NCBI GenBank assembly: GCA_907163225.1
Contig: OU015322.1
Coordinates: forward strand, 1,961,001-2,025,000
From: an uncultured Rhodocyclaceae bacterium
Lineage (GTDB): Bacteria; Pseudomonadota; Gammaproteobacteria; Burkholderiales; Rhodocyclaceae
Direction of reading: 5' to 3'
Length of the DNA stretch: 64,000 bases
Of this stretch, positions 1 to 64,000 are shown in pieces. The translations under genes were made by a program, and so were the position numbers. How positions within the stretch are numbered: position 1 is the stretch's first letter; each line of letters starts with the position of its first letter. Below the pieces are notes generated by a model. The model was not told where the DNA came from, searched no databases, and saw only the letters and a list, made by a program, of their open reading frames with translations.

Positions 1-49
1 TGAGATCCGCTTCAGCGGCGATAGCATCAATCAGTTCGGACTTGTTCAT
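1..49 (-). CDS. hup: HU-family DNA-binding protein, N-terminal fragment
   Basis: Only the first 16 codons lie in the window. They read MNKSELIDAIAAEADL on the minus strand, the typical beginning of a bacterial HU nucleoid protein. HU is a small dimeric histone-like protein that bends DNA. The rest of the gene lies beyond the left edge, so whether it is hupA or hupB cannot be decided. Confidence 0.85.
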   Translation of the reverse strand, partial: MNKSELIDAIAAEADL

Positions 50-504
50 GTGTGTTCCTTGAGTTGTAAAAAACGTGCTCAGGGTGGGAAGAGTTCCGAA
101 CACCCTTGAAGGAGCGCAATTCTAAGACCATTAGGACGAAAGCGCGAACTCTCATCGCAACTTTTGCGAGCAGCCAAACGCCCCCGATGCCTTCAAACAC
201 CGTGAAAACTGAAAATACCGACCCAATATTTCATTCGCGTGACATACCAAAAATGCGATGCGCGGGGATTCAAATTCAAGGGGACTGTCCAGCCAGTGAA
301 CCAGGCGCTCTCAAATGTGACCATAAGAAGTCACTCGATCTACAGATTTTTACAATTCATGCCAACGCGGTGACCCACGGCAGAGCGCGGGATTGCGGGC
401 TATCGCTTTCCATGCTGCATAAATCTATGCCTTTCGCTATATTTTTCAGAAGCTTGCATTTCACTACGATGCAGTGCAACAAAAAGCCGAATTAGGGGAT
501 TGCA
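50..504. other. Intergenic region between hup and a small ORF
   Basis: About 455 bases without a credible gene. It is less GC-rich than the flanking genes and should hold the promoters for the leftward hup gene and the rightward small gene at 505. An open frame at 106-495 exists, but its translation shows no domain and unusual composition, so I do not call it. I see no clear terminator or RNA gene here. Confidence 0.5.
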
Positions 505-711
505 ATGCAAGCACAGAGAAAAGCAGCCAAATCGAGCAACATTCAGCTTCATCGCGCGCCGCGTCCGGAATACGTCGCCGCCATCCGTTACCCGGACGGC
601 CGCCGCGACATGTTCCACATCCGCAACGCGGACAATTTCGCTGATGCTCGCGAGCTGGTCATCTCCGAAGTCGGCGACGTGCTTTCGGTGATGATCGCGC
701 TACGCCACTGA
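505..711 (+). CDS. Small conserved-looking protein of unknown function
   Basis: This encodes 68 residues starting MQAQRKAAKSSN. The ATG at 505 is preceded by AGGGG about seven bases upstream, a good ribosome binding site. The middle part (YVAAIRYPDGRRDMFHIRNAD) reads like a compact beta fold with an alternating hydrophobic pattern. There are no cysteines, signal peptide or membrane segment, so it is probably cytoplasmic. It ends five bases before the convergent hypE stop. I do not recognise the family. Confidence 0.6.
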   Translation: MQAQRKAAKSSNIQLHRAPRPEYVAAIRYPDGRRDMFHIRNADNFADARELVISEVGDVLSVMIALRH

Positions 712-716
712 TCGCT

Positions 717-1769
717 TCAGCAAATCCGCGGCAGTTGCTCACCACTCAACCAGTCCACGATGCGCTTGCCGCCGAAGGCGGTCGTCATCTGGACAAAATG
801 ATGGGCATCTTCATGCACCCGGCCGACAATGGCAGCCTCTGCCCCCAACGGGTGGGCGCGCATCGCAGCTAATAGTTTTCCGGCATCCTGTTCGGCGCAG
901 ATCGCCACTAGTTTGCCTTCATTGGCCACATAAAGCGGGTCCAATCCCAGAAACTCGCAAGCTGCGTTAACCGCCGGCTTCACAGGTAGATCCTCCTCCT
1001 GCAGCATCATGCCGACGCCGGATTGCCGGGCAATCTCGTTCAATGTCGTCGCCAACCCGCCCCGCGTCGGGTCGCGCAGGACATGAATATCGGCGCCACT
1101 GAGCCGCATCGCCTCGATCAAGCCATGCAGCGCCGCCGTGTCGGAGACAATGGGCGACTCAAAACCAAGGCTCTCACGCGCCGCCATGATCGCCATGCCG
1201 TGATCGCCCAGCGTGCCAGAGACCAGAATCGAATCGCCCGGCCTGGCATACCGACCGGACAATTCCCGGCCCGGCGCAACAACGCCGATACCGGTCGTGG
1301 TGATAAATACGCCATCGCCCTTGCCGCGTTCGACCACTTTGGTGTCGCCAGTCACGATCGGCACGCCCGCCTCTCTGGCTGCAGACGCCATACTCTGCAC
1401 GATCAGCGCAAGATCGGAGAGCTTGAACCCTTCTTCAAGAATGAAGCCGGCAGACAGGTAAAGCGGCTTGGCCCCCATCACGGCTACGTCGTTGATCGTG
1501 CCGTGCACTGACAGGCAGCCGATATCGCCACCCGGAAAGAACAGCGGTGAAACCACGTGAGAATCGGTCGCCATGACCAGGCGCCCGTCGCCCGCAGCCG
1601 GCAGCAGCGCACCATCGTCGCCTTGCGCCAGGTATTCGTTGCCAAGGTATTTCGCAAACAGCTCTTCGATCAGCTGCGCCATCGCCCGCCCACCGGCGCC
1701 ATGCGCCATGTCGATGCGGCCATGCCGGATATCGAGCGGGCGGACGTAGTTTTTCCGTGCTTCAGACAT
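717..1769 (-). CDS. hypE: Hydrogenase maturation protein HypE (carbamoyl dehydratase)
   Basis: HypE takes the carbamoyl group from HypF onto its C-terminal cysteine and dehydrates it to thiocyanate, the source of the CN ligands of the NiFe active site. The 350-residue protein has the AIRS/PurM-like fold with GDDGALLPA and TINDVAVMGAKP in the N-terminal half and PTRGGLATTLNEIA in the second domain. It ends in PRIC, the invariant HypE tail carrying the acceptor cysteine. I chose the ATG at 1769 (MSEARKNYVRP). It overlaps the hypD stop by eight bases, which suggests translational coupling. It is the last gene of the operon. Confidence 0.95.
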   Translation of the reverse strand: MSEARKNYVRPLDIRHGRIDMAHGAGGRAMAQLIEELFAKYLGNEYLAQGDDGALLPAAGDGRLVMATDSHVVSPLFFPGGDIGCLSVHGTINDVAVMGAKPLYLSAGFILEEGFKLSDLALIVQSMASAAREAGVPIVTGDTKVVERGKGDGVFITTTGIGVVAPGRELSGRYARPGDSILVSGTLGDHGMAIMAARESLGFESPIVSDTAALHGLIEAMRLSGADIHVLRDPTRGGLATTLNEIARQSGVGMMLQEEDLPVKPAVNAACEFLGLDPLYVANEGKLVAICAEQDAGKLLAAMRAHPLGAEAAIVGRVHEDAHHFVQMTTAFGGKRIVDWLSGEQLPRIC

Positions 1770-2886
1770 CCTTGTAGCGTCCGTAGCTGTAGTGTGCGGC
1801 GCAGGCACCCTCCGAGGAAACCATGCACGAGCCAATGGGGTTCTCCGGCGTGCACACCGTCCCGAAAATCTTGCAGTCCTGCGGCCGCTTGACCCCGCGC
1901 AGGATCGCCCCGCACTCGCAAGCTGTGTGATCGGGTACCGACTGATAATCAAGCGAAAAACGCTTTTCGGCGTCAAATTCGGCAAATTGGCTGCGAATGC
2001 GCAACGCGGAGCAGGGAAGCACGCCCAAGCCGCGCCATTCGAAATGCTCACGCACCTCGAACACGTCAGCCACCAGTTGCTGCGCCTTTTGGTTGCCATT
2101 GCGGTCGACGGCGCGGGAAAACTCGTTTTCGACCTCGGCACGACCCTCATTGACCTGGCGGATCAGCATCTTGATCGCCTGCATCACATCCAGTGGCTCG
2201 AAGCCGGCGATGACCACCGGCATGCGGTATTCCTCGGCTACGAATTCGTACGGTCGACTGCCAATAATGGTCGAAACGTGCGCCGGGCCGATGAAACCGT
2301 CGAGTCGCACGGTGCCCCCGTCGCGCACATCCGGCGATTCGAGAATGCTGGAAATGGCCGACGGGGTCAGCACGTGGCAGCACAACACGGAGAAATTTTT
2401 CAGGCCGAGCGCAGCAGCCTGCTTGATGGCGACGGCGGTTGGTGGCGTCGTTGTCTCAAAGCCGATGGCGAAGAAGACGACCTGTTTGTCCGGGTTTTTC
2501 TGCGCCAGCGTGACCGCATCGGCGCTCGAATAAACCATGTGGATGTCGCCTCCGCGTGCCTTGGCCTTCATCAACGACAAGCCATCGGAAGCCGGCACCC
2601 GCAGGCAATCGCCGTAGGTGCACAACGTGACCCTCTGCTCCAGCGCCAGCCTGATCGCCTGATCGATGCGACCGATAGGTAGCACGCAAACCGGGCAGCC
2701 CGGGCCGTGGATCATCTTGACGTTGGCCGGCAGCAGGTCGGAAACGCCATAGCGCGAGATGGCGTGGGTGTGGCCGCCGCAGAACTCCATGAAATGGTAG
2801 GTGCGCCCTGGATCGGCCTCGCGCCGGATGGCTTCGGCCAAGCCCTTGGCGACCTCGCCGTCGCGGAATTCATCGATGTATTTCAT
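1762..2886 (-). CDS. hypD: Hydrogenase maturation protein HypD
   Basis: HypD is the iron-sulfur scaffold on which, with HypC, the Fe(CN)2CO unit of NiFe hydrogenases is built. The 374-residue protein carries the family motifs in order: CGGHTH near residue 35, GPGCPVCVLP near residue 65 and GFETTTPPTA near residue 145. A C-terminal cysteine set (HTACECGAI, DCKIFG, GSCMVSSEGAC) ligates the 4Fe-4S cluster. Its start touches the end of hypC and its end overlaps hypE, so the three are co-translated. Confidence 0.95.
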   Translation of the reverse strand: MKYIDEFRDGEVAKGLAEAIRREADPGRTYHFMEFCGGHTHAISRYGVSDLLPANVKMIHGPGCPVCVLPIGRIDQAIRLALEQRVTLCTYGDCLRVPASDGLSLMKAKARGGDIHMVYSSADAVTLAQKNPDKQVVFFAIGFETTTPPTAVAIKQAAALGLKNFSVLCCHVLTPSAISSILESPDVRDGGTVRLDGFIGPAHVSTIIGSRPYEFVAEEYRMPVVIAGFEPLDVMQAIKMLIRQVNEGRAEVENEFSRAVDRNGNQKAQQLVADVFEVREHFEWRGLGVLPCSALRIRSQFAEFDAEKRFSLDYQSVPDHTACECGAILRGVKRPQDCKIFGTVCTPENPIGSCMVSSEGACAAHYSYGRYKDV

Positions 2887-3128
2887 CAGTGAATGGTCGG
2901 GTCTTCACCCGGCAGTTCGCCCATTTCAGCAAATAACTTGAGCGTCTTCTCGGCTTCTTCCGGGTCAAGCTTGTTGAGCGCATAGCCGACATGAACGATC
3001 ACATAATCGCCCACCGCCACACCCTCGACCAGCGCCAGCGAGATTTCCTTTTTGACCCCGGCCAGATCGACCAGCGCGTTGTCGTTATCGCGCAGTTCAA
3101 CGACTTGCGCGGGAATTGCGAGACACAT
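2886..3128 (-). CDS. hypC: Hydrogenase maturation chaperone HypC
   Basis: An 80-residue HypC/HupF protein starting MCLAIPAQVVEL. The cysteine at position 2, exposed after removal of Met1, binds iron and the hydrogenase large-subunit precursor. The family shuttles the Fe(CN)2CO unit from HypD to the large subunit. Length and the middle motif (VGDYVIVHVGYAL) are normal. The gene lies between the HybE-like gene and hypD and shares a base with the hypD start. Confidence 0.95.
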   Translation of the reverse strand: MCLAIPAQVVELRDNDNALVDLAGVKKEISLALVEGVAVGDYVIVHVGYALNKLDPEEAEKTLKLFAEMGELPGEDPTIH

Positions 3129-3157
3129 GACCGCTCCTCAGACTTTCAAAACACCGT

Positions 3158-3646
3158 TCATCGCCGGCCGGTAAAGGCGCGCAAAAAGCCGCGCCGGCTG
3201 ACGGGTTTGCTCGGCTCTTCGCTCGGCGCCGGCAGGTGGGCCACCAGCCCCAGCGCGAGAAGGGCGTCGCTGGCCAAAAGACGCGCCGCAGCCATGCCCA
3301 GCACGGCGCTGACGGGCTGCACCAGATCGACGAACTGATAGTCGCCCAGCACCGGGTCATGGCCAGCGAAAAAACGCCAATCCATCCTCCCCAGCGCCAG
3401 ATAGCGCAGCTGCCCCACGGGAATATGCCCCCACAATTCCCCGCCACCGGGCAGCAAGAAAATCCGCACAAAGCCCGGCGCGATTACGGCGACAAGCCAG
3501 TCGCCCCGCTCGCGCACACACCAGCACACTTCGGCCGACAGGGCCGGATTGGCTGCCAAGCCTTCGCCCAGGATCACACAGCGCTGGGCGAGCAGCGGCG
3601 CGGGGTCGGTCTGCCACGTGACAGGTGCCGTTATTTCGCTCAACAC
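3158..3646 (-). CDS. HybE/HupJ-like NiFe-hydrogenase assembly chaperone
   Basis: A 162-residue protein resembling the HybE/HupJ family, which assists assembly and quality control of hydrogenase subunits. Visible family features are NPALSAEV near residue 33, an FVRIFLLPGGGELW segment, and a C-terminal half of the type LGDYQFVDLVQPVSAV. The start overlaps the hypF stop by seven bases, tying it to the hyp operon. The tail contains SRRGFLRAF, a textbook twin-arginine motif at the wrong end of the protein. The family call rests on pattern recall and context and is less secure than its neighbours. Confidence 0.65.
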   Translation of the reverse strand: MLSEITAPVTWQTDPAPLLAQRCVILGEGLAANPALSAEVCWCVRERGDWLVAVIAPGFVRIFLLPGGGELWGHIPVGQLRYLALGRMDWRFFAGHDPVLGDYQFVDLVQPVSAVLGMAAARLLASDALLALGLVAHLPAPSEEPSKPVSRRGFLRAFTGRR

Positions 3647-6012
3647 GTTTCCTTTTCTGAAAGCACTCCCGGGTGATTTTCGCCGCTCGCCGACCGTGCG
3701 GCAAGCCAGCGTTGGCGCGCAACCCAGGCCTGACCGAGCGCCAGGCCGCCATCGTTGGGGGGTGCCTGACGGGCTTCGAGCAATTCAATGCCTGCGGATT
3801 GAAAATGGGCGCGCAGGGCCGTCATCAGGACGGCGTTCATCGCGCAACCACCGCCGATGATGATTTTTGCGTCTTTTTCCCGGTTGACCGCGGGGCCAGC
3901 CCTTGTTTCCATGGTTGCGGAAGCCACCCAGTCAGCCAGCCCGGCGGCCACGGTGGCGTGAAAGAGGGCGGCACCGTGGCCGGCGTCGTCCTTGCAAGCC
4001 ATCAGTGCCGGCAACATCGGCGAAAAATCGAGGATGGCGCCGCCTTCCAGCAAGGCGTAGCCGCCGGGCAACGGCTCGACCGGGCCGAATTTGGCGGCCA
4101 GACCTTCCAGCTCCATCGCAGCCTGCCCTTCAAAATGCATCAGGTCGCGCACGCCGAGCAGGCCGGCTGCGGCATCGAACCAGCGACCGAGGCTGGTCGT
4201 CGGCGGACAGCGCAGCTTGCGGGCGAGCATGGTAAGCAGCGGGCCGGGGTCGCGCGTCGGGTAATACTGCTTGATCCAGCCGCCGACACGGTAGCCGAGG
4301 CCGGCGCCGTACAGGGCGGAGACAGCCATCCGCCACGGCTCCCTGGCGGCACGGTCGCCGCCGGGCATGGCCAGCGGACTGAGGTGACCAAGGCGCTCGC
4401 AGTTGGCGCCATCGAGACGCAACAGCTCGCCACCCCAGGCGCCACCATCGGGGCCAAGACCGACGCCGTCCAGCGCCAAGCCGATAATTGGCTCGTTGAC
4501 ACCCTGTTCTGCGCAGATGGCTGCAATATGGGCGTGATGATGGCCAACAGCGACGGCTGGAATCCCCAGCTTTTCGGCCAGCCGCAGGGCCAGATGGGTC
4601 GATGGAAAATCCGCGTGCAGGTCGTGGGCGATCAGGTCGGGCTTGACGTCCAGAATGGCCAGCAGGTGCTCGACCGTTTCTTCAAGAAATCCAATGGCGG
4701 CAACGTTGTCGAGGCTGCCGATGTGCTGCGACAAAAAGGCTTCGCGGCCTTTCATCACGCAAACGGTGTTCTTCAGGTAGCCGCCCAGCGCCAGAACCGT
4801 CGGGCCGTCGTCAGCCAGCTGGATCGGCACCGGCACGTAGCCGCGGGCGCGGCGGATGAAGGCCGGGCCTTGCGGCGTGGCCCGCACGACTGAATCGTCG
4901 CAACGGATGACAATGTCGCGGTCGTGGCACAGGATGGCATCGGCGATGCCAGCCAGACGCTCAAGTGCCTCGTCGTTGCCGATGACCAGCGGTTCGCCAT
5001 TTGGGTTGGCGCTGGTCATGACCAGCAGCAGGTCGCTAGCCGCATTCATCCAGTCAGTACCGCCCGGCCGGCCGGCCGCTTCGTGCCAAAGCAACAGATG
5101 CAGCGGCGTGGACGGCAGCATGACGCCAAGCCAGGCGAGGCCGGGCGCGATGCCTTTGAGTTCGACGCCGACCTTGGGGCAGAGGACGATGGGTGCGGCG
5201 ACGCTTTGCAGCAAAGCCAGTTCGGGCTCACCAATTTGCGCATGGGCGGCCAGTGAAGCAGCATTCAGACCCATCACGGCAAAGGGCTTTTCCTCGCGTT
5301 GCTTGCGCTCGCGCAGCTCGGCGACGGCGCCTGCATGCCGCGCATCGCAGGCGAGGTGGAAGCCGCCGAGGCCTTTGATCGCGACGATATTGCCAGAACA
5401 CAGCAGGCGCAGGGCTTCGGCGACCGGGTCGCCGGGCAACAGCTGGCCATCAGCGGCGAGCAGGCTGAGTTGCGGGCCGCAATCCGGACAGCAGGTCGTT
5501 TCGGCGTGAAATCGGCGGTCAGATGGCGCCTGGTATTCAGCAGCACAGGGCGCGCACAGCGAAAACCTGGCAAGGCTGGTCTGCGCCCGGTCGTAAGGAA
5601 TGCGCCGACTGACCGTGTAGCGCGGGCCGCAATGGGTGCAAGTGGTGAAGGCGTAACGCCAGCGGCGGTTGGCCGGGTCGAGCATGTCGGCGATGCACGC
5701 CGGGCAGATGGCAGCATCGGGGCCAATGGTGGTTTTGATCTCGCCGGCCGCGCTGTCGAGGATGGCGAACCCGTCGCCCGTCACGTCGGCCGCTTCGTCC
5801 TCGATGGCATCAATACGCGCCAGCCGCGGCGCTTCCAGATGCAAACGGCTTTTGAATTTTGGCCAGTTTTTCCCGTTGACCGCAGCAATCACCCCGGCAC
5901 CATCGTTGCGCACCCAGCCGCTTAGCCCGAGTTCGTTGGCCAGCCGCCAGACGTAAGGGCGAAAACCGACGCCTTGCACCTGCCCTCGAATGCGGAACAG
6001 CCGGCCGTTCAC
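3640..6012 (-). CDS. hypF: Carbamoyltransferase HypF
   Basis: HypF converts carbamoyl phosphate and ATP to carbamoyl-adenylate and passes the carbamoyl group to HypE. The 790-residue protein has an N-terminal acylphosphatase domain (RIRGQVQGVGFRPYVW), two zinc-finger sets (CPACIADM with CTHCGP; CAPCA with CCPDCGP), a YrdC-like domain near residues 200-380 (KGLGGFHLACDA), and a Kae1-like C-terminal domain with GHHHAHIAA and GGGCAMNAVL. Two copies of the dispersed repeat lie inside it and are read through in frame. One encodes AAVNGKNWPKFK in the acylphosphatase domain; the other encodes AGPAVNREKDAK just before GGGCAMN. It follows hypB by four bases. Confidence 0.95.
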   Translation of the reverse strand: MNGRLFRIRGQVQGVGFRPYVWRLANELGLSGWVRNDGAGVIAAVNGKNWPKFKSRLHLEAPRLARIDAIEDEAADVTGDGFAILDSAAGEIKTTIGPDAAICPACIADMLDPANRRWRYAFTTCTHCGPRYTVSRRIPYDRAQTSLARFSLCAPCAAEYQAPSDRRFHAETTCCPDCGPQLSLLAADGQLLPGDPVAEALRLLCSGNIVAIKGLGGFHLACDARHAGAVAELRERKQREEKPFAVMGLNAASLAAHAQIGEPELALLQSVAAPIVLCPKVGVELKGIAPGLAWLGVMLPSTPLHLLLWHEAAGRPGGTDWMNAASDLLLVMTSANPNGEPLVIGNDEALERLAGIADAILCHDRDIVIRCDDSVVRATPQGPAFIRRARGYVPVPIQLADDGPTVLALGGYLKNTVCVMKGREAFLSQHIGSLDNVAAIGFLEETVEHLLAILDVKPDLIAHDLHADFPSTHLALRLAEKLGIPAVAVGHHHAHIAAICAEQGVNEPIIGLALDGVGLGPDGGAWGGELLRLDGANCERLGHLSPLAMPGGDRAAREPWRMAVSALYGAGLGYRVGGWIKQYYPTRDPGPLLTMLARKLRCPPTTSLGRWFDAAAGLLGVRDLMHFEGQAAMELEGLAAKFGPVEPLPGGYALLEGGAILDFSPMLPALMACKDDAGHGAALFHATVAAGLADWVASATMETRAGPAVNREKDAKIIIGGGCAMNAVLMTALRAHFQSAGIELLEARQAPPNDGGLALGQAWVARQRWLAARSASGENHPGVLSEKETC
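3862..3900 (+). repeat. Dispersed repeat copy 1 (inside hypF)
   Basis: This copy has a T-rich left half, then CCCGGTTGACCGCGG. The match continues rightwards: GGCCAGCC followed by TTGTTTC is shared with the copy at 55888, suggesting a unit of up to about 55 bp. It is antisense to hypF and is translated there as AGPAVNREK. Confidence 0.7.
5851..5890 (+). repeat. Dispersed repeat copy 2 (inside hypF)
   Basis: One of the best copies, with GAATTTTGGCC, a T run, then CCCGTTGACCGCAGCA. It is antisense to hypF and encodes AAVNGKNWPKFK in the acylphosphatase domain. It is about 80% identical by eye to the intergenic copy at 33561. Confidence 0.75.
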
Positions 6013-6016
6013 CGCC

Positions 6017-6955
6017 TTATTTGACCGCCAACTGGCGCTCCAGCTCGGTCACTCGACGTTTCAGGGCAGCAACGGTTTCCGAACGCTTGGCGCGTTGGGC
6101 TTCCAGACCGGATTGAATCCAGCTCACCCAGGCACTCAAGCCGTCACCGCTACTCGCCGAAACGCGGAAGATGGTCAGGTTCGGATTCACGCGACGGGCA
6201 TTGGCTTCAGCTTCATCGGCATCGTATTCAAGATAGGGCAGCAGGTCGCATTTGTTCAGCAGCATGACATCGGCCGCCGCGAACATGTCCGGGTATTTGA
6301 GCGGCTTATCCTCGCCTTCGGTCACCGACAGGATGGCCACCTTGTGGTGTTCGCCGAGGTCGAAAGCAGCCGGACAGACCAGATTGCCGACGTTCTCGAT
6401 CAGGAACAGCGATTCGTCGGCCGGCTGCAGGCGGGCCATGGCGTGGCCGACCATGTGGCCGTCAAGATGACAGCCCTTGCCGGTGTTGATCTGCAGCGCC
6501 GGCACACCGGTGGCGCGGATGCGCTCGGCGTCGTTGGAGGTCTGCTGATCACCCTCGACAACGCTGATCGTCAGCTTGTCCTTGAGCAGCTCGATGGTTT
6601 TCACCAGCAGCGTGGTTTTGCCCGAACCGGGGCTGGACACCAGATTAAGCGCAAAAATGCCGCGCTCGTCGAAGGCCCGCCGATTGGCCGTGGCGTAGGC
6701 GTTGTTTTTGGACAAAATGTCCTGCTCGATCTGCACCATGCGCGACTGGCTCATGCCCGGCACATGCGCGCGCGCCGGGCCGGTGCCGTAGTCGAGGTCG
6801 CCGGAAACGGCGGGTTCGTGGTCATGGCGGTGGGCGGGCTTGTACCCGTGGCCATGCGCATGCGTGTGCACCGTTCCATCTGCATGAACGTGGGTGTGTT
6901 CGTGCCCACCTTCGATCCTGGTTTCCCCTTCGCCGCAGCCACAAACTGTGCACAT
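6017..6955 (-). CDS. hypB: Hydrogenase nickel incorporation GTPase HypB
   Basis: HypB is the GTPase that, with HypA, delivers nickel to the hydrogenase large subunit. The 312-residue protein begins with a CxxCxC nickel site ([11 protein letters not shown]), followed by a histidine-rich stretch (about residues 18-48, many HxH pairs) that can store or bind nickel. The GTPase domain has the P-loop [11 protein letters not shown] near residue 112 and NKCDLL as the base-specificity motif. The normal operon position between hypA and hypF, four bases from hypF, supports the call. Confidence 0.95.
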
Positions 6956-6985
6956 TGCCCTGTCTCCTTTTCGATCCTGGTCAAA

Positions 6986-7327
6986 TCACTCGATCTCGAT
7001 TTCCTTCACCCGCATTTCCATTCCGCCAGTGGCCTCGATCTGATGGCTGCCGCATCTCGGGCAGACGCTGTAGCGTTCCTGCATCGGCACCGTTTCGGCA
7101 CACGCCATGCACCAACCCGCCCCCGGTACGACCACAATCTCCAGTGCCGCCCCCTGCGCGATGCTGCCCTCGGTAACCGCGTCGAAGCAGAACTTCAGCG
7201 CCGCCGGCTCGACCGCCGACAATTGGCCGATTTCCAGTACGACTAGCCTCACCCGGCTGGCCTTCTCGCGCCTCGCCGTGTCTTCAACCAATTGGAGCAC
7301 GCCTTCCGCGAGCGACATTTCATGCAT
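6986..7327 (-). CDS. hypA: Hydrogenase nickel chaperone HypA
   Basis: HypA is a small nickel metallochaperone that works with HypB. The 113-residue protein starts at the ATG at 7327. This start gives the required N-terminal MHEMSLAEG, whose His2 binds nickel; a longer frame upstream is ignored for that reason. The C-terminal half has the structural zinc site, CMAC and CPRC about 15 residues apart. It is the first gene of the hyp operon, so the operon promoter should lie just to its right. Confidence 0.95.
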   Translation of the reverse strand: MHEMSLAEGVLQLVEDTARREKASRVRLVVLEIGQLSAVEPAALKFCFDAVTEGSIAQGAALEIVVVPGAGWCMACAETVPMQERYSVCPRCGSHQIEATGGMEMRVKEIEIE

Positions 7328-7751
7328 TCTGAAGCTCCAGCCTGCAAAACAAACAGGAATCTGCCACAAGCAACCATCCGCGTTTGCGCCATCCCCCGGT
7401 CGGATTTACGGCATCACCGTGGGCAATCAAGCGTAGAAACGCATGCACAAAGATTAGGCCGGCTCACAGATCATGTCGAGGCATTCCTGCGCCACGTTCA
7501 ACCGAAGGTGCTGCACACTCGGCAGCGAGTTGTCCGGACAGCTTGCGGCGCACCGAAATAGCCCATCGTCTAGATCAAAATTTCCACGGGATGGCGCCCT
7601 GTTCGCCGCCTCAAAATCGAAGCAACGGGGCTGCCGACTGGCACCCACCAAGCGGTTTCTCCTGGCTGTTTTTTTGTTTGATCATCATCAATCTGCCGGT
7701 ACACTTGCGCGTTCATAATTTGCGCCTGATTTCTTTCGGTTTTTTTTACAG
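7328..7751. other. Divergent intergenic region between hypA and ccmA
   Basis: About 424 bases separating two divergent operons, expected to hold both promoters. Short open frames here have no recognisable content. A possible sigma-70 promoter for ccmA is listed separately. I found no convincing operator or RNA gene by eye. Confidence 0.5.
7678..7705 (+). promoter_or_regulatory. Possible sigma-70 promoter of the ccm operon
   Basis: TTGATC and TACACT are separated by 16 bases, about 45 bases before the ccmA ATG. Both hexamers deviate from consensus, so this is a suggestion only. Confidence 0.3.
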
Positions 7752-8360
7752 ATGCTTGAAGCTGACAATCTGGAATGCGTGCGCGGCGAGCGCCGCCTGT
7801 TCGCAGGCCTCAACTTCAAGTTGGAAGCCGGGGAACTGCTGTATCTGCAAGGCCGGAACGGGGCCGGCAAGACCAGCCTGCTACGCATGCTGATTGGCCT
7901 GTTGCCACCAGAAGCCGGCGAAATTCGCTGGAAGGGCCAGCCGATCAAATCCGACGACTTCCGCGCCGACCTTTGCTATCTCGGCCACCTGAACGCCATC
8001 AAGGAAGAATTGACGCCGCTGGAAAACCTGCTCGCCTCAGCATGCCTGGCCGACGAGGAACTCTCTGAAGACGATGCACTCGATGCGCTGGAGCAGGTTG
8101 GTCTGGCTGGCCGTGAAGACCTGGCCTGCAAGTACCTGTCGCAAGGCCAGAAGCGTCGCGTCGCGCTGGCCCGTCTGGTCAAGGAAAAGCGGCCGCTGTG
8201 GATACTCGACGAACCTTTCGTCGCCCTCGACGTGGCTGCGGTCGACTGGCTGGCCGGCATCATTTCCGGCCATCTGCAGCGCGGCGGCCTGGCCGTGATG
8301 ACGACGCACCAGCTGGTCAACATCCCGGCCGGCACCGTGCGCGAATTGCGGCTCGGTTGA
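7752..8360 (+). CDS. ccmA: Heme exporter ATP-binding protein CcmA
   Basis: CcmA is the ATPase of the CcmABCD transporter that releases heme-loaded CcmE in System I cytochrome c maturation. The 202-residue protein has Walker A GRNGAGKTS near residue 37, the signature LSQGQKRRVALARL near residue 130 and Walker B LWILDEPFVALD. Length is normal for the family. It opens an operon in which ccmA to ccmI are tightly packed, most of them with overlapping stop and start codons. Confidence 0.95.
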   Translation: MLEADNLECVRGERRLFAGLNFKLEAGELLYLQGRNGAGKTSLLRMLIGLLPPEAGEIRWKGQPIKSDDFRADLCYLGHLNAIKEELTPLENLLASACLADEELSEDDALDALEQVGLAGREDLACKYLSQGQKRRVALARLVKEKRPLWILDEPFVALDVAAVDWLAGIISGHLQRGGLAVMTTHQLVNIPAGTVRELRLG

Positions 8361-8373
8361 GGGTGAGGCAAGC

Positions 8374-9042
8374 ATGCTGAAAATCATCACCTCGGTGATC
8401 GGCCGCGACCTCAAGCTGGCCATGCGCCGCCAGGCCGACATTGTTTCGGCCGTCTTTTTCTTCGTCATCGTCGTCAGCCTGTTTCCGCTCGGCATCGGGC
8501 CGGAACCGGATTTGCTGCGCAAGCTGGCTCCCGGCGTGCTGTGGGTTGCCGCATTGCTCGCCACCATGCTGTCGTTGCCCCGCCTGTTCGCCGACGACCA
8601 TCGCGACGGCACGCTGGAGCAACTGGCGCTGGCCCCACACCCTCTCGGGCTGGTCGTTACTGGCAAAGTGATCGCTCACTGGCTGGTTTCCGGCCTGCCG
8701 CTGGCGCTGATCGCCCCGGTACTCGGCATCCAGTTTGATCTCTCCACCGATGCGTTGATCGTGCTGACCGGCGCCATCCTGCTCGGCACCCCGGCCCTGT
8801 CCGGCATCGGGGCCATCGGCGCGGCACTCACGCTTGGTTTGCGCGGTGGTGGTGTGCTGCTGTCGCTGCTCGTGCTGCCGCTTTACATCCCGGTGCTAAT
8901 ATTCGGCGCTGGCGCAGTGGATGCGACGGTGTCCGGACTCGGGGGAGAAGGCCACCTGTCGCTGCTTGCTGCCATTACTTTCGCCTCACTCGGCTTCGCC
9001 CCCTGGGCTTCGGCCGCTGCCTTGAAGATCGCCCTCGAATGA
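8374..9042 (+). CDS. ccmB: Heme exporter membrane protein CcmB
   Basis: CcmB is the membrane subunit paired with CcmA. The 222-residue protein is strongly hydrophobic with about six transmembrane helices and contains RLFADDHRDGTLEQL, typical of the family's first cytoplasmic loop. It starts 13 bases after ccmA and overlaps ccmC by four bases (ATGA). Confidence 0.95.
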   Translation: MLKIITSVIGRDLKLAMRRQADIVSAVFFFVIVVSLFPLGIGPEPDLLRKLAPGVLWVAALLATMLSLPRLFADDHRDGTLEQLALAPHPLGLVVTGKVIAHWLVSGLPLALIAPVLGIQFDLSTDALIVLTGAILLGTPALSGIGAIGAALTLGLRGGGVLLSLLVLPLYIPVLIFGAGAVDATVSGLGGEGHLSLLAAITFASLGFAPWASAAALKIALE

Positions 9043-9797
9043 AAGATCGCTTCAATCTCTACCGTTTCGCCTCGCCAGTCACCTTCTACCCGCTGGCCGG
9101 CGCACTGATTCCCTGGTTCGTCGCTCTCTCCGTCGTCTTCGGACTGGCCGGCCTGTATCTAGGCATGCTCGTCGCGCCAACCGACTTTCAGCAGGGCGAG
9201 GGCTACCGGATCATTTTCATCCACGTCCCGGCCTCCTGGATGTCGATGTTCATCTATCTGGTCATGGCTGGCTGGGCTGCCATCGGGCTGGCTTTCAACA
9301 CCCGCCTGTCGGGCATGATGGCGCATGCCCTCGCACCCACTGGCGCGCTGATGGCTTTCCTGTCGCTATGGACCGGCGCCCTGTGGGGCAAGCCGATGTG
9401 GGGCGCCTGGTGGGTTTGGGATGCGCGCCTGACTTCCGAGCTGATCCTGCTTTTCCTGTACATCGGCTACATGGCCTTGACCGCAGCCATTGACGACACC
9501 AAGCGCGCCGACAAGGCGGGTGGCCTGTTGCTGCTGGTTGGCGTGGTCAATGTGCCGATCATCTATTTTTCGGTGAAGTGGTGGAACACCCTGCACCAGG
9601 GCTCCAGCGTCAATCTCACCAAGTCGTCAATGGCGCAGACCATGCTCTGGGGCATGCTGCTGATGGCCATGTGCTTCTGGATGTATTCCATCGCCGTGGC
9701 GCTGATGCGCGCCCGCACCATCATGCTCGAGCGTGAGCGCAATACCGACTGGGTCAAGGCCGTGTTGGCGGAAAATTCGGAAGGAGCTGCCAAGTGA
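9039..9797 (+). CDS. ccmC: Heme lyase/exporter subunit CcmC
   Basis: CcmC presents heme to CcmE at the periplasmic face of the membrane. The 252-residue protein has about six transmembrane helices and the tryptophan-rich WWD signature GAWWVWDARLT near residue 125. Conserved histidines (for example FIHVPASW) flank it, as expected for heme ligation. The start overlaps ccmB (ATGA) and the stop overlaps ccmD (GTGA). Confidence 0.95.
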   Translation: MKDRFNLYRFASPVTFYPLAGALIPWFVALSVVFGLAGLYLGMLVAPTDFQQGEGYRIIFIHVPASWMSMFIYLVMAGWAAIGLAFNTRLSGMMAHALAPTGALMAFLSLWTGALWGKPMWGAWWVWDARLTSELILLFLYIGYMALTAAIDDTKRADKAGGLLLLVGVVNVPIIYFSVKWWNTLHQGSSVNLTKSSMAQTMLWGMLLMAMCFWMYSIAVALMRARTIMLERERNTDWVKAVLAENSEGAAK

Positions 9798-9994
9798 TTT
9801 ACTGGAACAGTTTTTCCGACTTCCTGGCCATGGGCGGCTACGGTTTTTACGTCTGGGGCTCCTTCGGGGTCACCGCCTTGATCATGGCCATTGAACCGAT
9901 CGTCGTCATCCGCAATCGAAAGAGCACAATTGCTCTTTTGAAACGCCAACTTCGCGCCGATGGGCGGGCAGAAAACAGGAACGCCGCTGAATGA
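9794..9994 (+). CDS. ccmD: Heme exporter protein CcmD
   Basis: A 66-residue membrane protein with one transmembrane helix (about residues 15-38) and a basic cytoplasmic tail, the normal form of CcmD, which helps release holo-CcmE. It uses a GTG start inside the ccmC stop (GTGA), supported by AAGGAG about eight bases upstream. The N-terminal [12 protein letters not shown] matches the family pattern. Confidence 0.9.
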
Positions 9995-10476
9995 AATCCC
10001 GTCACAAGAAACTCGCCCTGATCGGTGGCGCGCTGGCCATCATCGGCATCATCGCTGCACTGGTTCTGAATGCCCTGAACAGCAATATTGCGCTCTACAT
10101 CACCCCCACCGAAGTGGCCGCCGGCAAGGCGCCGAAGGACAAGCTGTTCCGCATCGGTGGACTGGTCAAGGAGGGCAGCATCCAGCGCCAGGCCGACGGG
10201 GTAACCATCCAGTTCGTGATGACCGATACCGAGAAAGAGATTCCGGTACACTACAAAGGCATCCTGCCTGACCTCTTCAAGGAAGGAAAAGGCGCGGTCG
10301 CTCAAGGCAAACTGGTGGCTGACGGCAATTTCTTGGCGACCGAAGTGCTGGCCAAGCACGATGAAAACTACATGCCGCCGGAAGCCGCCAAGGCTGTCGA
10401 CGACGCCCAGGCCCGCGCTGCCGGCAAGCCTGTTTCACCGCCTTCCTCTGGCGACACGCCGAAAGCGAGCTACTGA
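9991..10476 (+). CDS. ccmE: Periplasmic heme chaperone CcmE
   Basis: CcmE binds heme covalently through a histidine and carries it to the CcmF/CcmH lyase. The 161-residue protein has an N-terminal membrane anchor (about residues 8-28), an OB-fold periplasmic domain and the heme-binding motif [13 protein letters not shown] near residue 130. The C-terminal tail is alanine/proline rich and probably flexible. The start overlaps ccmD by four bases. Confidence 0.95.
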
Positions 10477-10478
10477 GC

Positions 10479-12473
10479 ATGATTCCTGAACTCGGCCATT
10501 TCGCCCTGATCCTCGCTGCGCTGGTTGCCCTGATCCTCGGCACCCTGCCGTTGATCGGCGCCCACAACAACCGTCTGGCCTGGGTCGCCGTAGCCCGTCC
10601 GGCGGCTTCGGCCTTGGCACTGCTCGTTACTTTCTCGTTCGCCTGCCTGACGCAGGCTTTCGTGACCAACGATTTTTCGGTGGTCTACGTCGCCCAGCAT
10701 TCCAACTCGCTGCTGCCGCTGCAATATCGCGTCGCCGCTGTCTGGGGCGGCCATGAAGGCTCACTGCTGCTGTGGATGCTGATGTTGACCTGGTGGGCGT
10801 TTGGCGTCGCCATGCTGTCGAAGCAGTTGCCGGAAACAATGGTCGCCCGCGTCCTCGGCACGCTAGGCCTGGTCGCCTTCGGCTTTCTGCTTTTCATCCT
10901 GATCACGTCGAGCCCGTTCGAGCGCCTGCTGCCAGGTGCCGCCGAAGGGCGCGACCTCAACCCACTCCTGCAGGACTTCGGGCTGGTCATCCACCCGCCA
11001 CTGCTTTACATGGGCTACGTCGGTTTCTCGGTCGCTTTCGCCTTCGCCATCGCTGCGCTGCTCTCCGGTCAGTTGGACGCCGCCTGGGCGCGCTGGTCGC
11101 GACCATGGACGATGGCCGCCTGGTGCTTCCTGACCCTGGGTATCGCCATGGGTTCGTGGTGGGCCTATTACGAGCTGGGCTGGGGTGGCTGGTGGTTCTG
11201 GGACCCGGTCGAGAACGCTTCGTTCATGCCCTGGCTGGTCGGTACGGCGCTGATTCATTCGCTGGCCGTCACCGAAAAACGCGGCAGCTTCAAGAACTGG
11301 ACGGTGCTGCTGGCGATCTCTGCCTTCTCGCTGTCGCTGCTCGGCACCTTCCTCGTCCGTTCCGGCGTGCTGACTTCGGTGCATGCCTTCGCCACCGATC
11401 CGCGCCGCGGCATTTTCATCCTGATCTTCCTCGTCGCCGTCATCGGCACCTCGCTCGCGCTGTTCGCCTGGCGTGCCCCGAAGGTCGGTCTGGGCGGCCG
11501 TTTTGCGCTGGTCTCGCGCGAATCGTTCCTGCTCACCAATAACGTGCTGCTTGTCGTTGCCTGCGCCACCGTGCTGCTCGGCACGCTCTACCCGCTGCTT
11601 ATCGACGCACTCGGTGTCGGCAAGATTTCGGTCGGACCGCCGTATTTCAATGCCGTTTTTGTACCGGTCATGGCGCCGGTACTGTTCCTGATGGGCGTCG
11701 CTCCCTTCGCCCGCTGGAAGGAGGCGTCGATCCCGGAAATCACCCGCACCGTGCGCTGGGCGATGGTTGCCGCCGCCGTTGTCGCCATCGCGCTGCCGCT
11801 GGTTTACGGCCAGTGGAGCGCGCTGACTGCACTCGGCATTCTGCTGGCCGCCTGGGTGACGTTCACGACGCTGACCGCTTTCGTCGAGCGCGTCCAGCAC
11901 ACCCGCGCCGGCCAGTCTTTCCTGACTGCCGCATTGAAGCAGCCGCGCAGCTTTGTCGGCATGTGCATCGCCCACTTCGGCATTGCCGTTTTTGTCGTTG
12001 GCGTGACCATGGTCAACAGCTTCCAGGACGAAAAAGACATCAAGATGGCACCCGGCGAGTCGGTCGATGTTGCCGGCTACAGCTTCAAGTTCAATGGTGT
12101 CAGGGAAGTTCAAGGGCCGAACTACGTGGCGGCGCAGGGCGACTTCGATCTCACGGTCGACGGGAAATTTCGCCTGAAAATGAACCCCGAAAAACGCAAC
12201 TACGCCTCATCCGGCATGCCGATGACCGAAGCCGCCATCGACGCCGGCTTCCTGCGCGACGTCTATGTCTCGCTCGGCGAACCGATCGAACGCGACAAGC
12301 CGGAGGCCGAATGGGCCGTGCGCGTCTATTACAAACCCTTCGTCGACTGGATCTGGGGCGGCTGCGTGCTGATGGCACTGGGCGGCCTGCTCGCCATGCT
12401 CGATCGCCGTTACCGCGCCAAGTCCCGTACTTCGGCGACCATCACTACCCCGGCAGGAAGCCAACACGCATGA
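10479..12473 (+). CDS. ccmF: Cytochrome c heme lyase subunit CcmF
   Basis: CcmF is the large integral-membrane component of the heme ligation complex with CcmH and CcmI. The 664-residue protein has about 14 to 15 transmembrane helices and the WWD signature WGGWWFWDPVENASFMPWL near residue 230. Length is normal. The stop overlaps the ccmG start (ATGA). Confidence 0.95.
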   Translation: MIPELGHFALILAALVALILGTLPLIGAHNNRLAWVAVARPAASALALLVTFSFACLTQAFVTNDFSVVYVAQHSNSLLPLQYRVAAVWGGHEGSLLLWMLMLTWWAFGVAMLSKQLPETMVARVLGTLGLVAFGFLLFILITSSPFERLLPGAAEGRDLNPLLQDFGLVIHPPLLYMGYVGFSVAFAFAIAALLSGQLDAAWARWSRPWTMAAWCFLTLGIAMGSWWAYYELGWGGWWFWDPVENASFMPWLVGTALIHSLAVTEKRGSFKNWTVLLAISAFSLSLLGTFLVRSGVLTSVHAFATDPRRGIFILIFLVAVIGTSLALFAWRAPKVGLGGRFALVSRESFLLTNNVLLVVACATVLLGTLYPLLIDALGVGKISVGPPYFNAVFVPVMAPVLFLMGVAPFARWKEASIPEITRTVRWAMVAAAVVAIALPLVYGQWSALTALGILLAAWVTFTTLTAFVERVQHTRAGQSFLTAALKQPRSFVGMCIAHFGIAVFVVGVTMVNSFQDEKDIKMAPGESVDVAGYSFKFNGVREVQGPNYVAAQGDFDLTVDGKFRLKMNPEKRNYASSGMPMTEAAIDAGFLRDVYVSLGEPIERDKPEAEWAVRVYYKPFVDWIWGGCVLMALGGLLAMLDRRYRAKSRTSATITTPAGSQHA

Positions 12474-13054
12474 ATCGTTATTTCTGGATACTCGGCGCCT
12501 TTGCTGCGCTTGTCGCCCTGCTCGCCATCGGCCTCAACCTCAACCCGCGTGACGTTCCGTCGCCACTGGTCGGCAAGCCTGCTCCGGCCTTCAATCTGAC
12601 TATTCTGGCCACGCCGGACAAGGCGTTGGCACCCAAGGACATGCAGGGCAAGGTCTGGCTGCTCAACGTCTGGTCCTCGTGGTGCGTTTCCTGCCGGGCC
12701 GAACACCCGGTGCTGGTCGAGTTCTCGAAGAAAGTCGACGTGCCGCTGATCGGCCTCAATTACAAGGAAGTGCGCGGCGACGGCGGGTTCGACATGAGCA
12801 AGATGCCGGCCGATGAAGAGAAGAAACTGGCTTTCCAGCGTGCCAACAAATGGCTGTCCGACCACGGCGACCCGTACAAACTGACGGTCATGGACCTCGA
12901 CGGCCGCGTCGGCATCGACTACGGCGTCTATGGCGTGCCGGAAACCTACGTCATCGACAAGGCCGGGATCATCCGCATGAAGCACACCGGGCCAATTTCG
13001 CCGGACGTGCTGGCCCAGAAGATCATGCCGCTGCTCGCCGAGCTGAATAAATGA
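12470..13054 (+). CDS. ccmG: Thiol:disulfide interchange protein CcmG (DsbE)
   Basis: CcmG is a membrane-anchored periplasmic thioredoxin that keeps apocytochrome CxxCH cysteines reduced. The 194-residue protein has one N-terminal anchor, then a thioredoxin fold with the active site WCVSC (NVWSSWCVSCRAEHP) and a cis-proline region GVPETYVID. The ATG at 12470 overlaps the ccmF stop and gives the correct N-terminus. Confidence 0.95.
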   Translation: MNRYFWILGAFAALVALLAIGLNLNPRDVPSPLVGKPAPAFNLTILATPDKALAPKDMQGKVWLLNVWSSWCVSCRAEHPVLVEFSKKVDVPLIGLNYKEVRGDGGFDMSKMPADEEKKLAFQRANKWLSDHGDPYKLTVMDLDGRVGIDYGVYGVPETYVIDKAGIIRMKHTGPISPDVLAQKIMPLLAELNK

Positions 13055-13539
13055 AGCGTCACGCACTGATCGCACTATTCATTTTTGGCTCTTTTTTCGG
13101 GTCGACCGCAGCAATGGCCGACGCCGCGACCGAAGCGGCAACCGCCGTTGATCCGGTGGCCGAAAAGCGTCTGCAAAAGCTCTCCGAAGAGCTGCGCTGC
13201 CTGGTTTGCCAGAACCAGACCATCGCCGACTCCAATGCCGAGCTGGCGCAGGATCTACGGCGCGAAGTCCGCACCATGATCAAGGACGGCAAAACCGACC
13301 AGGAAATTGTCGACTTCATGGTTGTCCGCTACGGCGATTTCGTGCTCTATCGCCCACCGGTCAAGGGCATCACGCTGCTCCTCTGGGGCGGCCCGGTAGC
13401 GCTCATGTTGCTCGGCCTGTTCATCCTCGTGCGCTACCTGCGCCGCCGTGCAACCCGCATCAATGCCGAAGACCAGCCGCTGTCGGCTGACGAGACCAGC
13501 CGCGCCGACGCGATGCTCAAGGAAATCGACCAGAAATGA
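13051..13539 (+). CDS. ccmH: Cytochrome c maturation protein CcmH (CcmL type)
   Basis: CcmH is a membrane-anchored thioredoxin-like protein that reduces apocytochrome c and passes it to CcmF. The 162-residue protein has a signal sequence, the LRCLVCQNQTIADS active-site motif near residue 47 and a C-terminal transmembrane helix near residues 108-128. It overlaps ccmG and ccmI by four bases each. A copy of the dispersed repeat forms much of the signal peptide (FGSFFGSTAAMADA). Downstream, ccmI is separate rather than fused. Confidence 0.92.
   Translation: MKRHALIALFIFGSFFGSTAAMADAATEAATAVDPVAEKRLQKLSEELRCLVCQNQTIADSNAELAQDLRREVRTMIKDGKTDQEIVDFMVVRYGDFVLYRPPVKGITLLLWGGPVALMLLGLFILVRYLRRRATRINAEDQPLSADETSRADAMLKEIDQK
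13078..13119 (+). repeat. Dispersed repeat copy 3 (ccmH signal peptide)
   Basis: ATTTTTGGC, a T run, then CGGGTCGACCGCAGCA. It is in sense orientation to ccmH and encodes FGSFFGSTAA, the hydrophobic core and end of the signal peptide. TTGACC is changed to TCGACC, as in the copy at 55888. Confidence 0.65.
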
Positions 13540-14378
13540 ACCAGTTCGCCATTTTTGCCACCCTGTTGATTGTGGTGGTTTCTGCCTTCATTTTGCCGCC
13601 GCTGTGGCTGGGCCTGCGCGCCCCCAAGCTGAAGGCCGACCGCAAGGAAGCCAATCTCGCCATCTTCCGCGACCAACTCGGCGAACTTGAACGCGAAGCG
13701 AGCGAAGGTTCGCTGGCTGCTGCCGATTTCGAGCAAGCCAAACGCGAACTGCAACGCCGCCTGCTCGAAGAAGTCGAGCCGTCCGCCGCTGATGGTGTTG
13801 CGGCGACCCATGGTCCAAGCCGCAAGATGGCAGTCGCCATCCTGCTCCTGCTGCCCATTCTCGGCCTGCTCGGCTACGCCCTCCTCGGCAACCCGAAGGC
13901 GCTGGACCCGACGCAAACCGCCGCCCCGCAGCAAATGACGCCGGAAAAGATCAATGAAATGGTCAGCAGCCTGGCCGCAAAGCTCAAAGCCAACCCGGAC
14001 AACATGCCGGGCTGGCTGATGCTCGCCCGCTCGTACAAATCGATGGGGCGTTACAGCGAAGCCGTCGAGGCCTACGCCAAAGCCGAGAAAGCCATCGGCG
14101 ACGATCCGGACCAGCTCGCCAGCTACGCTGAAACCATCGCCATGGCCAACGGCAAGGGCATTACCGGCAAGGCTGTCCAGCTAATCGAACGCGCCCTCAA
14201 GATCGATCCCAAGCACGGCCACAGCCTCTTCCTGGCCGGCGCTGCCGCCATGGAAGCCGGCGACGCCAAAAAAGGGATTGCCTACTGGGAAGCACTGCTG
14301 CCGCAAGTCGAACCAGGTTCGGAAATCGACCAGATGTTGCGTAGCGGCATCGACAAGATGAAAGCCGGCAAGAAGTAG
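13536..14378 (+). CDS. ccmI: Cytochrome c maturation protein CcmI
   Basis: CcmI is the apocytochrome c chaperone that feeds CcmF/CcmH. The 280-residue protein has an N-terminal transmembrane helix, a cytoplasmic loop with a leucine-rich coiled segment (residues about 30-80), a second helix near residues 95-112, and a periplasmic domain with tetratricopeptide repeats (for example NMPGWLMLARSYKSMGRYSEA). It is shorter than CcmI proteins carrying an extra C-terminal domain. It overlaps ccmH by four bases. Confidence 0.9.
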   Translation: MNQFAIFATLLIVVVSAFILPPLWLGLRAPKLKADRKEANLAIFRDQLGELEREASEGSLAAADFEQAKRELQRRLLEEVEPSAADGVAATHGPSRKMAVAILLLLPILGLLGYALLGNPKALDPTQTAAPQQMTPEKINEMVSSLAAKLKANPDNMPGWLMLARSYKSMGRYSEAVEAYAKAEKAIGDDPDQLASYAETIAMANGKGITGKAVQLIERALKIDPKHGHSLFLAGAAAMEAGDAKKGIAYWEALLPQVEPGSEIDQMLRSGIDKMKAGKK

Positions 14379-14385
14379 ACGGCGC

Positions 14386-14862
14386 ATGGTAGACCTCGCC
14401 CGTCGTGGCTTCTTCCGCGGTCGACCGCGTCCCCGGGCCGAAAAACGGCCACCCTGGGCGCAGCTGGAAGCTGACTTCATCGATCGTTGCACGCGCTGCA
14501 ACGACTGCCTGAAAGCCTGCCCCACACAAATTCTCGTCGTCGGAGATGGCGGCTATCCGACTGTCGATTTCAGCCTTGGCGAATGCACGTTTTGCGGTGA
14601 CTGCATCAGTGCTTGCCAGCCCAAAGCCTTGCGCCGCGATCCCGAACAGGCTGCCTGGCCCTACAAGGCATCAATAGGCGAAGACTGCCTGCCCAGTCAG
14701 GGCGTCGAGTGCCGCGTCTGCGGCGACTTCTGCGATACCCGCGCCATCCGCTTTCCGCCTCGACTGGGCGGCAGCCCGCTGCCAGAGATCGACGCTGAAC
14801 GATGCAACGGTTGTGGTGGCTGCGTGGCGCCCTGCCCGGTGAGCGCCATCAGCATCCGCTAG
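14386..14862 (+). CDS. napF: NapF-type ferredoxin
   Basis: A 158-residue iron-sulfur protein of the NapF family, which in nitrate-reducing bacteria helps assemble or load the catalytic subunit NapA. Four cysteine groups are visible: CTRCNDCLKACP, CTFCGDCISACQP, CRVCGDFCDT and CNGCGGCVAPCP, enough for several 4Fe-4S clusters. The N-terminus (ARRGFFRGR) is basic, with no hydrophobic signal. It starts seven bases after ccmI, so it probably shares its transcript. No other nap gene is in the window, so its partner lies elsewhere. Confidence 0.85.
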   Translation: MVDLARRGFFRGRPRPRAEKRPPWAQLEADFIDRCTRCNDCLKACPTQILVVGDGGYPTVDFSLGECTFCGDCISACQPKALRRDPEQAAWPYKASIGEDCLPSQGVECRVCGDFCDTRAIRFPPRLGGSPLPEIDAERCNGCGGCVAPCPVSAISIR

Positions 14863-15128
14863 TCGTCAAGCACCGTGGCACGCGGTGGCACCAACGATGG
14901 CGGCGAGAATCCAAGCTCGATCATCTCCGTCTCCAGCTTGATGCGCAGGATCAGCAGGCCCTGCAGCGACTCGCGCGCCTTGTCACTGACCCAGTTATCG
15001 CGATGATTGTGCAAGCAGGCCTCGACTTCATGGCGATTGCCCAAATTTACGCCACAGATGGCAGCGTAGTGATGGATCTCTCTATCAAGATCCATCAATT
15101 CGCGATCATAATGTTCGAATCCACTCAT
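14859..15128 (-). CDS. Small protein of unknown function
   Basis: An 89-residue protein starting MSGFEHYDRELMDLDREI. It is rich in histidine and acidic residues in the first half and appears largely helical, with two cysteines (AAICGVN and EACLHNHR). It has no signal peptide or membrane helix. Its stop overlaps the convergent napF stop by four bases, and it is divergent from the gene at 15158. The family is not recognised. Gene-like composition and fit between neighbours support it as real. Confidence 0.65.
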   Translation of the reverse strand: MSGFEHYDRELMDLDREIHHYAAICGVNLGNRHEVEACLHNHRDNWVSDKARESLQGLLILRIKLETEMIELGFSPPSLVPPRATVLDD

Positions 15129-15157
15129 GGATCAAGAATACTACGCAAGGAGCGCAC

Positions 15158-16693
15158 ATGGACTGGCTAACGCTACCTGAACCGCGCAAAAACATCACCC
15201 TGGCCTTTGCCGACCTGGCGACTGCAAAGGCCTGGCTGGCGACACAGCCACAGGCCCAGCCCATGCACATGCTTGCCGCCATCAGCCTCCAGATCGAAGC
15301 AATTGAGGCGACAGCGCTGCCGCCGCAGTTGGGCATCGAACTGCTTAGCCTGTTGCGAACGGCTGCCGTGCCAGCCCAAGAGGCGATCGAGTCTCGATAC
15401 ATCCGAAAAGCGCTGCCCATGCTCGATGACGATCAGCGTAGTTTCGAGGTCGCCCAGCGAATCTGGCTGCGACTGGGCACCGCCTACCTTCGGCTGGCGC
15501 CACATTTCGCGCCGGCTGAAAAATGTTTGCCGCTGCACCGCGCGGCTTGCGCCTTCCGGATGGCTCAATATTGCCATTTCCTGGCTGCCCGGGAGTGTCC
15601 CCGCTTGCTCGATCAGCTCCTATTTGCCGTACTAACCCAGGCCGAAAACAGCGGTCAGCTGCGACAGGCGCTGCCCGACCCGGATTTTCCTCATTTTGGC
15701 GAAGCCAATATTGGCGGGCATCTAGCCTGGGCTTTCTTGCTCAGGCTGGTCGACCCCTACCGCCTTTCGGCGGCCCAGCTGGCTGTGGCAAACCGCGCGA
15801 TCAGTCGTTGGCGCGAGCTGGCCAGCTTTCAAACAATCCCGGACGACGACCCGGCCTCACACTCGGTCGATCTTGCGCCATTGTTTGGCGATGCCTTGCC
15901 GGACGGCATTCCTCGCTGGATGGAAGTGCGCAAGGTGTCGCACAAGATAGAACAACGAATAGATGCCCTGCGCCAGGGCGAATCCCCCGAGTCCCTCAAA
16001 CTGGGCCGCGAGCTCTCTCCAACCGCCTGCATCCGTCTGCTCCGCGACATCGAGGTCAGCCTGGATGTCCATGCGCAGCAACAAGGCACTGAAATCGGCG
16101 AAATCGAGCTCGCTTTCGGGGCCGAGTTTGCCTACGCCGCCTTCACCGGGGAGATGATCGTGCAGAGCGGCTCGCTTGATCTCCAAAGCGCATCGCTGGC
16201 CCACCAACGCACAGCCATGTTCGGTTTCGACCGCGTGTCGACCATGCCCACCGCCGTCAAGAAATTGAATGTACCCGGTGAAAACTGGCTGCTCGTTGAC
16301 GGCAAGGCCATCCGGCCGGCAGACCGCCGCGGGGCAAGGCGCCAGTCACCCTGTCTGATCGCCTCGACCTCGCTCGGTACGCCACGTCTAGGCGTTATGG
16401 TCGGGCTGCAGAGCATGCCGGGTGACGCCCTGGCGGCAGATCTGCGCTGGTACGAAAACCGCATCGAGGCTGGACGCCTGGTGCGCCCGGCGGCTCCGGG
16501 GCAGACGACGCCGATCATTCCGGTCTTTCTGTTGCATGACGGCGAAGACTGCTCGCTAATCGTCCCAAGCATCGCCGGTATCCGGCTCGACAACGGCGTG
16601 ACGCTCCAAGGCACCTCGGTCAACCACCTCGTGCCGACCGAAGTGCTCGAACGTGGTGTTGATTTCGTCCGCTATGCCGTGACCAAGCAATAA
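15158..16693 (+). CDS. Large cytoplasmic protein of unknown function
   Basis: A 511-residue protein starting MDWLTLPEPRKN. AAGGAG seven bases upstream gives a good ribosome binding site. The first half is helical with TPR-like character (about residues 30-270). The second half is a beta-rich domain with a basic patch DRRGARRQS near residue 388 that resembles the arginine motif at the entrance of PilZ domains. A c-di-GMP-binding role is therefore conceivable but unproven. There is no signal or membrane helix. It stands alone and ends at a hairpin terminator. I do not assign a function. Confidence 0.75.
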   Translation: MDWLTLPEPRKNITLAFADLATAKAWLATQPQAQPMHMLAAISLQIEAIEATALPPQLGIELLSLLRTAAVPAQEAIESRYIRKALPMLDDDQRSFEVAQRIWLRLGTAYLRLAPHFAPAEKCLPLHRAACAFRMAQYCHFLAARECPRLLDQLLFAVLTQAENSGQLRQALPDPDFPHFGEANIGGHLAWAFLLRLVDPYRLSAAQLAVANRAISRWRELASFQTIPDDDPASHSVDLAPLFGDALPDGIPRWMEVRKVSHKIEQRIDALRQGESPESLKLGRELSPTACIRLLRDIEVSLDVHAQQQGTEIGEIELAFGAEFAYAAFTGEMIVQSGSLDLQSASLAHQRTAMFGFDRVSTMPTAVKKLNVPGENWLLVDGKAIRPADRRGARRQSPCLIASTSLGTPRLGVMVGLQSMPGDALAADLRWYENRIEAGRLVRPAAPGQTTPIIPVFLLHDGEDCSLIVPSIAGIRLDNGVTLQGTSVNHLVPTEVLERGVDFVRYAVTKQ

Positions 16694-16697
16694 AAAA

Positions 16698-16717
16698 GGC
16701 CCGCCGGTCAGCGGGCC
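16698..16717. terminator. Bidirectional rho-independent terminator
   Basis: GGCCCGC and GCGGGCC form a perfect 7-bp stem with a 6-base loop. On the minus strand it is followed by six T residues, so it is strong for the propionyl-CoA carboxylase transcript ending to its right. On the plus strand it follows the 511-residue gene by four bases but has only a weak T tract. Confidence 0.8.
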
Positions 16718-16742
16718 TTGTCTGTCGCAGTTGACCGGGCTT

Positions 16743-16779
16743 CCCACGGTCAACCGGAAAAAACGGCGAAAATTCAAAT
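16743..16779 (-). repeat. Dispersed repeat copy 4 (intergenic, abuts pccA stop)
   Basis: Read on the minus strand: GAATTTTCGCCG, six Ts, CCGGTTGACCGTGG. It begins directly at the end of pccA, between the stop codon and the terminator hairpin. It is one of the three clearly non-coding copies and close to the consensus. Confidence 0.75.
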
Positions 16780-18788
16780 CACTCGAATTCGATGATGATC
16801 TGATCTACCGTCAGGCTCTCACCTGCCGATGCCGAAATTTTCTTCACCTTGCAGTCCTGGTCTGCCTTGAGAATATTTTCCATCTTCATGGCTTCGATAA
16901 CCGCCAGTTTTTCACCGGCCTTGACGTCCTGACCAACCTTGACCGCGACTTCACGCAGCAGGCCCGGCATCGGGGAGATCAGGAACTTCGACAAGTCGGG
17001 CGCCTGCTTCTCCGGCATCAGCGCCAGCAACTCAGCAGCACGGGCACTCATCACCATGAAGTCGGCACGCGTGCCCCAGTGGAACAGCGAGTATTTCGTC
17101 TTGTGCCGTTCAACCTGCAGCGTGAATTCCTGACCGTTACAGGTACCCAAAAACAGCGATTCGCCGAGTTTCCAGCTCGAACGCAGGGCATAAGGCTTGC
17201 CCTTGTACTCGATGTCGTAGCCGCCGTCGACCAGACGGGCGGTGACCGGATGGTACTGATTGCCCGCCGCATCGAGGCGAACCACCATCCAATTGTCGCT
17301 GACCAGCCGCTCGTGACCCTGCAACTGGCCGGAAATCGACGCTGAGCGGTCGGTAAAAGCACGGTAAACATAGGCGGCGACGGAGACCAGCAGGGCCGGA
17401 TCGTCGTGCGGCACCATCGACGCATCGAAGCCCTTCGGGTACTCCTCGGCGATGAAACCGGTGTTGAAGTTGCCGGACTGGAAACGCTTGTGCTGCATCA
17501 GCGCGGCCTGGAACGGAATGTTCGAGGAAATACCACGAATGACGAAGCCATTGAGCGCGTCACGCATGCGCTCAATGGCGCTGTCGCGATCCTTGGCGTG
17601 CACGATCAGCTTGGCAATCATCGAGTCGTAGAACATCGAAATTTCGCCACCGTCGTAAACACCTGTGTCGACGCGAGTCGTACCACCGGCGTCAGTCGCT
17701 TCCTTGGGCGGCTGGAACTTGACCAGACGACCGGTGGAGGGAAGGAAGCCACGGAACGGGTCTTCAGCATTGATCCGGCATTCCATGGACCAGCCGTTGA
17801 GCTGAACCTGATCCTGCGTAATCGGCAGCTTTTCACCGTAGGCAACGCGGATCATCAGCTCGACAAGGTCAACGCCGGTGATCAGTTCGGTGACCGGATG
17901 CTCCACCTGCAAACGGGTGTTCATTTCCAGGAAGTAGAAGCTCTTGTCGGAACCAACCACAAACTCAACCGTACCGGCTGACTCATAGTTCACGGCACGG
18001 GCCAGCGCTACAGCCTGCTCGCCCATGGCCTTGCGCATGGCCGGATCGACGAAGGGCGACGGCGCCTCTTCAATAACCTTCTGGTGACGGCGCTGGATCG
18101 AGCAATCACGCTCGTTCAGGTAAACGTAGTTGCCAAAGGAGTCGCCAATCAGCTGAATTTCGATGTGGCGCGGTTCCAGCACATACTTTTCGATGAAGAC
18201 GCGGTCATCGCCGAAAGCGTTCTTGGCTTCATTGACGCAGGACGAAAAGCCCTCGTGGGCTTCCTTGTCATTGAAGGCAACGCGCAGACCCTTGCCACCA
18301 CCGCCGGCCGAGGCCTTGATCATGACCGGATAACCGATGCCCTGAGCGATCTTGACGGCTTCATCCGGACCGGAAATGGCTTCGTTGTAGCCCGGGATGG
18401 TATTGACCTTGGCTTCCAACGCCAGCTTCTTGGACTCGATCTTGTCGCCCATCTTGCTGCTGGAATAGTGCTTCGGGCCAATGAACTTGACGCCCTCTTC
18501 TTCCAGACGGCGGGAGAACTCGGAGTTTTCCGACAGGAAGCCGTAGCCGGGGTGCACGGCTTCAGCGCCGGTCTGCTTGCAGGCCGCGATAATCTTGTCG
18601 GCGACCAGATAGGATTCCTTGGAGGCAGCCGGCCCGATACAAACGGCTTCGTCAGCCAGATCGACGTGCAGCGCATCTTTGTCGGCTTCGGAATAGACAG
18701 CAACCGTCAGGATGCCCATTTTGCGGGCTGTTTTAATGACGCGGCAGGCAATTTCGCCGCGGTTTGCAATCAGAATTTTCTTGAACAT
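16779..18788 (-). CDS. pccA: Propionyl-CoA carboxylase alpha subunit (biotin-dependent)
   Basis: This subunit carboxylates biotin with ATP and bicarbonate; the beta subunit transfers the carboxyl group to propionyl-CoA, giving methylmalonyl-CoA. The 669-residue protein has a biotin carboxylase domain (FKKILIANRGEIACRVI at the start, ATP-grasp loop GGGGKGLRVA near residue 165), a linker domain, and a C-terminal biotinyl domain with EAMKMENIL. The start at 18788 has a GGGAG ribosome site; a longer frame upstream has no merit. The neighbouring mutase supports propionyl rather than acetyl specificity. Confidence 0.92.
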   Translation of the reverse strand: MFKKILIANRGEIACRVIKTARKMGILTVAVYSEADKDALHVDLADEAVCIGPAASKESYLVADKIIAACKQTGAEAVHPGYGFLSENSEFSRRLEEEGVKFIGPKHYSSSKMGDKIESKKLALEAKVNTIPGYNEAISGPDEAVKIAQGIGYPVMIKASAGGGGKGLRVAFNDKEAHEGFSSCVNEAKNAFGDDRVFIEKYVLEPRHIEIQLIGDSFGNYVYLNERDCSIQRRHQKVIEEAPSPFVDPAMRKAMGEQAVALARAVNYESAGTVEFVVGSDKSFYFLEMNTRLQVEHPVTELITGVDLVELMIRVAYGEKLPITQDQVQLNGWSMECRINAEDPFRGFLPSTGRLVKFQPPKEATDAGGTTRVDTGVYDGGEISMFYDSMIAKLIVHAKDRDSAIERMRDALNGFVIRGISSNIPFQAALMQHKRFQSGNFNTGFIAEEYPKGFDASMVPHDDPALLVSVAAYVYRAFTDRSASISGQLQGHERLVSDNWMVVRLDAAGNQYHPVTARLVDGGYDIEYKGKPYALRSSWKLGESLFLGTCNGQEFTLQVERHKTKYSLFHWGTRADFMVMSARAAELLALMPEKQAPDLSKFLISPMPGLLREVAVKVGQDVKAGEKLAVIEAMKMENILKADQDCKVKKISASAGESLTVDQIIIEFE

Positions 18789-18808
18789 AGTCTTTTTCTC
18801 CCTGACGC

Positions 18809-20344
18809 TTACAGCGGAATGTTGCCGTGCTTGCGCCACGGGTTTTCAAGTTTCTTGTCGCGCAGCATAGCCAGCGAGCGAGCGATGCGCTTACGCGTTG
18901 CATGCGGCATGATGACGTCGTCGATAAAGCCACGGGCGCCAGCCACGAACGGGTTGGCGAACTTGGCCTTGTACTCGGCTTCGCGCTCGGCCAGCTTGGC
19001 CGGATCGTTCTTTTCCTCGCGGAAGATGATTTCCACGGCGCCCTTCGGGCCCATCACCGCGATTTCAGCTGACGGCCAGGCAATATTGACATCGCCACGC
19101 AGGTGCTTGGAGGACATCACGTCGTAAGCGCCGCCGTAGGCCTTGCGGGTAATGACGGTAACCTTCGGCACGGTACATTCGGCGTAGGCGTAAAGCAGCT
19201 TGGCGCCGTGCTTGATAATGCCGCCGTATTCCTGCGTGGTGCCCGGCATGAAGCCCGGGACATCGACGAAGGTTACGACCGGGATGTTGAAGGCATCGCA
19301 GAAGCGAACGAAACGAGCCGCCTTGATCGACGACTTGATGTCAAGACAACCAGCCAGCACCAGCGGCTGGTTGGCGACGATACCGACCGGATGACCATCG
19401 ATGCGGCCAAAACCGATAATGATGTTCTTGGCGTAATCAGCCTGCAGCTCGAAAAAGTCATTGTCGTCGACCACTTTGACGAGCAGTTCCTTCATGTCGT
19501 ACGCCTTATTGGCGTTGTCCGGCACCAGGGTGTCGAGCGAATAATCCATACGGTCGACCGGATCGTTGGTCGGCGTGACCGGCGGCTTTTCACGGTTGTT
19601 GGCCGGCAGGAAATTCATGAAACGACGCAGCATCGAGAGGGCTTCGACGTCATTCTCGAAAGCCAGATCGGCCACACCGGACTTGCTCGTGTGGGTCACG
19701 GCACCACCGAGTTCTTCGGCGGTCACGTCTTCGTGGGTCACGGTCTTGACGACTTCCGGACCGGTCACAAACATGTAGGACGAGTCCTTGACCATGAAGA
19801 TGAAGTCGGTCATCGACGGCGAATACACCGCACCACCGGCACAGGGGCCCATGATCATGGAGATCTGCGGCACGACGCCGGAGGCCATCACGTTGCGCTG
19901 GAAGACGTCGGCGTAACCACCCAGAGAGGCAACGCCTTCCTGAATCCGCGCACCGCCCGAGTCGTTGAGGCCAATCACCGGAGCACCAACCTTCATGGCG
20001 TGGTCCATCACCTTGCAGATCTTTTCAGCATGGGTTTCGGACAGCGAGCCACCGAACACGGTGAAATCCTGCGAGAAAACAAACACCAGACGACCATTGA
20101 TCGTGCCATAGCCAACCACGACACCGTCACCCGGCGTCTTTTCGGCTTCGTTCATGCCGAAATCAACGCAGCGGTGTTCCTTGAACAGATCCCATTCCTC
20201 GAAAGAATCAGGATCGAGCAGCAGCTCGATACGTTCGCGAGCAGTCAGCTTGCCCTTCTTGTGCTGGCTGTCGATACGCTTCTGGCCACCGCCGAGGTAG
20301 GCCATTTCGCGCTTTTTTTCCAGCTGGCGGATGATGTCGTGCAT
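18809..20344 (-). CDS. pccB: Propionyl-CoA carboxylase beta subunit
   Basis: The carboxyltransferase subunit that carboxylates propionyl-CoA. The 511-residue protein shows the crotonase-like carboxyltransferase fold with [31 protein letters not shown] and [11 protein letters not shown] in the N-terminal half and [20 protein letters not shown] in the C-terminal half. It starts at [21 protein letters not shown]; the longer frame upstream is not needed. It lies 20 bases before pccA and 35 bases after meaB in one transcription unit. Confidence 0.93.
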
Positions 20345-20379
20345 AGAAAACTCCCTAAATGGATCGGGTAATTTGAAAA

Positions 20380-21390
20380 TCAGTGTTTCAGATAGTCGAG
20401 CAGGGCATACGCGGCAGCAGCCGGCGTCGTATGGCCGTTTTCGACGGAACGGGTGAGTGCAGGAAGGTTCTCCTGCACACGCGGGTGATGACGAAAATAC
20501 TGGCGCAGACCGGAGTCGATCATTTGCCACATCCAGCTCAGGGCCTGATGCTGGCGCTTGGCGTCGAATTCGCCGGTCGGCTTCAGGGCTGCCTGGTATT
20601 TTTCAACCTGCTCCCAAAAATCCACGATGCCTTCCTTGTGCAGCGCCGAGAGTGTGATGACCGGCGGCGCCCAATTGGGCGAGGCCGGTCGCAACATATG
20701 AAGCGCGTTGCGCCACTGGGCTCGAACCACGGCAGTAGCTTGACGGTCGATGTCAGCCTTGTTGATGACCACCATGTCGGCGATCTCGACAATGCCTTTC
20801 TTGATCGCCTGCAAGTCGTCACCGGCATTGGGCAGCTGCAGCAGGCAGAACATGTCGACCATGCCGGCCACCGTCGTTTCCGACTGACCGACACCGACGG
20901 TCTCGATGATGATCACATCGTAGCCGGAGGCCTCGCAGAGCAGCATCGCCTCGCGCGACTTCTCGGCCACGCCACCCAGTGAGCCGGACGATGGGCTGGG
21001 TCGAATGAAGGCTTCCTCGCGCTGGCTGAGCAGTTCCATCCGGGTCTTGTCACCGAGGATGGAGCCGCCCGACACCGATGACGAGGGATCAACTGCCAAT
21101 ACAGCCAGCTTCTTGCCATGTTCGATAAGCCAGACACCGAGTGCTTCAATGAACGTGGACTTGCCCGCCCCCGGCACGCCGGAAATGCCGATGCGAATCG
21201 CCTTGCCGGTACTCGGCAACAAGGCGTTGAGCACCTGCTGGGCGCGTTGCTGGTGATCGGGACGCGTCGACTCGATCAGCGTGATGGACTTGGCCAGCGC
21301 ACGGCGCTGACCGGCCAGCACGCCGTCGACCAATAACTGGTCGGCAGCGGACAGATTATTTGCACGCACGGGAGCTTCGCCCAGATTCAT
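20380..21390 (-). CDS. meaB: Methylmalonyl-CoA mutase-associated GTPase MeaB (ArgK family)
   Basis: MeaB is the G-protein chaperone that loads adenosylcobalamin into methylmalonyl-CoA mutase and protects it from inactivation. The 336-residue protein has the P-loop [12 protein letters not shown] near residue 72, [18 protein letters not shown] with switch elements, ETVGVGQSE as the G3 region and VINKAD for base recognition. Its position seven bases after the mutase gene fixes the role. The old name ArgK is misleading here. Confidence 0.93.
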
Positions 21391-21397
21391 CCGTGAT

Positions 21398-23548
<2,151 letters not shown>

Positions 23549-23590
23549 GACACACCCCTCGCTGATTCGATTTTTTTGGGCTTATGATGC

Positions 23591-23605
23591 AGAATTCAAA
23601 ATTCT
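23591..23605. promoter_or_regulatory. Palindrome between mcm and the GntR gene
   Basis: AGAATT and AATTCT form a perfect inverted repeat around three bases, 43 bases upstream of the mcm start. GntR/FCD regulators bind short palindromes in divergent promoter regions, so this is a candidate operator. No direct evidence. Confidence 0.3.
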
Positions 23606-23622
23606 ACGCTTTTGGGCCCAGC

Positions 23623-23651
23623 TTGACATACCAAGAGGCGCATAATACTTT
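23623..23651 (+). promoter_or_regulatory. Probable sigma-70 promoter of the GntR regulator
   Basis: TTGACA, 17 bases, then TACTTT, about 67 bases before the regulator's ATG. The -35 hexamer is perfect and the spacing ideal; the -10 matches consensus at three positions. Confidence 0.45.
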
Positions 23652-23717
23652 ATTCATAATTATGGAAGCAAGTGCGGCAATGTACCGATTTGCTCTTTCA
23701 CACCACACCGAAAACCA

Positions 23718-24386
23718 ATGACACGTATTGCACCAACCGCACTTTATCAGGAAGTGGCAGAACGACTGCGCCAACGCATCTTCGCTCACGAACTGACTCC
23801 CGGCACCTGGATCGACGAGCAAAAACTCGCTGAACAGTACGGCATTTCCCGTACACCATTACGAGAAGCACTCAAGGTTCTGGCCTCTGAGGGACTGGTC
23901 GAGTTACGGCCACGTCGCGGCTGCTATGTCACGGAAATCTCCCGACAAGACCTGGATGACATTTTCCCGCTAATGGCGATGTTGGAAGGACGTTGCGCGG
24001 CTGAAGCCGTCACCCGTGCAAAGCCTGCGGATATCGCTGCTCTAAAATCCATTCACGAACAACTCGAATCGGCTGCCCGCGATGGCCGTATCGATGCCTT
24101 CTTTGAATCCAACCAGGAATTCCACAAAAAAATTCAGGAACTGTCAGGCAACCGTTGGTTGCTTTCGGTCATCCAGGATTTGCGCAAGGTGTTGAAGCTC
24201 TCGCGCATGCATTCTCTTTCGCTGGAAGGGCGCCTGCAACAGTCTCTGGACGAACACCGCGTCATCCTTGCTGCGCTGGTCGCAGGCGATGCCGTCCGGG
24301 CTGAAAAGCTGATGCACGACCACCTGCTATCAGGCAGGGAGGCACTAGCCAAGATGCAGGATAGCGCGGTTGGTAAGGCTGCGTAA
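23718..24386 (+). CDS. GntR-family transcriptional regulator, FCD (FadR-like) type
   Basis: A 222-residue regulator with an N-terminal winged helix-turn-helix (TALYQEVAERLRQRIFAHEL, EQKLAEQYGISRTPLREALKVL) and a helical FCD ligand-binding domain (residues about 80-215) in which FHKKIQELSGN and DEHRVILAAL are typical. It is transcribed divergently from mcm-meaB-pccBA, so it most likely controls that operon, perhaps sensing a propionate-derived acid or CoA ester. That assignment is from position only. Confidence 0.88.
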   Translation: MTRIAPTALYQEVAERLRQRIFAHELTPGTWIDEQKLAEQYGISRTPLREALKVLASEGLVELRPRRGCYVTEISRQDLDDIFPLMAMLEGRCAAEAVTRAKPADIAALKSIHEQLESAARDGRIDAFFESNQEFHKKIQELSGNRWLLSVIQDLRKVLKLSRMHSLSLEGRLQQSLDEHRVILAALVAGDAVRAEKLMHDHLLSGREALAKMQDSAVGKAA

Positions 24387-24419
24387 GCCGCCCGATTGCC
24401 GATTGGTATCCCACCAAAT

Positions 24420-24455
24420 AAAAATCCCTGACAGCGCACGCTGTCAGGGATTTTT
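24420..24455. terminator. Strong bidirectional terminator
   Basis: A perfect 16-bp inverted repeat (arms 24420-24435 and 24440-24455, loop GCAC) with A and T runs at the two ends. It lies between the convergent GntR and actP genes and can end both transcripts. Confidence 0.92.
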
Positions 24456-24470
24456 TATGCCTTGGGTCGA

Positions 24471-26144
24471 TTAGTGACTACTGGCAGAAGCTGCGCCATA
24501 CCCTGTCTGGGCACGGACATACTGGTCTTCAAAAGCCTCAATTTCCTTGCCGGCACGTACACTGGAATCCGTCTTTGACATGATGTAGGCAAGCAGGAAG
24601 GCAATCGGCATGGCGAAAAGTGCCGGTTGGGTATAGGGGAACAAGGCTGCCTTGTTGCCGAGCACATCGACCCATACCGACTTTGAGAAGAGCACGAAGA
24701 GTACGGCAGAAACCAGGCCACCGTAGCCGCCAAAGAGCGCGCCACGCGTGGTCAGCCCCTTCCAGTACATCGAGAGGATAAGAACCGGGAAGTTGGCTGC
24801 TGCTGCCACGCCGAATGCCAGGCCGACCATGAAGGCGATATTCTGCTTCTCGAACAGGATGCCGAGGATGATGGCAACGAAACCGAGGCAGATGGTCGCA
24901 ATCTTCGAGACACGAATTTCGGAGGCTTCCGATGCCGTGCCCTTCTTGATCACGCGGGCATAGAGGTCATGCGAGATGGCCGAAGCACCCGCCAGCGCCA
25001 AACCAGAAACCACAGCCAGAATGGTTGCGAAAGCCACCGCTGCCAGGAAACCAAGCAGCATGTCGCCGCCAACCGCCTTGGACAAGTGCATGGCAACCAT
25101 GTTGCCTCCGCCGATCATCTTGCCGCCAAGCGTTCCACCTTCAAAGAACTCTGGGTTCTGGCCAACGATGATGATGCCGCACAGGCCCATAATGAAGATG
25201 ACGTTGAAGAAGTAGGCAACGAAGCCGGAGGCGTAAAGCACCGACTTGCGGGCTTCCTTGGCGTCGGTCACGGTGAAGAAGCGCATCAGGATGTGCGGCA
25301 AGCCAGCCGTACCGAACATCAGGCCAAGACCCAGCGAAATGGCAGTAACCGGATCGGCCAGCAGGCTGCCCGGATACATCAGCTTGGGACCGAGCTTATG
25401 CACGGCCGTCGCCTTCTCAAGCAGCGTCTGGAACGAGAATCCGAACTGGCTGAAGGCCAGGAACATAACCAGCGTTCCCCCGGCCAACAACATGCAGGCC
25501 TTGATGATCTGCACCCAAGTCGTGGCAACCATGCCGCCGAAGGTCACATAGACCATCATCAGGATACCGACGGCGAAGATGGCGACGTTGTATTCCAGAC
25601 CGAAGAGCAGCTTGATCAGCTGGCCGGCACCAACCATCTGGGCGATCAGGTAGAAGCAGACCACGGTCAACGAGGAAATCGCGGCCATGGTTCGCACCTT
25701 GCCCTGGTCGAGGCGATAGGCAGTGATATCGGAAAAAGTGAACTTGCCGAGGTTGCGCAGGCGTTCGGCCATCAGGAACAGGATGATCGGCCAGCCGGCA
25801 AAGAAGGCCAGCATGTAGATGTAGCCGTCGTAGCCCTGGCCGTAGACCATGGCGGTCAGACCGAGCAGCGTAGCAGCCGACATGTAATCGCCGGCGATCG
25901 CCAGACCGTTCTGGAAGCCGGTGATGCCGCCGCCTGCCGTGTAGAAGTCAGCGGTCGACTTGGTGCGACTGGAGGCCCAGTAGGTGATGCCCATCGTCAT
26001 GCAGACGAAGAGGCAAAACATGATGATAGCATGCCAGTTGGTCGCCTGCTTTTCAGTGACGCCTTCGAGCGGGCCGCCGGCAAAAGCCAGGGCGGCAACG
26101 GCGAAGAGGCAAAGTGCACTGCCGAGTTGAGTCAAACGTCGCAT
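24471..26144 (-). CDS. actP: Sodium:solute symporter, ActP-like (acetate/short carboxylate)
   Basis: A 557-residue membrane transporter of the sodium:solute symporter family, closest in pattern to the acetate permease ActP. It has a signal-like first helix and about 13 further transmembrane segments; the conserved segments [20 protein letters not shown] and [13 protein letters not shown] are visible. It partners with the DUF485 gene immediately upstream (stop and start share a base). Uptake of acetate or propionate would suit the nearby propionyl-CoA genes, but the substrate is not proven by sequence. Confidence 0.88.
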
Positions 26145-26464
26145 TATTTGTTCTCCTTCCAGGCTTCCTTGACGATCTCTTGCGTCAGGGCGTCAAATTC
26201 GGAATTGGCACGTTTGACATAGACTGCCGTCAGCGACCAGAAGAAAATGAACATGAACAGCTCAACGGCAACCCCCACCGTCAGCATGGAGCCCTCGGAT
26301 ACCGGCTGGCCGAGGGCCGTCGGATTGAAGGCAACGACCATCACGAAGCCGTAAAACATGGTCAATACGACAATGGCCAGGGTCCAGGCGAAACGTCCCC
26401 GTCTTGCGACAAGCTCCTGAAACTTCGGATTGGCCCGCATCCGCTCATACATCGCGCTGCTCAT
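26144..26464 (-). CDS. yjcH: DUF485 inner-membrane protein (YjcH-like)
   Basis: A 106-residue protein with two transmembrane helices (about residues 30-50 and 65-87), belonging to the DUF485 family almost always encoded just before actP. Its function is unknown; co-occurrence suggests a role in the symporter. The start [19 protein letters not shown] contains the usual N-terminal NPKFQELV. The AT-rich region 26465-26596 to the right should hold its promoter. Confidence 0.88.
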
Positions 26465-26596
26465 GGGTTGATCTCCTAACTATTAATTAATAATTACCGA
26501 CAAAATAACCGCAGTATTCTATCTTATATAAGACTGCTTTCCTTTGATCTGGATCGCCTATTCCCATATTATTTTTATGGTCATTTGAGATAACCC

Positions 26597-27373
26597 ATGA
26601 GCACCATTGATTTTTTTCGTGACGGCGAAATCGCCACGCTAACCCTGAACAACCCCGGCAAACTCAATGCCATCAACCTCGGGATGTGGAACGCGCTGGC
26701 TCAGAAAATGGCCGAAATCAGCGTTGACCGCAGCATTCGCTGCGTCGTGCTGCGCGGCGCTGGCAGCGAAGCCTTCGCCGCCGGGGGCGATCTGGAGGAA
26801 TTCGTTACCGGGCGCGCAACGCTCGAACAGGCGCTGCATTACCACGGGCAGGTCGCCCTCGCCCTGCAGGCCATCGACACCTGCCCGCACCCAACCGTGG
26901 CACTGATCCAGGGCGCCTGCATTGGTGGCGGGCTGGAAATTGCTGGCGTTTGCGATTTCCGCATCTGTGGTGCGTCAGCTCGTCTTGGGGCGCCAATCAA
27001 TCGACTGGGTTTTTCGATGTACCCCGGCGAAATGGAAGGCTTGCTGCGCCTGGCCGGCCCGGCCGTGATGAAGGAAATCCTGCTCGAAGGGCGGATCCTG
27101 ACGTCGGCCGAGGCTTACGCCAAAGGGCTGGTCACCCGAGTCGTAGCTGATGAGCAAACCGTCGACGAAGCCTATGCCACAGCCCGCCGGATTTGCGCCG
27201 GAGCGCCACTGGTCGCCGGTTGGCACAAGCAGTGGATCAGCCGATTGCTGGAAGGAGGGGCACTGACTGACGAAGAAAAAGCCGCGTCGTTTGCCTTCCT
27301 CGACACCGAGGATTACCGCGAAGGACTCGCCGCCTTTCTGGAAAAGCGCAAACCGGAATTCAAGGCGCGCTGA
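26597..27373 (+). CDS. Enoyl-CoA hydratase/isomerase (crotonase) family protein
   Basis: A 258-residue crotonase-fold protein. The oxyanion-hole regions are visible: GAGSEAFAAGGDLEEF near residue 57 and ALIQGACIGGGLEIAGVCDFRI near residue 103. The first catalytic glutamate of classical hydratases (normally in an APE motif) is replaced: the sequence reads GAPINRLGFSMYPGEMEG, leaving a glutamate only in the second region. Activity may thus be isomerase, decarboxylase or other. It overlaps the convergent TauE gene by 14 bases. Confidence 0.82.
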   Translation: MSTIDFFRDGEIATLTLNNPGKLNAINLGMWNALAQKMAEISVDRSIRCVVLRGAGSEAFAAGGDLEEFVTGRATLEQALHYHGQVALALQAIDTCPHPTVALIQGACIGGGLEIAGVCDFRICGASARLGAPINRLGFSMYPGEMEGLLRLAGPAVMKEILLEGRILTSAEAYAKGLVTRVVADEQTVDEAYATARRICAGAPLVAGWHKQWISRLLEGGALTDEEKAASFAFLDTEDYREGLAAFLEKRKPEFKAR

Positions 27374-28166
27374 ACAAGCTCCACAGCATCTTGCCAGCAA
27401 GTAGCAGCAAGATGCCGGCAAAAATGCGCTTCAGCGTAGCCACCGGCAACTGATGCGTCTTGCGGGCACCGATCGGCGCCGTCAGTATGCTAACCGCCGC
27501 CACGCCGACCACGGCGGGCAAATACACGAAACCGAGGCTGCCCTGCGGCAGTCCGGCCACTGACCAGCCGTTCCAGATATAACCCAGCGCCCCACCCATG
27601 GCGATGGGAAAACCAATGGCTGCCGAGGTGCCGATCGCATTCTGAACCTTGACATTGCACCAGGTCATAAACGGTACCGACAGGACGCCGCCGCCGATGG
27701 CCACCAGGCAGGAAATCCCGCCGATGAACGCTCCGACCAGAGAGGTGCCAAACGTGCCAGGCATTTCGCGATGCGGCTTGGGTTTGACGTTGAGGATCAT
27801 CTGAACCGAGGTGTAGCAAATGAAAATGGTGAAAATCAGCCCCAGCGCCTTGGTTGGTACCTGACTGGCGATGTGCGTGCCGAGCAAGGTGCCGAGAATG
27901 ATGCCCGGCGTGATGCGGGCGACGATCGGCCAGAGCACTGCGCCATGGGCGTGATGGGTACGGACGCTGGAAATGGACGTAAAGAAAATGGCCGCCATTG
28001 AGGTACCAAGCGCCAGATGCATTACTTCGCCGGAGGGGAATCCTTGCGCCGCAAACAGCATCACCAGAATCGGCACCATGACAGAACCGCCGCCGATACC
28101 CAGTAAGCCGGCGAAAAACCCGGCAAATGCGCCCAGCGCGATATATCCCAGCCACCAGACCGTCAT
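27360..28166 (-). CDS. TauE/SafE-family membrane permease
   Basis: A 268-residue membrane protein with about eight helices and the glycine-rich repeats of the TauE/SafE (sulfite exporter) family: GFFAGLLGIGGGSVMVPIL in the first half and GAFIGGISCLVAIGGGVLSVPF in the second. The family exports or imports small organosulfur or carboxylate anions; the substrate here is unknown. The start at 28166 (MTVWWLGYIALG) overlaps the stop of the EVE-domain gene by four bases. Confidence 0.87.
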   Translation of the reverse strand: MTVWWLGYIALGAFAGFFAGLLGIGGGSVMVPILVMLFAAQGFPSGEVMHLALGTSMAAIFFTSISSVRTHHAHGAVLWPIVARITPGIILGTLLGTHIASQVPTKALGLIFTIFICYTSVQMILNVKPKPHREMPGTFGTSLVGAFIGGISCLVAIGGGVLSVPFMTWCNVKVQNAIGTSAAIGFPIAMGGALGYIWNGWSVAGLPQGSLGFVYLPAVVGVAAVSILTAPIGARKTHQLPVATLKRIFAGILLLLAGKMLWSLFSAP

Positions 28167-28657
28167 TGCCGCCCCATCAATTCCTTGGTGATGAAAGCCC
28201 ACTCGGTCTCACTGACCGGCATGATCGACAGTCGGTTGCCGCGGGCAAGGAGCCGCATATTAGCAAGTTCCGGAAAGCGCCGCAGGTCGGTCAACGGAAT
28301 CAGGCGCGACTTGGCGACAAAACGGACATCGCGCAGCCACCAGCGCGGATTTTCCGATGTCGATTTTGGGTCAAAATACGGGTTGACCGCAGGATCAGCC
28401 TTTGTCGATAGCGTCGCAGAAAACTGGGTTGCGTCCGGATACGGCTCGGAACAAATCTCGCAAATACCGGCAATGCCCGGCTCGGCGCAACTGGAATGGT
28501 AAAAAAAGGCCAGATCGCCCACCTGCATCGCATCGCGCATGAAATTTCGCGCCTGATAATTGCGTACGCCAAACCATGGGAAATGCCCTGCCGGAGCGGC
28601 CTCAAGGTCGTCGATGGAAACCTCGTCCGGCTCCGATTTCATCAGCCAATATTGCAT
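28163..28657 (-). CDS. EVE-domain protein
   Basis: A 164-residue EVE-domain protein of the PUA-like superfamily, beginning MQYWLMKSEPDEVSIDDL. Characteristic features are WFGVRNYQARNFMRD near residue 28, FFYHSSCAEPGIAGICEI and YFDPKSTSENPRWW. EVE proteins are thought to bind modified bases in DNA or RNA. I use the ATG at 28657; an earlier TTG at 28681 would add eight residues. Part of the conserved DPKS region coincides with a match to the dispersed repeat. It is transcribed in the same direction as zapA and the 6S RNA. Confidence 0.88.
   Translation of the reverse strand: MQYWLMKSEPDEVSIDDLEAAPAGHFPWFGVRNYQARNFMRDAMQVGDLAFFYHSSCAEPGIAGICEICSEPYPDATQFSATLSTKADPAVNPYFDPKSTSENPRWWLRDVRFVAKSRLIPLTDLRRFPELANMRLLARGNRLSIMPVSETEWAFITKELMGRQ
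28361..28400 (+). repeat. Dispersed repeat-like copy 5 (inside EVE gene)
   Basis: GATTTTGGG, a less T-rich spacer, then CGGGTTGACCGCAGGATCAGCCTTTG split across the core and right flank. Antisense to the gene, it encodes ADPAVNPYFDPK. That peptide resembles the natural EVE motif, so this copy may be partly coincidental. Confidence 0.45.
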
Positions 28658-28689
28658 GCGTTCGGGTAATTTCGAGGGCAAAAAAGGCC

Positions 28690-28880
28690 CCCGCGAATGT
28701 CGTCAGGCCGGCATCCTGAACCGGGGTCCAGAGTGGTCGCATTCCTGCCGCATCAGGCACACTCGCTGGGAGCGCGCACAACAGCGGATTTTTGGTCCGC
28801 AACCGATGCCAATTAGCATTGGTTCAAGGAATATATGGCCTTAACAAACACCGCAGGGGACGCTCGGCGGGCGGCGCCGG
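28690..28880 (-). ncRNA. ssrS: 6S RNA
   Basis: The non-coding stretch directly downstream of zapA on the same strand, the conserved location of 6S RNA. On the minus strand I see GCGTCCCCTGCGGTG near the 5' side, CCTTGAACCAATGC in the middle and GGTTCAGGATGCCGGCC with GACGACATTCGCGGGGG near the 3' side, followed by a T run. These pieces fit the long bulged hairpin of betaproteobacterial 6S RNA, which binds sigma-70 RNA polymerase in stationary phase. Ends are approximate. Confidence 0.75.
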
Positions 28881-28892
28881 GGTCAGCAGAAA

Positions 28893-29237
28893 CTAGAGAT
28901 CCAGTTGCTGCTGGGGCGCAAGCACGGCATCAAGTCGTGCTCCCATGTCACCGATTCTACGCTTCGTTTCGGAAGTATCAACTGCTTCCGAAAACTCTTT
29001 TTGGGCACCGCCGGCCGCGCCGGAAAGGTGCTCGTGAGCGATGTTCAGCGCGGCCATGACAGCGACGCGTTCGGCAATGGTGTTCTTGGTGCGCTGCGCG
29101 ATGTCGCGCATCTTGTTATCGACAAGATCCACGGCCAAGAGCAGCGCATCGCGCTCTTCCGGCGTGCAGGCAACGCGGTATTCGCGGCCCATGATCTTGA
29201 TGTCGAGGAAATTCGGCTCGGCGCTCATCTCAGGCAT
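28893..29237 (-). CDS. zapA: Cell division protein ZapA
   Basis: ZapA crosslinks FtsZ filaments at the division ring. The 114-residue protein has the N-terminal beta hairpin (LDIKIMGREYRVACTPEERDAL, residues about 10-33) and a long C-terminal coiled coil beginning near residue 40 (AVDLVDNKMRDIAQRTK). The gene pair with the small coiled-coil protein upstream and 6S RNA downstream is the classic arrangement. Confidence 0.9.
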   Translation of the reverse strand: MPEMSAEPNFLDIKIMGREYRVACTPEERDALLLAVDLVDNKMRDIAQRTKNTIAERVAVMAALNIAHEHLSGAAGGAQKEFSEAVDTSETKRRIGDMGARLDAVLAPQQQLDL

Positions 29238-29427
29238 CCTCGGGAATCTTGTCCATCAGCCCCTCCAGACGCTCGCGAGCGGCCGTCATGGTCTGGCGCA
29301 AATGCAGCCGTTCGGCCTCTGCCGCGGTCATCTGGTTCTTCAAAACCTCATTCTCGGCGCGCAACTGGTGAACCAGCGCGACGACTTGTTCGATTTTGGC
29401 TTCTAGCGTTTCGAGTTCCACATTCAT
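29230..29427 (-). CDS. Small coiled-coil protein upstream of zapA
   Basis: A 65-residue, almost wholly coiled-coil protein (MNVELETLEAKIEQVVALVH) of the type commonly found just before zapA (the TIGR02449-like family). It resembles ZapB in architecture and may act in division, but that is inferred. The stop overlaps the zapA start by eight bases. Confidence 0.75.
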   Translation of the reverse strand: MNVELETLEAKIEQVVALVHQLRAENEVLKNQMTAAEAERLHLRQTMTAARERLEGLMDKIPEDA

Positions 29428-29555
29428 GCGCCGAACTATAGAGGCAAAAATGCCGCGTGGTCAAGGACTAAGCCATTATTCTAAAAGTGGTTTATAGCAA
29501 CCGGCGGTAACTTTCCTGATGCAACGCAACCCCGTTGAATGTAAAATCCGCGGCG

Positions 29556-29740
29556 TGTCAGGTGCTGCGTACGGATTCTCCAAACGCAGTTAAACGGGAA
29601 AGCGGTGCGTCTCCTTCGAGACCACTCCGCTGCTGCCCCCGCAACGGTAAGCAAGTGCGGGCGTATCACAAGGCCACTGGGTGACAACCTGGGAAGGCGA
29701 TACGTCAAGACTTGTGAGCCCGGATACCGGCCTGGGACAA
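29556..29740 (+). promoter_or_regulatory. Cobalamin riboswitch
   Basis: The conserved blocks of the adenosylcobalamin riboswitch appear in order: AGGTGCTGCG at the 5' side, AAACGGGAAAGCGGTGCGTC, the B12-box CTGCCCCCGCAACGGTAAGC, GCCACTGGGTGACAACCTGG, GGGAAGGCGATACGTC and GAGCCCGGATACCGGCC. It precedes btuB. Bound cobalamin should reduce expression of the B12 uptake operon. The CCTCCCCTCC stretch near 29781 could pair with the btuB ribosome site AAAAGGGGAAA, which suggests translational control; this pairing is inferred. Confidence 0.95.
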
Positions 29741-29853
29741 AAAGCGGAAGTGCCACGGGGGTGTGGTGCCGGTTGTAGCAACCTCCCCTCCCTCGCATTT
29801 CCTTGTCAATGCTGTTCCGGCGCGCGGGGACGCCTGCTGGAAAAGGGGAAATC

Positions 29854-31797
29854 ATGTATCCACGTTTGAAACCGCTGGCCGCGTTGCTGCCGGCCCTGTT
29901 CGCAATGCCCGCCAATGCTCAGCAGTTGGCGCTCCTCGACTCCGTCGTTGTTACGGCCACCCGCTTCAGTGAGTCCTCTGTCGCCACTGCCGCAAACGTC
30001 ACGACCATCACACACGAAGAAATTCGAGACTCTGGCGCCCAGACGCTACCCGATGTACTGCGGTACACCTCCGGACTACAAGTTTCGCCGCTTTATGGCT
30101 CTATCGGCGCAGACACCTCTATCGACATGCGCGGCTTTGGCGAGGGCGCTGCTCAGCGAACCCTGGTGCTGCTCAACGGCCAGCGCCTGAACTCGCTTGA
30201 TATGTCAAATATCGACTGGGGTTTGGTGCCACTTGATAGCGTAGACCGCGTCGAAATTGTCAGCGGCAGTGCAGCGATCCTCTACGGCGACAATGCGGTC
30301 GGTGGGGTAATCAATATCATCACTCGCACGCAGCGCGAGGGTGCCAGCATTCAGGCTGGACTTGGCAACAACAACGGCAAATCGCTTTCGGCCAGTATCG
30401 CCAAGCAACTGGGCAAGTTTGACTTGGCGCTTGCGGTCAACCATCAGGCAACCGATGGCTGGCGGAAGAACAACGAGCAGGAGCGTAACACCCTGTCCAG
30501 CCGGCTTGGCGTCCGCTTTGACCGCGGCGAGGCTTTTATTGACCTCGGTTGGTCGTCACTTGACGTCGGCCTGCCCGGCTCATTGACCAAGGCGCAGTTT
30601 GACAGCAATCCGCGCCAAGCCGAAACGACGGACAGTTTTGCCGAACGTCGGACCGCCTATGTCCGGCCAAGCATCAACTGGAGGCTTGCCGACAACCTCA
30701 GTTTCGCTGGAGAAATTGGCTATTCAGAAGTAGAAAACACGTCGTGGATTTCGAACTGGTCTTCCTTTTCCAAGCGAAAGACCGACACTCTGTCGTTTAC
30801 CCCTCGCCTGCAATGGGATCATGGCTTACTCGGGCTGGGTAGCAAAACCATTGTCGGTTTCGACTATTACGACGGCAAACTAACTTCGGACAACAGCTTC
30901 AGCAAGAACGGGCCGATCGCCAAGACGGTAACGATCAATCAAACCAGCCAGGCGGTTTACCTCCAGAACCAGACGCGCCTGACCACCGACCTGACACTGA
31001 CAGCCGGTGCCCGCCACCAGAAAATCGAGCAATCAGCCTCGGACACCAGCGGCCTGAGCATCAGCAATGACCATAGCAAGAGCATTGGTGAAATCGGCCT
31101 GAGCTACAAGCTTGCCCCCGGTTTCCGCCTGTTTGCTCGTACCGGCACAACCTTCCGCTTTGCCAATCTCGACGAACTGACGACCTTTGTCGGCTTCGCC
31201 AGCAAACCGGTTCGTCCTGAACGCGGCACCTTTGTCGATTTCGGTGGCCAATGGTCTGGCTCCTCTTATTCGCTCAAGGTCACGGCCTACACGCTGAAAA
31301 TGACCGACGAAATTGCCTGGAACGGTCTTCCTTTTCCGAACGGAGCAAACGAGAACTTGGCCAAAACCCGCCACCAAGGTATCGACACCACCGCCACTTA
31401 TGAAATCAGCCCGCACTGGCAGATCAACGCCGGCCTAAACCTTCAGAAAGCTGAATTCCGTGACGGTGCCAACAATGGCAAGGAGATTCCGCTGGTGCCG
31501 ACATTGAAAGCAACGGCTGGCCTCAGCTTCAAGCCAACCAACGCCTGGAATCTCTCACTTTTCGCCAACCATGTTGGCGAGCGCTACATGGGTGGCGACA
31601 GCAACAACGCGTCCTATGACAAGCTGGCCGCCTACACGACAGCAGATTTCGCGCTTAGCTGGCACGAGTCAAGCTGGACAGTGCGTGGTCGTGTGGTCAA
31701 CCTGGCAGACAAGAAATACGCGCCTGTCGGCTACTACGGATCCTACTATCCAGCCGATGGGCGGGCCTTTTTCGCCGACCTGCGTTACGACTTCTGA
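29854..31797 (+). CDS. btuB: TonB-dependent cobalamin receptor BtuB
   Basis: An outer-membrane receptor for cobalamin or other corrinoids. The 647-residue protein has a signal peptide ending in AMPANAQQ, a TonB-box-like DSVVVTATR, a plug domain (TLPDVLRYTSGLQV, GEGAAQRTLVLLNGQRL, GDNAVGGVINIITR) and a beta barrel ending in YDF. I start it at 29854, behind the strong ribosome site AAAAGGGG; an in-frame ATG at 29803 would destroy the signal peptide. The upstream cobalamin riboswitch fixes the substrate class. Confidence 0.92.
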   Translation: MYPRLKPLAALLPALFAMPANAQQLALLDSVVVTATRFSESSVATAANVTTITHEEIRDSGAQTLPDVLRYTSGLQVSPLYGSIGADTSIDMRGFGEGAAQRTLVLLNGQRLNSLDMSNIDWGLVPLDSVDRVEIVSGSAAILYGDNAVGGVINIITRTQREGASIQAGLGNNNGKSLSASIAKQLGKFDLALAVNHQATDGWRKNNEQERNTLSSRLGVRFDRGEAFIDLGWSSLDVGLPGSLTKAQFDSNPRQAETTDSFAERRTAYVRPSINWRLADNLSFAGEIGYSEVENTSWISNWSSFSKRKTDTLSFTPRLQWDHGLLGLGSKTIVGFDYYDGKLTSDNSFSKNGPIAKTVTINQTSQAVYLQNQTRLTTDLTLTAGARHQKIEQSASDTSGLSISNDHSKSIGEIGLSYKLAPGFRLFARTGTTFRFANLDELTTFVGFASKPVRPERGTFVDFGGQWSGSSYSLKVTAYTLKMTDEIAWNGLPFPNGANENLAKTRHQGIDTTATYEISPHWQINAGLNLQKAEFRDGANNGKEIPLVPTLKATAGLSFKPTNAWNLSLFANHVGERYMGGDSNNASYDKLAAYTTADFALSWHESSWTVRGRVVNLADKKYAPVGYYGSYYPADGRAFFADLRYDF

Positions 31798-31807
31798 CGC
31801 CTGAAAG

Positions 31808-32785
31808 ATGCCCACCCGCCAGCGCGCCTTCCTGATTCTCGCCAGCCTCGGCCTGCTGGCTGTGGCGAGTCTTGGGCTGGCACTGACGGTGGGTAGTTTC
31901 CAGGTTTCCTACAGTGAAGTACTGGCCGCCTTGCTGGGACAGGAAGGCGGGGCCGGCGATGTTGTCCTGCAGCTTCGCCTGCCGCGCGCGCTGGCTGGTT
32001 TTGCCTGCGGCGGGCTGCTGGCGCTGGCTGGCGCGCTGATGCAGGTGCTGTTGCGCAATCCGCTGGCCGATCCTTACGTGCTGGGCATTTCCGGCGGTGC
32101 CGGGGTCGGGGCCATGTTCGCCATGCTGCTCGGCTTGCCGGTGCTCGGTATCGACGGCCTGGCCTTTGTCGGAGCTTTCGCCGCGATGTTGCTGGTCTTT
32201 GGGCTGGCGCATGGCGACGGGAGCTGGACGCAGACGCGCTTGTTGCTGACCGGCGTCATCGTCGCTGCCGGTTGTGGCGCACTCGTTGCGCTGATGTTGA
32301 GCATCGCCGACGAGCACAAGCTGCGCGGCATGTTGTTCTGGCTGATGGGCGACCTCGGGCAGAGCGCGCAGTGGTGGCCTGCCTTCGCGGCACTGGCGGT
32401 CGCCCTGGTGCTGGCCATGCCTTTTGCCCGCGAACTGAACCTGCTGTCGCGCGGCCTGATGCAGGCGCAGGCTTTGGGCGTTGCGGTTGGCCGGCTACGC
32501 TACGCCATCTACCTGCTGGCCTCGCTGGCCACTGCCGCCTCGGTGACGACGGCCGGCTCGATTGGTTTTGTCGGGCTGATCGTGCCGCATCTGGTTCGGC
32601 TGGCCACCGGCAACGACCAGCGACTGCTGCTACCGGCCTCGGTGCTGGCGGGCGGTTCGCTGCTCGTGCTGGCCGATACGCTGGCCCGCACGCTGATTGC
32701 GCCGCAGCAACTACCGGTTGGCGTGCTGACGGCGCTGATCGGCGTGCCGGTCTTTCTTTTTCTGCTCTCAAGGCAGCCGAAATGA
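31808..32785 (+). CDS. btuC: Cobalamin ABC transporter permease BtuC
   Basis: A 325-residue FecCD/BtuC-type permease with about ten transmembrane helices. Signatures are RLPRALAGFACGGLLALAG, NPLADPYVLGISGGAGVGA near residue 80 and GSIGFVGLIVPHLVRLATG near residue 255, the coupling region that contacts the ATPase. It is 11 bases after btuB and overlaps btuD by four bases. No periplasmic binding protein gene (btuF) is in the operon. Confidence 0.9.
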   Translation: MPTRQRAFLILASLGLLAVASLGLALTVGSFQVSYSEVLAALLGQEGGAGDVVLQLRLPRALAGFACGGLLALAGALMQVLLRNPLADPYVLGISGGAGVGAMFAMLLGLPVLGIDGLAFVGAFAAMLLVFGLAHGDGSWTQTRLLLTGVIVAAGCGALVALMLSIADEHKLRGMLFWLMGDLGQSAQWWPAFAALAVALVLAMPFARELNLLSRGLMQAQALGVAVGRLRYAIYLLASLATAASVTTAGSIGFVGLIVPHLVRLATGNDQRLLLPASVLAGGSLLVLADTLARTLIAPQQLPVGVLTALIGVPVFLFLLSRQPK

Positions 32786-33555
32786 CCCGGCCCTTGCTCG
32801 AAGCCAAACAACTGGTCGTCGAAATTGGCGGCAAAACGGTGGTCGACCGCGTCGACTTGCGTGTCGCCAGCGGCGAGCGCATCGCCATCCTCGGCCGCAA
32901 CGGCGCCGGCAAATCGACCTTGCTGTCGACCCTGGCCGGCCTGCGCCCCCCGGCCGGTGGGGCTCTGCTGCTCGATGGCGAGGATGCGGCGATGTTGCCC
33001 GCCCGCGAAGCAGCCCTGCGCCGGGCCTGGCTCGGCCAATTTCAGTCCGACCCGTTCGGTTCGACCGTGCTCGAAACGGCGCTAACCGGCCGTCACCCGC
33101 ACCTCGGGCGTTGGGACTGGGAATCGAAGCAAGACGCCGAACTGGCGCGCAGCGCGCTCAAGGCGGTCGGGCTGGACGGCATGGAAGCCCGCCAGATCCA
33201 TACGCTTTCGGGCGGCGAGCGCCAGCGGCTGGCCATCGCCACGCTGCTCACTCAAGCGGCGCCGCTCTACCTGCTTGACGAACCGCTGTCGCACCTCGAT
33301 CTCAACCACCAGATGGCCGTCCTCGAACTCTTTGCTGGCCCCGCCCGTAACAGCGGTGCCGGCGTCGTCTTGGTGCTGCACGACCCGGCGCTGGCCCACC
33401 GCTTCTGCGACCGGGCGCTGCTGGTCTTCGGCGATGGCCGCACCGAGATTGCTGCGGTCGACGCCATTTTGACGGCAAAAACGCTGTCCGAACTGTACGG
33501 CTACGGCCTGCGGCAAATCGATGACCGCGGCCATCGTTGCTTCATCCCCGAATAA
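32782..33555 (+). CDS. btuD: Cobalamin ABC transporter ATPase BtuD
   Basis: A 257-residue ABC ATPase with Walker A GRNGAGKST near residue 39, the signature LSGGERQRLAIA near residue 138 and Walker B LYLLDEPLSHLD. It starts with MTRPLLEAKQLVVEIGG at an ATG overlapping the btuC stop (ATGA). It energises corrinoid import with BtuC. A copy of the dispersed repeat follows its stop codon. Confidence 0.9.
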   Translation: MTRPLLEAKQLVVEIGGKTVVDRVDLRVASGERIAILGRNGAGKSTLLSTLAGLRPPAGGALLLDGEDAAMLPAREAALRRAWLGQFQSDPFGSTVLETALTGRHPHLGRWDWESKQDAELARSALKAVGLDGMEARQIHTLSGGERQRLAIATLLTQAAPLYLLDEPLSHLDLNHQMAVLELFAGPARNSGAGVVLVLHDPALAHRFCDRALLVFGDGRTEIAAVDAILTAKTLSELYGYGLRQIDDRGHRCFIPE

Positions 33556-33560
33556 AGCAT

Positions 33561-33600
33561 TTCAATTTTGGCCATTTTTTCCGGTTGACCGTGGAATGGC
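33561..33600 (+). repeat. Dispersed repeat copy 6 (intergenic, btuD-cobO)
   Basis: TTCAATTTTGGCCA, a T run, then CCGGTTGACCGTGG. This non-coding copy starts five bases after the btuD stop and is the closest to my consensus, so I use it as the reference. It lies within the B12 transcript. Confidence 0.8.
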
Positions 33601-33636
33601 CTTCCACCTCAAAAATCGAATCTTTCCGAGCGAACC

Positions 33637-34227
33637 ATGACCGTCACCCACGAACAACGCATGCAAAAGAAAAAGGCCGTCATCGACGGCAAGATTGACG
33701 CCGCCCAGGAAGAACGCGGCGTGCTGGTAATCAACACCGGCAATGGCAAGGGCAAGTCGAGCGCCGCCTTCGGCGTCGTCGCCCGCGCTCTCGGCCACGG
33801 CCTGAAAGTCGGCGTCGTCCAGTTCGTCAAGGGCCGCTCCGACACTGGCGAAGAAGCCTTCTTCCGCCAGCAGCCGAACGTCGCCTGGCACGTCGGCGGC
33901 GAAGGCTTCACCTGGGAAACCCAGGACAAGGAACGCGACGCCAAGGCCGCGCAAGCCGCGTGGGAAGTTGCCTGCGACCACCTCGGCGACCCGGCCATCG
34001 GCCTCGTCGTCCTCGACGAAATGACCTATGCCTTCAAATACGGCTGGCTCGACCTCGACGCCGTGATCGCCAAGCTGCAGTCACGCCCGGCCATGCAGCA
34101 CGTCATCATCACCGGCCGCGCCGCGCCGCAGGCCTTACGCGATGCGGCCGACACGGTCAGCGACATCGGCATGGAAAAACACGCCTTTCAAGCCGGCATC
34201 AAGGCCATGCCCGGCCTGGAATTCTGA
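33637..34227 (+). CDS. cobO: Cob(I)yrinic acid a,c-diamide adenosyltransferase
   Basis: CobO/BtuR adds the 5'-deoxyadenosyl group to cobalt(I) of corrinoids, a step needed both in synthesis and salvage. The 196-residue protein has the P-loop NTGNGKGKSSAAFG near residue 32, used unusually to hold ATP for adenosyl transfer, and VLDEMTYAFKYGWL near residue 127. Its product would be the cofactor used by the mutase encoded upstream in the window. Confidence 0.93.
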   Translation: MTVTHEQRMQKKKAVIDGKIDAAQEERGVLVINTGNGKGKSSAAFGVVARALGHGLKVGVVQFVKGRSDTGEEAFFRQQPNVAWHVGGEGFTWETQDKERDAKAAQAAWEVACDHLGDPAIGLVVLDEMTYAFKYGWLDLDAVIAKLQSRPAMQHVIITGRAAPQALRDAADTVSDIGMEKHAFQAGIKAMPGLEF

Positions 34228-34237
34228 GTTCAAGTCG

Positions 34238-35851
34238 ATGAAACGCCTCTGCCATTTCGCCTGCCTGCTGTTCTTTTCCGCTGCTGGCTGGGCGACGGAA
34301 ATCGACATCCCGGCCAACATTCAGGCCGAGGCGCGGATTGTCCGCGGCGAGCGCGACGGCTATTGGGAAAAGCTGCTGCTCGTCAGCTTCCCCGAAGCAC
34401 GACGCACGCTGTCCACCTCGGACGGCCTGCTCGACGCCCGCGCTGCGCTCAATCACGCCGGCCACCCGCAGCTCTGGAACCAGCTCGGCGTTCGGTTCAT
34501 GGGCCAGGACGGCCGGGGCGGCAAGGCCTACGCCGAACATGTACACGAAAAAGCTGCCCGCCAACTGCATCTCGACCCGTCGGCGCTCGCCGGCATGGCC
34601 ACAGCCGCCGACCTCGACAATCTGGCGGTCGTCACTCAAAGCTACGGTTCGCTGACGGTCACCGTACTGGCCACCGCCGGCGCCCGGAGCAACGCCATCC
34701 GCACCGGCGTTGATGCCGGCACCTACATCGAAGGCCAGACGCCGGCCGGCACGATCAACATCATGGTGCTGACCAATATTCGCCTGACCGACGCGGCACT
34801 TGCGCGCGCCCTGATCACCGTTACCGAAGGCAAGACTGCGGCGCTGCAGGATCTCAACGTGCCAAGCACCTACACCAAAACCGTGCAGGCAACGGGAACG
34901 GGCACCGACAGCATTATCGTGGTGTCCGGCACGCAGGGCCCGCAGGCCAGCTACACCGGCGGCCACAGCCGGATTGGCGAATTGATCGGCAAGGCCAGCT
35001 ACCAGGCGGTGGTCGACGCGCTCGGCAAGCAAAATGGCTTCTTCCTGCCCGGCGCCAAGCGTTTCGGAGCCGGCGCAAACGTGCCGCCCAAGCCGCCGGA
35101 AGCACTGCGCCTCGCCCTGCTCCATCTCGACGCCGTGCCCGGCGACATTGCCGGCAACCGCGCCCGCATCGAGGCCAGCATTCAGGCAGCCGTCGGCCAG
35201 GGCGCCGACTGGGTGATGACGCCAGAACTGGCCGAAACCGGCTACAACTTCGCCAGCCGCATCGGTACTGGCTGGATCGCCCCCTTTCCCAGTGCCTGGA
35301 TCAGCACATTGGCCGCCATCGCCCGCGACAACCGCGTGGCGCTCTTCATCGGTTTCGCCGAGCGTGACGCGCAAAGCGGCCAGCTCTACAACAGCGTCGC
35401 GGTGATCGACCGCGCGGGCGTGATCCAGGGCGCCTACCGCAAGCAACGCGTGCATGGCGGCGCCGAGAGCTGGTCGACACCGGGCACCGGCGGCGCCCCC
35501 TTTATCGTCGACGGCATCTCCGTCGGCGTACTGATCTGTGCCGACACCTACAAACCTGAACCGGCCGCCAGCTACCTCCAGCAAGGCGCAGCCATCCTGC
35601 TCGCCCCGGCCAACTGGCCGCCGGTCGACGGCATGGGGCCGGACGATCTGTGGGAGCGACGCAGCGGAGAAACCGGCCTGCCACTGATCGTCAACAACCG
35701 TACCGGCCGCGAGCCGGAGCTTGATTTCTCGCTGGGCGAAAGCGTTGTCGCGGCCGGCGGTGAGCGACTGTTCTCGTTCAGCACCAGCCAGAGCCGCGTG
35801 TTTTACGTCGACTGGGATCGCCGACAGGGCTTCAGCCAACCCACCCGTTAA
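34238..35851 (+). CDS. Exported CbiZ-type amidohydrolase fused to a nitrilase domain
   Basis: A 537-residue two-domain protein. Residues 1-19 form a signal peptide (MKRLCHFACLLFFSAAGWA). Residues about 30-262 resemble CbiZ, the adenosylcobinamide amidohydrolase that removes the aminopropanol or nucleotide-loop arm to leave cobyric acid: LATAGARSNAIRTGVDAG, GTINIMVLTNIRLTD, TEGKTAALQDL and YTGGHSRIGELIGKASY. Residues about 288-525 are a carbon-nitrogen hydrolase with all catalytic residues: Glu330 (TPELAETGYNF), Lys402 (YRKQRVH) and Cys434 (VLICADTYKPE). It starts ten bases after cobO. Both the fusion and the predicted periplasmic location are unusual. Domain calls are by pattern recognition. 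Confidence 0.82.
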   Translation: MKRLCHFACLLFFSAAGWATEIDIPANIQAEARIVRGERDGYWEKLLLVSFPEARRTLSTSDGLLDARAALNHAGHPQLWNQLGVRFMGQDGRGGKAYAEHVHEKAARQLHLDPSALAGMATAADLDNLAVVTQSYGSLTVTVLATAGARSNAIRTGVDAGTYIEGQTPAGTINIMVLTNIRLTDAALARALITVTEGKTAALQDLNVPSTYTKTVQATGTGTDSIIVVSGTQGPQASYTGGHSRIGELIGKASYQAVVDALGKQNGFFLPGAKRFGAGANVPPKPPEALRLALLHLDAVPGDIAGNRARIEASIQAAVGQGADWVMTPELAETGYNFASRIGTGWIAPFPSAWISTLAAIARDNRVALFIGFAERDAQSGQLYNSVAVIDRAGVIQGAYRKQRVHGGAESWSTPGTGGAPFIVDGISVGVLICADTYKPEPAASYLQQGAAILLAPANWPPVDGMGPDDLWERRSGETGLPLIVNNRTGREPELDFSLGESVVAAGGERLFSFSTSQSRVFYVDWDRRQGFSQPTR

Positions 35852-35860
35852 GGAACAAGA

Positions 35861-37147
35861 ATGCCCGCCTGCCCCGCCCTCCTCATCGCCGCCCCCGCCT
35901 CCGGCCAGGGCAAGACCACCGTCACCGCTGCGCTAGCCCGACTGCACGCGCGGCAAGGGCGACGTGTCACCGTCTTCAAATGCGGCCCGGACTTTCTCGA
36001 CCCGCAGATCCACGCCGTCGCCAGCGGCCGGCCCTGTCAGAATCTCGACCTCGGCATGTGCGGCGAGGACGACGCACGCTGGCGGCTGGCTCGCGCGGCT
36101 GCCGATTCCGACCTGATCCTGATCGAAGGCGTCATGGGCCTCTTCGACGGCGCGCCGTCCGCCGCCGACATTGCCATCCGCTTCGGCATCCCGGTCATGG
36201 CCCTGATCGACGCTGGGGCCATGGCCCAGACCTTCGGTGCCGTCGCCCACGGCCTCGCCACCTACCGGCCCGAACTACCTTTTGCCGGCGTACTGGCCAA
36301 CCGCAGTGCCAGCGAGCGCCACACCGAAATGCTGCGCAACAGCCTGCCGGCCGGCATGGGCTGGTTCGGTGCGCTGCCCAAAAGCAGCGACAGCCTGCCC
36401 GAGCGCCACCTCGGCCTACTGCAGGCGGCCGAAATTTCCGACCTCGAACCCCGCCTAGATGCCTTGGCCAATGCCCTGGCGGCAAGTTCCGCGGTCAACC
36501 TGCCAAAACCCATAAATTTCGAAGCGTCTGCCGCCCCCGCCATCGTACCGCTGCTCGCCGGCCAGCGCATCGCCATCGCCCGCGACGCCGCCTACGGCTT
36601 CATCTACCCGGCCAACCTGGAAACGCTCGCCGCCCTGGGCGCCGAACTGCGCTTCTTCTCGCCGATCGCCCACGACGCCTTGCCCGAATGCGACGCCGTC
36701 TGGCTACCCGGCGGCTACCCGGAACTCCATGCTGAGGCGCTCAGCCAAAACCTCGCGCTCTGGCAAGCGCTCAAAAACCATGTCAGCGCCGGAAACCCCC
36801 TGCTCGCCGAATGCGGCGGCATGATGAGCCTGTTCGAGGAAGTGGTCGACAAGGTCGGCGTCAGCCATCGCTTCGGCGGTCTGCTGCCCGGGCGATCAGT
36901 GATGCAAAAAAGGCTGGCCGCACTCGGCACACAATTCAGCGATTTGCCGGAAGGCCGGCTGTCCGGCCACACCTTCCATTATTCAAAAAGCGAAACCACA
37001 CTTGTGCCGCTCACCCGTGCCCAAACGGCCGACGGTCGCGACGGTGAAGCAATCTACCGCGACGACCGCCTGACCGCCTCCTACGTCCATTTCTATTTTC
37101 CAAGCAACCCCGCCGCCACGGCCAACCTGTTCAAGCGGTCGCAATAG
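35861..37147 (+). CDS. cobB: Cobyrinic acid a,c-diamide synthase
   Basis: CobB/CbiA amidates the a and c side chains of cobyrinic acid using glutamine and ATP. The 428-residue protein has an N-terminal dethiobiotin-synthetase-like domain with P-loop APASGQGKTTVTAAL near residue 10 and RPCQNLDLGMCG. Its C-terminal class I glutamine amidotransferase domain has LPGGYPELHAE and the nucleophile cysteine in LLAECGGMM near residue 310. The linker (about residues 205-225) is encoded by a copy of the dispersed repeat and reads SSAVNLPKPINFEAS. It is the last gene of the B12 operon, nine bases after the fusion gene. Confidence 0.92.
   Translation: MPACPALLIAAPASGQGKTTVTAALARLHARQGRRVTVFKCGPDFLDPQIHAVASGRPCQNLDLGMCGEDDARWRLARAAADSDLILIEGVMGLFDGAPSAADIAIRFGIPVMALIDAGAMAQTFGAVAHGLATYRPELPFAGVLANRSASERHTEMLRNSLPAGMGWFGALPKSSDSLPERHLGLLQAAEISDLEPRLDALANALAASSAVNLPKPINFEASAAPAIVPLLAGQRIAIARDAAYGFIYPANLETLAALGAELRFFSPIAHDALPECDAVWLPGGYPELHAEALSQNLALWQALKNHVSAGNPLLAECGGMMSLFEEVVDKVGVSHRFGGLLPGRSVMQKRLAALGTQFSDLPEGRLSGHTFHYSKSETTLVPLTRAQTADGRDGEAIYRDDRLTASYVHFYFPSNPAATANLFKRSQ
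36489..36524 (-). repeat. Dispersed repeat copy 7 (cobB interdomain linker)
   Basis: Read on the minus strand: GAAATTTATGGG, TTTTGGC, AGGTTGACCGCGG. Antisense to cobB, it encodes SSAVNLPKPINFE between the two domains, a place tolerant of insertions. Confidence 0.6.
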
Positions 37148-37244
37148 TTCGATTTATTCGAACAATAATGCAAAAAATTGGTGGTTTTTCTGCAGTCAGA
37201 AGCAGGTACACTAGACTACGTAACTTTTCCACACGGAGACAAGC

Positions 37245-38120
37245 ATGAAGAATTTCGTACTCATGGCCGCAGCAGTCGTGCTCGGCTTCACACTACAAAT
37301 CGGCGACGCTGAAGCCAAGCGCCTCGGTGGCGGCAGTTCGGCTGGCATGCAACGCCAGTCGGTGACGCCTAGCGCTCCGCCGTCTGCTGCCAAGCAGGCT
37401 CCCGCCGCAGCCCCGGCTGCCGCCCCCGCCGCCCAGCCCAAGCGCTCGTGGATGGGCCCGCTGGCTGGCCTCGCCGCCGGCCTTGGCCTGGCTGCACTGG
37501 CTTCGCACTTCGGCTTCGGCGAAGGCTTGGCCAACATGATGATGATCGGCCTGGTGATCATGGCCGTAGTTATGGCCATCGGCTTCTTCATGCGCAAGAA
37601 GGCTGGAGCTACTCAACAAGGTGGCTTGCAGTACGCCGGCGCCAACCCGAACTACGGTAGCAACGCCCCGCGCGAGCCTGACTTCATTCCTGCCGGCGGC
37701 TCTTCTGCAGCCGCTCCGGTTGTCGCCACCACCGGCACCGGCAACATCCCGGCCAGTTTCGATGTCGAAAGCTTTGTGCGCAACGCGAAGGTTAACTTCA
37801 TTCGCCTGCAAGCTGCCAACGACGCCGGCAACCTAGACGACATCCGCGAATTCACTTCGCCGGAAATGTTTGCCGAGATCAAGCTGGGCATGGGCGAGCG
37901 TGGCGCCGCCAAGCAGGAAACTGATGTCGCCCAACTCAACGGTGACGTGATTGATGTCGCCGAAGAAGCCAGCCGTTACGTCGTCAGCATCCGCTTCACG
38001 GGTCTGATCAGTGAAGAGAAGGGCGCCGCACCGGCTCCGTTCGACGAAATCTGGCACATGACCAAACCAACCGACAACAGTCGCGGCTGGGTATTGGCCG
38101 GAATCCAGCAAGTCCAGTAA
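37245..38120 (+). CDS. Tim44-like domain protein, membrane anchored
   Basis: A 291-residue protein with a signal peptide (MKNFVLMAAAVVLGFTLQIG), an alanine/proline-rich spacer, two hydrophobic segments near residues 66-90 and 94-112, and a C-terminal Tim44-like domain (residues about 165-290: FVRNAKVNFIRLQAANDAGNL, VRYVVSIRFTG-type strands). Bacterial members are of unknown function, probably acting at the inner membrane. GGAGACAAGC precedes the ATG, and TACACT about 38 bases upstream may be the -10 box. It stands alone with its own terminator. Confidence 0.85.
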   Translation: MKNFVLMAAAVVLGFTLQIGDAEAKRLGGGSSAGMQRQSVTPSAPPSAAKQAPAAAPAAAPAAQPKRSWMGPLAGLAAGLGLAALASHFGFGEGLANMMMIGLVIMAVVMAIGFFMRKKAGATQQGGLQYAGANPNYGSNAPREPDFIPAGGSSAAAPVVATTGTGNIPASFDVESFVRNAKVNFIRLQAANDAGNLDDIREFTSPEMFAEIKLGMGERGAAKQETDVAQLNGDVIDVAEEASRYVVSIRFTGLISEEKGAAPAPFDEIWHMTKPTDNSRGWVLAGIQQVQ

Positions 38121-38135
38121 ATACGGATTTGTCCC

Positions 38136-38169
38136 AAAAAGGCTGGCGGGAGACCTCGCCAGCCTTTTT
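38136..38169 (+). terminator. Rho-independent terminator after the Tim44-like gene
   Basis: AAAAAGGCTGGCG and CGCCAGCCTTTTT form a perfect 13-bp stem around an eight-base loop, ending in a T run, 16 bases after the stop codon. Confidence 0.92.
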
Positions 38170-38258
38170 GCTTTCTCCGGATAGAAAATACCAAGTTGCC
38201 ATTTTTGTGAAATACTTCATTGAGAAACACGGGCATCAATGGCATAGTCCCGCCCACA

Positions 38259-38280
38259 TTTGTAAAGGCTCCCTTACAAA
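38259..38280. promoter_or_regulatory. Palindrome upstream of the TonB receptor operon
   Basis: TTTGTAA and TTACAAA form a perfect 7-bp inverted repeat with an eight-base centre, 41 bases before the receptor start. It could be an operator or part of the leader. No matching regulator can be named. Confidence 0.35.
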
Positions 38281-38321
38281 CCTGATCATCCACGTCACCG
38301 TTAATCTTCGCCAAGCCATAC

Positions 38322-40352
38322 ATGAAAACTCTCCTGGCTATCACGCACATTGGCCTTGCGACGCTTTCGTCGCTAGCGTGTGCTGCGCAGGATGAAGATC
38401 TCAGCTTGGAAGAGCTGACTAAAACCGAGATTTCATCAGTTTCCAGACGCAACCAGAGTCTGACCAATGTACCCGCCGCGGCCTTCGTGATCACAGCCGA
38501 AGACATCCGCCGCTCAGGGGCACAGGCACTACCCGATATCCTGCGCATGGTGCCAGGCATTCAGGTTGCCCAAATCGACAGCGGGCGATATGCAGTCACG
38601 GCGCGCGGCTTCAACGGTCGCTTTGCCAACAAGTTGCAGGTTCTGATCGACGGCCGTAGCGTTTATCACCCGTTTTTCTCAGGCACTGTCTGGGAATATG
38701 ACCCGATCCCCCTTGAAGATATTGAGCGCATCGAAGTCATCCGGGGCGCCGGGGCCGCCATGTGGGGCGTCAATGCGGTCAATGGCGTCATCAACATCAT
38801 CAGCCGCCACTCCCGCGCGCAATCCGGCGGCTTGGTTGCGGCAAGCATTGGCTCAAATGGTCAGGGGCAGCTATATACCCGGGGCGGCGGCAGCATTGAT
38901 GCTGACACTTCATGGAAGCTGTCCGCCCAAGGTCGCCATGCCGAGCCTTCAAAACAAAGCTCGAACGACAAATACAGCGAAGATAGCCTAAGCAATGGCG
39001 TGGTCGATTTTCGTTTTGATCGGGCGCTTGCAGCAGGAAGCGATATCAGCATCTGGGCCAACGCCGGAAGCTCCTCCCTTGGCGACCTCTACCCGCTCAC
39101 ACCCAACCCACTCAATCCGGGTACGCTGATTTCCGTACCTGTCACCCAAAAAATCACCAACCAGACCCTGGGTAGCCGCTACCGCTGGCTGACTGCTCAG
39201 GGAATCGAATCCTCACTACAAGCTTCAATCGCGAGTTCGTCCATAGAAATCAAGGGCGCGCTCGGCGTAGACCACAACCAGTTCGATATCGACTATCAGG
39301 GACGCTACACTTTTGCCGCCCACGATTTGTTGTGGGGAGCCAGTCATCGAACAGTCTCGGATGAAGTGTGGTCAAGATACGTGGTCAGCATTGCCAAGCC
39401 GGAATTTACACAAAGGACGACGGGCATCTTCGTTCACGACAACTGGTCGCTGATCGCGGACACCCTCCAACTTGGCCTCGGAGCCCGCTGGGACCACACC
39501 AATCTGGGTGGCAGGTCTTTCTCGCCGAATGCCACCTTGATGTGGACGCCAACGCGCGACGATACGCTGTGGACGAAGTATTCAAAAGCGCCGCGCATGC
39601 CTGCGCGTGCCGAATACGACGTCACCATGCTGACAGGATTTGTCGCGCCCACGCTACTAACACCACCCATTGCAATTCGAGCCCGACCAGGCAACCAGCC
39701 CTTGCGCCAAGAAACGATGGAAGGATTCGAGCTGGGCTACCGTCGACAATTTGCTCCGCAAATCGGTGTCGACCTTTCGCTATTCCGCTATCGCTACTCC
39801 GACATCGTATCCAGTACCTACGCCGGTTTTCAACCCGACGTTCTCTATGGAATTCCGTTTGCCTATCAGAACCTTGATCGCAACAACGATGGCAATGGCT
39901 GGCTGAGTGGCGCTGAATTGAACGTAGACTGGCTGCTCACACCAAGCTGGCGAATGCAGTTGTCGTATGCCTACACGCATGTCGACATGGACAACTCGAC
40001 CAACCCGATTGCCAACGCCCAAGGCACGAAGGAGGAGCGCGCAACCCCCCGCCACTACGGCTCCTTGCGCTCGCAATGGAATATTTCGTCCAGCCAGCAA
40101 TTTGATGCCTGGATTCGCGGCTCTTCCGGCATTTACCGAACGCTCACGCCGTACACCACGGAAATCCGAGTTCCTGGCTATTTGACGCTGGATTTGCGTT
40201 ACGCCTTCAAAGCAACAAAAGATCTCGAACTGGCGGTGAGCGGACGCAATCTGGTCGGCCCGCGGCGCATTGAGTACGTGACGGATTACGTACCAGCGAC
40301 GCCGGTGATCATCGAACCTTCGCTGCTGCTTTCCGCGCGCTGGAAATTCTGA
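38322..40352 (+). CDS. TonB-dependent receptor of unknown ligand
   Basis: A 676-residue outer-membrane receptor with signal peptide (MKTLLAITHIGLATLSSLACA), then DLSLEELTKTEISSVSRRNQ before the plug. This leader is typical of receptors paired with YfiR-like genes rather than of siderophore receptors. The plug has ALPDILRMVPGIQVAQID, RGFNGRFANKLQVLIDGRSV and WGVNAVNGVINIISR; the barrel ends in ARWKF. Two bases separate it from the YfiR-like gene. No iron box or riboswitch is visible, so the ligand is open. Confidence 0.88.
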   Translation: MKTLLAITHIGLATLSSLACAAQDEDLSLEELTKTEISSVSRRNQSLTNVPAAAFVITAEDIRRSGAQALPDILRMVPGIQVAQIDSGRYAVTARGFNGRFANKLQVLIDGRSVYHPFFSGTVWEYDPIPLEDIERIEVIRGAGAAMWGVNAVNGVINIISRHSRAQSGGLVAASIGSNGQGQLYTRGGGSIDADTSWKLSAQGRHAEPSKQSSNDKYSEDSLSNGVVDFRFDRALAAGSDISIWANAGSSSLGDLYPLTPNPLNPGTLISVPVTQKITNQTLGSRYRWLTAQGIESSLQASIASSSIEIKGALGVDHNQFDIDYQGRYTFAAHDLLWGASHRTVSDEVWSRYVVSIAKPEFTQRTTGIFVHDNWSLIADTLQLGLGARWDHTNLGGRSFSPNATLMWTPTRDDTLWTKYSKAPRMPARAEYDVTMLTGFVAPTLLTPPIAIRARPGNQPLRQETMEGFELGYRRQFAPQIGVDLSLFRYRYSDIVSSTYAGFQPDVLYGIPFAYQNLDRNNDGNGWLSGAELNVDWLLTPSWRMQLSYAYTHVDMDNSTNPIANAQGTKEERATPRHYGSLRSQWNISSSQQFDAWIRGSSGIYRTLTPYTTEIRVPGYLTLDLRYAFKATKDLELAVSGRNLVGPRRIEYVTDYVPATPVIIEPSLLLSARWKF

Positions 40353-40354
40353 TC

Positions 40355-40906
40355 ATGTTGCACCTTGCCTGCGCTCTCTCGCAATTTTCTCTGCGTCATT
40401 GGCTGACAGTAATGCTACTGGGCTTCGCATCCACCGCATTTTCGGCGCCTGACTCCGAACCGCAAGTGGAAGCAGCGTATCTGGTCAATTTCATGAAATA
40501 TATCGAGTGGCCGACCAACAACCGCACGACAACAACAATTTGTCTGTTTGGCCGCGATACGCTGGGCTCATTCCTGGCCGGCTATGAGGGGCGCTCTGTC
40601 GGCGGCAGAGAGTTGCGGATTCGCCGGGCCAACAGCCCTGACGATATTTCAAACTGCCAGCTGGTGTACATACCTGACGTTGAAGAGGCACGGGTCGGCG
40701 TCGTTCTGCGCTGGCTTCAAAACACACCCGTCCTTGCCGCCAGTAACGTCGATGGCTTTGCCCGTGCCGGTGGCGGCATTGAGCTGGTGCGCGGTACGGG
40801 CCGCGTCCAATTTATTGTCAATGCTGAAGCCCTGTCGCGAAATGGCCTGACCCCCAGCTCGCAGATGTTGCGTCTCGCCCAAAAAGTGATCGTGGTAGAA
40901 CGTTGA
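40355..40906 (+). CDS. YfiR-like periplasmic protein (DUF4154)
   Basis: A 183-residue exported protein with an N-terminal hydrophobic segment and the YfiR/DUF4154 pattern: EAAYLVNFMKYIEWP near residue 35, ICLFGRDTLGSFLAGYEG, GRELRIRRANSPDDISNCQLVYI and a C-terminal LSRNGLTPSSQMLRLAQKVI. Family members act in the periplasm as modulators of a membrane signalling protein. Here the partner is probably the adjacent kinase, whose start overlaps this stop codon. Confidence 0.85.
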   Translation: MLHLACALSQFSLRHWLTVMLLGFASTAFSAPDSEPQVEAAYLVNFMKYIEWPTNNRTTTTICLFGRDTLGSFLAGYEGRSVGGRELRIRRANSPDDISNCQLVYIPDVEEARVGVVLRWLQNTPVLAASNVDGFARAGGGIELVRGTGRVQFIVNAEALSRNGLTPSSQMLRLAQKVIVVER

Positions 40907-42882
40907 GAACGCAGCACAGTATCCGCAAGAAAATCGCGCTGGCGATTGCCGCCTCGCTCGGCATCGGCCTCTTGCTGTCTTTCCTGACCTTCGCGGTTCG
41001 CGAGGTCGACCAGCGGCGCCAGGCAAAAACCACTGAACTGTTTTCGATGGCCGACGTAGTTGCATTCAATGCCTCGGCCGTCATTGAGTTCAACGATGCC
41101 AAGGGTGCCAAGCAACTGCTCAGTTCGTTTGGCGAACATCCGGATGTGCTGACCGTTCGCCTGCTCGGCATCGACTCCGATTTCCGTTACCGCTTCGACG
41201 CGCCCAACCGCGACCTTCCCGCCCAGGTCGCGCTGGGCGACCAGCCGCATCGCGAGCGCGCCGTCTATGCCGACTGGTCCAACGTCACCGTTGCCGTGCC
41301 TATCCGTTCAGAAGATGGCGTCGTCGGTACCGTCGCCATCACCTCCAGCCTGGACGAAGTCTGGCGGGCGATTGTCTGGAATCTGATGCTCTCGCTATTG
41401 GCACTGACCCTGTCGTTCGTGATCGCCTTTGCCATCGGCCGCCAGATGCTGGCTTCGATTCTGGCTGCACTTGCTTCTCTGACCAATACAGTGCAATACG
41501 TCGCGGAATCGAAAGATTATTCGCGGCACGCAAAAATCTATTCGGACGACGAAATCGGCCGCCTTGGCGAGGCTTTCAACGCCATGCTGACCGAAATTGC
41601 CGAGCGCGACGGTCAACTGGCCGATCAGCGCGACCACCTCGAAGACACCGTGCAGGAACGAACCCAGGCGCTGTCGCTGGCCAAGGAAGCGGCCGAAGCG
41701 GCCAGCCGGGCCAAGAGCACCTTCCTCTCCAACATGAGCCATGAACTGCGGACGCCGATGAGCGCCATCATTGGCATGACTTACATGCTCAAGCGAAATA
41801 ACACCGATGGCGGACAGGTCGACAAACTGGGCAAGATCGACAGCGCGGCCAATCATCTTCTGCAATTGCTCAACGACATCCTCGATCTCTCTAAGATCGA
41901 CGCTGAAAGGATGACGCTTGAACATACGGCTTTCTCGGTCGACACCCTGACCCAGGATCTGGCAAGCCTGCTGGCACCCCGAGCCGAATCGGCCCAGCTG
42001 CATTTCGTGCTCAATATCGATCCTCGTCTCAAGCGCATGCGCCTGCTCGGCGACCCGCTACGGTTGCAACAAGTCTTGCTCAACCTGGCCGGCAACGCGA
42101 TCAAATTCACCGAGCGCGGCGAGGTTCGAGTCGTGGCGCGCATTGCCGAGAATGCGGGCGACGCTGTTCTGCTTGAGCTATCGGTCTGGGATACCGGCAT
42201 CGGTATTGCGCCGGAGGCGATGGATCGCATCTTCAACCCGTTCGAGCAGGCCGATGGCTCGACCACGCGCAAATACGGTGGCACCGGTCTTGGCCTGCCC
42301 ATCTGTCAGCGCCTTGTGCGCCTGATGGGCGGCGAAATCCAGGTGGTCAGTACACCCGGCGCGGGCAGTGCGTTCACTTTCACCATTCCGCTTCAGCAAG
42401 CGGATGCTGCGCCCTCGGCCCGTCGGCTTGAAGCGAGCCAGCCCACGGCAGACGCCGAGCACGTCTTGCGGGCTGAATTTCCGAGCTGTCGCATCCTCGT
42501 CGCCGAAGACGACTGGGTTAACCAGGAAGTAGCGCTCGAACTACTGCGAGAAACACTCGGCTTTACCGTCGACATCGCCCCGGACGGCCTGCAGGCATTC
42601 GATATGGCGCTGGGCCAGCGCTACGATCTGATCCTGATGGACGTACAAATGCCTGAGCTTGATGGCATCGGCGCGACTCAGGCGATTCGTGAAATTTCCG
42701 GGTACGATGAAGTGCCGATCATCGCCATGACGGCCAACGCCTTTGCCGAAGACCGCGCGCGCTGCCTCGACGCGGGCATGAACGACTATATCGCCAAGCC
42801 GGTCAACCCGGACAATCTGTTCGCCATCATGCTGAAGTGGCTGCGGCTACGCGAAGCTGCCGCGGTCAGCTTGAACAGCTGA
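40903..42882 (+). CDS. Hybrid sensor histidine kinase with receiver domain
   Basis: A 659-residue membrane kinase. It has a transmembrane helix at about residues 10-30, a periplasmic sensor of CHASE8 type to about residue 150, a second helix, and a HAMP region. The HisKA domain has [17 protein letters not shown], the histidine kinase ATPase [20 protein letters not shown] and [13 protein letters not shown]. The C-terminal receiver carries phospho-acceptor [13 protein letters not shown]. It uses a TTG start within the YfiR-like stop (TTGA). No output domain or adjacent response regulator is present, so the downstream partner is elsewhere. Confidence 0.9.
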
Positions 42883-42884
42883 CC
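42864..42884. terminator. Hairpin spanning the two convergent stop codons
   Basis: GGTCAGCT and AGCTGACC form a perfect 8-bp stem with a five-base loop. Each arm contains one of the two stop codons (kinase on plus, selO on minus). There is no T run, so termination strength is uncertain. Confidence 0.45.
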
Positions 42885-44392
42885 TCCAGGCCGTTCGCCC
42901 AATCGGGTGGTAGCGCTGCGTAGTTTTCAAATTCGGGCTGCTCGTCGTAAGGCCGTCGCAGGCAGGCAAGCAAGCGCCGAACCTCGGAAAAATCTCCGTG
43001 CTTTGCCTTGCGGATAGCCGCTTCAGCCAGCCAGTTGCGCAGCACGTATTTGGGGTTGGCCGCCAGCATGGACGCCTGCCGTTCGGCATCGGGCCATGGC
43101 GTCTGAGCCTGGCGCGCCCGCCAGCCGTCAAGCCAGACATCACAGGCGGCACGGTCGACAAACAGGTCACGCAAGGCATTTTCGGTTTTTGGCCGATTTT
43201 CCGGGTTGACCGTAGCACCCGCCTTGGACTCTGCGGTGGAGCAAGACAGCTTGGACAGGGCGCGGAAGAACAGGGTGAAATCCGGCCGATGCTCCTGCAG
43301 GAAACCAAAGGTTTCGCCGATGAACGTCTCGTCATCGGGCAAAGCTTCCCGCAAGCCGAGTTTGGCGCACATCAGGCGTTCGAAGGTCAGGGCGAAGGCA
43401 TCGCCATAGGTTTCATCAACCGCCGCCCGGGCGGCAGCCGGATCCACCAGTAACGGCAGGAAAGCGTCGGCCAGACGGTAAAGATTCCATTGCCCGACAT
43501 GCGGCTGATTGCGATAGGTGTAACGCCCCTGGTGGTCGGAATGGTTGCAGATATGGCCAGCGTCGAACGCCTCCATAAACCCGAACGGGCCATAATCCAG
43601 CGTCAAACCGAGAATCGACATGTTGTCGGTGTTCATCACGCCATGCATGAAACCGACCGCCATCCAGTGCGCCATCAATTCGCCGGTACGGCGGGAAACG
43701 TCGCGCAGCAGGGCATCGTAGGGATTCGCTTCAGCCCGGCATTCCGGCCGGAACGTGTCGATCACGTAGTCAGCCAGTTGTTGCAGTTCCAGCGGCCGGT
43801 TGCGCGACGCCCAGTGCTCGAAGGAGCCAAAGCGGACAAAACCAGGCGCCACGCGCGCCACCACCGCGGCTGTCTCGATCTCTTCGCGACGCACCGCCTG
43901 CTCGGCGCCGATAATGCACAGGGCGCGGGTGGTCGGCACGCCCAAGCCGGCCATCGCTTCCGAACAGAGAAATTCCCGGATCGAGGAGCGCAGCACGGCA
44001 CGCCCGTCGGCGCCACGCGAATAGGGCGTTCGACCCGCCCCTTTGAGCTGGATTTCCCAGTGACCCAACTCATTGCGCAGGCCGCCCAGTAAATGCGCCC
44101 GGCCATCGCCCAACTGCCCCGCCCAGACGCCAAACTGGTGGCCGGAGTAAACAGCGGCGAGCGGCTCGCTGCCAGGCATCAGGCGATTCCCGGCGAATAT
44201 TTCGGCAAACAAAGGGCTATCCAGAAGAGCGGCAGGCAGGCCAAGCGTGTCAGCGACCTCGTCACTCACGGCAACCACATGCGGCTTGCTCAGTGGCTGC
44301 GGATTCAGGCGGGTATAGAAGGCTTCGGGCAGTGCGGCGAAGCTGTTGTCAAAGGCGGGCAGGTCAGTCAGGAAATTTTCCGGGGCGTTCAT
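42866..44392 (-). CDS. selO: Protein adenylyltransferase SelO (YdiU)
   Basis: SelO is a pseudokinase-fold enzyme that transfers AMP from ATP to protein hydroxyl groups. The 509-residue protein shows the family motifs [19 protein letters not shown] near residue 105, [35 protein letters not shown]-type segments, and [23 protein letters not shown]. I place the start at 44392 ([14 protein letters not shown]), where the conserved part begins; a longer frame has no support. A dispersed-repeat copy encodes [18 protein letters not shown] near residue 400. Confidence 0.92.
   Translation of the reverse strand: [508 protein letters not shown]
43180..43220 (+). repeat. Dispersed repeat copy 8 (inside selO)
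   Basis: GGTTTTTGGCCG, ATTTTCC, then GGGTTGACCGTAGCA. It is antisense to selO and encodes [12 protein letters not shown]. A strong match to the intergenic copies. Confidence 0.75.
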
Positions 44393-44582
44393 TGTGTCGG
44401 GTTTCTGGCAAAAAAACGGGCTACGGCTGCCAGCGGCAAACGGTGCGCCGGCCAGGCCTTCGATCAGAACACGAAAACCGCGGATGGTTCGCATCTGAGG
44501 CAGCCAATACCGATCATCCGCCCCCGGTGCAGCGGTAAAATGAAACTCGTTGCGCCACTTTCGGCCACCAAACTACCTCACC

Positions 44583-44801
44583 ATGCGCCGCTACCCATTT
44601 TCTTTCATTGCCCTGACCACGCTCGGCATTCTCTGCCTCATTCCCGGCATTGTCAGCCTGGCCGGCTTCGGAGCCAGCCTTCACCCGATGCTGGAAGACC
44701 CGATGGCCGGGCTGGCCTTCATCGTTTCAGCGATTGCGCTGATCGGCTCGGGGGCCTTCCCGCTGGTAATCGCCAAGTTGAAAGCAAACGAGGGTGTTTA
44801 A
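44583..44801 (+). CDS. Small inner-membrane protein of unknown function
   Basis: A 72-residue protein with two predicted transmembrane helices (about residues 7-30 and 42-64): MRRYPFSFIALTTLGILCL at the start and a short charged tail. The ATG at 44583 is preferred over one 33 bases upstream because the hydrophobic segment then follows a short basic start. It overlaps the convergent YeeE gene by four bases. Function unknown. Confidence 0.65.
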   Translation: MRRYPFSFIALTTLGILCLIPGIVSLAGFGASLHPMLEDPMAGLAFIVSAIALIGSGAFPLVIAKLKANEGV

Positions 44802-45901
44802 GCCTCGCGCATCAACCGCCAATACTGAAATTTGAGCGTCGCTGCGGCGCCCAGCACGATGGCCAGAAACGTCACCATCGACCCCAGTGCCAGGGTCGAA
44901 AAACCGGTAATACCCTGGCCGACCGTGCACCCCATCGCTACGACGCCGCCAAAACCCATCAGCGCCGCACCGATCAGGTGACTGGCGGTGTCTTCGATGC
45001 TGGAAAAGCCTTCCCAGCGAAAACTGCGGGTCAGGATCGACCACGCGAATGAGCCGGCGATCACGCCGAGTGCCGTGGCAATGCCAAAACTCATGACTCG
45101 GCTGGAATCCGACCACAACATCAGCAGTTCCAGCGTGTAGGCCTGCGGCGCCACGAAACTCAATGCTTCCATGCGCCCGCTGTTGGTGGTCAGGAATGCT
45201 TCTTCCAGCGTTTCGGGATGCTCGGCAAGGTAGCCGAGGTGGCCACTGACATACCAGGCTGCGACAACCGCCAAGCCCGTGCCCAGGCCGCCCAGGAGAT
45301 TATCAAGCGTCCAGAAATCGCGCTTGAGCAGGCATGCTGCGGTCAACCCGCCACCGATGGCAAAAACGGAGAGCAGGAAAGCCGTCCTCGGCTCCACGCC
45401 CGTCGCTGCCAGCAAAGCCGGAATATCCTGCCCGCCGGGAAAGATCAGCGCCGCCTTTTCCAGCACGTTGACGCGAAATACGCCGAAAACGCCGCGCATG
45501 GTCATGTAGGCGACCAGGCCAAGCACCGCGAAGACCACCAGCGATTTCAGATTGCCAGCCCCGATCCGGATCAGCGTCTTTGAACCGCAACCGGAGGCGA
45601 GCACCATGCCAGCGCCGAATGTCAGTCCGCCAACCACATAGGAAAGCCAGGTGAAATTCGGCGTCCGGTAGATCGATTTGCCGAGGTCGATCAGGCCCGC
45701 CACATGCAGCGCGGCGGCGCCAAGAATGGCGACGCCGATGGCCAGCAGCCACATCCGCATGCGATTCCAGTCGCTCATGTTCACGATGTCGGAGACCGCC
45801 CCCATCGTGCAGAAATGGGTCTTCTGGCCAATGCCGCCAAAGATGAAACCAATGGCAAACGCTAGCCAGAGTACGGTGCTGGCGGACACTGCCGTTTCCA
45901 T
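44798..45901 (-). CDS. YeeE/YedE-family transporter (thiosulfate/sulfur import type)
   Basis: A 367-residue membrane protein with about nine to ten helices and two YeeE/YedE repeats. The first contains FGGIGQKTHFCTMGAVSDI near residue 22 and GAGMVLASGCGSKTLIRIGAGN near residue 100; the second contains LIGAALMGFGGVVAMGCTVGQG near residue 310. The conserved cysteines match proteins that import thiosulfate or related sulfur compounds. It starts two bases after queC ends, so they may be co-transcribed; a functional link is not evident. Confidence 0.85.
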   Translation of the reverse strand: METAVSASTVLWLAFAIGFIFGGIGQKTHFCTMGAVSDIVNMSDWNRMRMWLLAIGVAILGAAALHVAGLIDLGKSIYRTPNFTWLSYVVGGLTFGAGMVLASGCGSKTLIRIGAGNLKSLVVFAVLGLVAYMTMRGVFGVFRVNVLEKAALIFPGGQDIPALLAATGVEPRTAFLLSVFAIGGGLTAACLLKRDFWTLDNLLGGLGTGLAVVAAWYVSGHLGYLAEHPETLEEAFLTTNSGRMEALSFVAPQAYTLELLMLWSDSSRVMSFGIATALGVIAGSFAWSILTRSFRWEGFSSIEDTASHLIGAALMGFGGVVAMGCTVGQGITGFSTLALGSMVTFLAIVLGAAATLKFQYWRLMREA

Positions 45902-45903
45902 AT

Positions 45904-46581
45904 TCAGCCCCGATACTCGGTGGGATCGGCCAGCCCGGCCGCAGCAAAACCTTCAGCCCGCAAACGACAGGAGTCACACACGCCGCAGGCCCGGCCATCT
46001 TCATCGGCCTGGTAGCAGGATACGGTCAGACTGTAATCGACCCCCAGCGCGGCGCCGGTGCGGATGATCTCGGCCTTGGAAAGGTCAATCAACGGCGCGT
46101 GGATGGACAGTTTGTGCCCTTCCACACCCGCCTTGGTCGCCAGATTGGCCATGGTTTCGAAGGCGCTGATGTATTCGGGCCGGCAATCCGGATAACCCGA
46201 GTAATCGACGGCATTTACGCCGACAAAGATATCGCGGCTGCCTAGCACTTCGGCCCAGGCCATGGCAAGCGAGAGCATGATGGTATTGCGGGCCGGCACG
46301 TAAGTTACCGGGATGCCCGGTTGCACGCCCTCAGTCGGCACGGCAATGTTGGTATCCGTCAGCGCCGAACCGCCAAATTGCGCCAAGCCAAAATTCAGAA
46401 CCCGATGCTCGGCAGCGCCCAGCGCCTTGACGACACGATCAGCGGCAACCAGCTCGGCACTGTGCCGTTGGCCATAGTTGAAAGACAGGCAATAGGTTTC
46501 GAAACCCTGGCTGCGCGCGATGGCAAGGCAGGTGGCGGAATCGAGTCCACCAGAAAGGAGAACAACAGCTTTTCTAATCAT
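45904..46581 (-). CDS. queC: 7-cyano-7-deazaguanine synthase QueC
   Basis: QueC makes preQ0 from 7-carboxy-7-deazaguanine, ammonia and ATP, on the route to the tRNA base queuosine. The 225-residue protein has the PP-loop [13 protein letters not shown] near residue 8, [16 protein letters not shown] near residue 95 and the zinc site [20 protein letters not shown] near residue 190. It works after QueE, which is encoded upstream with a PilZ gene in between. Confidence 0.95.
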
Positions 46582-46631
46582 GAGGCGCGAAACTTGAGGG
46601 GAAAGAGGTAGCAGTAGAGTCGAGGGAGTAA

Positions 46632-46994
46632 TCAGTTGTCGGTCAACAGCGAAAACTCCCGCTCGGCCAGCGCCTCGTCGCCCAGATTGAGTTCAACCAG
46701 GCGCCGCAGGTGGGTGACGCTGTCGAGATCAATTTCGCGACAGGCCAGACCGTAGTAATTGGCCAGGTGATGCACGATGGTGGCTTCCATCCGGATGATG
46801 GTGCCAAGATTGTCCAAGCGGATTTTCAGCGTGCCATTGGTGCCAACGTTGACGAACATGTTGGCGTTCGGGTGGATCAAGGCGCCCTGCAGCGAGAGAT
46901 CCAGCACGTCGACTCCATACTCGCCATCGGGCAGGAAGAGGCTGGCTTCGCACTGGAAAGGAATACGGGAAAACTGTCGACGATTGCGCTCCAT
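46632..46994 (-). CDS. PilZ-domain protein (c-di-GMP receptor candidate)
   Basis: A 120-residue single-domain PilZ protein. The c-di-GMP-binding RxxxR motif is [10 protein letters not shown] near residue 4 and the second motif DLSLQGALI near residue 32 fits D/NxSxxG in modified form. It probably reports c-di-GMP to a partner. It sits 15 bases after queE and is read in the same direction, an extra gene in the usual queE-queC pair. Confidence 0.85.
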
Positions 46995-47009
46995 GCTTGT
47001 CTCCGTCCT

Positions 47010-47648
47010 CTATTTTCCCTGCATGTTACCCCAAAGCAACTTGTGCAGTTGCAGCTGGAGGCGAACCTCAAGGCCGTCCTGGAGAATCCATTCAGCCAGT
47101 GATTGTGGCTCGATCAAGCCTTGGGCTGGAGAAAACAGGATCGGGCAGATTTGCGCAAGCTGCCGTTCGCGCAGCACATCCCGGGCCCATTCGTAATCGC
47201 TGCGCGAGGCGATGACAATCTTGATTTCATCGCACCGATTCAGCACCGCCAAGTTCTCCCAGCGGTTTTTCGCCGACTCGCCGGAATCCGGTGCTTTCAG
47301 ATCCATGATTCGCGCCACACGAGCATCGACGTTGGTCACGTCCAGCGCGCCTGAGGTTTCCAGCGAAACCTCGTAGCCGGCATCGCACAAGGCCGTCAGC
47401 AATGGCAGGCATTCCTTCTGCGACAACGGTTCGCCACCGGTGACACAAACCTGTCGAGCCGGATATTTGCCAACCTCGGCCAGCACCGATTCGATGCTGG
47501 CAGGCTCACCACCGCTAAAGCTGTAGGTCGTGTCACACCAGGTGCAACGCAGCGGACAGCCGGTGAGGCGGACGAACACGGTCGGCAAACCGGCGCGTGA
47601 GGCCTCGCCCTGCAGGGAGTAAAAAATTTCAGTGAGACGCAGGGCCAA
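47010..47648 (-). CDS. queE: 7-carboxy-7-deazaguanine synthase QueE
   Basis: A radical SAM enzyme that contracts 6-carboxytetrahydropterin to 7-carboxy-7-deazaguanine. The 212-residue protein has SLQGEASRAGLPTVFVRLTG at the start, the iron-sulfur motif GCPLRCTWCDTTY (CxxxCxxC) near residue 31 and VTGGEPLSQ near residue 70. It begins one base after the cpoB stop, so it is coupled to the tol-pal operon. Confidence 0.93.
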   Translation of the reverse strand: MALRLTEIFYSLQGEASRAGLPTVFVRLTGCPLRCTWCDTTYSFSGGEPASIESVLAEVGKYPARQVCVTGGEPLSQKECLPLLTALCDAGYEVSLETSGALDVTNVDARVARIMDLKAPDSGESAKNRWENLAVLNRCDEIKIVIASRSDYEWARDVLRERQLAQICPILFSPAQGLIEPQSLAEWILQDGLEVRLQLQLHKLLWGNMQGK

Positions 47649-48389
47649 TTATTTCTTCTTCAAACGCTCGCGGGCGGTTTCCGCAGCCGGCGCACTAGGG
47701 TATTTGGCCAGAACGGACTCAAGCGAACGCTTGGCGCCAGTCGGGTTACCCATTTCCTGCTGGCAGGTAGCAATCGCCAGCCAGGCATCCGGTGCCTTGG
47801 GACTATCGGCGTATTTGGTGGTAACGATGCTCTGCGCCTCGATGGCGCGCTTGCAGTCGCGCTGGGCGTACCAGGCGTTGCCGAGCCAGTACTGGGCATT
47901 CGGCGCCAGCGAACTGTCCGGGTATTTCTGGACGAAAGCGCCAAAACCGGCGGCGGCTTCCTTGTACTTGCCGGCCTTGAACTGGTTCAGCGCGGCTTCG
48001 TAATCCTGGCTTTCCTTGGCCGGATCGTTGGCCGCTTTCAAATTTGGCGGATTTTCCGGGTTGACCGCAGCAGCCGGCGTACCGCCCGCTTCAAACTTGC
48101 GCAGACGGGTGTCGAGGTCAAGGTAGAAGTCCTGCTGGCGCTTCTTGGCCGTCTCCAGCTCGTACCCGAGCGTTTCGATCTGGCCGCGCAGGCGGGAAAT
48201 CTCGTCGGCCTGACGCTGGATCTGACCGGCCAGATCCAGCTGCCCCTTGGCCTGTTGGTCGAATCGCGCCTCCGTCTTGATCCTGAGATCGGTGACCTGG
48301 CGACGCGCTTCGTCGTCGTCAAAAACACCGGCGTGGGCCGGCACGGCCCCCAGCGCGGCGATCAGAAGAGCGATTCGAACCGGCTGCAT
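47649..48389 (-). CDS. cpoB: Tol-Pal coordinator CpoB (YbgF)
   Basis: CpoB is a periplasmic protein that links Tol-Pal driven outer-membrane constriction to cell-wall synthesis. The 246-residue protein has a signal peptide (ending VPAHA), an N-terminal trimerising coiled coil (residues about 30-90) and C-terminal TPR repeats (DYEAALNQFKAGKYKEAAAGF, SSLAPNAQYWLGNAWYAQRD). The linker between them contains AAAVNPENPPNLKAAND, encoded by a dispersed-repeat copy. Confidence 0.92.
   Translation of the reverse strand: MQPVRIALLIAALGAVPAHAGVFDDDEARRQVTDLRIKTEARFDQQAKGQLDLAGQIQRQADEISRLRGQIETLGYELETAKKRQQDFYLDLDTRLRKFEAGGTPAAAVNPENPPNLKAANDPAKESQDYEAALNQFKAGKYKEAAAGFGAFVQKYPDSSLAPNAQYWLGNAWYAQRDCKRAIEAQSIVTTKYADSPKAPDAWLAIATCQQEMGNPTGAKRSLESVLAKYPSAPAAETARERLKKK
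48036..48075 (+). repeat. Dispersed repeat copy 9 (cpoB linker)
   Basis: CAAATTTGGCGG, ATTTTCC, GGGTTGACCGCAGCA. Antisense to cpoB, it encodes AAAVNPENPPNLK between coiled coil and TPR domain. Nearly the same peptide as in SelO. Confidence 0.75.
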
Positions 48390-48392
48390 GGC

Positions 48393-48938
48393 TTAGAACT
48401 CGCCGCGGCCGTCAGCAGCCTTGTAGAGGATGTCGGCGCGACGGTTTTCGGCCCAGGCGGAATCGTCGTGACCGGCGTTCTTCGGCTTTTCCTCGCCGAG
48501 GCTGACGGATTCGATCTGGCCTTCGGAAACGCCGAGCAGGCTCAGGGAACGCTTGACGGCTTCGGCACGCTTCTGGCCGAGCGACAGGTTGTATTCGCGG
48601 CTGCCGCGCTCGTCGGTGTTGCCCTGGAGCAGCACCTTGAAGCCCTTGTTGGCGTTCAGGTACTTGGCGTGGGCGGCGACCAGATCCTTATACTCGTCCT
48701 TGACTTCGTACTTATCGAGATCGAAGTAGATGCTGCGCTGCGAAAGCTTGCTCTTCGGGTCGGTCAGTTCACGCGGCAGGCCGCTGGCATCGAGGCCGCC
48801 GGCGGTGACCGGAGCGACACCGCTGGACGAGCCGCTACGCGACTCTACCGGTGCGCCGGCGTTGTCTTCTGGCAGCGGGGTGGTCGAACAGCCGACGAGG
48901 AGGGCAGACAGCAGGGCGGGGATAAGCAGTTTTTTCAC
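48393..48938 (-). CDS. pal: Peptidoglycan-associated lipoprotein Pal
   Basis: Pal is an outer-membrane lipoprotein that binds peptidoglycan and TolB. The 181-residue protein has a lipoprotein signal with lipobox LLVGC near residue 16 and a C-terminal OmpA-like domain (residues about 65-178) with GNTDERGSREYNLSLGQKRAEAV, the diaminopimelate-binding region. Length is normal. It lies three bases from cpoB. Confidence 0.95.
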   Translation of the reverse strand: MKKLLIPALLSALLVGCSTTPLPEDNAGAPVESRSGSSSGVAPVTAGGLDASGLPRELTDPKSKLSQRSIYFDLDKYEVKDEYKDLVAAHAKYLNANKGFKVLLQGNTDERGSREYNLSLGQKRAEAVKRSLSLLGVSEGQIESVSLGEEKPKNAGHDDSAWAENRRADILYKAADGRGEF

Positions 48939-48962
48939 AAGGTTCTCCGGTGAGGATATGGA

Positions 48963-50249
48963 TTATTGAAAGTACGGGCCCCAGGCCGGTTCGCGGACAT
49001 CGCCGGCGGCCACGGTGAGGCGTTGTTTGATCCTGCCATCGCTGGAGACAGCCGATAGTACGCCGCGCCCGCCGACTTCAGTGGCGATCAGGATCATGCG
49101 GCTGTTGGGTGCGAAACTGGGGGATTCATCCTTGTGCGAGTCGCTCAGCACCTGAACCTGGCGGCTGGCCAGATCCATGACGGCGAGCTGGAAGCGGCCT
49201 TCGCGGCGGCTGATGAAAGCCAGACTCTTGCCATCCGGCGACGGGCGCGGCGAAACGTTGTAGCTGCCCTCGAAGGTAACGCGCCTGGCTTCGCCGCCAT
49301 TGGCGCCAACCTGATAAACCTGTGGGCTGCCACCGCGGTCGGAGGTGAAGAAAATCGTGCCGCCATCGGCCGAATAACGCGGCTCGGTGTCGATGCCGGA
49401 TGATTGGGTGATGCGCTGCAGGCCGCTGCCATCGGCCTGAACCGAGTAAAGCTGGGAGAAGCCGTCCTTTGACAAGACGACGGCCAGCTTGCGACCGTCC
49501 GGCGACCAACCCGGGGCAGAATTGGAACCCTTGAAGTTGGCCACTATATGGCGCTGCCCGGAAGCCAGCGAATGGACGTAAACGACCGGCTTTTTCTTCT
49601 CGAAGGAGACGTAGGCGAGGCGGCCGCCATCCGGCGACCACACTGGAGAAATGATCGGCTCGCTCGAGGTCAGCGCGGTGGCGGCATTCTGGCCATCGGA
49701 ATCGGCAATCTGCAGCAGGAACTGGCCACGCGACTTGACGACGTAGGCGATGCGTGTCGAGAAGACACCTTTTTCGCCGGTCAGCTTTTCGTAGATGAAA
49801 TCGGCGATACGGTGGCCAGCGGCACGCAATTGGGCGTTGTTCGTCACATAGGCAGCGCCGCCCAGCGACACGGCCTTCTGCGTGTCGTAGAGGCGGAAGC
49901 GGGCTTCCATGCGGCCATCGGTGCTACGCGCAATGCTGCCGGAAGCCAGTGCATCGGCACCCCTGCTCTTCCAGTCACCGTAATTGACGGCGGCGTTTTC
50001 GTCGATGGCCAGCCCGGCGTTGTCAATCAGCTTGAACAGGCCGCTGCGCTCCAGGTCGGCCCGTACCGTTGCAGTGATGACGCGGGAAGCGCTCGGATCA
50101 CCGGGAAAATCGACAATGCTCACCGGAATCCGGTTGGCACCGGCGCCGGTAATCTCGATGGACAACTGGGCGGAGGCCAATCCTGCGGTCAACAGGGAAA
50201 AAACCAGAAAAATGCGGCGGGAAATTCGGGACATTTCGTTCATTTTCAA
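48963..50249 (-). CDS. tolB: Tol-Pal system periplasmic protein TolB
   Basis: TolB is a periplasmic protein with an N-terminal domain that interacts with TolA and Pal and a C-terminal six-bladed beta propeller. The 428-residue protein shows propeller repeats such as SPVWSPDGGRLAYVSF, APGWSPDGRKLAVV and EPRYSADGGTIFFTSDRGG. The signal peptide RRIFLVFSLLTAGLASAQ is formed in part by a copy of the dispersed repeat. It follows tolA by 16 bases. Confidence 0.95.
   Translation of the reverse strand: MKMNEMSRISRRIFLVFSLLTAGLASAQLSIEITGAGANRIPVSIVDFPGDPSASRVITATVRADLERSGLFKLIDNAGLAIDENAAVNYGDWKSRGADALASGSIARSTDGRMEARFRLYDTQKAVSLGGAAYVTNNAQLRAAGHRIADFIYEKLTGEKGVFSTRIAYVVKSRGQFLLQIADSDGQNAATALTSSEPIISPVWSPDGGRLAYVSFEKKKPVVYVHSLASGQRHIVANFKGSNSAPGWSPDGRKLAVVLSKDGFSQLYSVQADGSGLQRITQSSGIDTEPRYSADGGTIFFTSDRGGSPQVYQVGANGGEARRVTFEGSYNVSPRPSPDGKSLAFISRREGRFQLAVMDLASRQVQVLSDSHKDESPSFAPNSRMILIATEVGGRGVLSAVSSDGRIKQRLTVAAGDVREPAWGPYFQ
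50181..50216 (-). repeat. Dispersed repeat copy 10 (tolB signal peptide)
   Basis: Read on the minus strand: CATTTTTCTGG, TTTTTTCC, CTGTTGACCGCAGGA. In sense orientation to tolB, it encodes IFLVFSLLTAG, the hydrophobic core of the signal peptide, much like the copy in ccmH. Confidence 0.65.
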
Positions 50250-50265
50250 AAAGGTTCGCGCGATT

Positions 50266-51054
50266 TTACTCTTCTAACGGCTTGTATTTGATTTCCAGTT
50301 CCCGCTTGAACTGCGACGGGTCATCCGGTTTCGGCAATGGAGAGGATTTGCGGATGGCCCGCTCGATGGCCGTATCCAGCGCCGGGTTGCCGCTGGAACG
50401 CTTCAGCGTTACGTCCAGCACTTCACCGGACGGCAATTGATTGACCACAAAAACGGCCTCCGGGTTGCCCTGGATGGAGGGTGGTAAAACGATGTTGCCG
50501 CGCACCTTGCCGCGAATCTTGTTGGCGTAATCGGCCAGTCCGCGCTTGTTCGACGAGGCTCGCTGCTCGGACTCGGCGGCTGCCGCGTTGGCCATTTGCT
50601 GGGTGCTCGGGTTGGCCCGTGGCTTCAACTCAGCTGTCTCCCGTGACAATTCCTTGCTGAAATCGGGCAGCTTGGGCTTCGGTTCCGGTTTTGGCTCGGC
50701 CTTTTTGGGCTCCGGCTTCGGTTCTGGCTTGGGCGGCTCCGGCTTCTTCGGCTCGGGCTTCTTCTTTTCTTCCTTGACGACGATCTCCGGCTTCTTCAAC
50801 ACCGGCTCGGGCTTCGGCTCAACCCTGGGGACGGGCTTAGGCTCCGGTTTCACCTCGGGCGGCGGCGGAGGCGGTGGCGGCACATAGGTGGCAGGCGCCG
50901 GCTGCGCTGACCACAGCTCGACTTCCATCACCTCTGGTTGGCTGCGCTTCCATTGCACCCCGAGAAACAGCGCGGCAACCAGCGCGACGTGCACCAGAAC
51001 GGTGAACGCCACCGCATATTTCTTGCCGGGTTCTTCGGGCTTGTCGAGGATCAT
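50266..51054 (-). CDS. tolA: Cell envelope protein TolA
   Basis: TolA spans from the inner membrane, where it joins TolQ and TolR, to Pal/TolB. The 262-residue protein has one N-terminal transmembrane helix (about residues 13-32), a long proline/glutamate/lysine-rich region (residues about 58-135, PEPKPE repeats, TonB-like) and a C-terminal TonB/TolA domain (residues about 165-260). The middle part is Pro-Lys rich instead of the long helical Ala-Lys region of enterobacterial TolA. Confidence 0.9.
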   Translation of the reverse strand: MILDKPEEPGKKYAVAFTVLVHVALVAALFLGVQWKRSQPEVMEVELWSAQPAPATYVPPPPPPPPEVKPEPKPVPRVEPKPEPVLKKPEIVVKEEKKKPEPKKPEPPKPEPKPEPKKAEPKPEPKPKLPDFSKELSRETAELKPRANPSTQQMANAAAAESEQRASSNKRGLADYANKIRGKVRGNIVLPPSIQGNPEAVFVVNQLPSGEVLDVTLKRSSGNPALDTAIERAIRKSSPLPKPDDPSQFKRELEIKYKPLEE

Positions 51055-51060
51055 GTCCGC

Positions 51061-51468
51061 TTACTTGCTGGCGCTGGCAGTTTCCAGACCAACGCGCTGA
51101 AACCCGGCCCGCTTGGCCTCATCAAGCACTTCGATGACATTTTTGTATTGGGTTTCCTTGGCGCCGGCGATCAGGATCGGGGTGTTCTTGTCGGCTTCCT
51201 TCAGCGCCGCCAGCTCGGCCTTCAGCTCCTTGATTCCCCTGAGCTGCTTTTCATCGCCCTTGATGCTGAACATCGAGAGACGACCATCGTCCTTGATCTG
51301 CACCTTGATGTATTTGTCCGGCTTTTGTGGCGCCGTGCCGGAAGCGGGCAAATCAACCGAGCCGGTCGTCATCATCGGCGTCGCCACCATGAAGATGACG
51401 AGCAGCACGAGCATGACGTCGATGTAGGGAACGACGTTGATTTCGCTTTTTAGACGACGCTGGCGCAT
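51061..51468 (-). CDS. tolR: Tol-Pal proton channel subunit TolR
   Basis: A 135-residue ExbD/TolR protein with one transmembrane helix near residues 13-35. The helix contains the proton-carrying aspartate in INVVPYIDVMLVLLVIFMV, followed by a periplasmic domain. It forms the ion-driven stator with TolQ. Five bases separate it from tolQ and six from tolA. Confidence 0.95.
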   Translation of the reverse strand: MRQRRLKSEINVVPYIDVMLVLLVIFMVATPMMTTGSVDLPASGTAPQKPDKYIKVQIKDDGRLSMFSIKGDEKQLRGIKELKAELAALKEADKNTPILIAGAKETQYKNVIEVLDEAKRAGFQRVGLETASASK

Positions 51469-51472
51469 GGCC

Positions 51473-52150
51473 TTATCTCATCTGCCGCTGAAGAATATTC
51501 GAAAACTCTTCCATGAACGACTCGTAACGCGTGGCTAAACGGTCGATGTCATGCGAGAAACGGTTGTAGGCGAGCACGGCGGGTATGGCGGCGAAGAGGC
51601 CGATGGCGGTGGCGACCAGCGCTTCGGCAATACCCGGCGCCACGGACGCCAGCGTGGCCTGACCGACGTTCGACAGGCCACGGAAGGCATGCATGATGCC
51701 CCAGACGGTGCCGAAGAGACCGATGTAGGGACTGACCGAACCGACCGACGCAAGGAAGGCGAGGTGCGATTCGAGGCCGTCCATCTCGCGCTGATAGGTC
51801 GCGCGCATGGCGCGCCGCGAGCCGTCGACGATGTCTTTCGGATCGAGGTTCTTCTGGCCCTTGAGCTTGGCAAATTCGCGGAAGCCGGCTTCAAAGATGC
51901 GCTCCATGGAGCCGGCGTGGTGACGGTCATTGACCGCGCTGTTGAACAGGTTGTTCAGGTCGCCACCAGACCAGAAGTCGCGCTCGAAAGTTTCGGTCTT
52001 GGCGCGGGCCTGCTTGACGGTGAACAGCTTCATGAAAATGTAGTACCAGGACATGAAGGAAACGCCGGCAAGCAGCGCCATCACGGCCTGAACGACCGCG
52101 CTGGCCTGGAGAATCAGATGGAGGATGGACATATCCTGGGTGACGTTCAT
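51473..52150 (-). CDS. tolQ: Tol-Pal proton channel subunit TolQ
   Basis: A 225-residue MotA/TolQ/ExbB-type protein with three transmembrane helices (near residues 12-35, 130-155 and 168-192). Signatures are SYYIFMKLF-like residues after helix 1 and [44 protein letters not shown] in the channel helices. It powers the Tol-Pal complex at division. Its start overlaps the ybgC stop by four bases. Confidence 0.95.
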
Positions 52151-52575
52151 TTCAGCGCTTCCAGTTTTTTATGCAGAAAATCAGGGATGGCGGCAGGGGT
52201 CATGGTCGCCATGTTGACGCAGGCGATTTCGACAGTACCGGTGACCAGCTCAAGGTCGCCACGGCGGACGTGCTGGCGAAAAATAACGCGGACCCGGGTC
52301 AGTTTTTCAACTTCAAGGCCCACCGTGAGCTCATCATCGAGCCGCGCCGGCTTCAAATATTCGCAGCTCGCCTTGCGGGCGACGAAGCCGATGCCGGCTT
52401 CTTCTGCCAAAGCCGACTGATCATGACCGGCAAAGCGCATCCATTCGGTGCGGCAGCGCTCGAAGAATTTCAGGTAGTTGGCGTAGTAGACAACGCCGCC
52501 GGCATCGGTGTCCTCGTAATAGACGCGAACGGGGATGGAGAAGGCGTTGGGATTCGGCTCGAATTTCATCGCCAC
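52147..52575 (-). CDS. ybgC: Acyl-CoA thioesterase YbgC
   Basis: A 142-residue hot-dog-fold thioesterase with the YbgC signature [28 protein letters not shown] near residue 18; the aspartate after YYED is the catalytic residue of the family. It hydrolyses short-chain or malonyl-type acyl-CoA and is linked to the Tol system by gene order. It overlaps tolQ downstream and the RnfD-like gene upstream. Confidence 0.92.
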
Positions 52576-53408
52576 ATTTTACCTTGCGCTGCAACAATGT
52601 TCTGTAACAATCTGTTTCCACGCCAATTGTGGCGTTTTCCCGGCAAGATCGCATCCCACACCGGCACCATCGGCGCGAGGCATAGCAGCGCCCACAAGGC
52701 ACCGTTCGGCCGATAGTACAAAAACTGCCAGCAGAAGGCGGCGCAGGCGACGAGAGCAACGTGCAAACGTCGCGCCAGCGGGCGATCGGGCAGTGTCATC
52801 GGGTCGGAGATCATGAAGAAGGCGAACAGCAGCAGCGCACCGTTGAGGGCCTGATGGCACCAGATGTCCCAGCCTCTTTCAAAGGTATGACCGAGGTAAA
52901 ACAGCCTTGCTGCGGTCAACCCGAGAAATGTGCCCAAAAACAGGAAAGCCGCGTCATCCCGCCGGGCCCGCTGCGCGACCAGCGCACCAAAGCCGATCAG
53001 CCAGACGGCAATGCCCAGATCGTTGCCCCACTGCCCGGGTGACACCCAGGCGCCGGGCAGCCCCAGCAAGGCAAGCCCGACGCCGAAATTGGCCGGGTTA
53101 AAAACATGCTTGCCGCGAAAGCGGATCAGAAACTTGCTACTGATCGCCAGACAGGCGACCAGCGGATGCAGCCACAGGCTATCGGCCCGCAGCAACAAGG
53201 ACAGGCCGAAGCCGGTGATCAGCGGGCTGAGGTAGCCAACGCCGATCAGCCCGAAAACCCGCAGCCAGAGGGCCTGCGTGGCCGCCGCTGAAGCAAGCGC
53301 CAAGGCCATCTGCAACGGCAACAGGCTGAAATCGCGCAGCAGCACGCCGGCCGTCAGCAAAACTGCCTGAAAGGCGATCTGGAATAACCGGGCGTCGAGC
53401 CCCTTCAC
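52566..53408 (-). CDS. RnfD/NqrB-like membrane protein
   Basis: A 280-residue membrane protein with about eight to nine helices, resembling the RnfD/NqrB family (GYLSPLITGFGLSLLLRADSL, FRGKHVFNPANFGVGLALLG, MISDPMTLPDRP). RnfD proper carries a covalently bound flavin on a threonine in an SGAT-type motif; I do not see that motif here, so the role may differ. It starts with GTG and overlaps ybgC by ten bases. The DUF2330 gene lies 34 bases upstream. The two look like a pair. Confidence 0.78.
   Translation of the reverse strand: MKGLDARLFQIAFQAVLLTAGVLLRDFSLLPLQMALALASAAATQALWLRVFGLIGVGYLSPLITGFGLSLLLRADSLWLHPLVACLAISSKFLIRFRGKHVFNPANFGVGLALLGLPGAWVSPGQWGNDLGIAVWLIGFGALVAQRARRDDAAFLFLGTFLGLTAARLFYLGHTFERGWDIWCHQALNGALLLFAFFMISDPMTLPDRPLARRLHVALVACAAFCWQFLYYRPNGALWALLCLAPMVPVWDAILPGKRHNWRGNRLLQNIVAAQGKMWR
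52905..52944 (-). repeat. Dispersed repeat copy 11 (inside RnfD-like gene)
   Basis: Read on the minus strand: GTTTTTGGGC, ACATTTCT, CGGGTTGACCGCAGCA. In sense orientation, it encodes FLGTFLGLTAAR within a membrane helix. Leu-Thr-Ala-Ala is common in such helices, so coincidence is possible. Confidence 0.5.
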
Positions 53409-53442
53409 TCTCTTCTACCGCTGGCGGGAGAGGGGAGTTGAG

Positions 53443-54816
53443 TCACTTCCACAAACCGTCCCACCACGGCTTTTGCGGAGGCATTGGCGGCAGGGTCAGT
53501 TTTTTGCGGATGACGTTGATGTCGCCGCCGGTCAGCGTGGCGAGTTGCTGGGCTTCGCTTTCCTGGCGTTTGACCACGCCATCGAGATACGGCTTGGCTT
53601 CGGGGCAGGCGTTTGGCTCGACCTTGGCCGGGTGACGTAGCACGTAGCGGGTCTGGAAATTCTGACGATCCTTGGTTTCCTGGAACATCAGGTCTTCCGG
53701 AAAAGTTTCCGGGGTGTAGCGGACGTGGAGGCGAGTCAGCATGACCGGCTGAGCGCCACCGGGCATGGGCGGGCGCGGCATGATGCGCGGCTGGCCGGGC
53801 TGCGGCATCGGTTGGGCGTCGCCATTCGGCGCTCCGACCCAGAACACGCCAGCCTTGCGCAACTCGTCTGGCGACAAGGGATCGGCGGCACAGGGGTCAC
53901 ACCAGCCCATATCCCAGAAATACTCGGTGAAGACGGCACGATAGCCTTCTTTTTTCGCCTGTTCGCCGAACATGGACTTGTAGAAATTGCGGAATTCGTC
54001 GCCTTGCTTCAAGAAAACCGGCAGATCCATGTTGGCTGGCAATTTCACCGTGCGGTAGTTGCTGGTCTCGACGCGGCCGTTCTTGGTCAGCATGTAGGCG
54101 ATCAAATCCTGCGGGCCGTTGGCGTTGACCATGCCGAGGCGGATCGGCAGCATGAATTTCTCGGACTCGTAGGCAAACTGGAGCGGGCGCAGCATCTGGA
54201 AGCCAGTCTTGGCTTGCTCCGCCAGATTGACCCTGGCGACGAAGAACTTCATGTTCTGGCGAATGTAGGGCGCCAGCGCCTTGGCCGAATTGGCCGGGAT
54301 GCGGTAGCCGCTCTGCTTGAGCCAGGTTTCGAGGCCATCCGACTGCGTAGCCGAGAGGATCACGATGTCGTATTCACCTACCGTGTAGCTAGCCTCGACG
54401 GTAACGCCAAGGGCCTTGGCCGCCATGGGTGCCGAGGCGGCGGCAGGAACGGCCGAGCCAGCCATATCCTTGCGCATCATTTCGTATTGGCGGCGATCGC
54501 AGGGGTTGGGATCGTAGTACTCGGCGAGGCGCGGTGCCGAGTAGGCGTCGAGGCGGTCAAAGGTTTTCTTGTCGCCGACGTTGATCTGGCCTTTTTGCAG
54601 CACGGCCGGCACCGGCACGACGATGGCGAATTCCTTCAACTCGCCCTTGTAGTCGTTGAGCATGCTGACCACGGTCTTGTCGCCGTCGCGGACGACGATG
54701 ACCTGCGAGGCTTCGTTGAACAGATTGGCATCGGCCTTGCCGACGTAAAAGCCGCAAAAGGCGTGCGCCGAGCCAACTACGGCGGCCAAAGCGCCGACAA
54801 CGAACAGATTCTTCAT
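53443..54816 (-). CDS. DUF2330 exported protein
   Basis: A 457-residue protein with a signal peptide (MKNLFVVGALAAVVGSAHA) followed by FCGFYVGKADANLFNEAS, the usual start of DUF2330 proteins. Conserved elements include FAIVVPVPAVL, DRLDAYSAPRLAEYYDPNPC and WDMGWCDPCAADPLS, with paired cysteines that may form disulfides. There is no other transmembrane segment, so it is periplasmic or outer-surface. Function unknown; the adjacent RnfD-like gene suggests a shared membrane process. Confidence 0.85.
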   Translation of the reverse strand: MKNLFVVGALAAVVGSAHAFCGFYVGKADANLFNEASQVIVVRDGDKTVVSMLNDYKGELKEFAIVVPVPAVLQKGQINVGDKKTFDRLDAYSAPRLAEYYDPNPCDRRQYEMMRKDMAGSAVPAAASAPMAAKALGVTVEASYTVGEYDIVILSATQSDGLETWLKQSGYRIPANSAKALAPYIRQNMKFFVARVNLAEQAKTGFQMLRPLQFAYESEKFMLPIRLGMVNANGPQDLIAYMLTKNGRVETSNYRTVKLPANMDLPVFLKQGDEFRNFYKSMFGEQAKKEGYRAVFTEYFWDMGWCDPCAADPLSPDELRKAGVFWVGAPNGDAQPMPQPGQPRIMPRPPMPGGAQPVMLTRLHVRYTPETFPEDLMFQETKDRQNFQTRYVLRHPAKVEPNACPEAKPYLDGVVKRQESEAQQLATLTGGDINVIRKKLTLPPMPPQKPWWDGLWK

Positions 54817-54885
54817 GGATTCCTCCCGGGAATGAAGCTCTATTAACGCATCATAGCCCGGGATGGTGGACCGCCGAGGTGGCCT

Positions 54886-55986
54886 TTATTCGTCGGCCAG
54901 CAGGTCGCGGACGATGGCGCTGTTTGGCTCGGACAGCCCTAGGTGACGATAGACAGCCGGCGTCGCGATGCGACCACGCAGCGTCCGTTGCAGGTAGCCC
55001 TGCTGGATCAGGTAAGGCTCCAGCACGTCTTCGATGGTGTCGCGTGCTTCACCGATGGCCGCCGCAATGTTGTCCACGCCGACCGGGCCACCGCCGAATT
55101 TGTCGATGATGGCGGAGAGCAGTTTGCGGTCCATGATGTCCAGCCCGGCGGGGTCGACGTCTAGCATGTGCAGCGCGGCGTCGGCGACTTGGCGCGTGAT
55201 GTTGCCGTCGGCCTTGACCTCGGCGTAGTCGCGGACGCGGCGCAGCAGGCGGTTGGCAATGCGCGGCGTACCGCGCGAGCGCTTGGCGATTTCGAATGCA
55301 CCTTCCGGGTCGATCGGTGCGTTGAGCAACGAGGCCGAGCGAGTGACAATGCTTTTCAACTCCTCCGCGGTGTAAAACTCAAGGCGGGCGACGATGCCGA
55401 AGCGGTCGCGCAGCGGGTTGGTCAACATACCGGCGCGGGTGGTTGCGCCGACCAGCGTAAACGGCGGCAGGTCGAGCTTGACCGAACGGGCGGCCGGGCC
55501 TTCGCCGATCATGATGTCGATCTGGAAGTCTTCCAGCGCCGGGTAAAGAATTTCTTCGACGACCGGGCTGAGACGGTGAATTTCGTCGATGAACAGGACG
55601 TCGTGCGGTTCGAGATTGGTCAGGATGGCGGCGAGGTCGCCGGCGCGTTCGAGCACCGGGCCGGAGGTCTGCCGCATGTTGACGCCCATTTCTGCGGCGA
55701 CGATGTGGGCCAGGGTGGTCTTGCCCAGACCCGGCGGGCCGAAGAGCAGCACGTGGTCGAGCGATTCGCTGCGGTTTTTGGCGGCCTGGATGAAGATTTC
55801 CAGCTGTTCGCGGATTTTCACCTGCCCGGTGTAGTCGGCCAGCCGCTTGGGGCGCAGGGCGCGTTCGAGCGCCTCTTCCTGCGCGGATTTCGAATTTGGG
55901 GCAATTATCCGGTCGACCCTAGGGCCAGCCTTTGTTTCTGTGGTCGTGGGAATGGCGGCCGGACTCAGCTTGTCGGTTTCAATCAT
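54886..55986 (-). CDS. ruvB: Holliday junction helicase motor RuvB
   Basis: RuvB is the AAA+ ring motor for branch migration with RuvA. The 366-residue protein has Walker [13 protein letters not shown] near residue 80, Walker [10 protein letters not shown], sensor ATTRAGML and the C-terminal winged helix. It is about 15-20 residues longer than usual at the N-terminus. The normal start MIETDKL is separated from the normal continuation [22 protein letters not shown]-type segment by [18 protein letters not shown], and the dispersed-repeat copy covers that insert. It overlaps the perM-like gene by four bases. Confidence 0.95.
55888..55940 (+). repeat. Dispersed repeat copy 12 (ruvB N-terminus)
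   Basis: GAATTTGGGGCAATTATCC, then GGTCGACC and, to the right, GGGCCAGCCTTTGTTTC, which repeats the right flank of the copy at 3862. Antisense to ruvB, it encodes [16 protein letters not shown]. Confidence 0.7.
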
Positions 55987-57038
55987 GCCAGTGGTTCCTC
56001 ACGAATCCAGCGCTTGAGCAGCATGTCGCCGAGCGCCAGCAGCACCGGGCCGAGAAAGATGCCGATGAAGCCGAAGACGAGCACGCCACCCAGCACGCCG
56101 AGGGCGATGAGCAGGATGGACAGGCCGGCGCCGCGGGCGATCAGGACCGGCTTGACGAAATTGTCGATGCTGCTGATGACGAACAGGCCGTAGAGCACCA
56201 GAAAAATTGCCCAGCCGGTCTGCCCTTCGCTGTACAGCCACGCCGCGGCGCCGCCCCAGATGAGCGGCGGGCCGACCGGGATCATCGACAGGAAGAAGGT
56301 GGCGAAGCCGAGCAGCATGGCCGCCGGTACGCCGGCAATCAGCAGGCCGATCATGGCCACCGTGCCCTGCGCCACAGCCGTGCCGACGATGCCGAGCATG
56401 ACGCCGACGACCGTGCCGCGCGCCTTGTCGAGCATGTTTTCACCGAGTTCGCCGCCCAGCTTGCGGGCGCCTACGTAGAGCGCACTGCTGATCGCCGCGC
56501 CGTCACGGTACAAAAAGAAGGTGACGAATAGCACCAGCGCCAGTTGCAGCAGGCCGTTCGCCGCGATGCCGCCGAGCGCCAGCGCCAGTTGACGGGCCGG
56601 CGCGATCAGTTGCTTGACCAGCCCGTTGAGTTCTTCGCGGTTGCCGGCGAGACGATGCCAGGTCGCATCCATTTCGCTGCCGAAAAACGGCAGGCCGACC
56701 AGCCAGCCCGGTGGGTCAGCCGGCAGGCCTTGCTCGACGTAGGGCTTGAGAAAATCGATCAGGTTGTCAGCGCCATTGGCCAGCGAACCGGCGAGGAACA
56801 GTGTCGGCAGGAGCAGGACGAGAACCAGCCCCAGCGTCATCAGCGAGGCGCCCAGCGTGTCGCGCCCGCCGAGCAAGGGCAGCAGCTTTTCGGCATAGAG
56901 GCGCCACGTGCACATCCAGACGACAAAGGCAAAGAGAACCGCGCCGACGAAGGGCAGCAGCACGGTGACGCAGCCGATGATGAGCAGCACCACCAGCGCA
57001 ATCTGCGCCAGTCGTTTGGGGTTCTCTTCGCTGATCAT
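55983..57038 (-). CDS. AI-2E/PerM-family membrane protein
   Basis: A 351-residue member of the AI-2 exporter/PerM (YdiK) family with about seven to eight helices. Typical segments are [17 protein letters not shown] at the start, [14 protein letters not shown] in the middle and [23 protein letters not shown] at the end. Substrates of most members are unknown. It lies between ruvA (shared base) and ruvB (four-base overlap), interrupting the usual ruvAB pair. Confidence 0.87.
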
Positions 57039-57616
57039 CAGACCTTCGACAGCAGTTTGAGCGCCGCCCGGATGCCATCCGAGGTACCGATATCGGCCGG
57101 CAGCTGCTTCATCGCCGAGGCCGCTTCCTTCTCGTTGTAGCCGAGGGCGAGCAGGGCGTTGGAAATATCCTGTTTTGCGTCGTCGACCGCAGCATGCAGC
57201 GAAACGCCGGTAGCGTCGGCCAGCTTGCCTTTCAACTCAAGCAAAAGGCGTTCGGCCGTTTTCTTGCCGATGCCGGGAATCTTGATCAGCCGGCCCAGTT
57301 CCTGCTGCGCGATGGCGGCCGACAGGTCATTGACCGACAGACCGGAGAGCACCGACAAGGCCGTGCGTGCGCCGATGCCGGACACTTTCAACAACTGGCG
57401 GAAGGCGAAACGCTCGGCTTCGGTCAGGAAGCCGTACAGATAATGGCCATCCTCGCGCACCGCGAAATGGGTGAGCAACTTGGCTTTTTCGCCCGCGGCC
57501 GGCAGGTTGTAGAAGGTGCTCATCGGCACGTCCAGCTCGTAGCCGACGCCGTTCACGTCGAGGACGATCTGCGGGGGATTCTTTTCGGCCAGGGTGCCGG
57601 TCAGTCTTCCGATCAT
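57038..57616 (-). CDS. ruvA: Holliday junction DNA-binding protein RuvA
   Basis: RuvA tetramers hold the four-way junction and guide RuvB. The 192-residue protein starts [14 protein letters not shown] and has the OB domain, two helix-hairpin-helix motifs ([34 protein letters not shown]) and the small C-terminal RuvB-binding domain ([16 protein letters not shown]). Length is normal. Confidence 0.95.
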
Positions 57617-57665
57617 TTCGGGGCAATCTCTTTCCAGAAAAAGTACTGTAATTCTACACAGCTTT

Positions 57666-58205
57666 TCAGCCGATCAGGCGTCCGCCCTTAACACGATAGC
57701 CAGCCGTCGCCATCGCCCCCAAACCTTGCCCGCCGTGGGCGTGTGCAATGGCGCAGGCGATGGCGTCGGCGGCGTCGGCAGTCGGCGCGCCGGGCAGGTT
57801 CAACAGGCGAATGACCATGGCCTGCACCTGATCCTTGGCCGCCTTGCCGTGGCCAACCACGGCCTGCTTGGTCTGCAGCGCGGTGTATTCAGCCACCGGC
57901 AGGCCGGCATGAACCAGCGCGCTGATCGCCGCGCCGCGCGCCTGGCCGAGCAATAGCGTCGATTGCGGATTGACGTTGACGAATACTTTTTCCACTGCCG
58001 CCTGATTCGGCTGGTAGGTGGCGATGACCTCGCTGATGCCGGCAAACAGCGTCTTGATGCGCTCAGGCAAAGACTCCTTGTCGTTCGACTTGATGCAGCC
58101 GCTGGCGACGTAAACCAGTTGTTTGCCGTGCAGTTCGATGACGCCAAAGCCAGTCACGCGCAGGCCGGGGTCGATACCGAGAATGCGGGGGATTTCAAGG
58201 CTCAT
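57666..58205 (-). CDS. ruvC: Holliday junction resolvase RuvC
   Basis: RuvC cuts Holliday junctions symmetrically. I place the start at 58205 ([20 protein letters not shown]), which gives 179 residues, the normal size. The longer open frame to 58550 is antisense noise. Acidic active-site residues are visible in [19 protein letters not shown] and the C-terminal [13 protein letters not shown]. The start overlaps the EamA gene stop by four bases; ruvA follows after 49 bases. Confidence 0.94.
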
Positions 58206-59053
58206 TTCGGCTTCGCCACCAGATAAACGCCACTGACGGCGACCAGCATGCCGATTGCTGCGGTCAACGACAAATTTTCGCCAAAAATGAAATAGGCAAT
58301 CAGCGCCGTCGTCGGTGGCGTCAGGTAAAACAGGGCGGCGACATTGACCGCGCTGCCGCTGCGAATCAGCAGATTGAGCAGGCTGATGGCGCCGAGCGAG
58401 AGGACAAGAACCAACCAACCGAGCGCGAAGATGAACTGGCCGTTCCACTCGATTTGGTAGTCCTCGAAAATAACCACGGCAATCGCTGTCACGACCGCCG
58501 TCGGCACAAACTGAATGACCGAACCGGTGCGCAGGTCGAACTTCGGGCAAAACCGTTTTTGATACAGCGTGCCGGCCGTGATGCCGAGCAGCGCGACGAC
58601 CGCCGGGATCAGCATCGGCCCCAGCGCACCATCACCCAGCTTGCCGGAAACGACCATGCTGACACCGACAAAACCCAGCCCCAGCCCACCCCACTGGCGA
58701 GCGCTCACTTTCTCGCCAAGCAGCCAGCCAGCGCCAAACCCGGTCAGCAGCGGCTGCATGCCGACGACCAGCGCCGTCACCCCGGCCGGCAGGCCGTGCT
58801 TGATGGCCACAAAGACGCCACCGAGATAGACGGCATGGACGAGGACGCCGGAAACACCGATGTGCAGCCAGTCACGCCCCCTCTCCGGCCACGGGGCACG
58901 GGTGGCCAAGGCAATCGCAGTCATCAAGGAAATGACCAGCCCGTAGCGCGTCAGCAAAAACGACAGCGGCTCGGCGTAGGGCAGGCCAAACTTGGCGCCG
59001 ATAAAACCGGTGCTCCACAAAAACACGAAGAGAAGCGGGTAGAAACGTTGCAT
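58202..59053 (-). CDS. EamA/DMT-family exporter
   Basis: A 283-residue drug/metabolite transporter with about ten helices and two EamA repeats ([21 protein letters not shown]-type start; second repeat from about residue 150). Members export amino acids, nucleobases or other small metabolites; the substrate is unknown. It overlaps ruvC by four bases and lies four bases after the exonuclease gene, so it is an accessory gene in the yebC-ruv block. Confidence 0.85.
58253..58290 (-). repeat. Possible dispersed repeat copy 13 (inside EamA gene)
   Basis: Read on the minus strand: CATTTTTGGCG, AAAATTTGT, CGTTGACCGCAGCA. In sense orientation, it encodes [11 protein letters not shown] at a place where EamA proteins normally have a similar GE-L motif, so the match may be partly chance. 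Confidence 0.4.
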
Positions 59054-59057
59054 CGGC

Positions 59058-59612
59058 TCAGCTTGCCCACTCTGGCCGACAGGACTTGCGAACTTCTATC
59101 AGGGTTTCGAACAAGGTTCGAGCGTCACCGCTGGCTCGGTGGCGAGGCAGTTGCAGGCGAGCCTCTACCGCTGTGCGGGTCGCGTGCCACAAGCTCTGCT
59201 CACACTCTTTCAGCAAATCCCGCAGATCCTTGAGCACAAATGTCTGCACAAGATCGACCGCATCGTACATCCGGCTCAGCCAGACGAAATCGTAGGCCCA
59301 CGCATCGCAATAGACGCGCTGGCCGCGCAGCCGGCGATTCAATTCCAGACAGATTTCAACGGCCGGTTTGCCCTTGGCGTCGAGCAACGCACGGGGAATG
59401 CCATGCACCTTTTCGGCCGAACTGTCCCAGTGCGTCCAGTTCGCCTCCGGGCGGATCAACGCACAGAACGACTGTCCGTCCGGCATGTAGAAGCCAATCT
59501 CTATGGGATAGCTGCCCTTGCCAAAACCGGAGGCTTCAATATCGATGATGACAGGCAGCGGAAGCTCGCGCCGCTCATCGCCGCTCAAGGGTACCGGGGC
59601 ATCAAACCGCAC
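59058..59612 (-). CDS. DEDDh 3'-5' exonuclease-like protein
   Basis: A 184-residue protein of the DnaQ-type exonuclease fold. Metal ligands of the DEDDh group are visible: DIEASGFGKGSYPIEIG near residue 23 (D and E), CDAWAYDFVWL near residue 107 (D) and HRASGDARTLFE near residue 158 (H and D). It probably trims DNA or RNA 3' ends. No polymerase domain is attached. It is transcribed with the EamA gene and ruvC. Confidence 0.82.
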   Translation of the reverse strand: MRFDAPVPLSGDERRELPLPVIIDIEASGFGKGSYPIEIGFYMPDGQSFCALIRPEANWTHWDSSAEKVHGIPRALLDAKGKPAVEICLELNRRLRGQRVYCDAWAYDFVWLSRMYDAVDLVQTFVLKDLRDLLKECEQSLWHATRTAVEARLQLPRHRASGDARTLFETLIEVRKSCRPEWAS

Positions 59613-59633
59613 GGAAACAAGACGCCCTGGACG

Positions 59634-60110
59634 TCAGTTGCAAGTGGCCTTGCAGTTTGCCGCGTTGGTGGCACAGGCCTTTTCATTTTCGATGGCGCAG
59701 GCAGCTTTCGTCCGATAGGTAAAATTGATGCCATCGGAATAGCTGCAAACCAGCTTGCTCAGTTTGCCTTGTGTGACCAGCTTCATGCTCATCGGCTTCA
59801 AGGCCTTGAACTTGCCAGCCGGCAAATCACATGAAATATAAGCGTCAAACTCGCCATCCTTCGATTCCCAGCGCGCCAGGTTTTTCATCTGGCGGTAGTC
59901 CTCGTAGCGAATGCAGGAATCGGTTTGATTGGCGTAAGCCTTGGCGCTATCGCTGCAAAAACCGTTATACGTGTGCTTCAGTTCGTCCTCGGTCGGACAG
60001 GCGTTCACCTGAACAACCCCGGCCAGATCAGGGCAGGAAAACGTGGCCGCCGTGGCGGACAGACTAAGGGTAGCGGCAAACAGGATCGAGGCAAGCGGAC
60101 TGAATTTCAC
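59634..60110 (-). CDS. Exported cysteine-rich protein of unknown function
   Basis: A 158-residue protein with a clear signal peptide (MKFSPLASILFAATLSLSATA) and at least eight cysteines in the mature part (FSCPDL, VNACPTE, GFCSDS, DSCIRY, ISCDLP, LVCSYS, AACAIENEKAC, NCKATC), suggesting several disulfides in the periplasm. The fold looks like small secreted proteins of the DUF3757 type, but this is uncertain. It lies between yebC and the exonuclease gene. Confidence 0.75.
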   Translation of the reverse strand: MKFSPLASILFAATLSLSATAATFSCPDLAGVVQVNACPTEDELKHTYNGFCSDSAKAYANQTDSCIRYEDYRQMKNLARWESKDGEFDAYISCDLPAGKFKALKPMSMKLVTQGKLSKLVCSYSDGINFTYRTKAACAIENEKACATNAANCKATCN

Positions 60111-60149
60111 GGTGATTCCTTTGTGGCGAACGATGCGGCTTGAATCAAT

Positions 60150-60174
60150 CAGTGCTCCCCGGCGGGGAGCACTG
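60150..60174. terminator. Perfect hairpin downstream of yebC
   Basis: CAGTGCTCCCC and GGGGAGCACTG form an 11-bp stem with a three-base loop, five bases after the yebC stop on the minus strand. There is no good T run, so it may act as a weak terminator or as an RNA stabiliser between yebC and the next gene. Confidence 0.55.
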
Positions 60175-60179
60175 CGGCG

Positions 60180-60905
60180 TCAGTCTTCAATGACTGCAGT
60201 GCTGTAGATTTCCTGCACGTCATCGAGGTTTTCCAGCGCGTCGAGCAGCTTCTGCATCTTCACGCCCTCCTCGCCGGCGAAGACGTTTTCGCCTTCCGGC
60301 TTCATCGTCACTTCGCCGAATTCCGGCTTGAAGCCAGCGGCTTCCAGTGCATCCTTGACGGCCATGTAGTCATTCGGCGGAGTCAGGACTTCGATCGAGC
60401 CGTCATCGTTGGTCGTCACGTCGTCGGCACCGGCTTCGATGGCGGCATCCATCAGCGCGCTTTCGTCGGTGCCCGGCGCGAAAATCATCTGGCCACAGTG
60501 CTTGAACTGGAAAGCCACACAGCCGTCGGAGCCCATGTTGCCGCCGTACTTGGAAAAAGCATGGCGAACTTCGGCCACCGTGCGCACCTTGTTGTCGGTC
60601 AGGCAATCGACCATGATCGCCGCGCCGCCGATGCCGTAGCCTTCGTAGCGGATCTCGATGTACTCGACGCCTTCGAGTTCGCCCGTGCCCTTCTTGATCG
60701 CGGTGTCGATCTTGTCCTTGGGCATATTGACGCCCTTTGCCTTGTCGACCGCGACACGCAGGCGCGGGTTGAAGTTGATGTCGCCGCCGCCCATCTTGGC
60801 GGCAACGGTGATTTCCTTGGCAATCTTGGAGAAGGCGGCACCGCGCTTCTCGTCCTGGCGACCTTTACGGTGCTGGATATTGGCCCACTTGGAATGACCA
60901 GCCAT
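60180..60905 (-). CDS. yebC: YebC/TACO1-family regulator
   Basis: A 241-residue YebC-family protein starting [18 protein letters not shown], the family hallmark, with [17 protein letters not shown] near residue 75 and [19 protein letters not shown]. Members act as DNA-binding regulators or as translation factors that relieve ribosome stalling. It begins the yebC-ruvC-ruvA-ruvB order conserved in many proteobacteria. Confidence 0.95.
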
Positions 60906-61064
60906 GCTGTTTCCCTGAATACAAATAACGAAGAAGGCGAGATTTTACCCGCCCGGCGCCTTCTCGTCAGGCCGGCGTAGCGTTGAAACATTACGCTATT
61001 TCACAAAGTGCTATCGCACCGTTGCTAGAATGCCGGAACACAAATTCCGCTGGAGACTGCCGCC

Positions 61065-62681
61065 ATGTCCGAACCCATGTACCTCGCCAAATCCGAAGAC
61101 GGTTACCCGGCCATGCTGCCGCAGATGGCCAACCGACACGGCCTGATCACCGGCGCCACCGGCACCGGCAAGACGGTGACCCTGCAATCGATGGCCGAAC
61201 GGCTCTCCTTTGCTGGCGTGCCAGTCTTCATGGCCGACGTGAAGGGCGACCTCTCGGGCGCCGGCGCCGCTGGCACGCCTTCGGAAAAATTGTTGAAGCG
61301 CATCGCCGAGCTCGGCCTTGACGGCTTTGCCCCCTATGCCAACTCCGTCGCCTTCTGGGACGTTTTCGGCCAAGGCGGTGTACCGGTTCGCGCCACCGTT
61401 TCCGACATGGGCCCGCTGCTTCTCTCGCGCCTGCTCAACCTCAACGACACGCAAGGCGGCGTCCTGCAACTGGTCTTCAAGATCGCCGACGACCAGGGCC
61501 TCATGCTGCTCGACCTCAAGGACCTGCGCGCCATGGTCCAGCACGTCGGCGACAACGCCAAGGACTTCACCACCGAATACGGCAACGTCGCCTCGGCCTC
61601 CATCGGCGCCATCCAGCGCGGCCTGCTGACGCTCGAAGAGCAAGGCGGCGACGTCTTCTTCGGCGAGCCCATGCTCGACATCAATGACCTGATGAAAGTC
61701 GACGAAAACGGCCGTGGCGTCATCAACATCTTCTCGGCCGACAAGCTCATCAACTCGCCGACCCTGTATTCCACCTTCCTGCTCTGGATGCTCTCCGAAC
61801 TCTTCGAGCAACTGCCCGAAGCCGGCGACCTCGACAAGCCGAAACTGGTTTTCTTCTTCGATGAAGCCCACCTGCTGTTCAGCGATGCGCCCCAGGCGCT
61901 GACCGACAAGGTCGAGCAGGTTGTCCGCCTGATCCGCTCCAAGGGCGTCGGCGTCTTTTTCGTCACGCAAAACCCGCTCGATGTCCCGGAAAAAATCCTC
62001 GGCCAGCTCGGCAACCGCGTCCAGCATGCCCTGCGCGCCTTCACCCCGCGCGACCAGAAAGCCGTGCAGGCCGCCGCCGAAACCATGCGCGCCAACCCGA
62101 AATTCGATGCTGCTGCGGCAATCACCGAACTTGGCGTCGGCGAAGCGCTGGTGTCCTTCCTCGACGAAAAAGGCCGGCCGACCATCGTCGAACGCGCCTT
62201 CATCTTCCCGCCCGCCTCCCGCCTCGGCCCGCTGACGCCGGAAGAACGCAAGGCCATCATCAACGCCTCGCCCATGCTTGCCGCCTACGGCACCACGGTC
62301 GACCGTGAATCCGCCTACGAAATCCTGCGCGGCAAGCCCGCCGCCACCCAGGCCGCCCCCGGCGCCATTCCTGCGCCACCGGCCGGCGGCAACCTCAACG
62401 ACACCGACTGGGGCAACAGCGCCAACCAGCAACCGCAACCGCGCTACGAACAAGCGCCGCAAGCCCGCCAGCCCGAAGCCGCCCCGCAGGAATCCGGCGG
62501 CATCTTCAGCAGCATTGGTGACATGCTTGGCGGCACCACCGGTCCACGCGGCGGCCGCCGCGAAGGCGTGCTCGAAAGCGCCGCCAAGAGCGCCGCGCGC
62601 GGCGTCGCCGGCACGGTTGGCCGGGAGATCGGCAAGCAGATTTTGCGTGGGGTGCTGGGGTCGATTATGGGACGGCGCTGA
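61065..62681 (+). CDS. yjgR: HerA-like ATPase, DUF853 (YjgR) family
   Basis: A 538-residue P-loop ATPase of the HerA/FtsK-like superfamily. It has Walker [13 protein letters not shown] near residue 30, Walker [14 protein letters not shown] near residue 265 and an arginine-bearing [20 protein letters not shown]. The C-terminal 120 residues are Pro/Gln/Ala rich and probably disordered, ending in a glycine/arginine helix. Function in YjgR homologs is unknown. It is divergent from yebC. Confidence 0.88.
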
Positions 62682-62710
62682 GGCGGCGTCTTCCTATTTC
62701 CTGCAATCAA

Positions 62711-62986
62711 TCAAACAGATGCGCCCGCGGCGTTGTCCGTTGAAAGCAATCTTGTGACACAACTAACAAGGGATCCAACTGATTCGAATATGGCACCGTC
62801 GAGCTGATCTTCCGGAAACTCAAAACCCAGTTGTTCTTCCAACGCCGTGATAACGGACACGATTGCCATGGAGTCCAGCTGGAGCAGGCTGCCGCGCAGT
62901 TTCGTATCTTCCGTGAAATTCAGCGCCTCGCCTTTGAGATGCAATTCGTTATCAAGGATCGTCAGTAATTTTTCAAGAATCGTCAC
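62711..62986 (-). CDS. Stand-alone acyl carrier protein
   Basis: A 91-residue acyl or peptidyl carrier protein: MTILEKLLTILDNELHLKG at the start, then LLQLDSMAIVSVITALEEQLGFEF, in which the serine of DSM is the phosphopantetheine site. It is not the housekeeping AcpP (which reads DSLDTVE). No ketosynthase, ligase or transferase gene lies nearby, so its pathway is unknown. It converges on the HerA-like gene. Confidence 0.82.
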   Translation of the reverse strand: MTILEKLLTILDNELHLKGEALNFTEDTKLRGSLLQLDSMAIVSVITALEEQLGFEFPEDQLDGAIFESVGSLVSCVTRLLSTDNAAGASV

Positions 62987-63058
62987 TCGGCCTCCTCTGG
63001 CAAAACTGACTATGTTTTTTCGGAACCCCTAATTTATCAGCAAATGCGGCGTCTTCAA

Positions 63059-63280
63059 TCAGCAACGGATACGTGTAGCACTTCCGAAATCCCGACTCAG
63101 AACCGCTACGCCGGAAATGCTGATCGGGTCTCCGACCCTGCCCGCTGCTTTGTTGGTCTTGCCGGCGAGACTGGCTTTGTTCTGGTTGATCGATGCAACC
63201 TTGTACGGACTTTCATCGGCGACGGCTGCGCTGAATCCGGAGAGGCTCATGGCGGCGAGCAGGCGTGCCCAACCGGCCAA
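63059..63280 (-). CDS. Possible small exported protein
   Basis: A 73-codon frame. From a TTG at 63280 it gives a signal-like start (AGWARLLAAMSLSGFSAAVA) followed by DESPYKVASINQNKASLAGK and a C-terminal cysteine. An ATG at 63250 would give only 63 residues and lose most of the signal. An in-frame stop lies directly before the TTG. It may be a small secreted protein or the remnant of a larger gene. Family not recognised. Confidence 0.35.
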   Translation of the reverse strand: MAGWARLLAAMSLSGFSAAVADESPYKVASINQNKASLAGKTNKAAGRVGDPISISGVAVLSRDFGSATRIRC

Positions 63281-63362
63281 TCACAGAATGAACTTAGTAG
63301 CCACATTTGATCTGCCACGGGAATGCACGTCTTTTTTGAACGAGTTTGATTGCCGCACAAAC

Positions 63363-63403
63363 TTTCATTTTCCGAGCTTTTTTCCAGTTGACCGCAGCAT
63401 TTG
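63363..63403 (+). repeat. Dispersed repeat copy 14 (intergenic)
   Basis: TTTCATTTTCCGAGC, seven Ts, then CCAGTTGACCGCAGCA. It lies in non-coding DNA and is one of three copies that cannot be explained by protein coding constraints. Confidence 0.7.
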
Positions 63404-63520
63404 CACCGCTTGTCGTTGTGTCTGAACTTTGACGACCCCGAAAGCTCTGACCGACCATGACACAAAATCAACACCCATTCTTTGTCATAATGGTGGCCTG
63501 ATTGAATTTTGGGGATGTCG

Positions 63521-63988
63521 ATGCTACGCGCAGTTTTTGTTTTTTTTGGCTTGGTGATTCTGGCTGCAGTGGCCTGGGTGTGGGCAACGTTGACCTGGAG
63601 CTATTCTGAAGGCGAGCGTGCCGGGTATGTTCAAAAGTTGTCGCGCAAGGGCTGGTTGTGCAAGACCTGGGAAGGCGAGATCGCGATGGTGACCATGCCG
63701 GGCGCGATTCCGGATCGTTTCGAGTTTTCGGTACGCGATGAAGCCGTTGCCACGAAAATCAACGCGATGGCTGGGCAGCGGGTCATTCTGATTTATGAAC
63801 AGCATAAATTTGTGCCGACCAACTGCTTTGGCGAAACGGAATATTTCGTCAGCGACGTCCGGGCCGTGGGCGAACAGCCACAATCGCTGGCACCCGCTGT
63901 CGCACCGCCCCTGACCCCACCGGCCCCGGCACAGGCTGTCACGCCAAGCACGGCACCAGGCGCAGCCCCAACTATTCCGGCCAAGTGA
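63521..63988 (+). CDS. Single-pass membrane protein of unknown function
   Basis: About 155 residues. An N-terminal transmembrane helix (MLRAVFVFFGLVILAAVAW) is followed by a domain with SRKGWLCKTWEGEIAMVTMPG and a proline/alanine-rich C-terminal tail. The ATG at 63521 has GGGG six bases upstream; an in-frame ATG at 63515 would leave no spacing. Two cysteines (LCKTW, TNCFGE) are in the presumed periplasmic domain. Similar small proteins occur as conserved hypotheticals in betaproteobacteria; function unknown. Confidence 0.7.
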   Translation: MLRAVFVFFGLVILAAVAWVWATLTWSYSEGERAGYVQKLSRKGWLCKTWEGEIAMVTMPGAIPDRFEFSVRDEAVATKINAMAGQRVILIYEQHKFVPTNCFGETEYFVSDVRAVGEQPQSLAPAVAPPLTPPAPAQAVTPSTAPGAAPTIPAK

Positions 63989-64000
63989 TTGCCAGCTTGA

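Follow-up and report, generated by a model that had tools for sequence, protein, structure and literature searches.

The window, the whole 64-kb stretch analysed, contains 24 sites of a short dispersed repeat, 13 on the plus strand and 11 on the minus strand, identified with a weight matrix at a score of at least 12 (Table 1). All 14 copies that the sequence-only reading had listed, 11 as good and 3 as plausible, were found again at this threshold. Two of the plausible copies, 52905 and 58253, sit on the minus strand. The consensus given there was correct and was extended to aTTTCAATTTTGGCCgTTTTTCCGGTTGACCGYRGvAaT, in which a core, CGGTCRAC, is accompanied by A/T tracts spaced ~ 10 bp apart. 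The repeat had been described as fitting no family familiar to that reading and as lacking clear internal symmetry. The latter does not hold: CGGTYGACCG, the core, comes close to a palindrome, and in the sequence variant, or dialect, of the related genome G147 it is a perfect one (CACGGTCGACCGTG). Three copies had been taken as non-coding; those with cores at 16755 and 63386 do lie outside called genes, whereas the core at 33583 falls within a rough, perhaps spurious, minus-strand ORF call (33562-33981).

Table 1 Repeat sites in the 64-kb window, with core position and weight-matrix (PWM) score.
Positions	Strand	Core	PWM	Remarks
2243..2284	-		19.0	Weak site
3857..3898	+	3882	34.5	Uptake-signal-like site; within minus-strand CDS call
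5849..5890	+	5874	49.3	Top score of the window
12146..12187	-	12162	34.6	Absent from the sequence-only list
13075..13116	+	13100	44.7	
14410..14451	-		13.7	Weak site, possibly chance
16739..16780	-	16755	46.9	Outside called genes
22010..22051	-	22026	24.7	
26697..26738	+	26722	22.2	
28356..28397	+	28381	35.8	Outside called genes
32816..32857	+		17.3	Weak site, possibly chance
33447..33488	-	33463	29.0	
33558..33599	+	33583	47.9	In doubtful ORF call
36484..36525	-	36500	30.9	
43179..43220	+	43204	43.1	
45332..45373	-	45348	23.4	
48034..48075	+	48059	44.9	In indel-rich stretch; orthologous positions compared in 29 genomes
50178..50219	-	50194	32.5	Orthologous positions compared in 29 genomes
52905..52946	-	52921	34.0	Orthologous positions in 4 genomes
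55886..55927	+	55911	32.1	27-nt insertion
57156..57197	+	57181	26.1	Orthologous positions compared
58253..58294	-	58269	43.1	Orthologous positions compared
60718..60759	+	60743	19.1	Weak site
63361..63402	+	63386	39.4	Outside called genes

The repeat is not restricted to the window. Within a 1.264-Mb sample (36% of the genome, window included) the matrix, which was trained on the same sample that it scored, returned 518 raw matches at a score of at least 12, compared with 4 in a fourth-order Markov control and 7 in the reversed sequence. Among the raw matches, 46 were near-palindromic sites caught a second time on the other strand, and their removal left 472 sites, which scale up to ~ 1,290 in the genome, or ~ 1 per 2.7 kb. 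The figure of one per ~ 5 kb in the sequence-only reading was too low. Two patterns applied to the whole genome without training gave the same picture: TTTTNCNGGTTGACCGNNG has 226 matches and its control none, and the degenerate pattern WWWNNNNNNNWWWNNNNNGTYGACCGYR has 861 matches and its reversed form one. An excess of this order, hundreds to thousands of copies, is that of the uptake signal sequence (USS) of Pasteurellaceae and the DNA uptake sequence (DUS) of Neisseriaceae, the tags that let Haemophilus and Neisseria single out their own kind of DNA for uptake. A search for over-represented 9-mers with no prior input returned motif words at the top in this genome, in G161 and, in its own dialect, in G147; 174.5 kb of G150 yielded no comparable 9-mers. 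In the context of the A/T tracts, perfect cores number 308 in the sample, and there are 42 cores each with one and with two mismatches; the corresponding reversed counts are 1, 8 and 48.

Protein constraint, a segregation signal and a mobile element were each tested as explanations and set aside. That the repeat reflects chance in GC-rich coding sequence, or constraint on the encoded proteins, is scarcely credible: 321 of the 472 sites do lie within called genes, but these copies occupy all six reading frames, the remaining 151 (32%) lie outside genes or at their edges where 16.7% of the sequence is non-coding by rough gene calls, an approximately twofold enrichment, and both the reversed and the Markov control give almost no matches. 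Constraint, and not signal, probably explains the weak site at 60718..60759, since its core is also retained in three low-count relatives.

The 472 sites are divided 221/251 between the strands, thus showing no orientation bias, as in USS and DUS. The counts are 100/118 and 121/133 in the two chromosome halves, which were set roughly from sampled GC skew, so that the strand bias of KOPS-like segregation sequences, one of the options raised by the sequence-only reading, is absent from both. The sites of this genome are spaced more regularly than random, with a coefficient of variation of 0.78 compared with a mean of 0.954 and a minimum of 0.830 for uniform placement in 1000 simulations; control words, of which only 18 fell in the count range, gave a mean of 1.09 and a minimum of 0.82. 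After merging, 15 spacings are shorter than 200 bp where 31.6 are expected. As a gauge of scarcity in foreign DNA, site density is 0.27 per kb near genes with the least typical codon use and 0.42-0.49 in the upper five classes, although when only gene interiors are counted the class of most typical codon use is low too (0.241 vs 0.219). One 33.7-kb island in G182 contains no sites. Absence of orientation bias, regular spacing, preference for non-coding DNA and a surplus of perfect copies are all described for USS and DUS in PMC1626085.

Counts in 76 genomes of the Azonexus/Dechloromonas group range from 0 to 889, and none of 146 genomes of the family outside this genus exceeds 7; among the genomes searched, the motif is confined to the genus. 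Genomes with few copies are nested among genomes with many, in a pattern of repeated losses. Dialect types were distinguished in the own clade, in G147 and in G163, G183 and G184; they follow the phylogeny, with few sites obtained from most genomes. PMC3630211 likewise describes DUS dialects that follow the phylogeny of Neisseriaceae and members without obvious DUS. A binding site for a genome-organising or nucleoid protein would suit the even spacing, the use of both strands and the A/T tracts, which when phased ~ 10 bp apart would bend DNA. However, so wide a range of counts (0 to 889) in a single genus, repeated loss and shifts of dialect would be odd for such a site, and single-mismatch copies are rare, unlike at the usual protein sites as portrayed in PMC1626085. 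We regard this explanation as improbable, if the least so of the alternatives.

The orthologous positions of seven own sites from one 16-kb region were compared in up to 29 relatives, giving 176 alignments. Rickettsia palindromic elements, REP/BIME and MITEs are dispersed short repeats found in and between genes that spread by insertion, and near-identical copies in the hundreds, within and between genes, with a strong consensus resembling that of a young transposon family, could suggest a small element of this type copying itself into new sites. In the region compared, however, the differences between copies are substitutions and small indels, and relatives without a copy show aligned bases and no empty site. 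None of the 176 alignments has an indel of 20 bp or more inside the 34-bp site window, as expected for origin by mutation and not by insertion. In a set of 692 alignments, with 28 overlapping reference sites, five have an indel reaching 25 nt; all five reflect one 27-nt insertion within an own-genome site (55886..55927), where it displaces the last core base, and not the gain of a site. The same site is uninterrupted in G161, G182, G196, G197 and G208. Moreover, the likeness among copies ends at ~ 40 bp. The small palindromic and Rickettsia-type elements proposed by the sequence-only reading therefore find no support at these seven sites, and a mobile element is very unlikely. Small indels are commoner at the sites (65/176) than in control windows (38/697).

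G161, G196, G197 and G208 each retain the core at 5 of the 6 own sites that could be aligned. Each of the seven genomes compared that have 40 matches or fewer retains it at one site or none. Two high-count genomes of another dialect retain few (G147 2/6, G202 1/5), which indicates that site positions are common mainly within clades. G182 has 2 intact sites among the 6 own sites aligned, and 55911 is also intact there when read from the relatives' side. The genome-wide share of single-mismatch matches in G182 is not raised (0.26), and thus no decay is claimed for it.

The own genome has a pilin operon and encodes a 781-residue ComEC in which all three domains are present. Neither TIGR00426 nor PF12836 detected a stand-alone ComEA, and the position beside pyrC, where G197 and G147 carry comEA, lacks the gene. 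ComEC and ComP_DUS-family pilins are each present in 51 of 51 good genomes regardless of motif count, so that the motif cannot be predicted from the presence of these genes. In their best stretches, the proteins encoded by the pilin operon share only ~ 23-59% identity with those of relatives, including relatives of the same dialect, and hence do not track dialect. The ComP_DUS pilin, present with and without the motif, is therefore not supported as the receptor. Loss of ComEC as the cause of motif loss shows no clear link either: ComEC is broken, short or interrupted in the low-count G169, G157 and G203, but it is also interrupted in G182 (715 matches), has a stop and a contig break in G160 (384 matches), and retains a long frame in most low-count genomes. 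A literature search found no published report of competence in the genus. The failure to find ComEA, the lack of a link between genes and motif count and pilins that do not track dialect were counted against an uptake signal, as were the rarity of terminator pairs, the small-indel excess, the few own sites in the two genomes of another dialect and the lack of a report of competence in the literature searched.

A signal that evolves in the same way, through biased recombination or gene conversion, but acts within the cell, for example as a recombination hotspot, would be expected to show the same spread, dialects and losses, and would fit a strain without ComEA. Chi-like sites are shorter and often strand-biased, whereas the repeat has no strand bias and its tracts resemble those of USS, and we give this explanation a slim chance, a little below that of a protein-binding site.

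We favour, with a probability of about 80%, the explanation that a DNA-uptake signal comparable to USS and DUS arose independently in the Azonexus/Dechloromonas group (Azonexaceae, Rhodocyclales); an uptake sequence was among the options of the sequence-only reading, and the sequence evidence supports it well. On this reading the motif would raise DNA uptake, and the own strain may be competent today. Free DNA bearing a copy would be bound preferentially, the receptor probably being a minor type IV pilin. Retraction of the pilus would draw this DNA in, and after passage through ComEC it would recombine. Through such biased uptake, motif-less alleles would be converted into motif alleles. Mutation and recombination would thus add copies until one is present on most of the longer DNA fragments, and the copies would erode once the bias is lost. 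We also consider it likely, with somewhat less confidence, that self-DNA uptake signalling has arisen here independently for a third time, in a genus of betaproteobacteria that does not belong to Neisseriaceae. The USS-like anatomy, with a core and A/T tracts spaced by about one turn of the helix, would then be convergent; this one genus shows several dialects and has lost the signal repeatedly, and at least one carrier keeps it at high density with no recognisable ComEA. If so, the genus, with its dozens of related genomes, its dialects and its many losses, would allow a long-standing question to be tested in replicate, namely whether such signals reflect a selfish drive through uptake bias or selection for recombination among relatives. 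The signal would also offer a new route to the receptor and bacteria transformable by adding the motif to DNA. Members of the group matter in wastewater and denitrification.

Pasteurellaceae USS (Hin AAGTGCGGT, Apl ACAAGCGGT), as presented in PMC1626085 and PMC12616744, resemble the repeat in that two A/T-rich segments lie to one side of a short core. They too number in the hundreds to thousands, have no orientation bias, are regularly spaced and arise by mutation, with a surplus of perfect copies and with types by clade. Their hosts, however, belong to a different class and order, and USS occur close to 1 per kb, more densely than the repeat. Its near-palindromic core is distinct from the USS inner core GCGG: the base preceding CGG varies, so that many copies read ACGG, and TGCGGT occurs in only part of them. 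By our own comparison, the first A/T tract also lies farther from the core. Neisseriaceae DUS (GCCGTCTGAA and its dialects; receptor ComP) share with the repeat a betaproteobacterial host, dialects by phylogeny and a ComP_DUS-family pilin. Nonetheless, the sequences are unrelated, the DUS core CTG being absent from CGGTCRAC, and the repeat is flanked by A/T tracts, which DUS lack according to PMC1626085. The ComP_DUS-family pilin here, moreover, is shared by carriers and non-carriers and does not follow dialect.

Inverted pairs at terminators are common in known USS and DUS systems but not defining. An inverted core occurs within ~ 60 bp downstream of 7 of the 518 matches, compared with 3 for a control word, and the rarity of such pairs is a further difference from USS. 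A terminator role had at first seemed indicated by 51 adjacent match pairs within 80 bp, 47 of them in '+-' order and resembling inverted repeats, and was rejected because most of 30 inspected pairs are a single near-palindromic site matched on both strands. The site at 16739..16780 is adjoined by an inverted half core, followed by a separate terminator-like hairpin.

Of the explanations tested, an uptake signal best fits the anatomy and evolution of the repeat, and a function in DNA uptake is inferred. It probably works like the Pasteurellaceae uptake signal sequence (USS) and would be a new case, probably of independent origin. A weight matrix was built iteratively from a 1.264 Mb sample, comprising the window (bases 1,961,001–2,025,000) and 60 spread 20-kb stretches, which represents 36% of the source genome, a single contig of 3.46 Mb. 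Written with the tracts in front, the extended consensus reads aTTTCAATTTTGGCCgTTTTTCCGGTTGACCGYRGvAaT. Its core, GT[TC]GACCG[CT][AG], is preceded by A/T tracts that include both T runs and A runs; their centers lie upstream of the first G of GGTTGACC, at distances of about 5.5, 15.5 and 22 bases. In the opposite reading, which follows the USS convention, the core is [CT][AG]CGGTC[AG]AC and the tracts come after it; in the Pasteurellaceae USS, a pair of A/T segments flanks the core on one side, according to PMC12616744 and PMC1626085. The repeat is outside the Haemophilus USS and Neisseria DUS (Neisseriaceae DNA uptake sequence) sequence families.

At a score of at least 12, the matrix, which was trained on this same sample, yielded 518 matches, compared with 4 in a Markov control and 7 in the reversed sequence. 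Some sites were matched on both strands because the core CGGTYGACCG almost equals its own reverse complement, and merging these left 472 sites (221 plus, 251 minus), which scales to about 1,290 in the genome. All 14 positions listed in the sequence-only reading recur among the 24 sites of the window. Where the A/T tracts are present, perfect cores number 308, and a further 42 cores contain one mismatch and 42 contain two (1, 8 and 48, respectively, in the reversed-sequence control).

Strand use is equal in both chromosome halves (plus/minus 100/118 and 121/133); the boundaries between the halves are rough, having been placed from sampled GC skew. Based on gene calls from a simple script using ORFs and codon usage, 151 of the 472 sites are located outside genes or at a gene edge, with 16.7% of the sequence being non-coding. 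The 321 sites inside genes are spread unevenly over all six frames (136, 83, 47, 35, 12 and 8). Spacing is more regular than random, with a coefficient of variation of 0.78 versus a mean of 0.954 and a minimum of 0.830 in 1000 uniform simulations; the corresponding mean and minimum for 18 control words were 1.09 and 0.82, and spacings below 500 bp reach 0.42 of the exponential expectation. When genes were split into eight codon-typicality classes and 300 bp were added on each side, site density was 0.27 per kb near the least typical genes versus 0.42–0.49 in the upper five classes; when only the sequence within genes is counted, the most typical class is low too, at 0.241 versus 0.219 in the least typical.

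A degenerate core pattern gave 0 to 889 matches per genome in 76 genomes of the Azonexus/Dechloromonas group (the genus; G-numbers denote compared genomes): 39 have at least 100 matches, 6 have 30–99 and 31 have fewer than 30. Pattern-rich genomes show balanced strands and at most 6 matches in reversed controls. The search also covered 150 genomes of the family, of which the 146 outside the genus have at most 7 matches each, and 200 of the order, of which the 198 outside the genus have at most 3; the two sets overlap in part. Of 80 named loci that carry a related pilin, the pattern occurs in Dechloromonas sp. S06.Bin117, a record identical over 17 kb to G179 of the genus, and in one Azonexus sp. 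locus. Self-DNA uptake signalling is described as known only in Neisseriaceae and Pasteurellaceae by PMC12616744. Among the listed matches in the open-licence literature, judged by titles and the starts of abstracts, no paper deals with natural competence or uptake sequences in Rhodocyclaceae, Azonexus or Dechloromonas, and a text search of PMC5217627 and PMC1852404 found neither Dechloromonas nor Azoarcus named. In G079, a genome of another genus, three pattern matches cluster within 3 kb; one or more of them are of the source type, and they are perhaps recently acquired DNA.

The motif occurs in dialects that vary by clade. The source type, TTTTyCCGGTTGACCG, is common to G161, G196, G197, G208 and G182, and the G147 dialect is CACGGTCGACCGTG; its sister G202 yielded one site only. 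At the place of source site 48059 (window position of the core), G163, G183 and G184 carry CGTCGACCGCAAC and their relative G176 carries CGTCGACCGCAGC. Finer dialects are unsure because most genomes gave few sites. Without prior input, motif words rank top among over-represented 9-mers in the source genome, G147 and G161; 174.5 kb of G150, which has 3 pattern matches, contain no comparable 9-mer.

Seven source sites in the 46.6–62.7 kb region of the window were compared with 29 relatives, giving 176 site-by-genome alignments, none of which contains an indel of 20 bp or longer inside the 34-bp site window. Small indels occur in 65 of the 176 versus 38 of 697 control windows, chiefly at sites 48059 and 55911; the excess would be in keeping with copies that occupy permissive positions, which PMC2397512 reports for DUS. 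At site 55911 a 27-nt insertion in the source genome displaces the last core base, and the site is uninterrupted in G161, G182, G196, G197 and G208; it was therefore scored as not intact for every genome. Source cores are kept at 5/6 aligned sites in each of G161, G196, G197 and G208, 2/6 in G182, 4/7 in G175, 5/7 in G179, 6/7 in G206, 3/6 in G204, 4/6 in G163, G183, G199, G160, G176, G189, G155, G184 and G180, 2/6 in G147, G152 and G153, and 1/5 in G202. None or one is kept in G112, G154, G203, G159, G169, G181 and G150 (all with at most 40 matches), the single core being 60743. Site positions are therefore common within and between several clades, less so in the G147/G202 dialect.

A second count used 28 reference sites from six genomes, with a few loci repeated, and 692 alignments. 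Intact cores number 20/20 in G161 and G208, 19/19 in G196 and G197, 21/25 in G175, 9/22 in G182, 0/25 in G112 and 0/24 in each of G169, G150, G154 and G203. The source genome has 20/20, five of them (all 55911) only when the 27-nt insertion is left out, and this insertion accounts for all five indels of at least 25 nt. In a tree built from 9,606 columns and rooted at the midpoint, a gene tree of one region, the low-count genomes G112 (sister of the source genome), G169, G150, G154/G203, G159 and G181 are nested among high-count relatives, a pattern that reads as repeated loss. The ratio of single-mismatch to perfect matches per genome, minus the reversed control, is 0.21–0.38 in the source clade and G175 and about 1.7–2.5 in G112, G169, G154, G203 and G159; because it is also high in genomes of other clades (0.57–2.9), it does not measure decay cleanly. 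The few copies in G112 include two close inverted pairs, perhaps kept for another role, for example termination.

The source genome encodes a 781-residue ComEC with DUF4131, Competence and Lactamase_B domains, and a pilin operon comprising a ComP_DUS-family pilin, a GspH/FimT-type pilin, PilW and PilY1. Of the 76 genus genomes, 71 have ComEC and 70 have ComP_DUS pilins, each being present in 51/51 good genomes, and thus neither explains the motif counts. Over the best BLAST stretches, some of which are short, the operon proteins share about 23–59% identity with those of other genomes, including genomes of the source dialect, and are poor candidates for a dialect-specific receptor. The minor pilin operon diverges strongly between species, with protein identity mostly below 45%, and window-region DNA of the same species is mostly 72–90% identical. 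No stand-alone ComEA was found in the source genome or in G180 (168 matches); the source pyrC locus (L294) lacks comEA, which lies beside pyrC in G197 and G147. As the source genome ranks top of the genus by pattern matches per base, any loss of uptake should have been recent, or a different protein may serve.

Locations of competence-related and motif features in the compared genomes.
Feature	Location	Loci
Split comEC, G182	G182:C33:109608-143311	L295, L296
Split comEC, G203	G203:C1:2218693-2251157	
comEC in two frames, low-count G169	G169:C1:1959178-1959913	
comEC as short open frame, low-count G157	G157:C8:1085724-1086371	
Minor pilin operon	L050:4435-11904	L050
Close inverted pair, G112	G112:C1:665323-665394	
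Close inverted pair, G112	G112:C1:3499758-3499829	
Three pattern matches, G079	G079:C150:38769-41479	

The comEC genes of G182 and G203 are split at the same place, at profile position about 26–29, by 32–34 kb. At the start of the G182 insert lies a gene for a large serine recombinase (domains Resolvase, Recombinase and zinc ribbon); the stretch has 52% GC (source sample 59%), and the insert contains 0 motif copies. Elements inserting into competence genes exist in other bacteria, and the split comEC recalls them. In G169 and G157 comEC is apparently broken.
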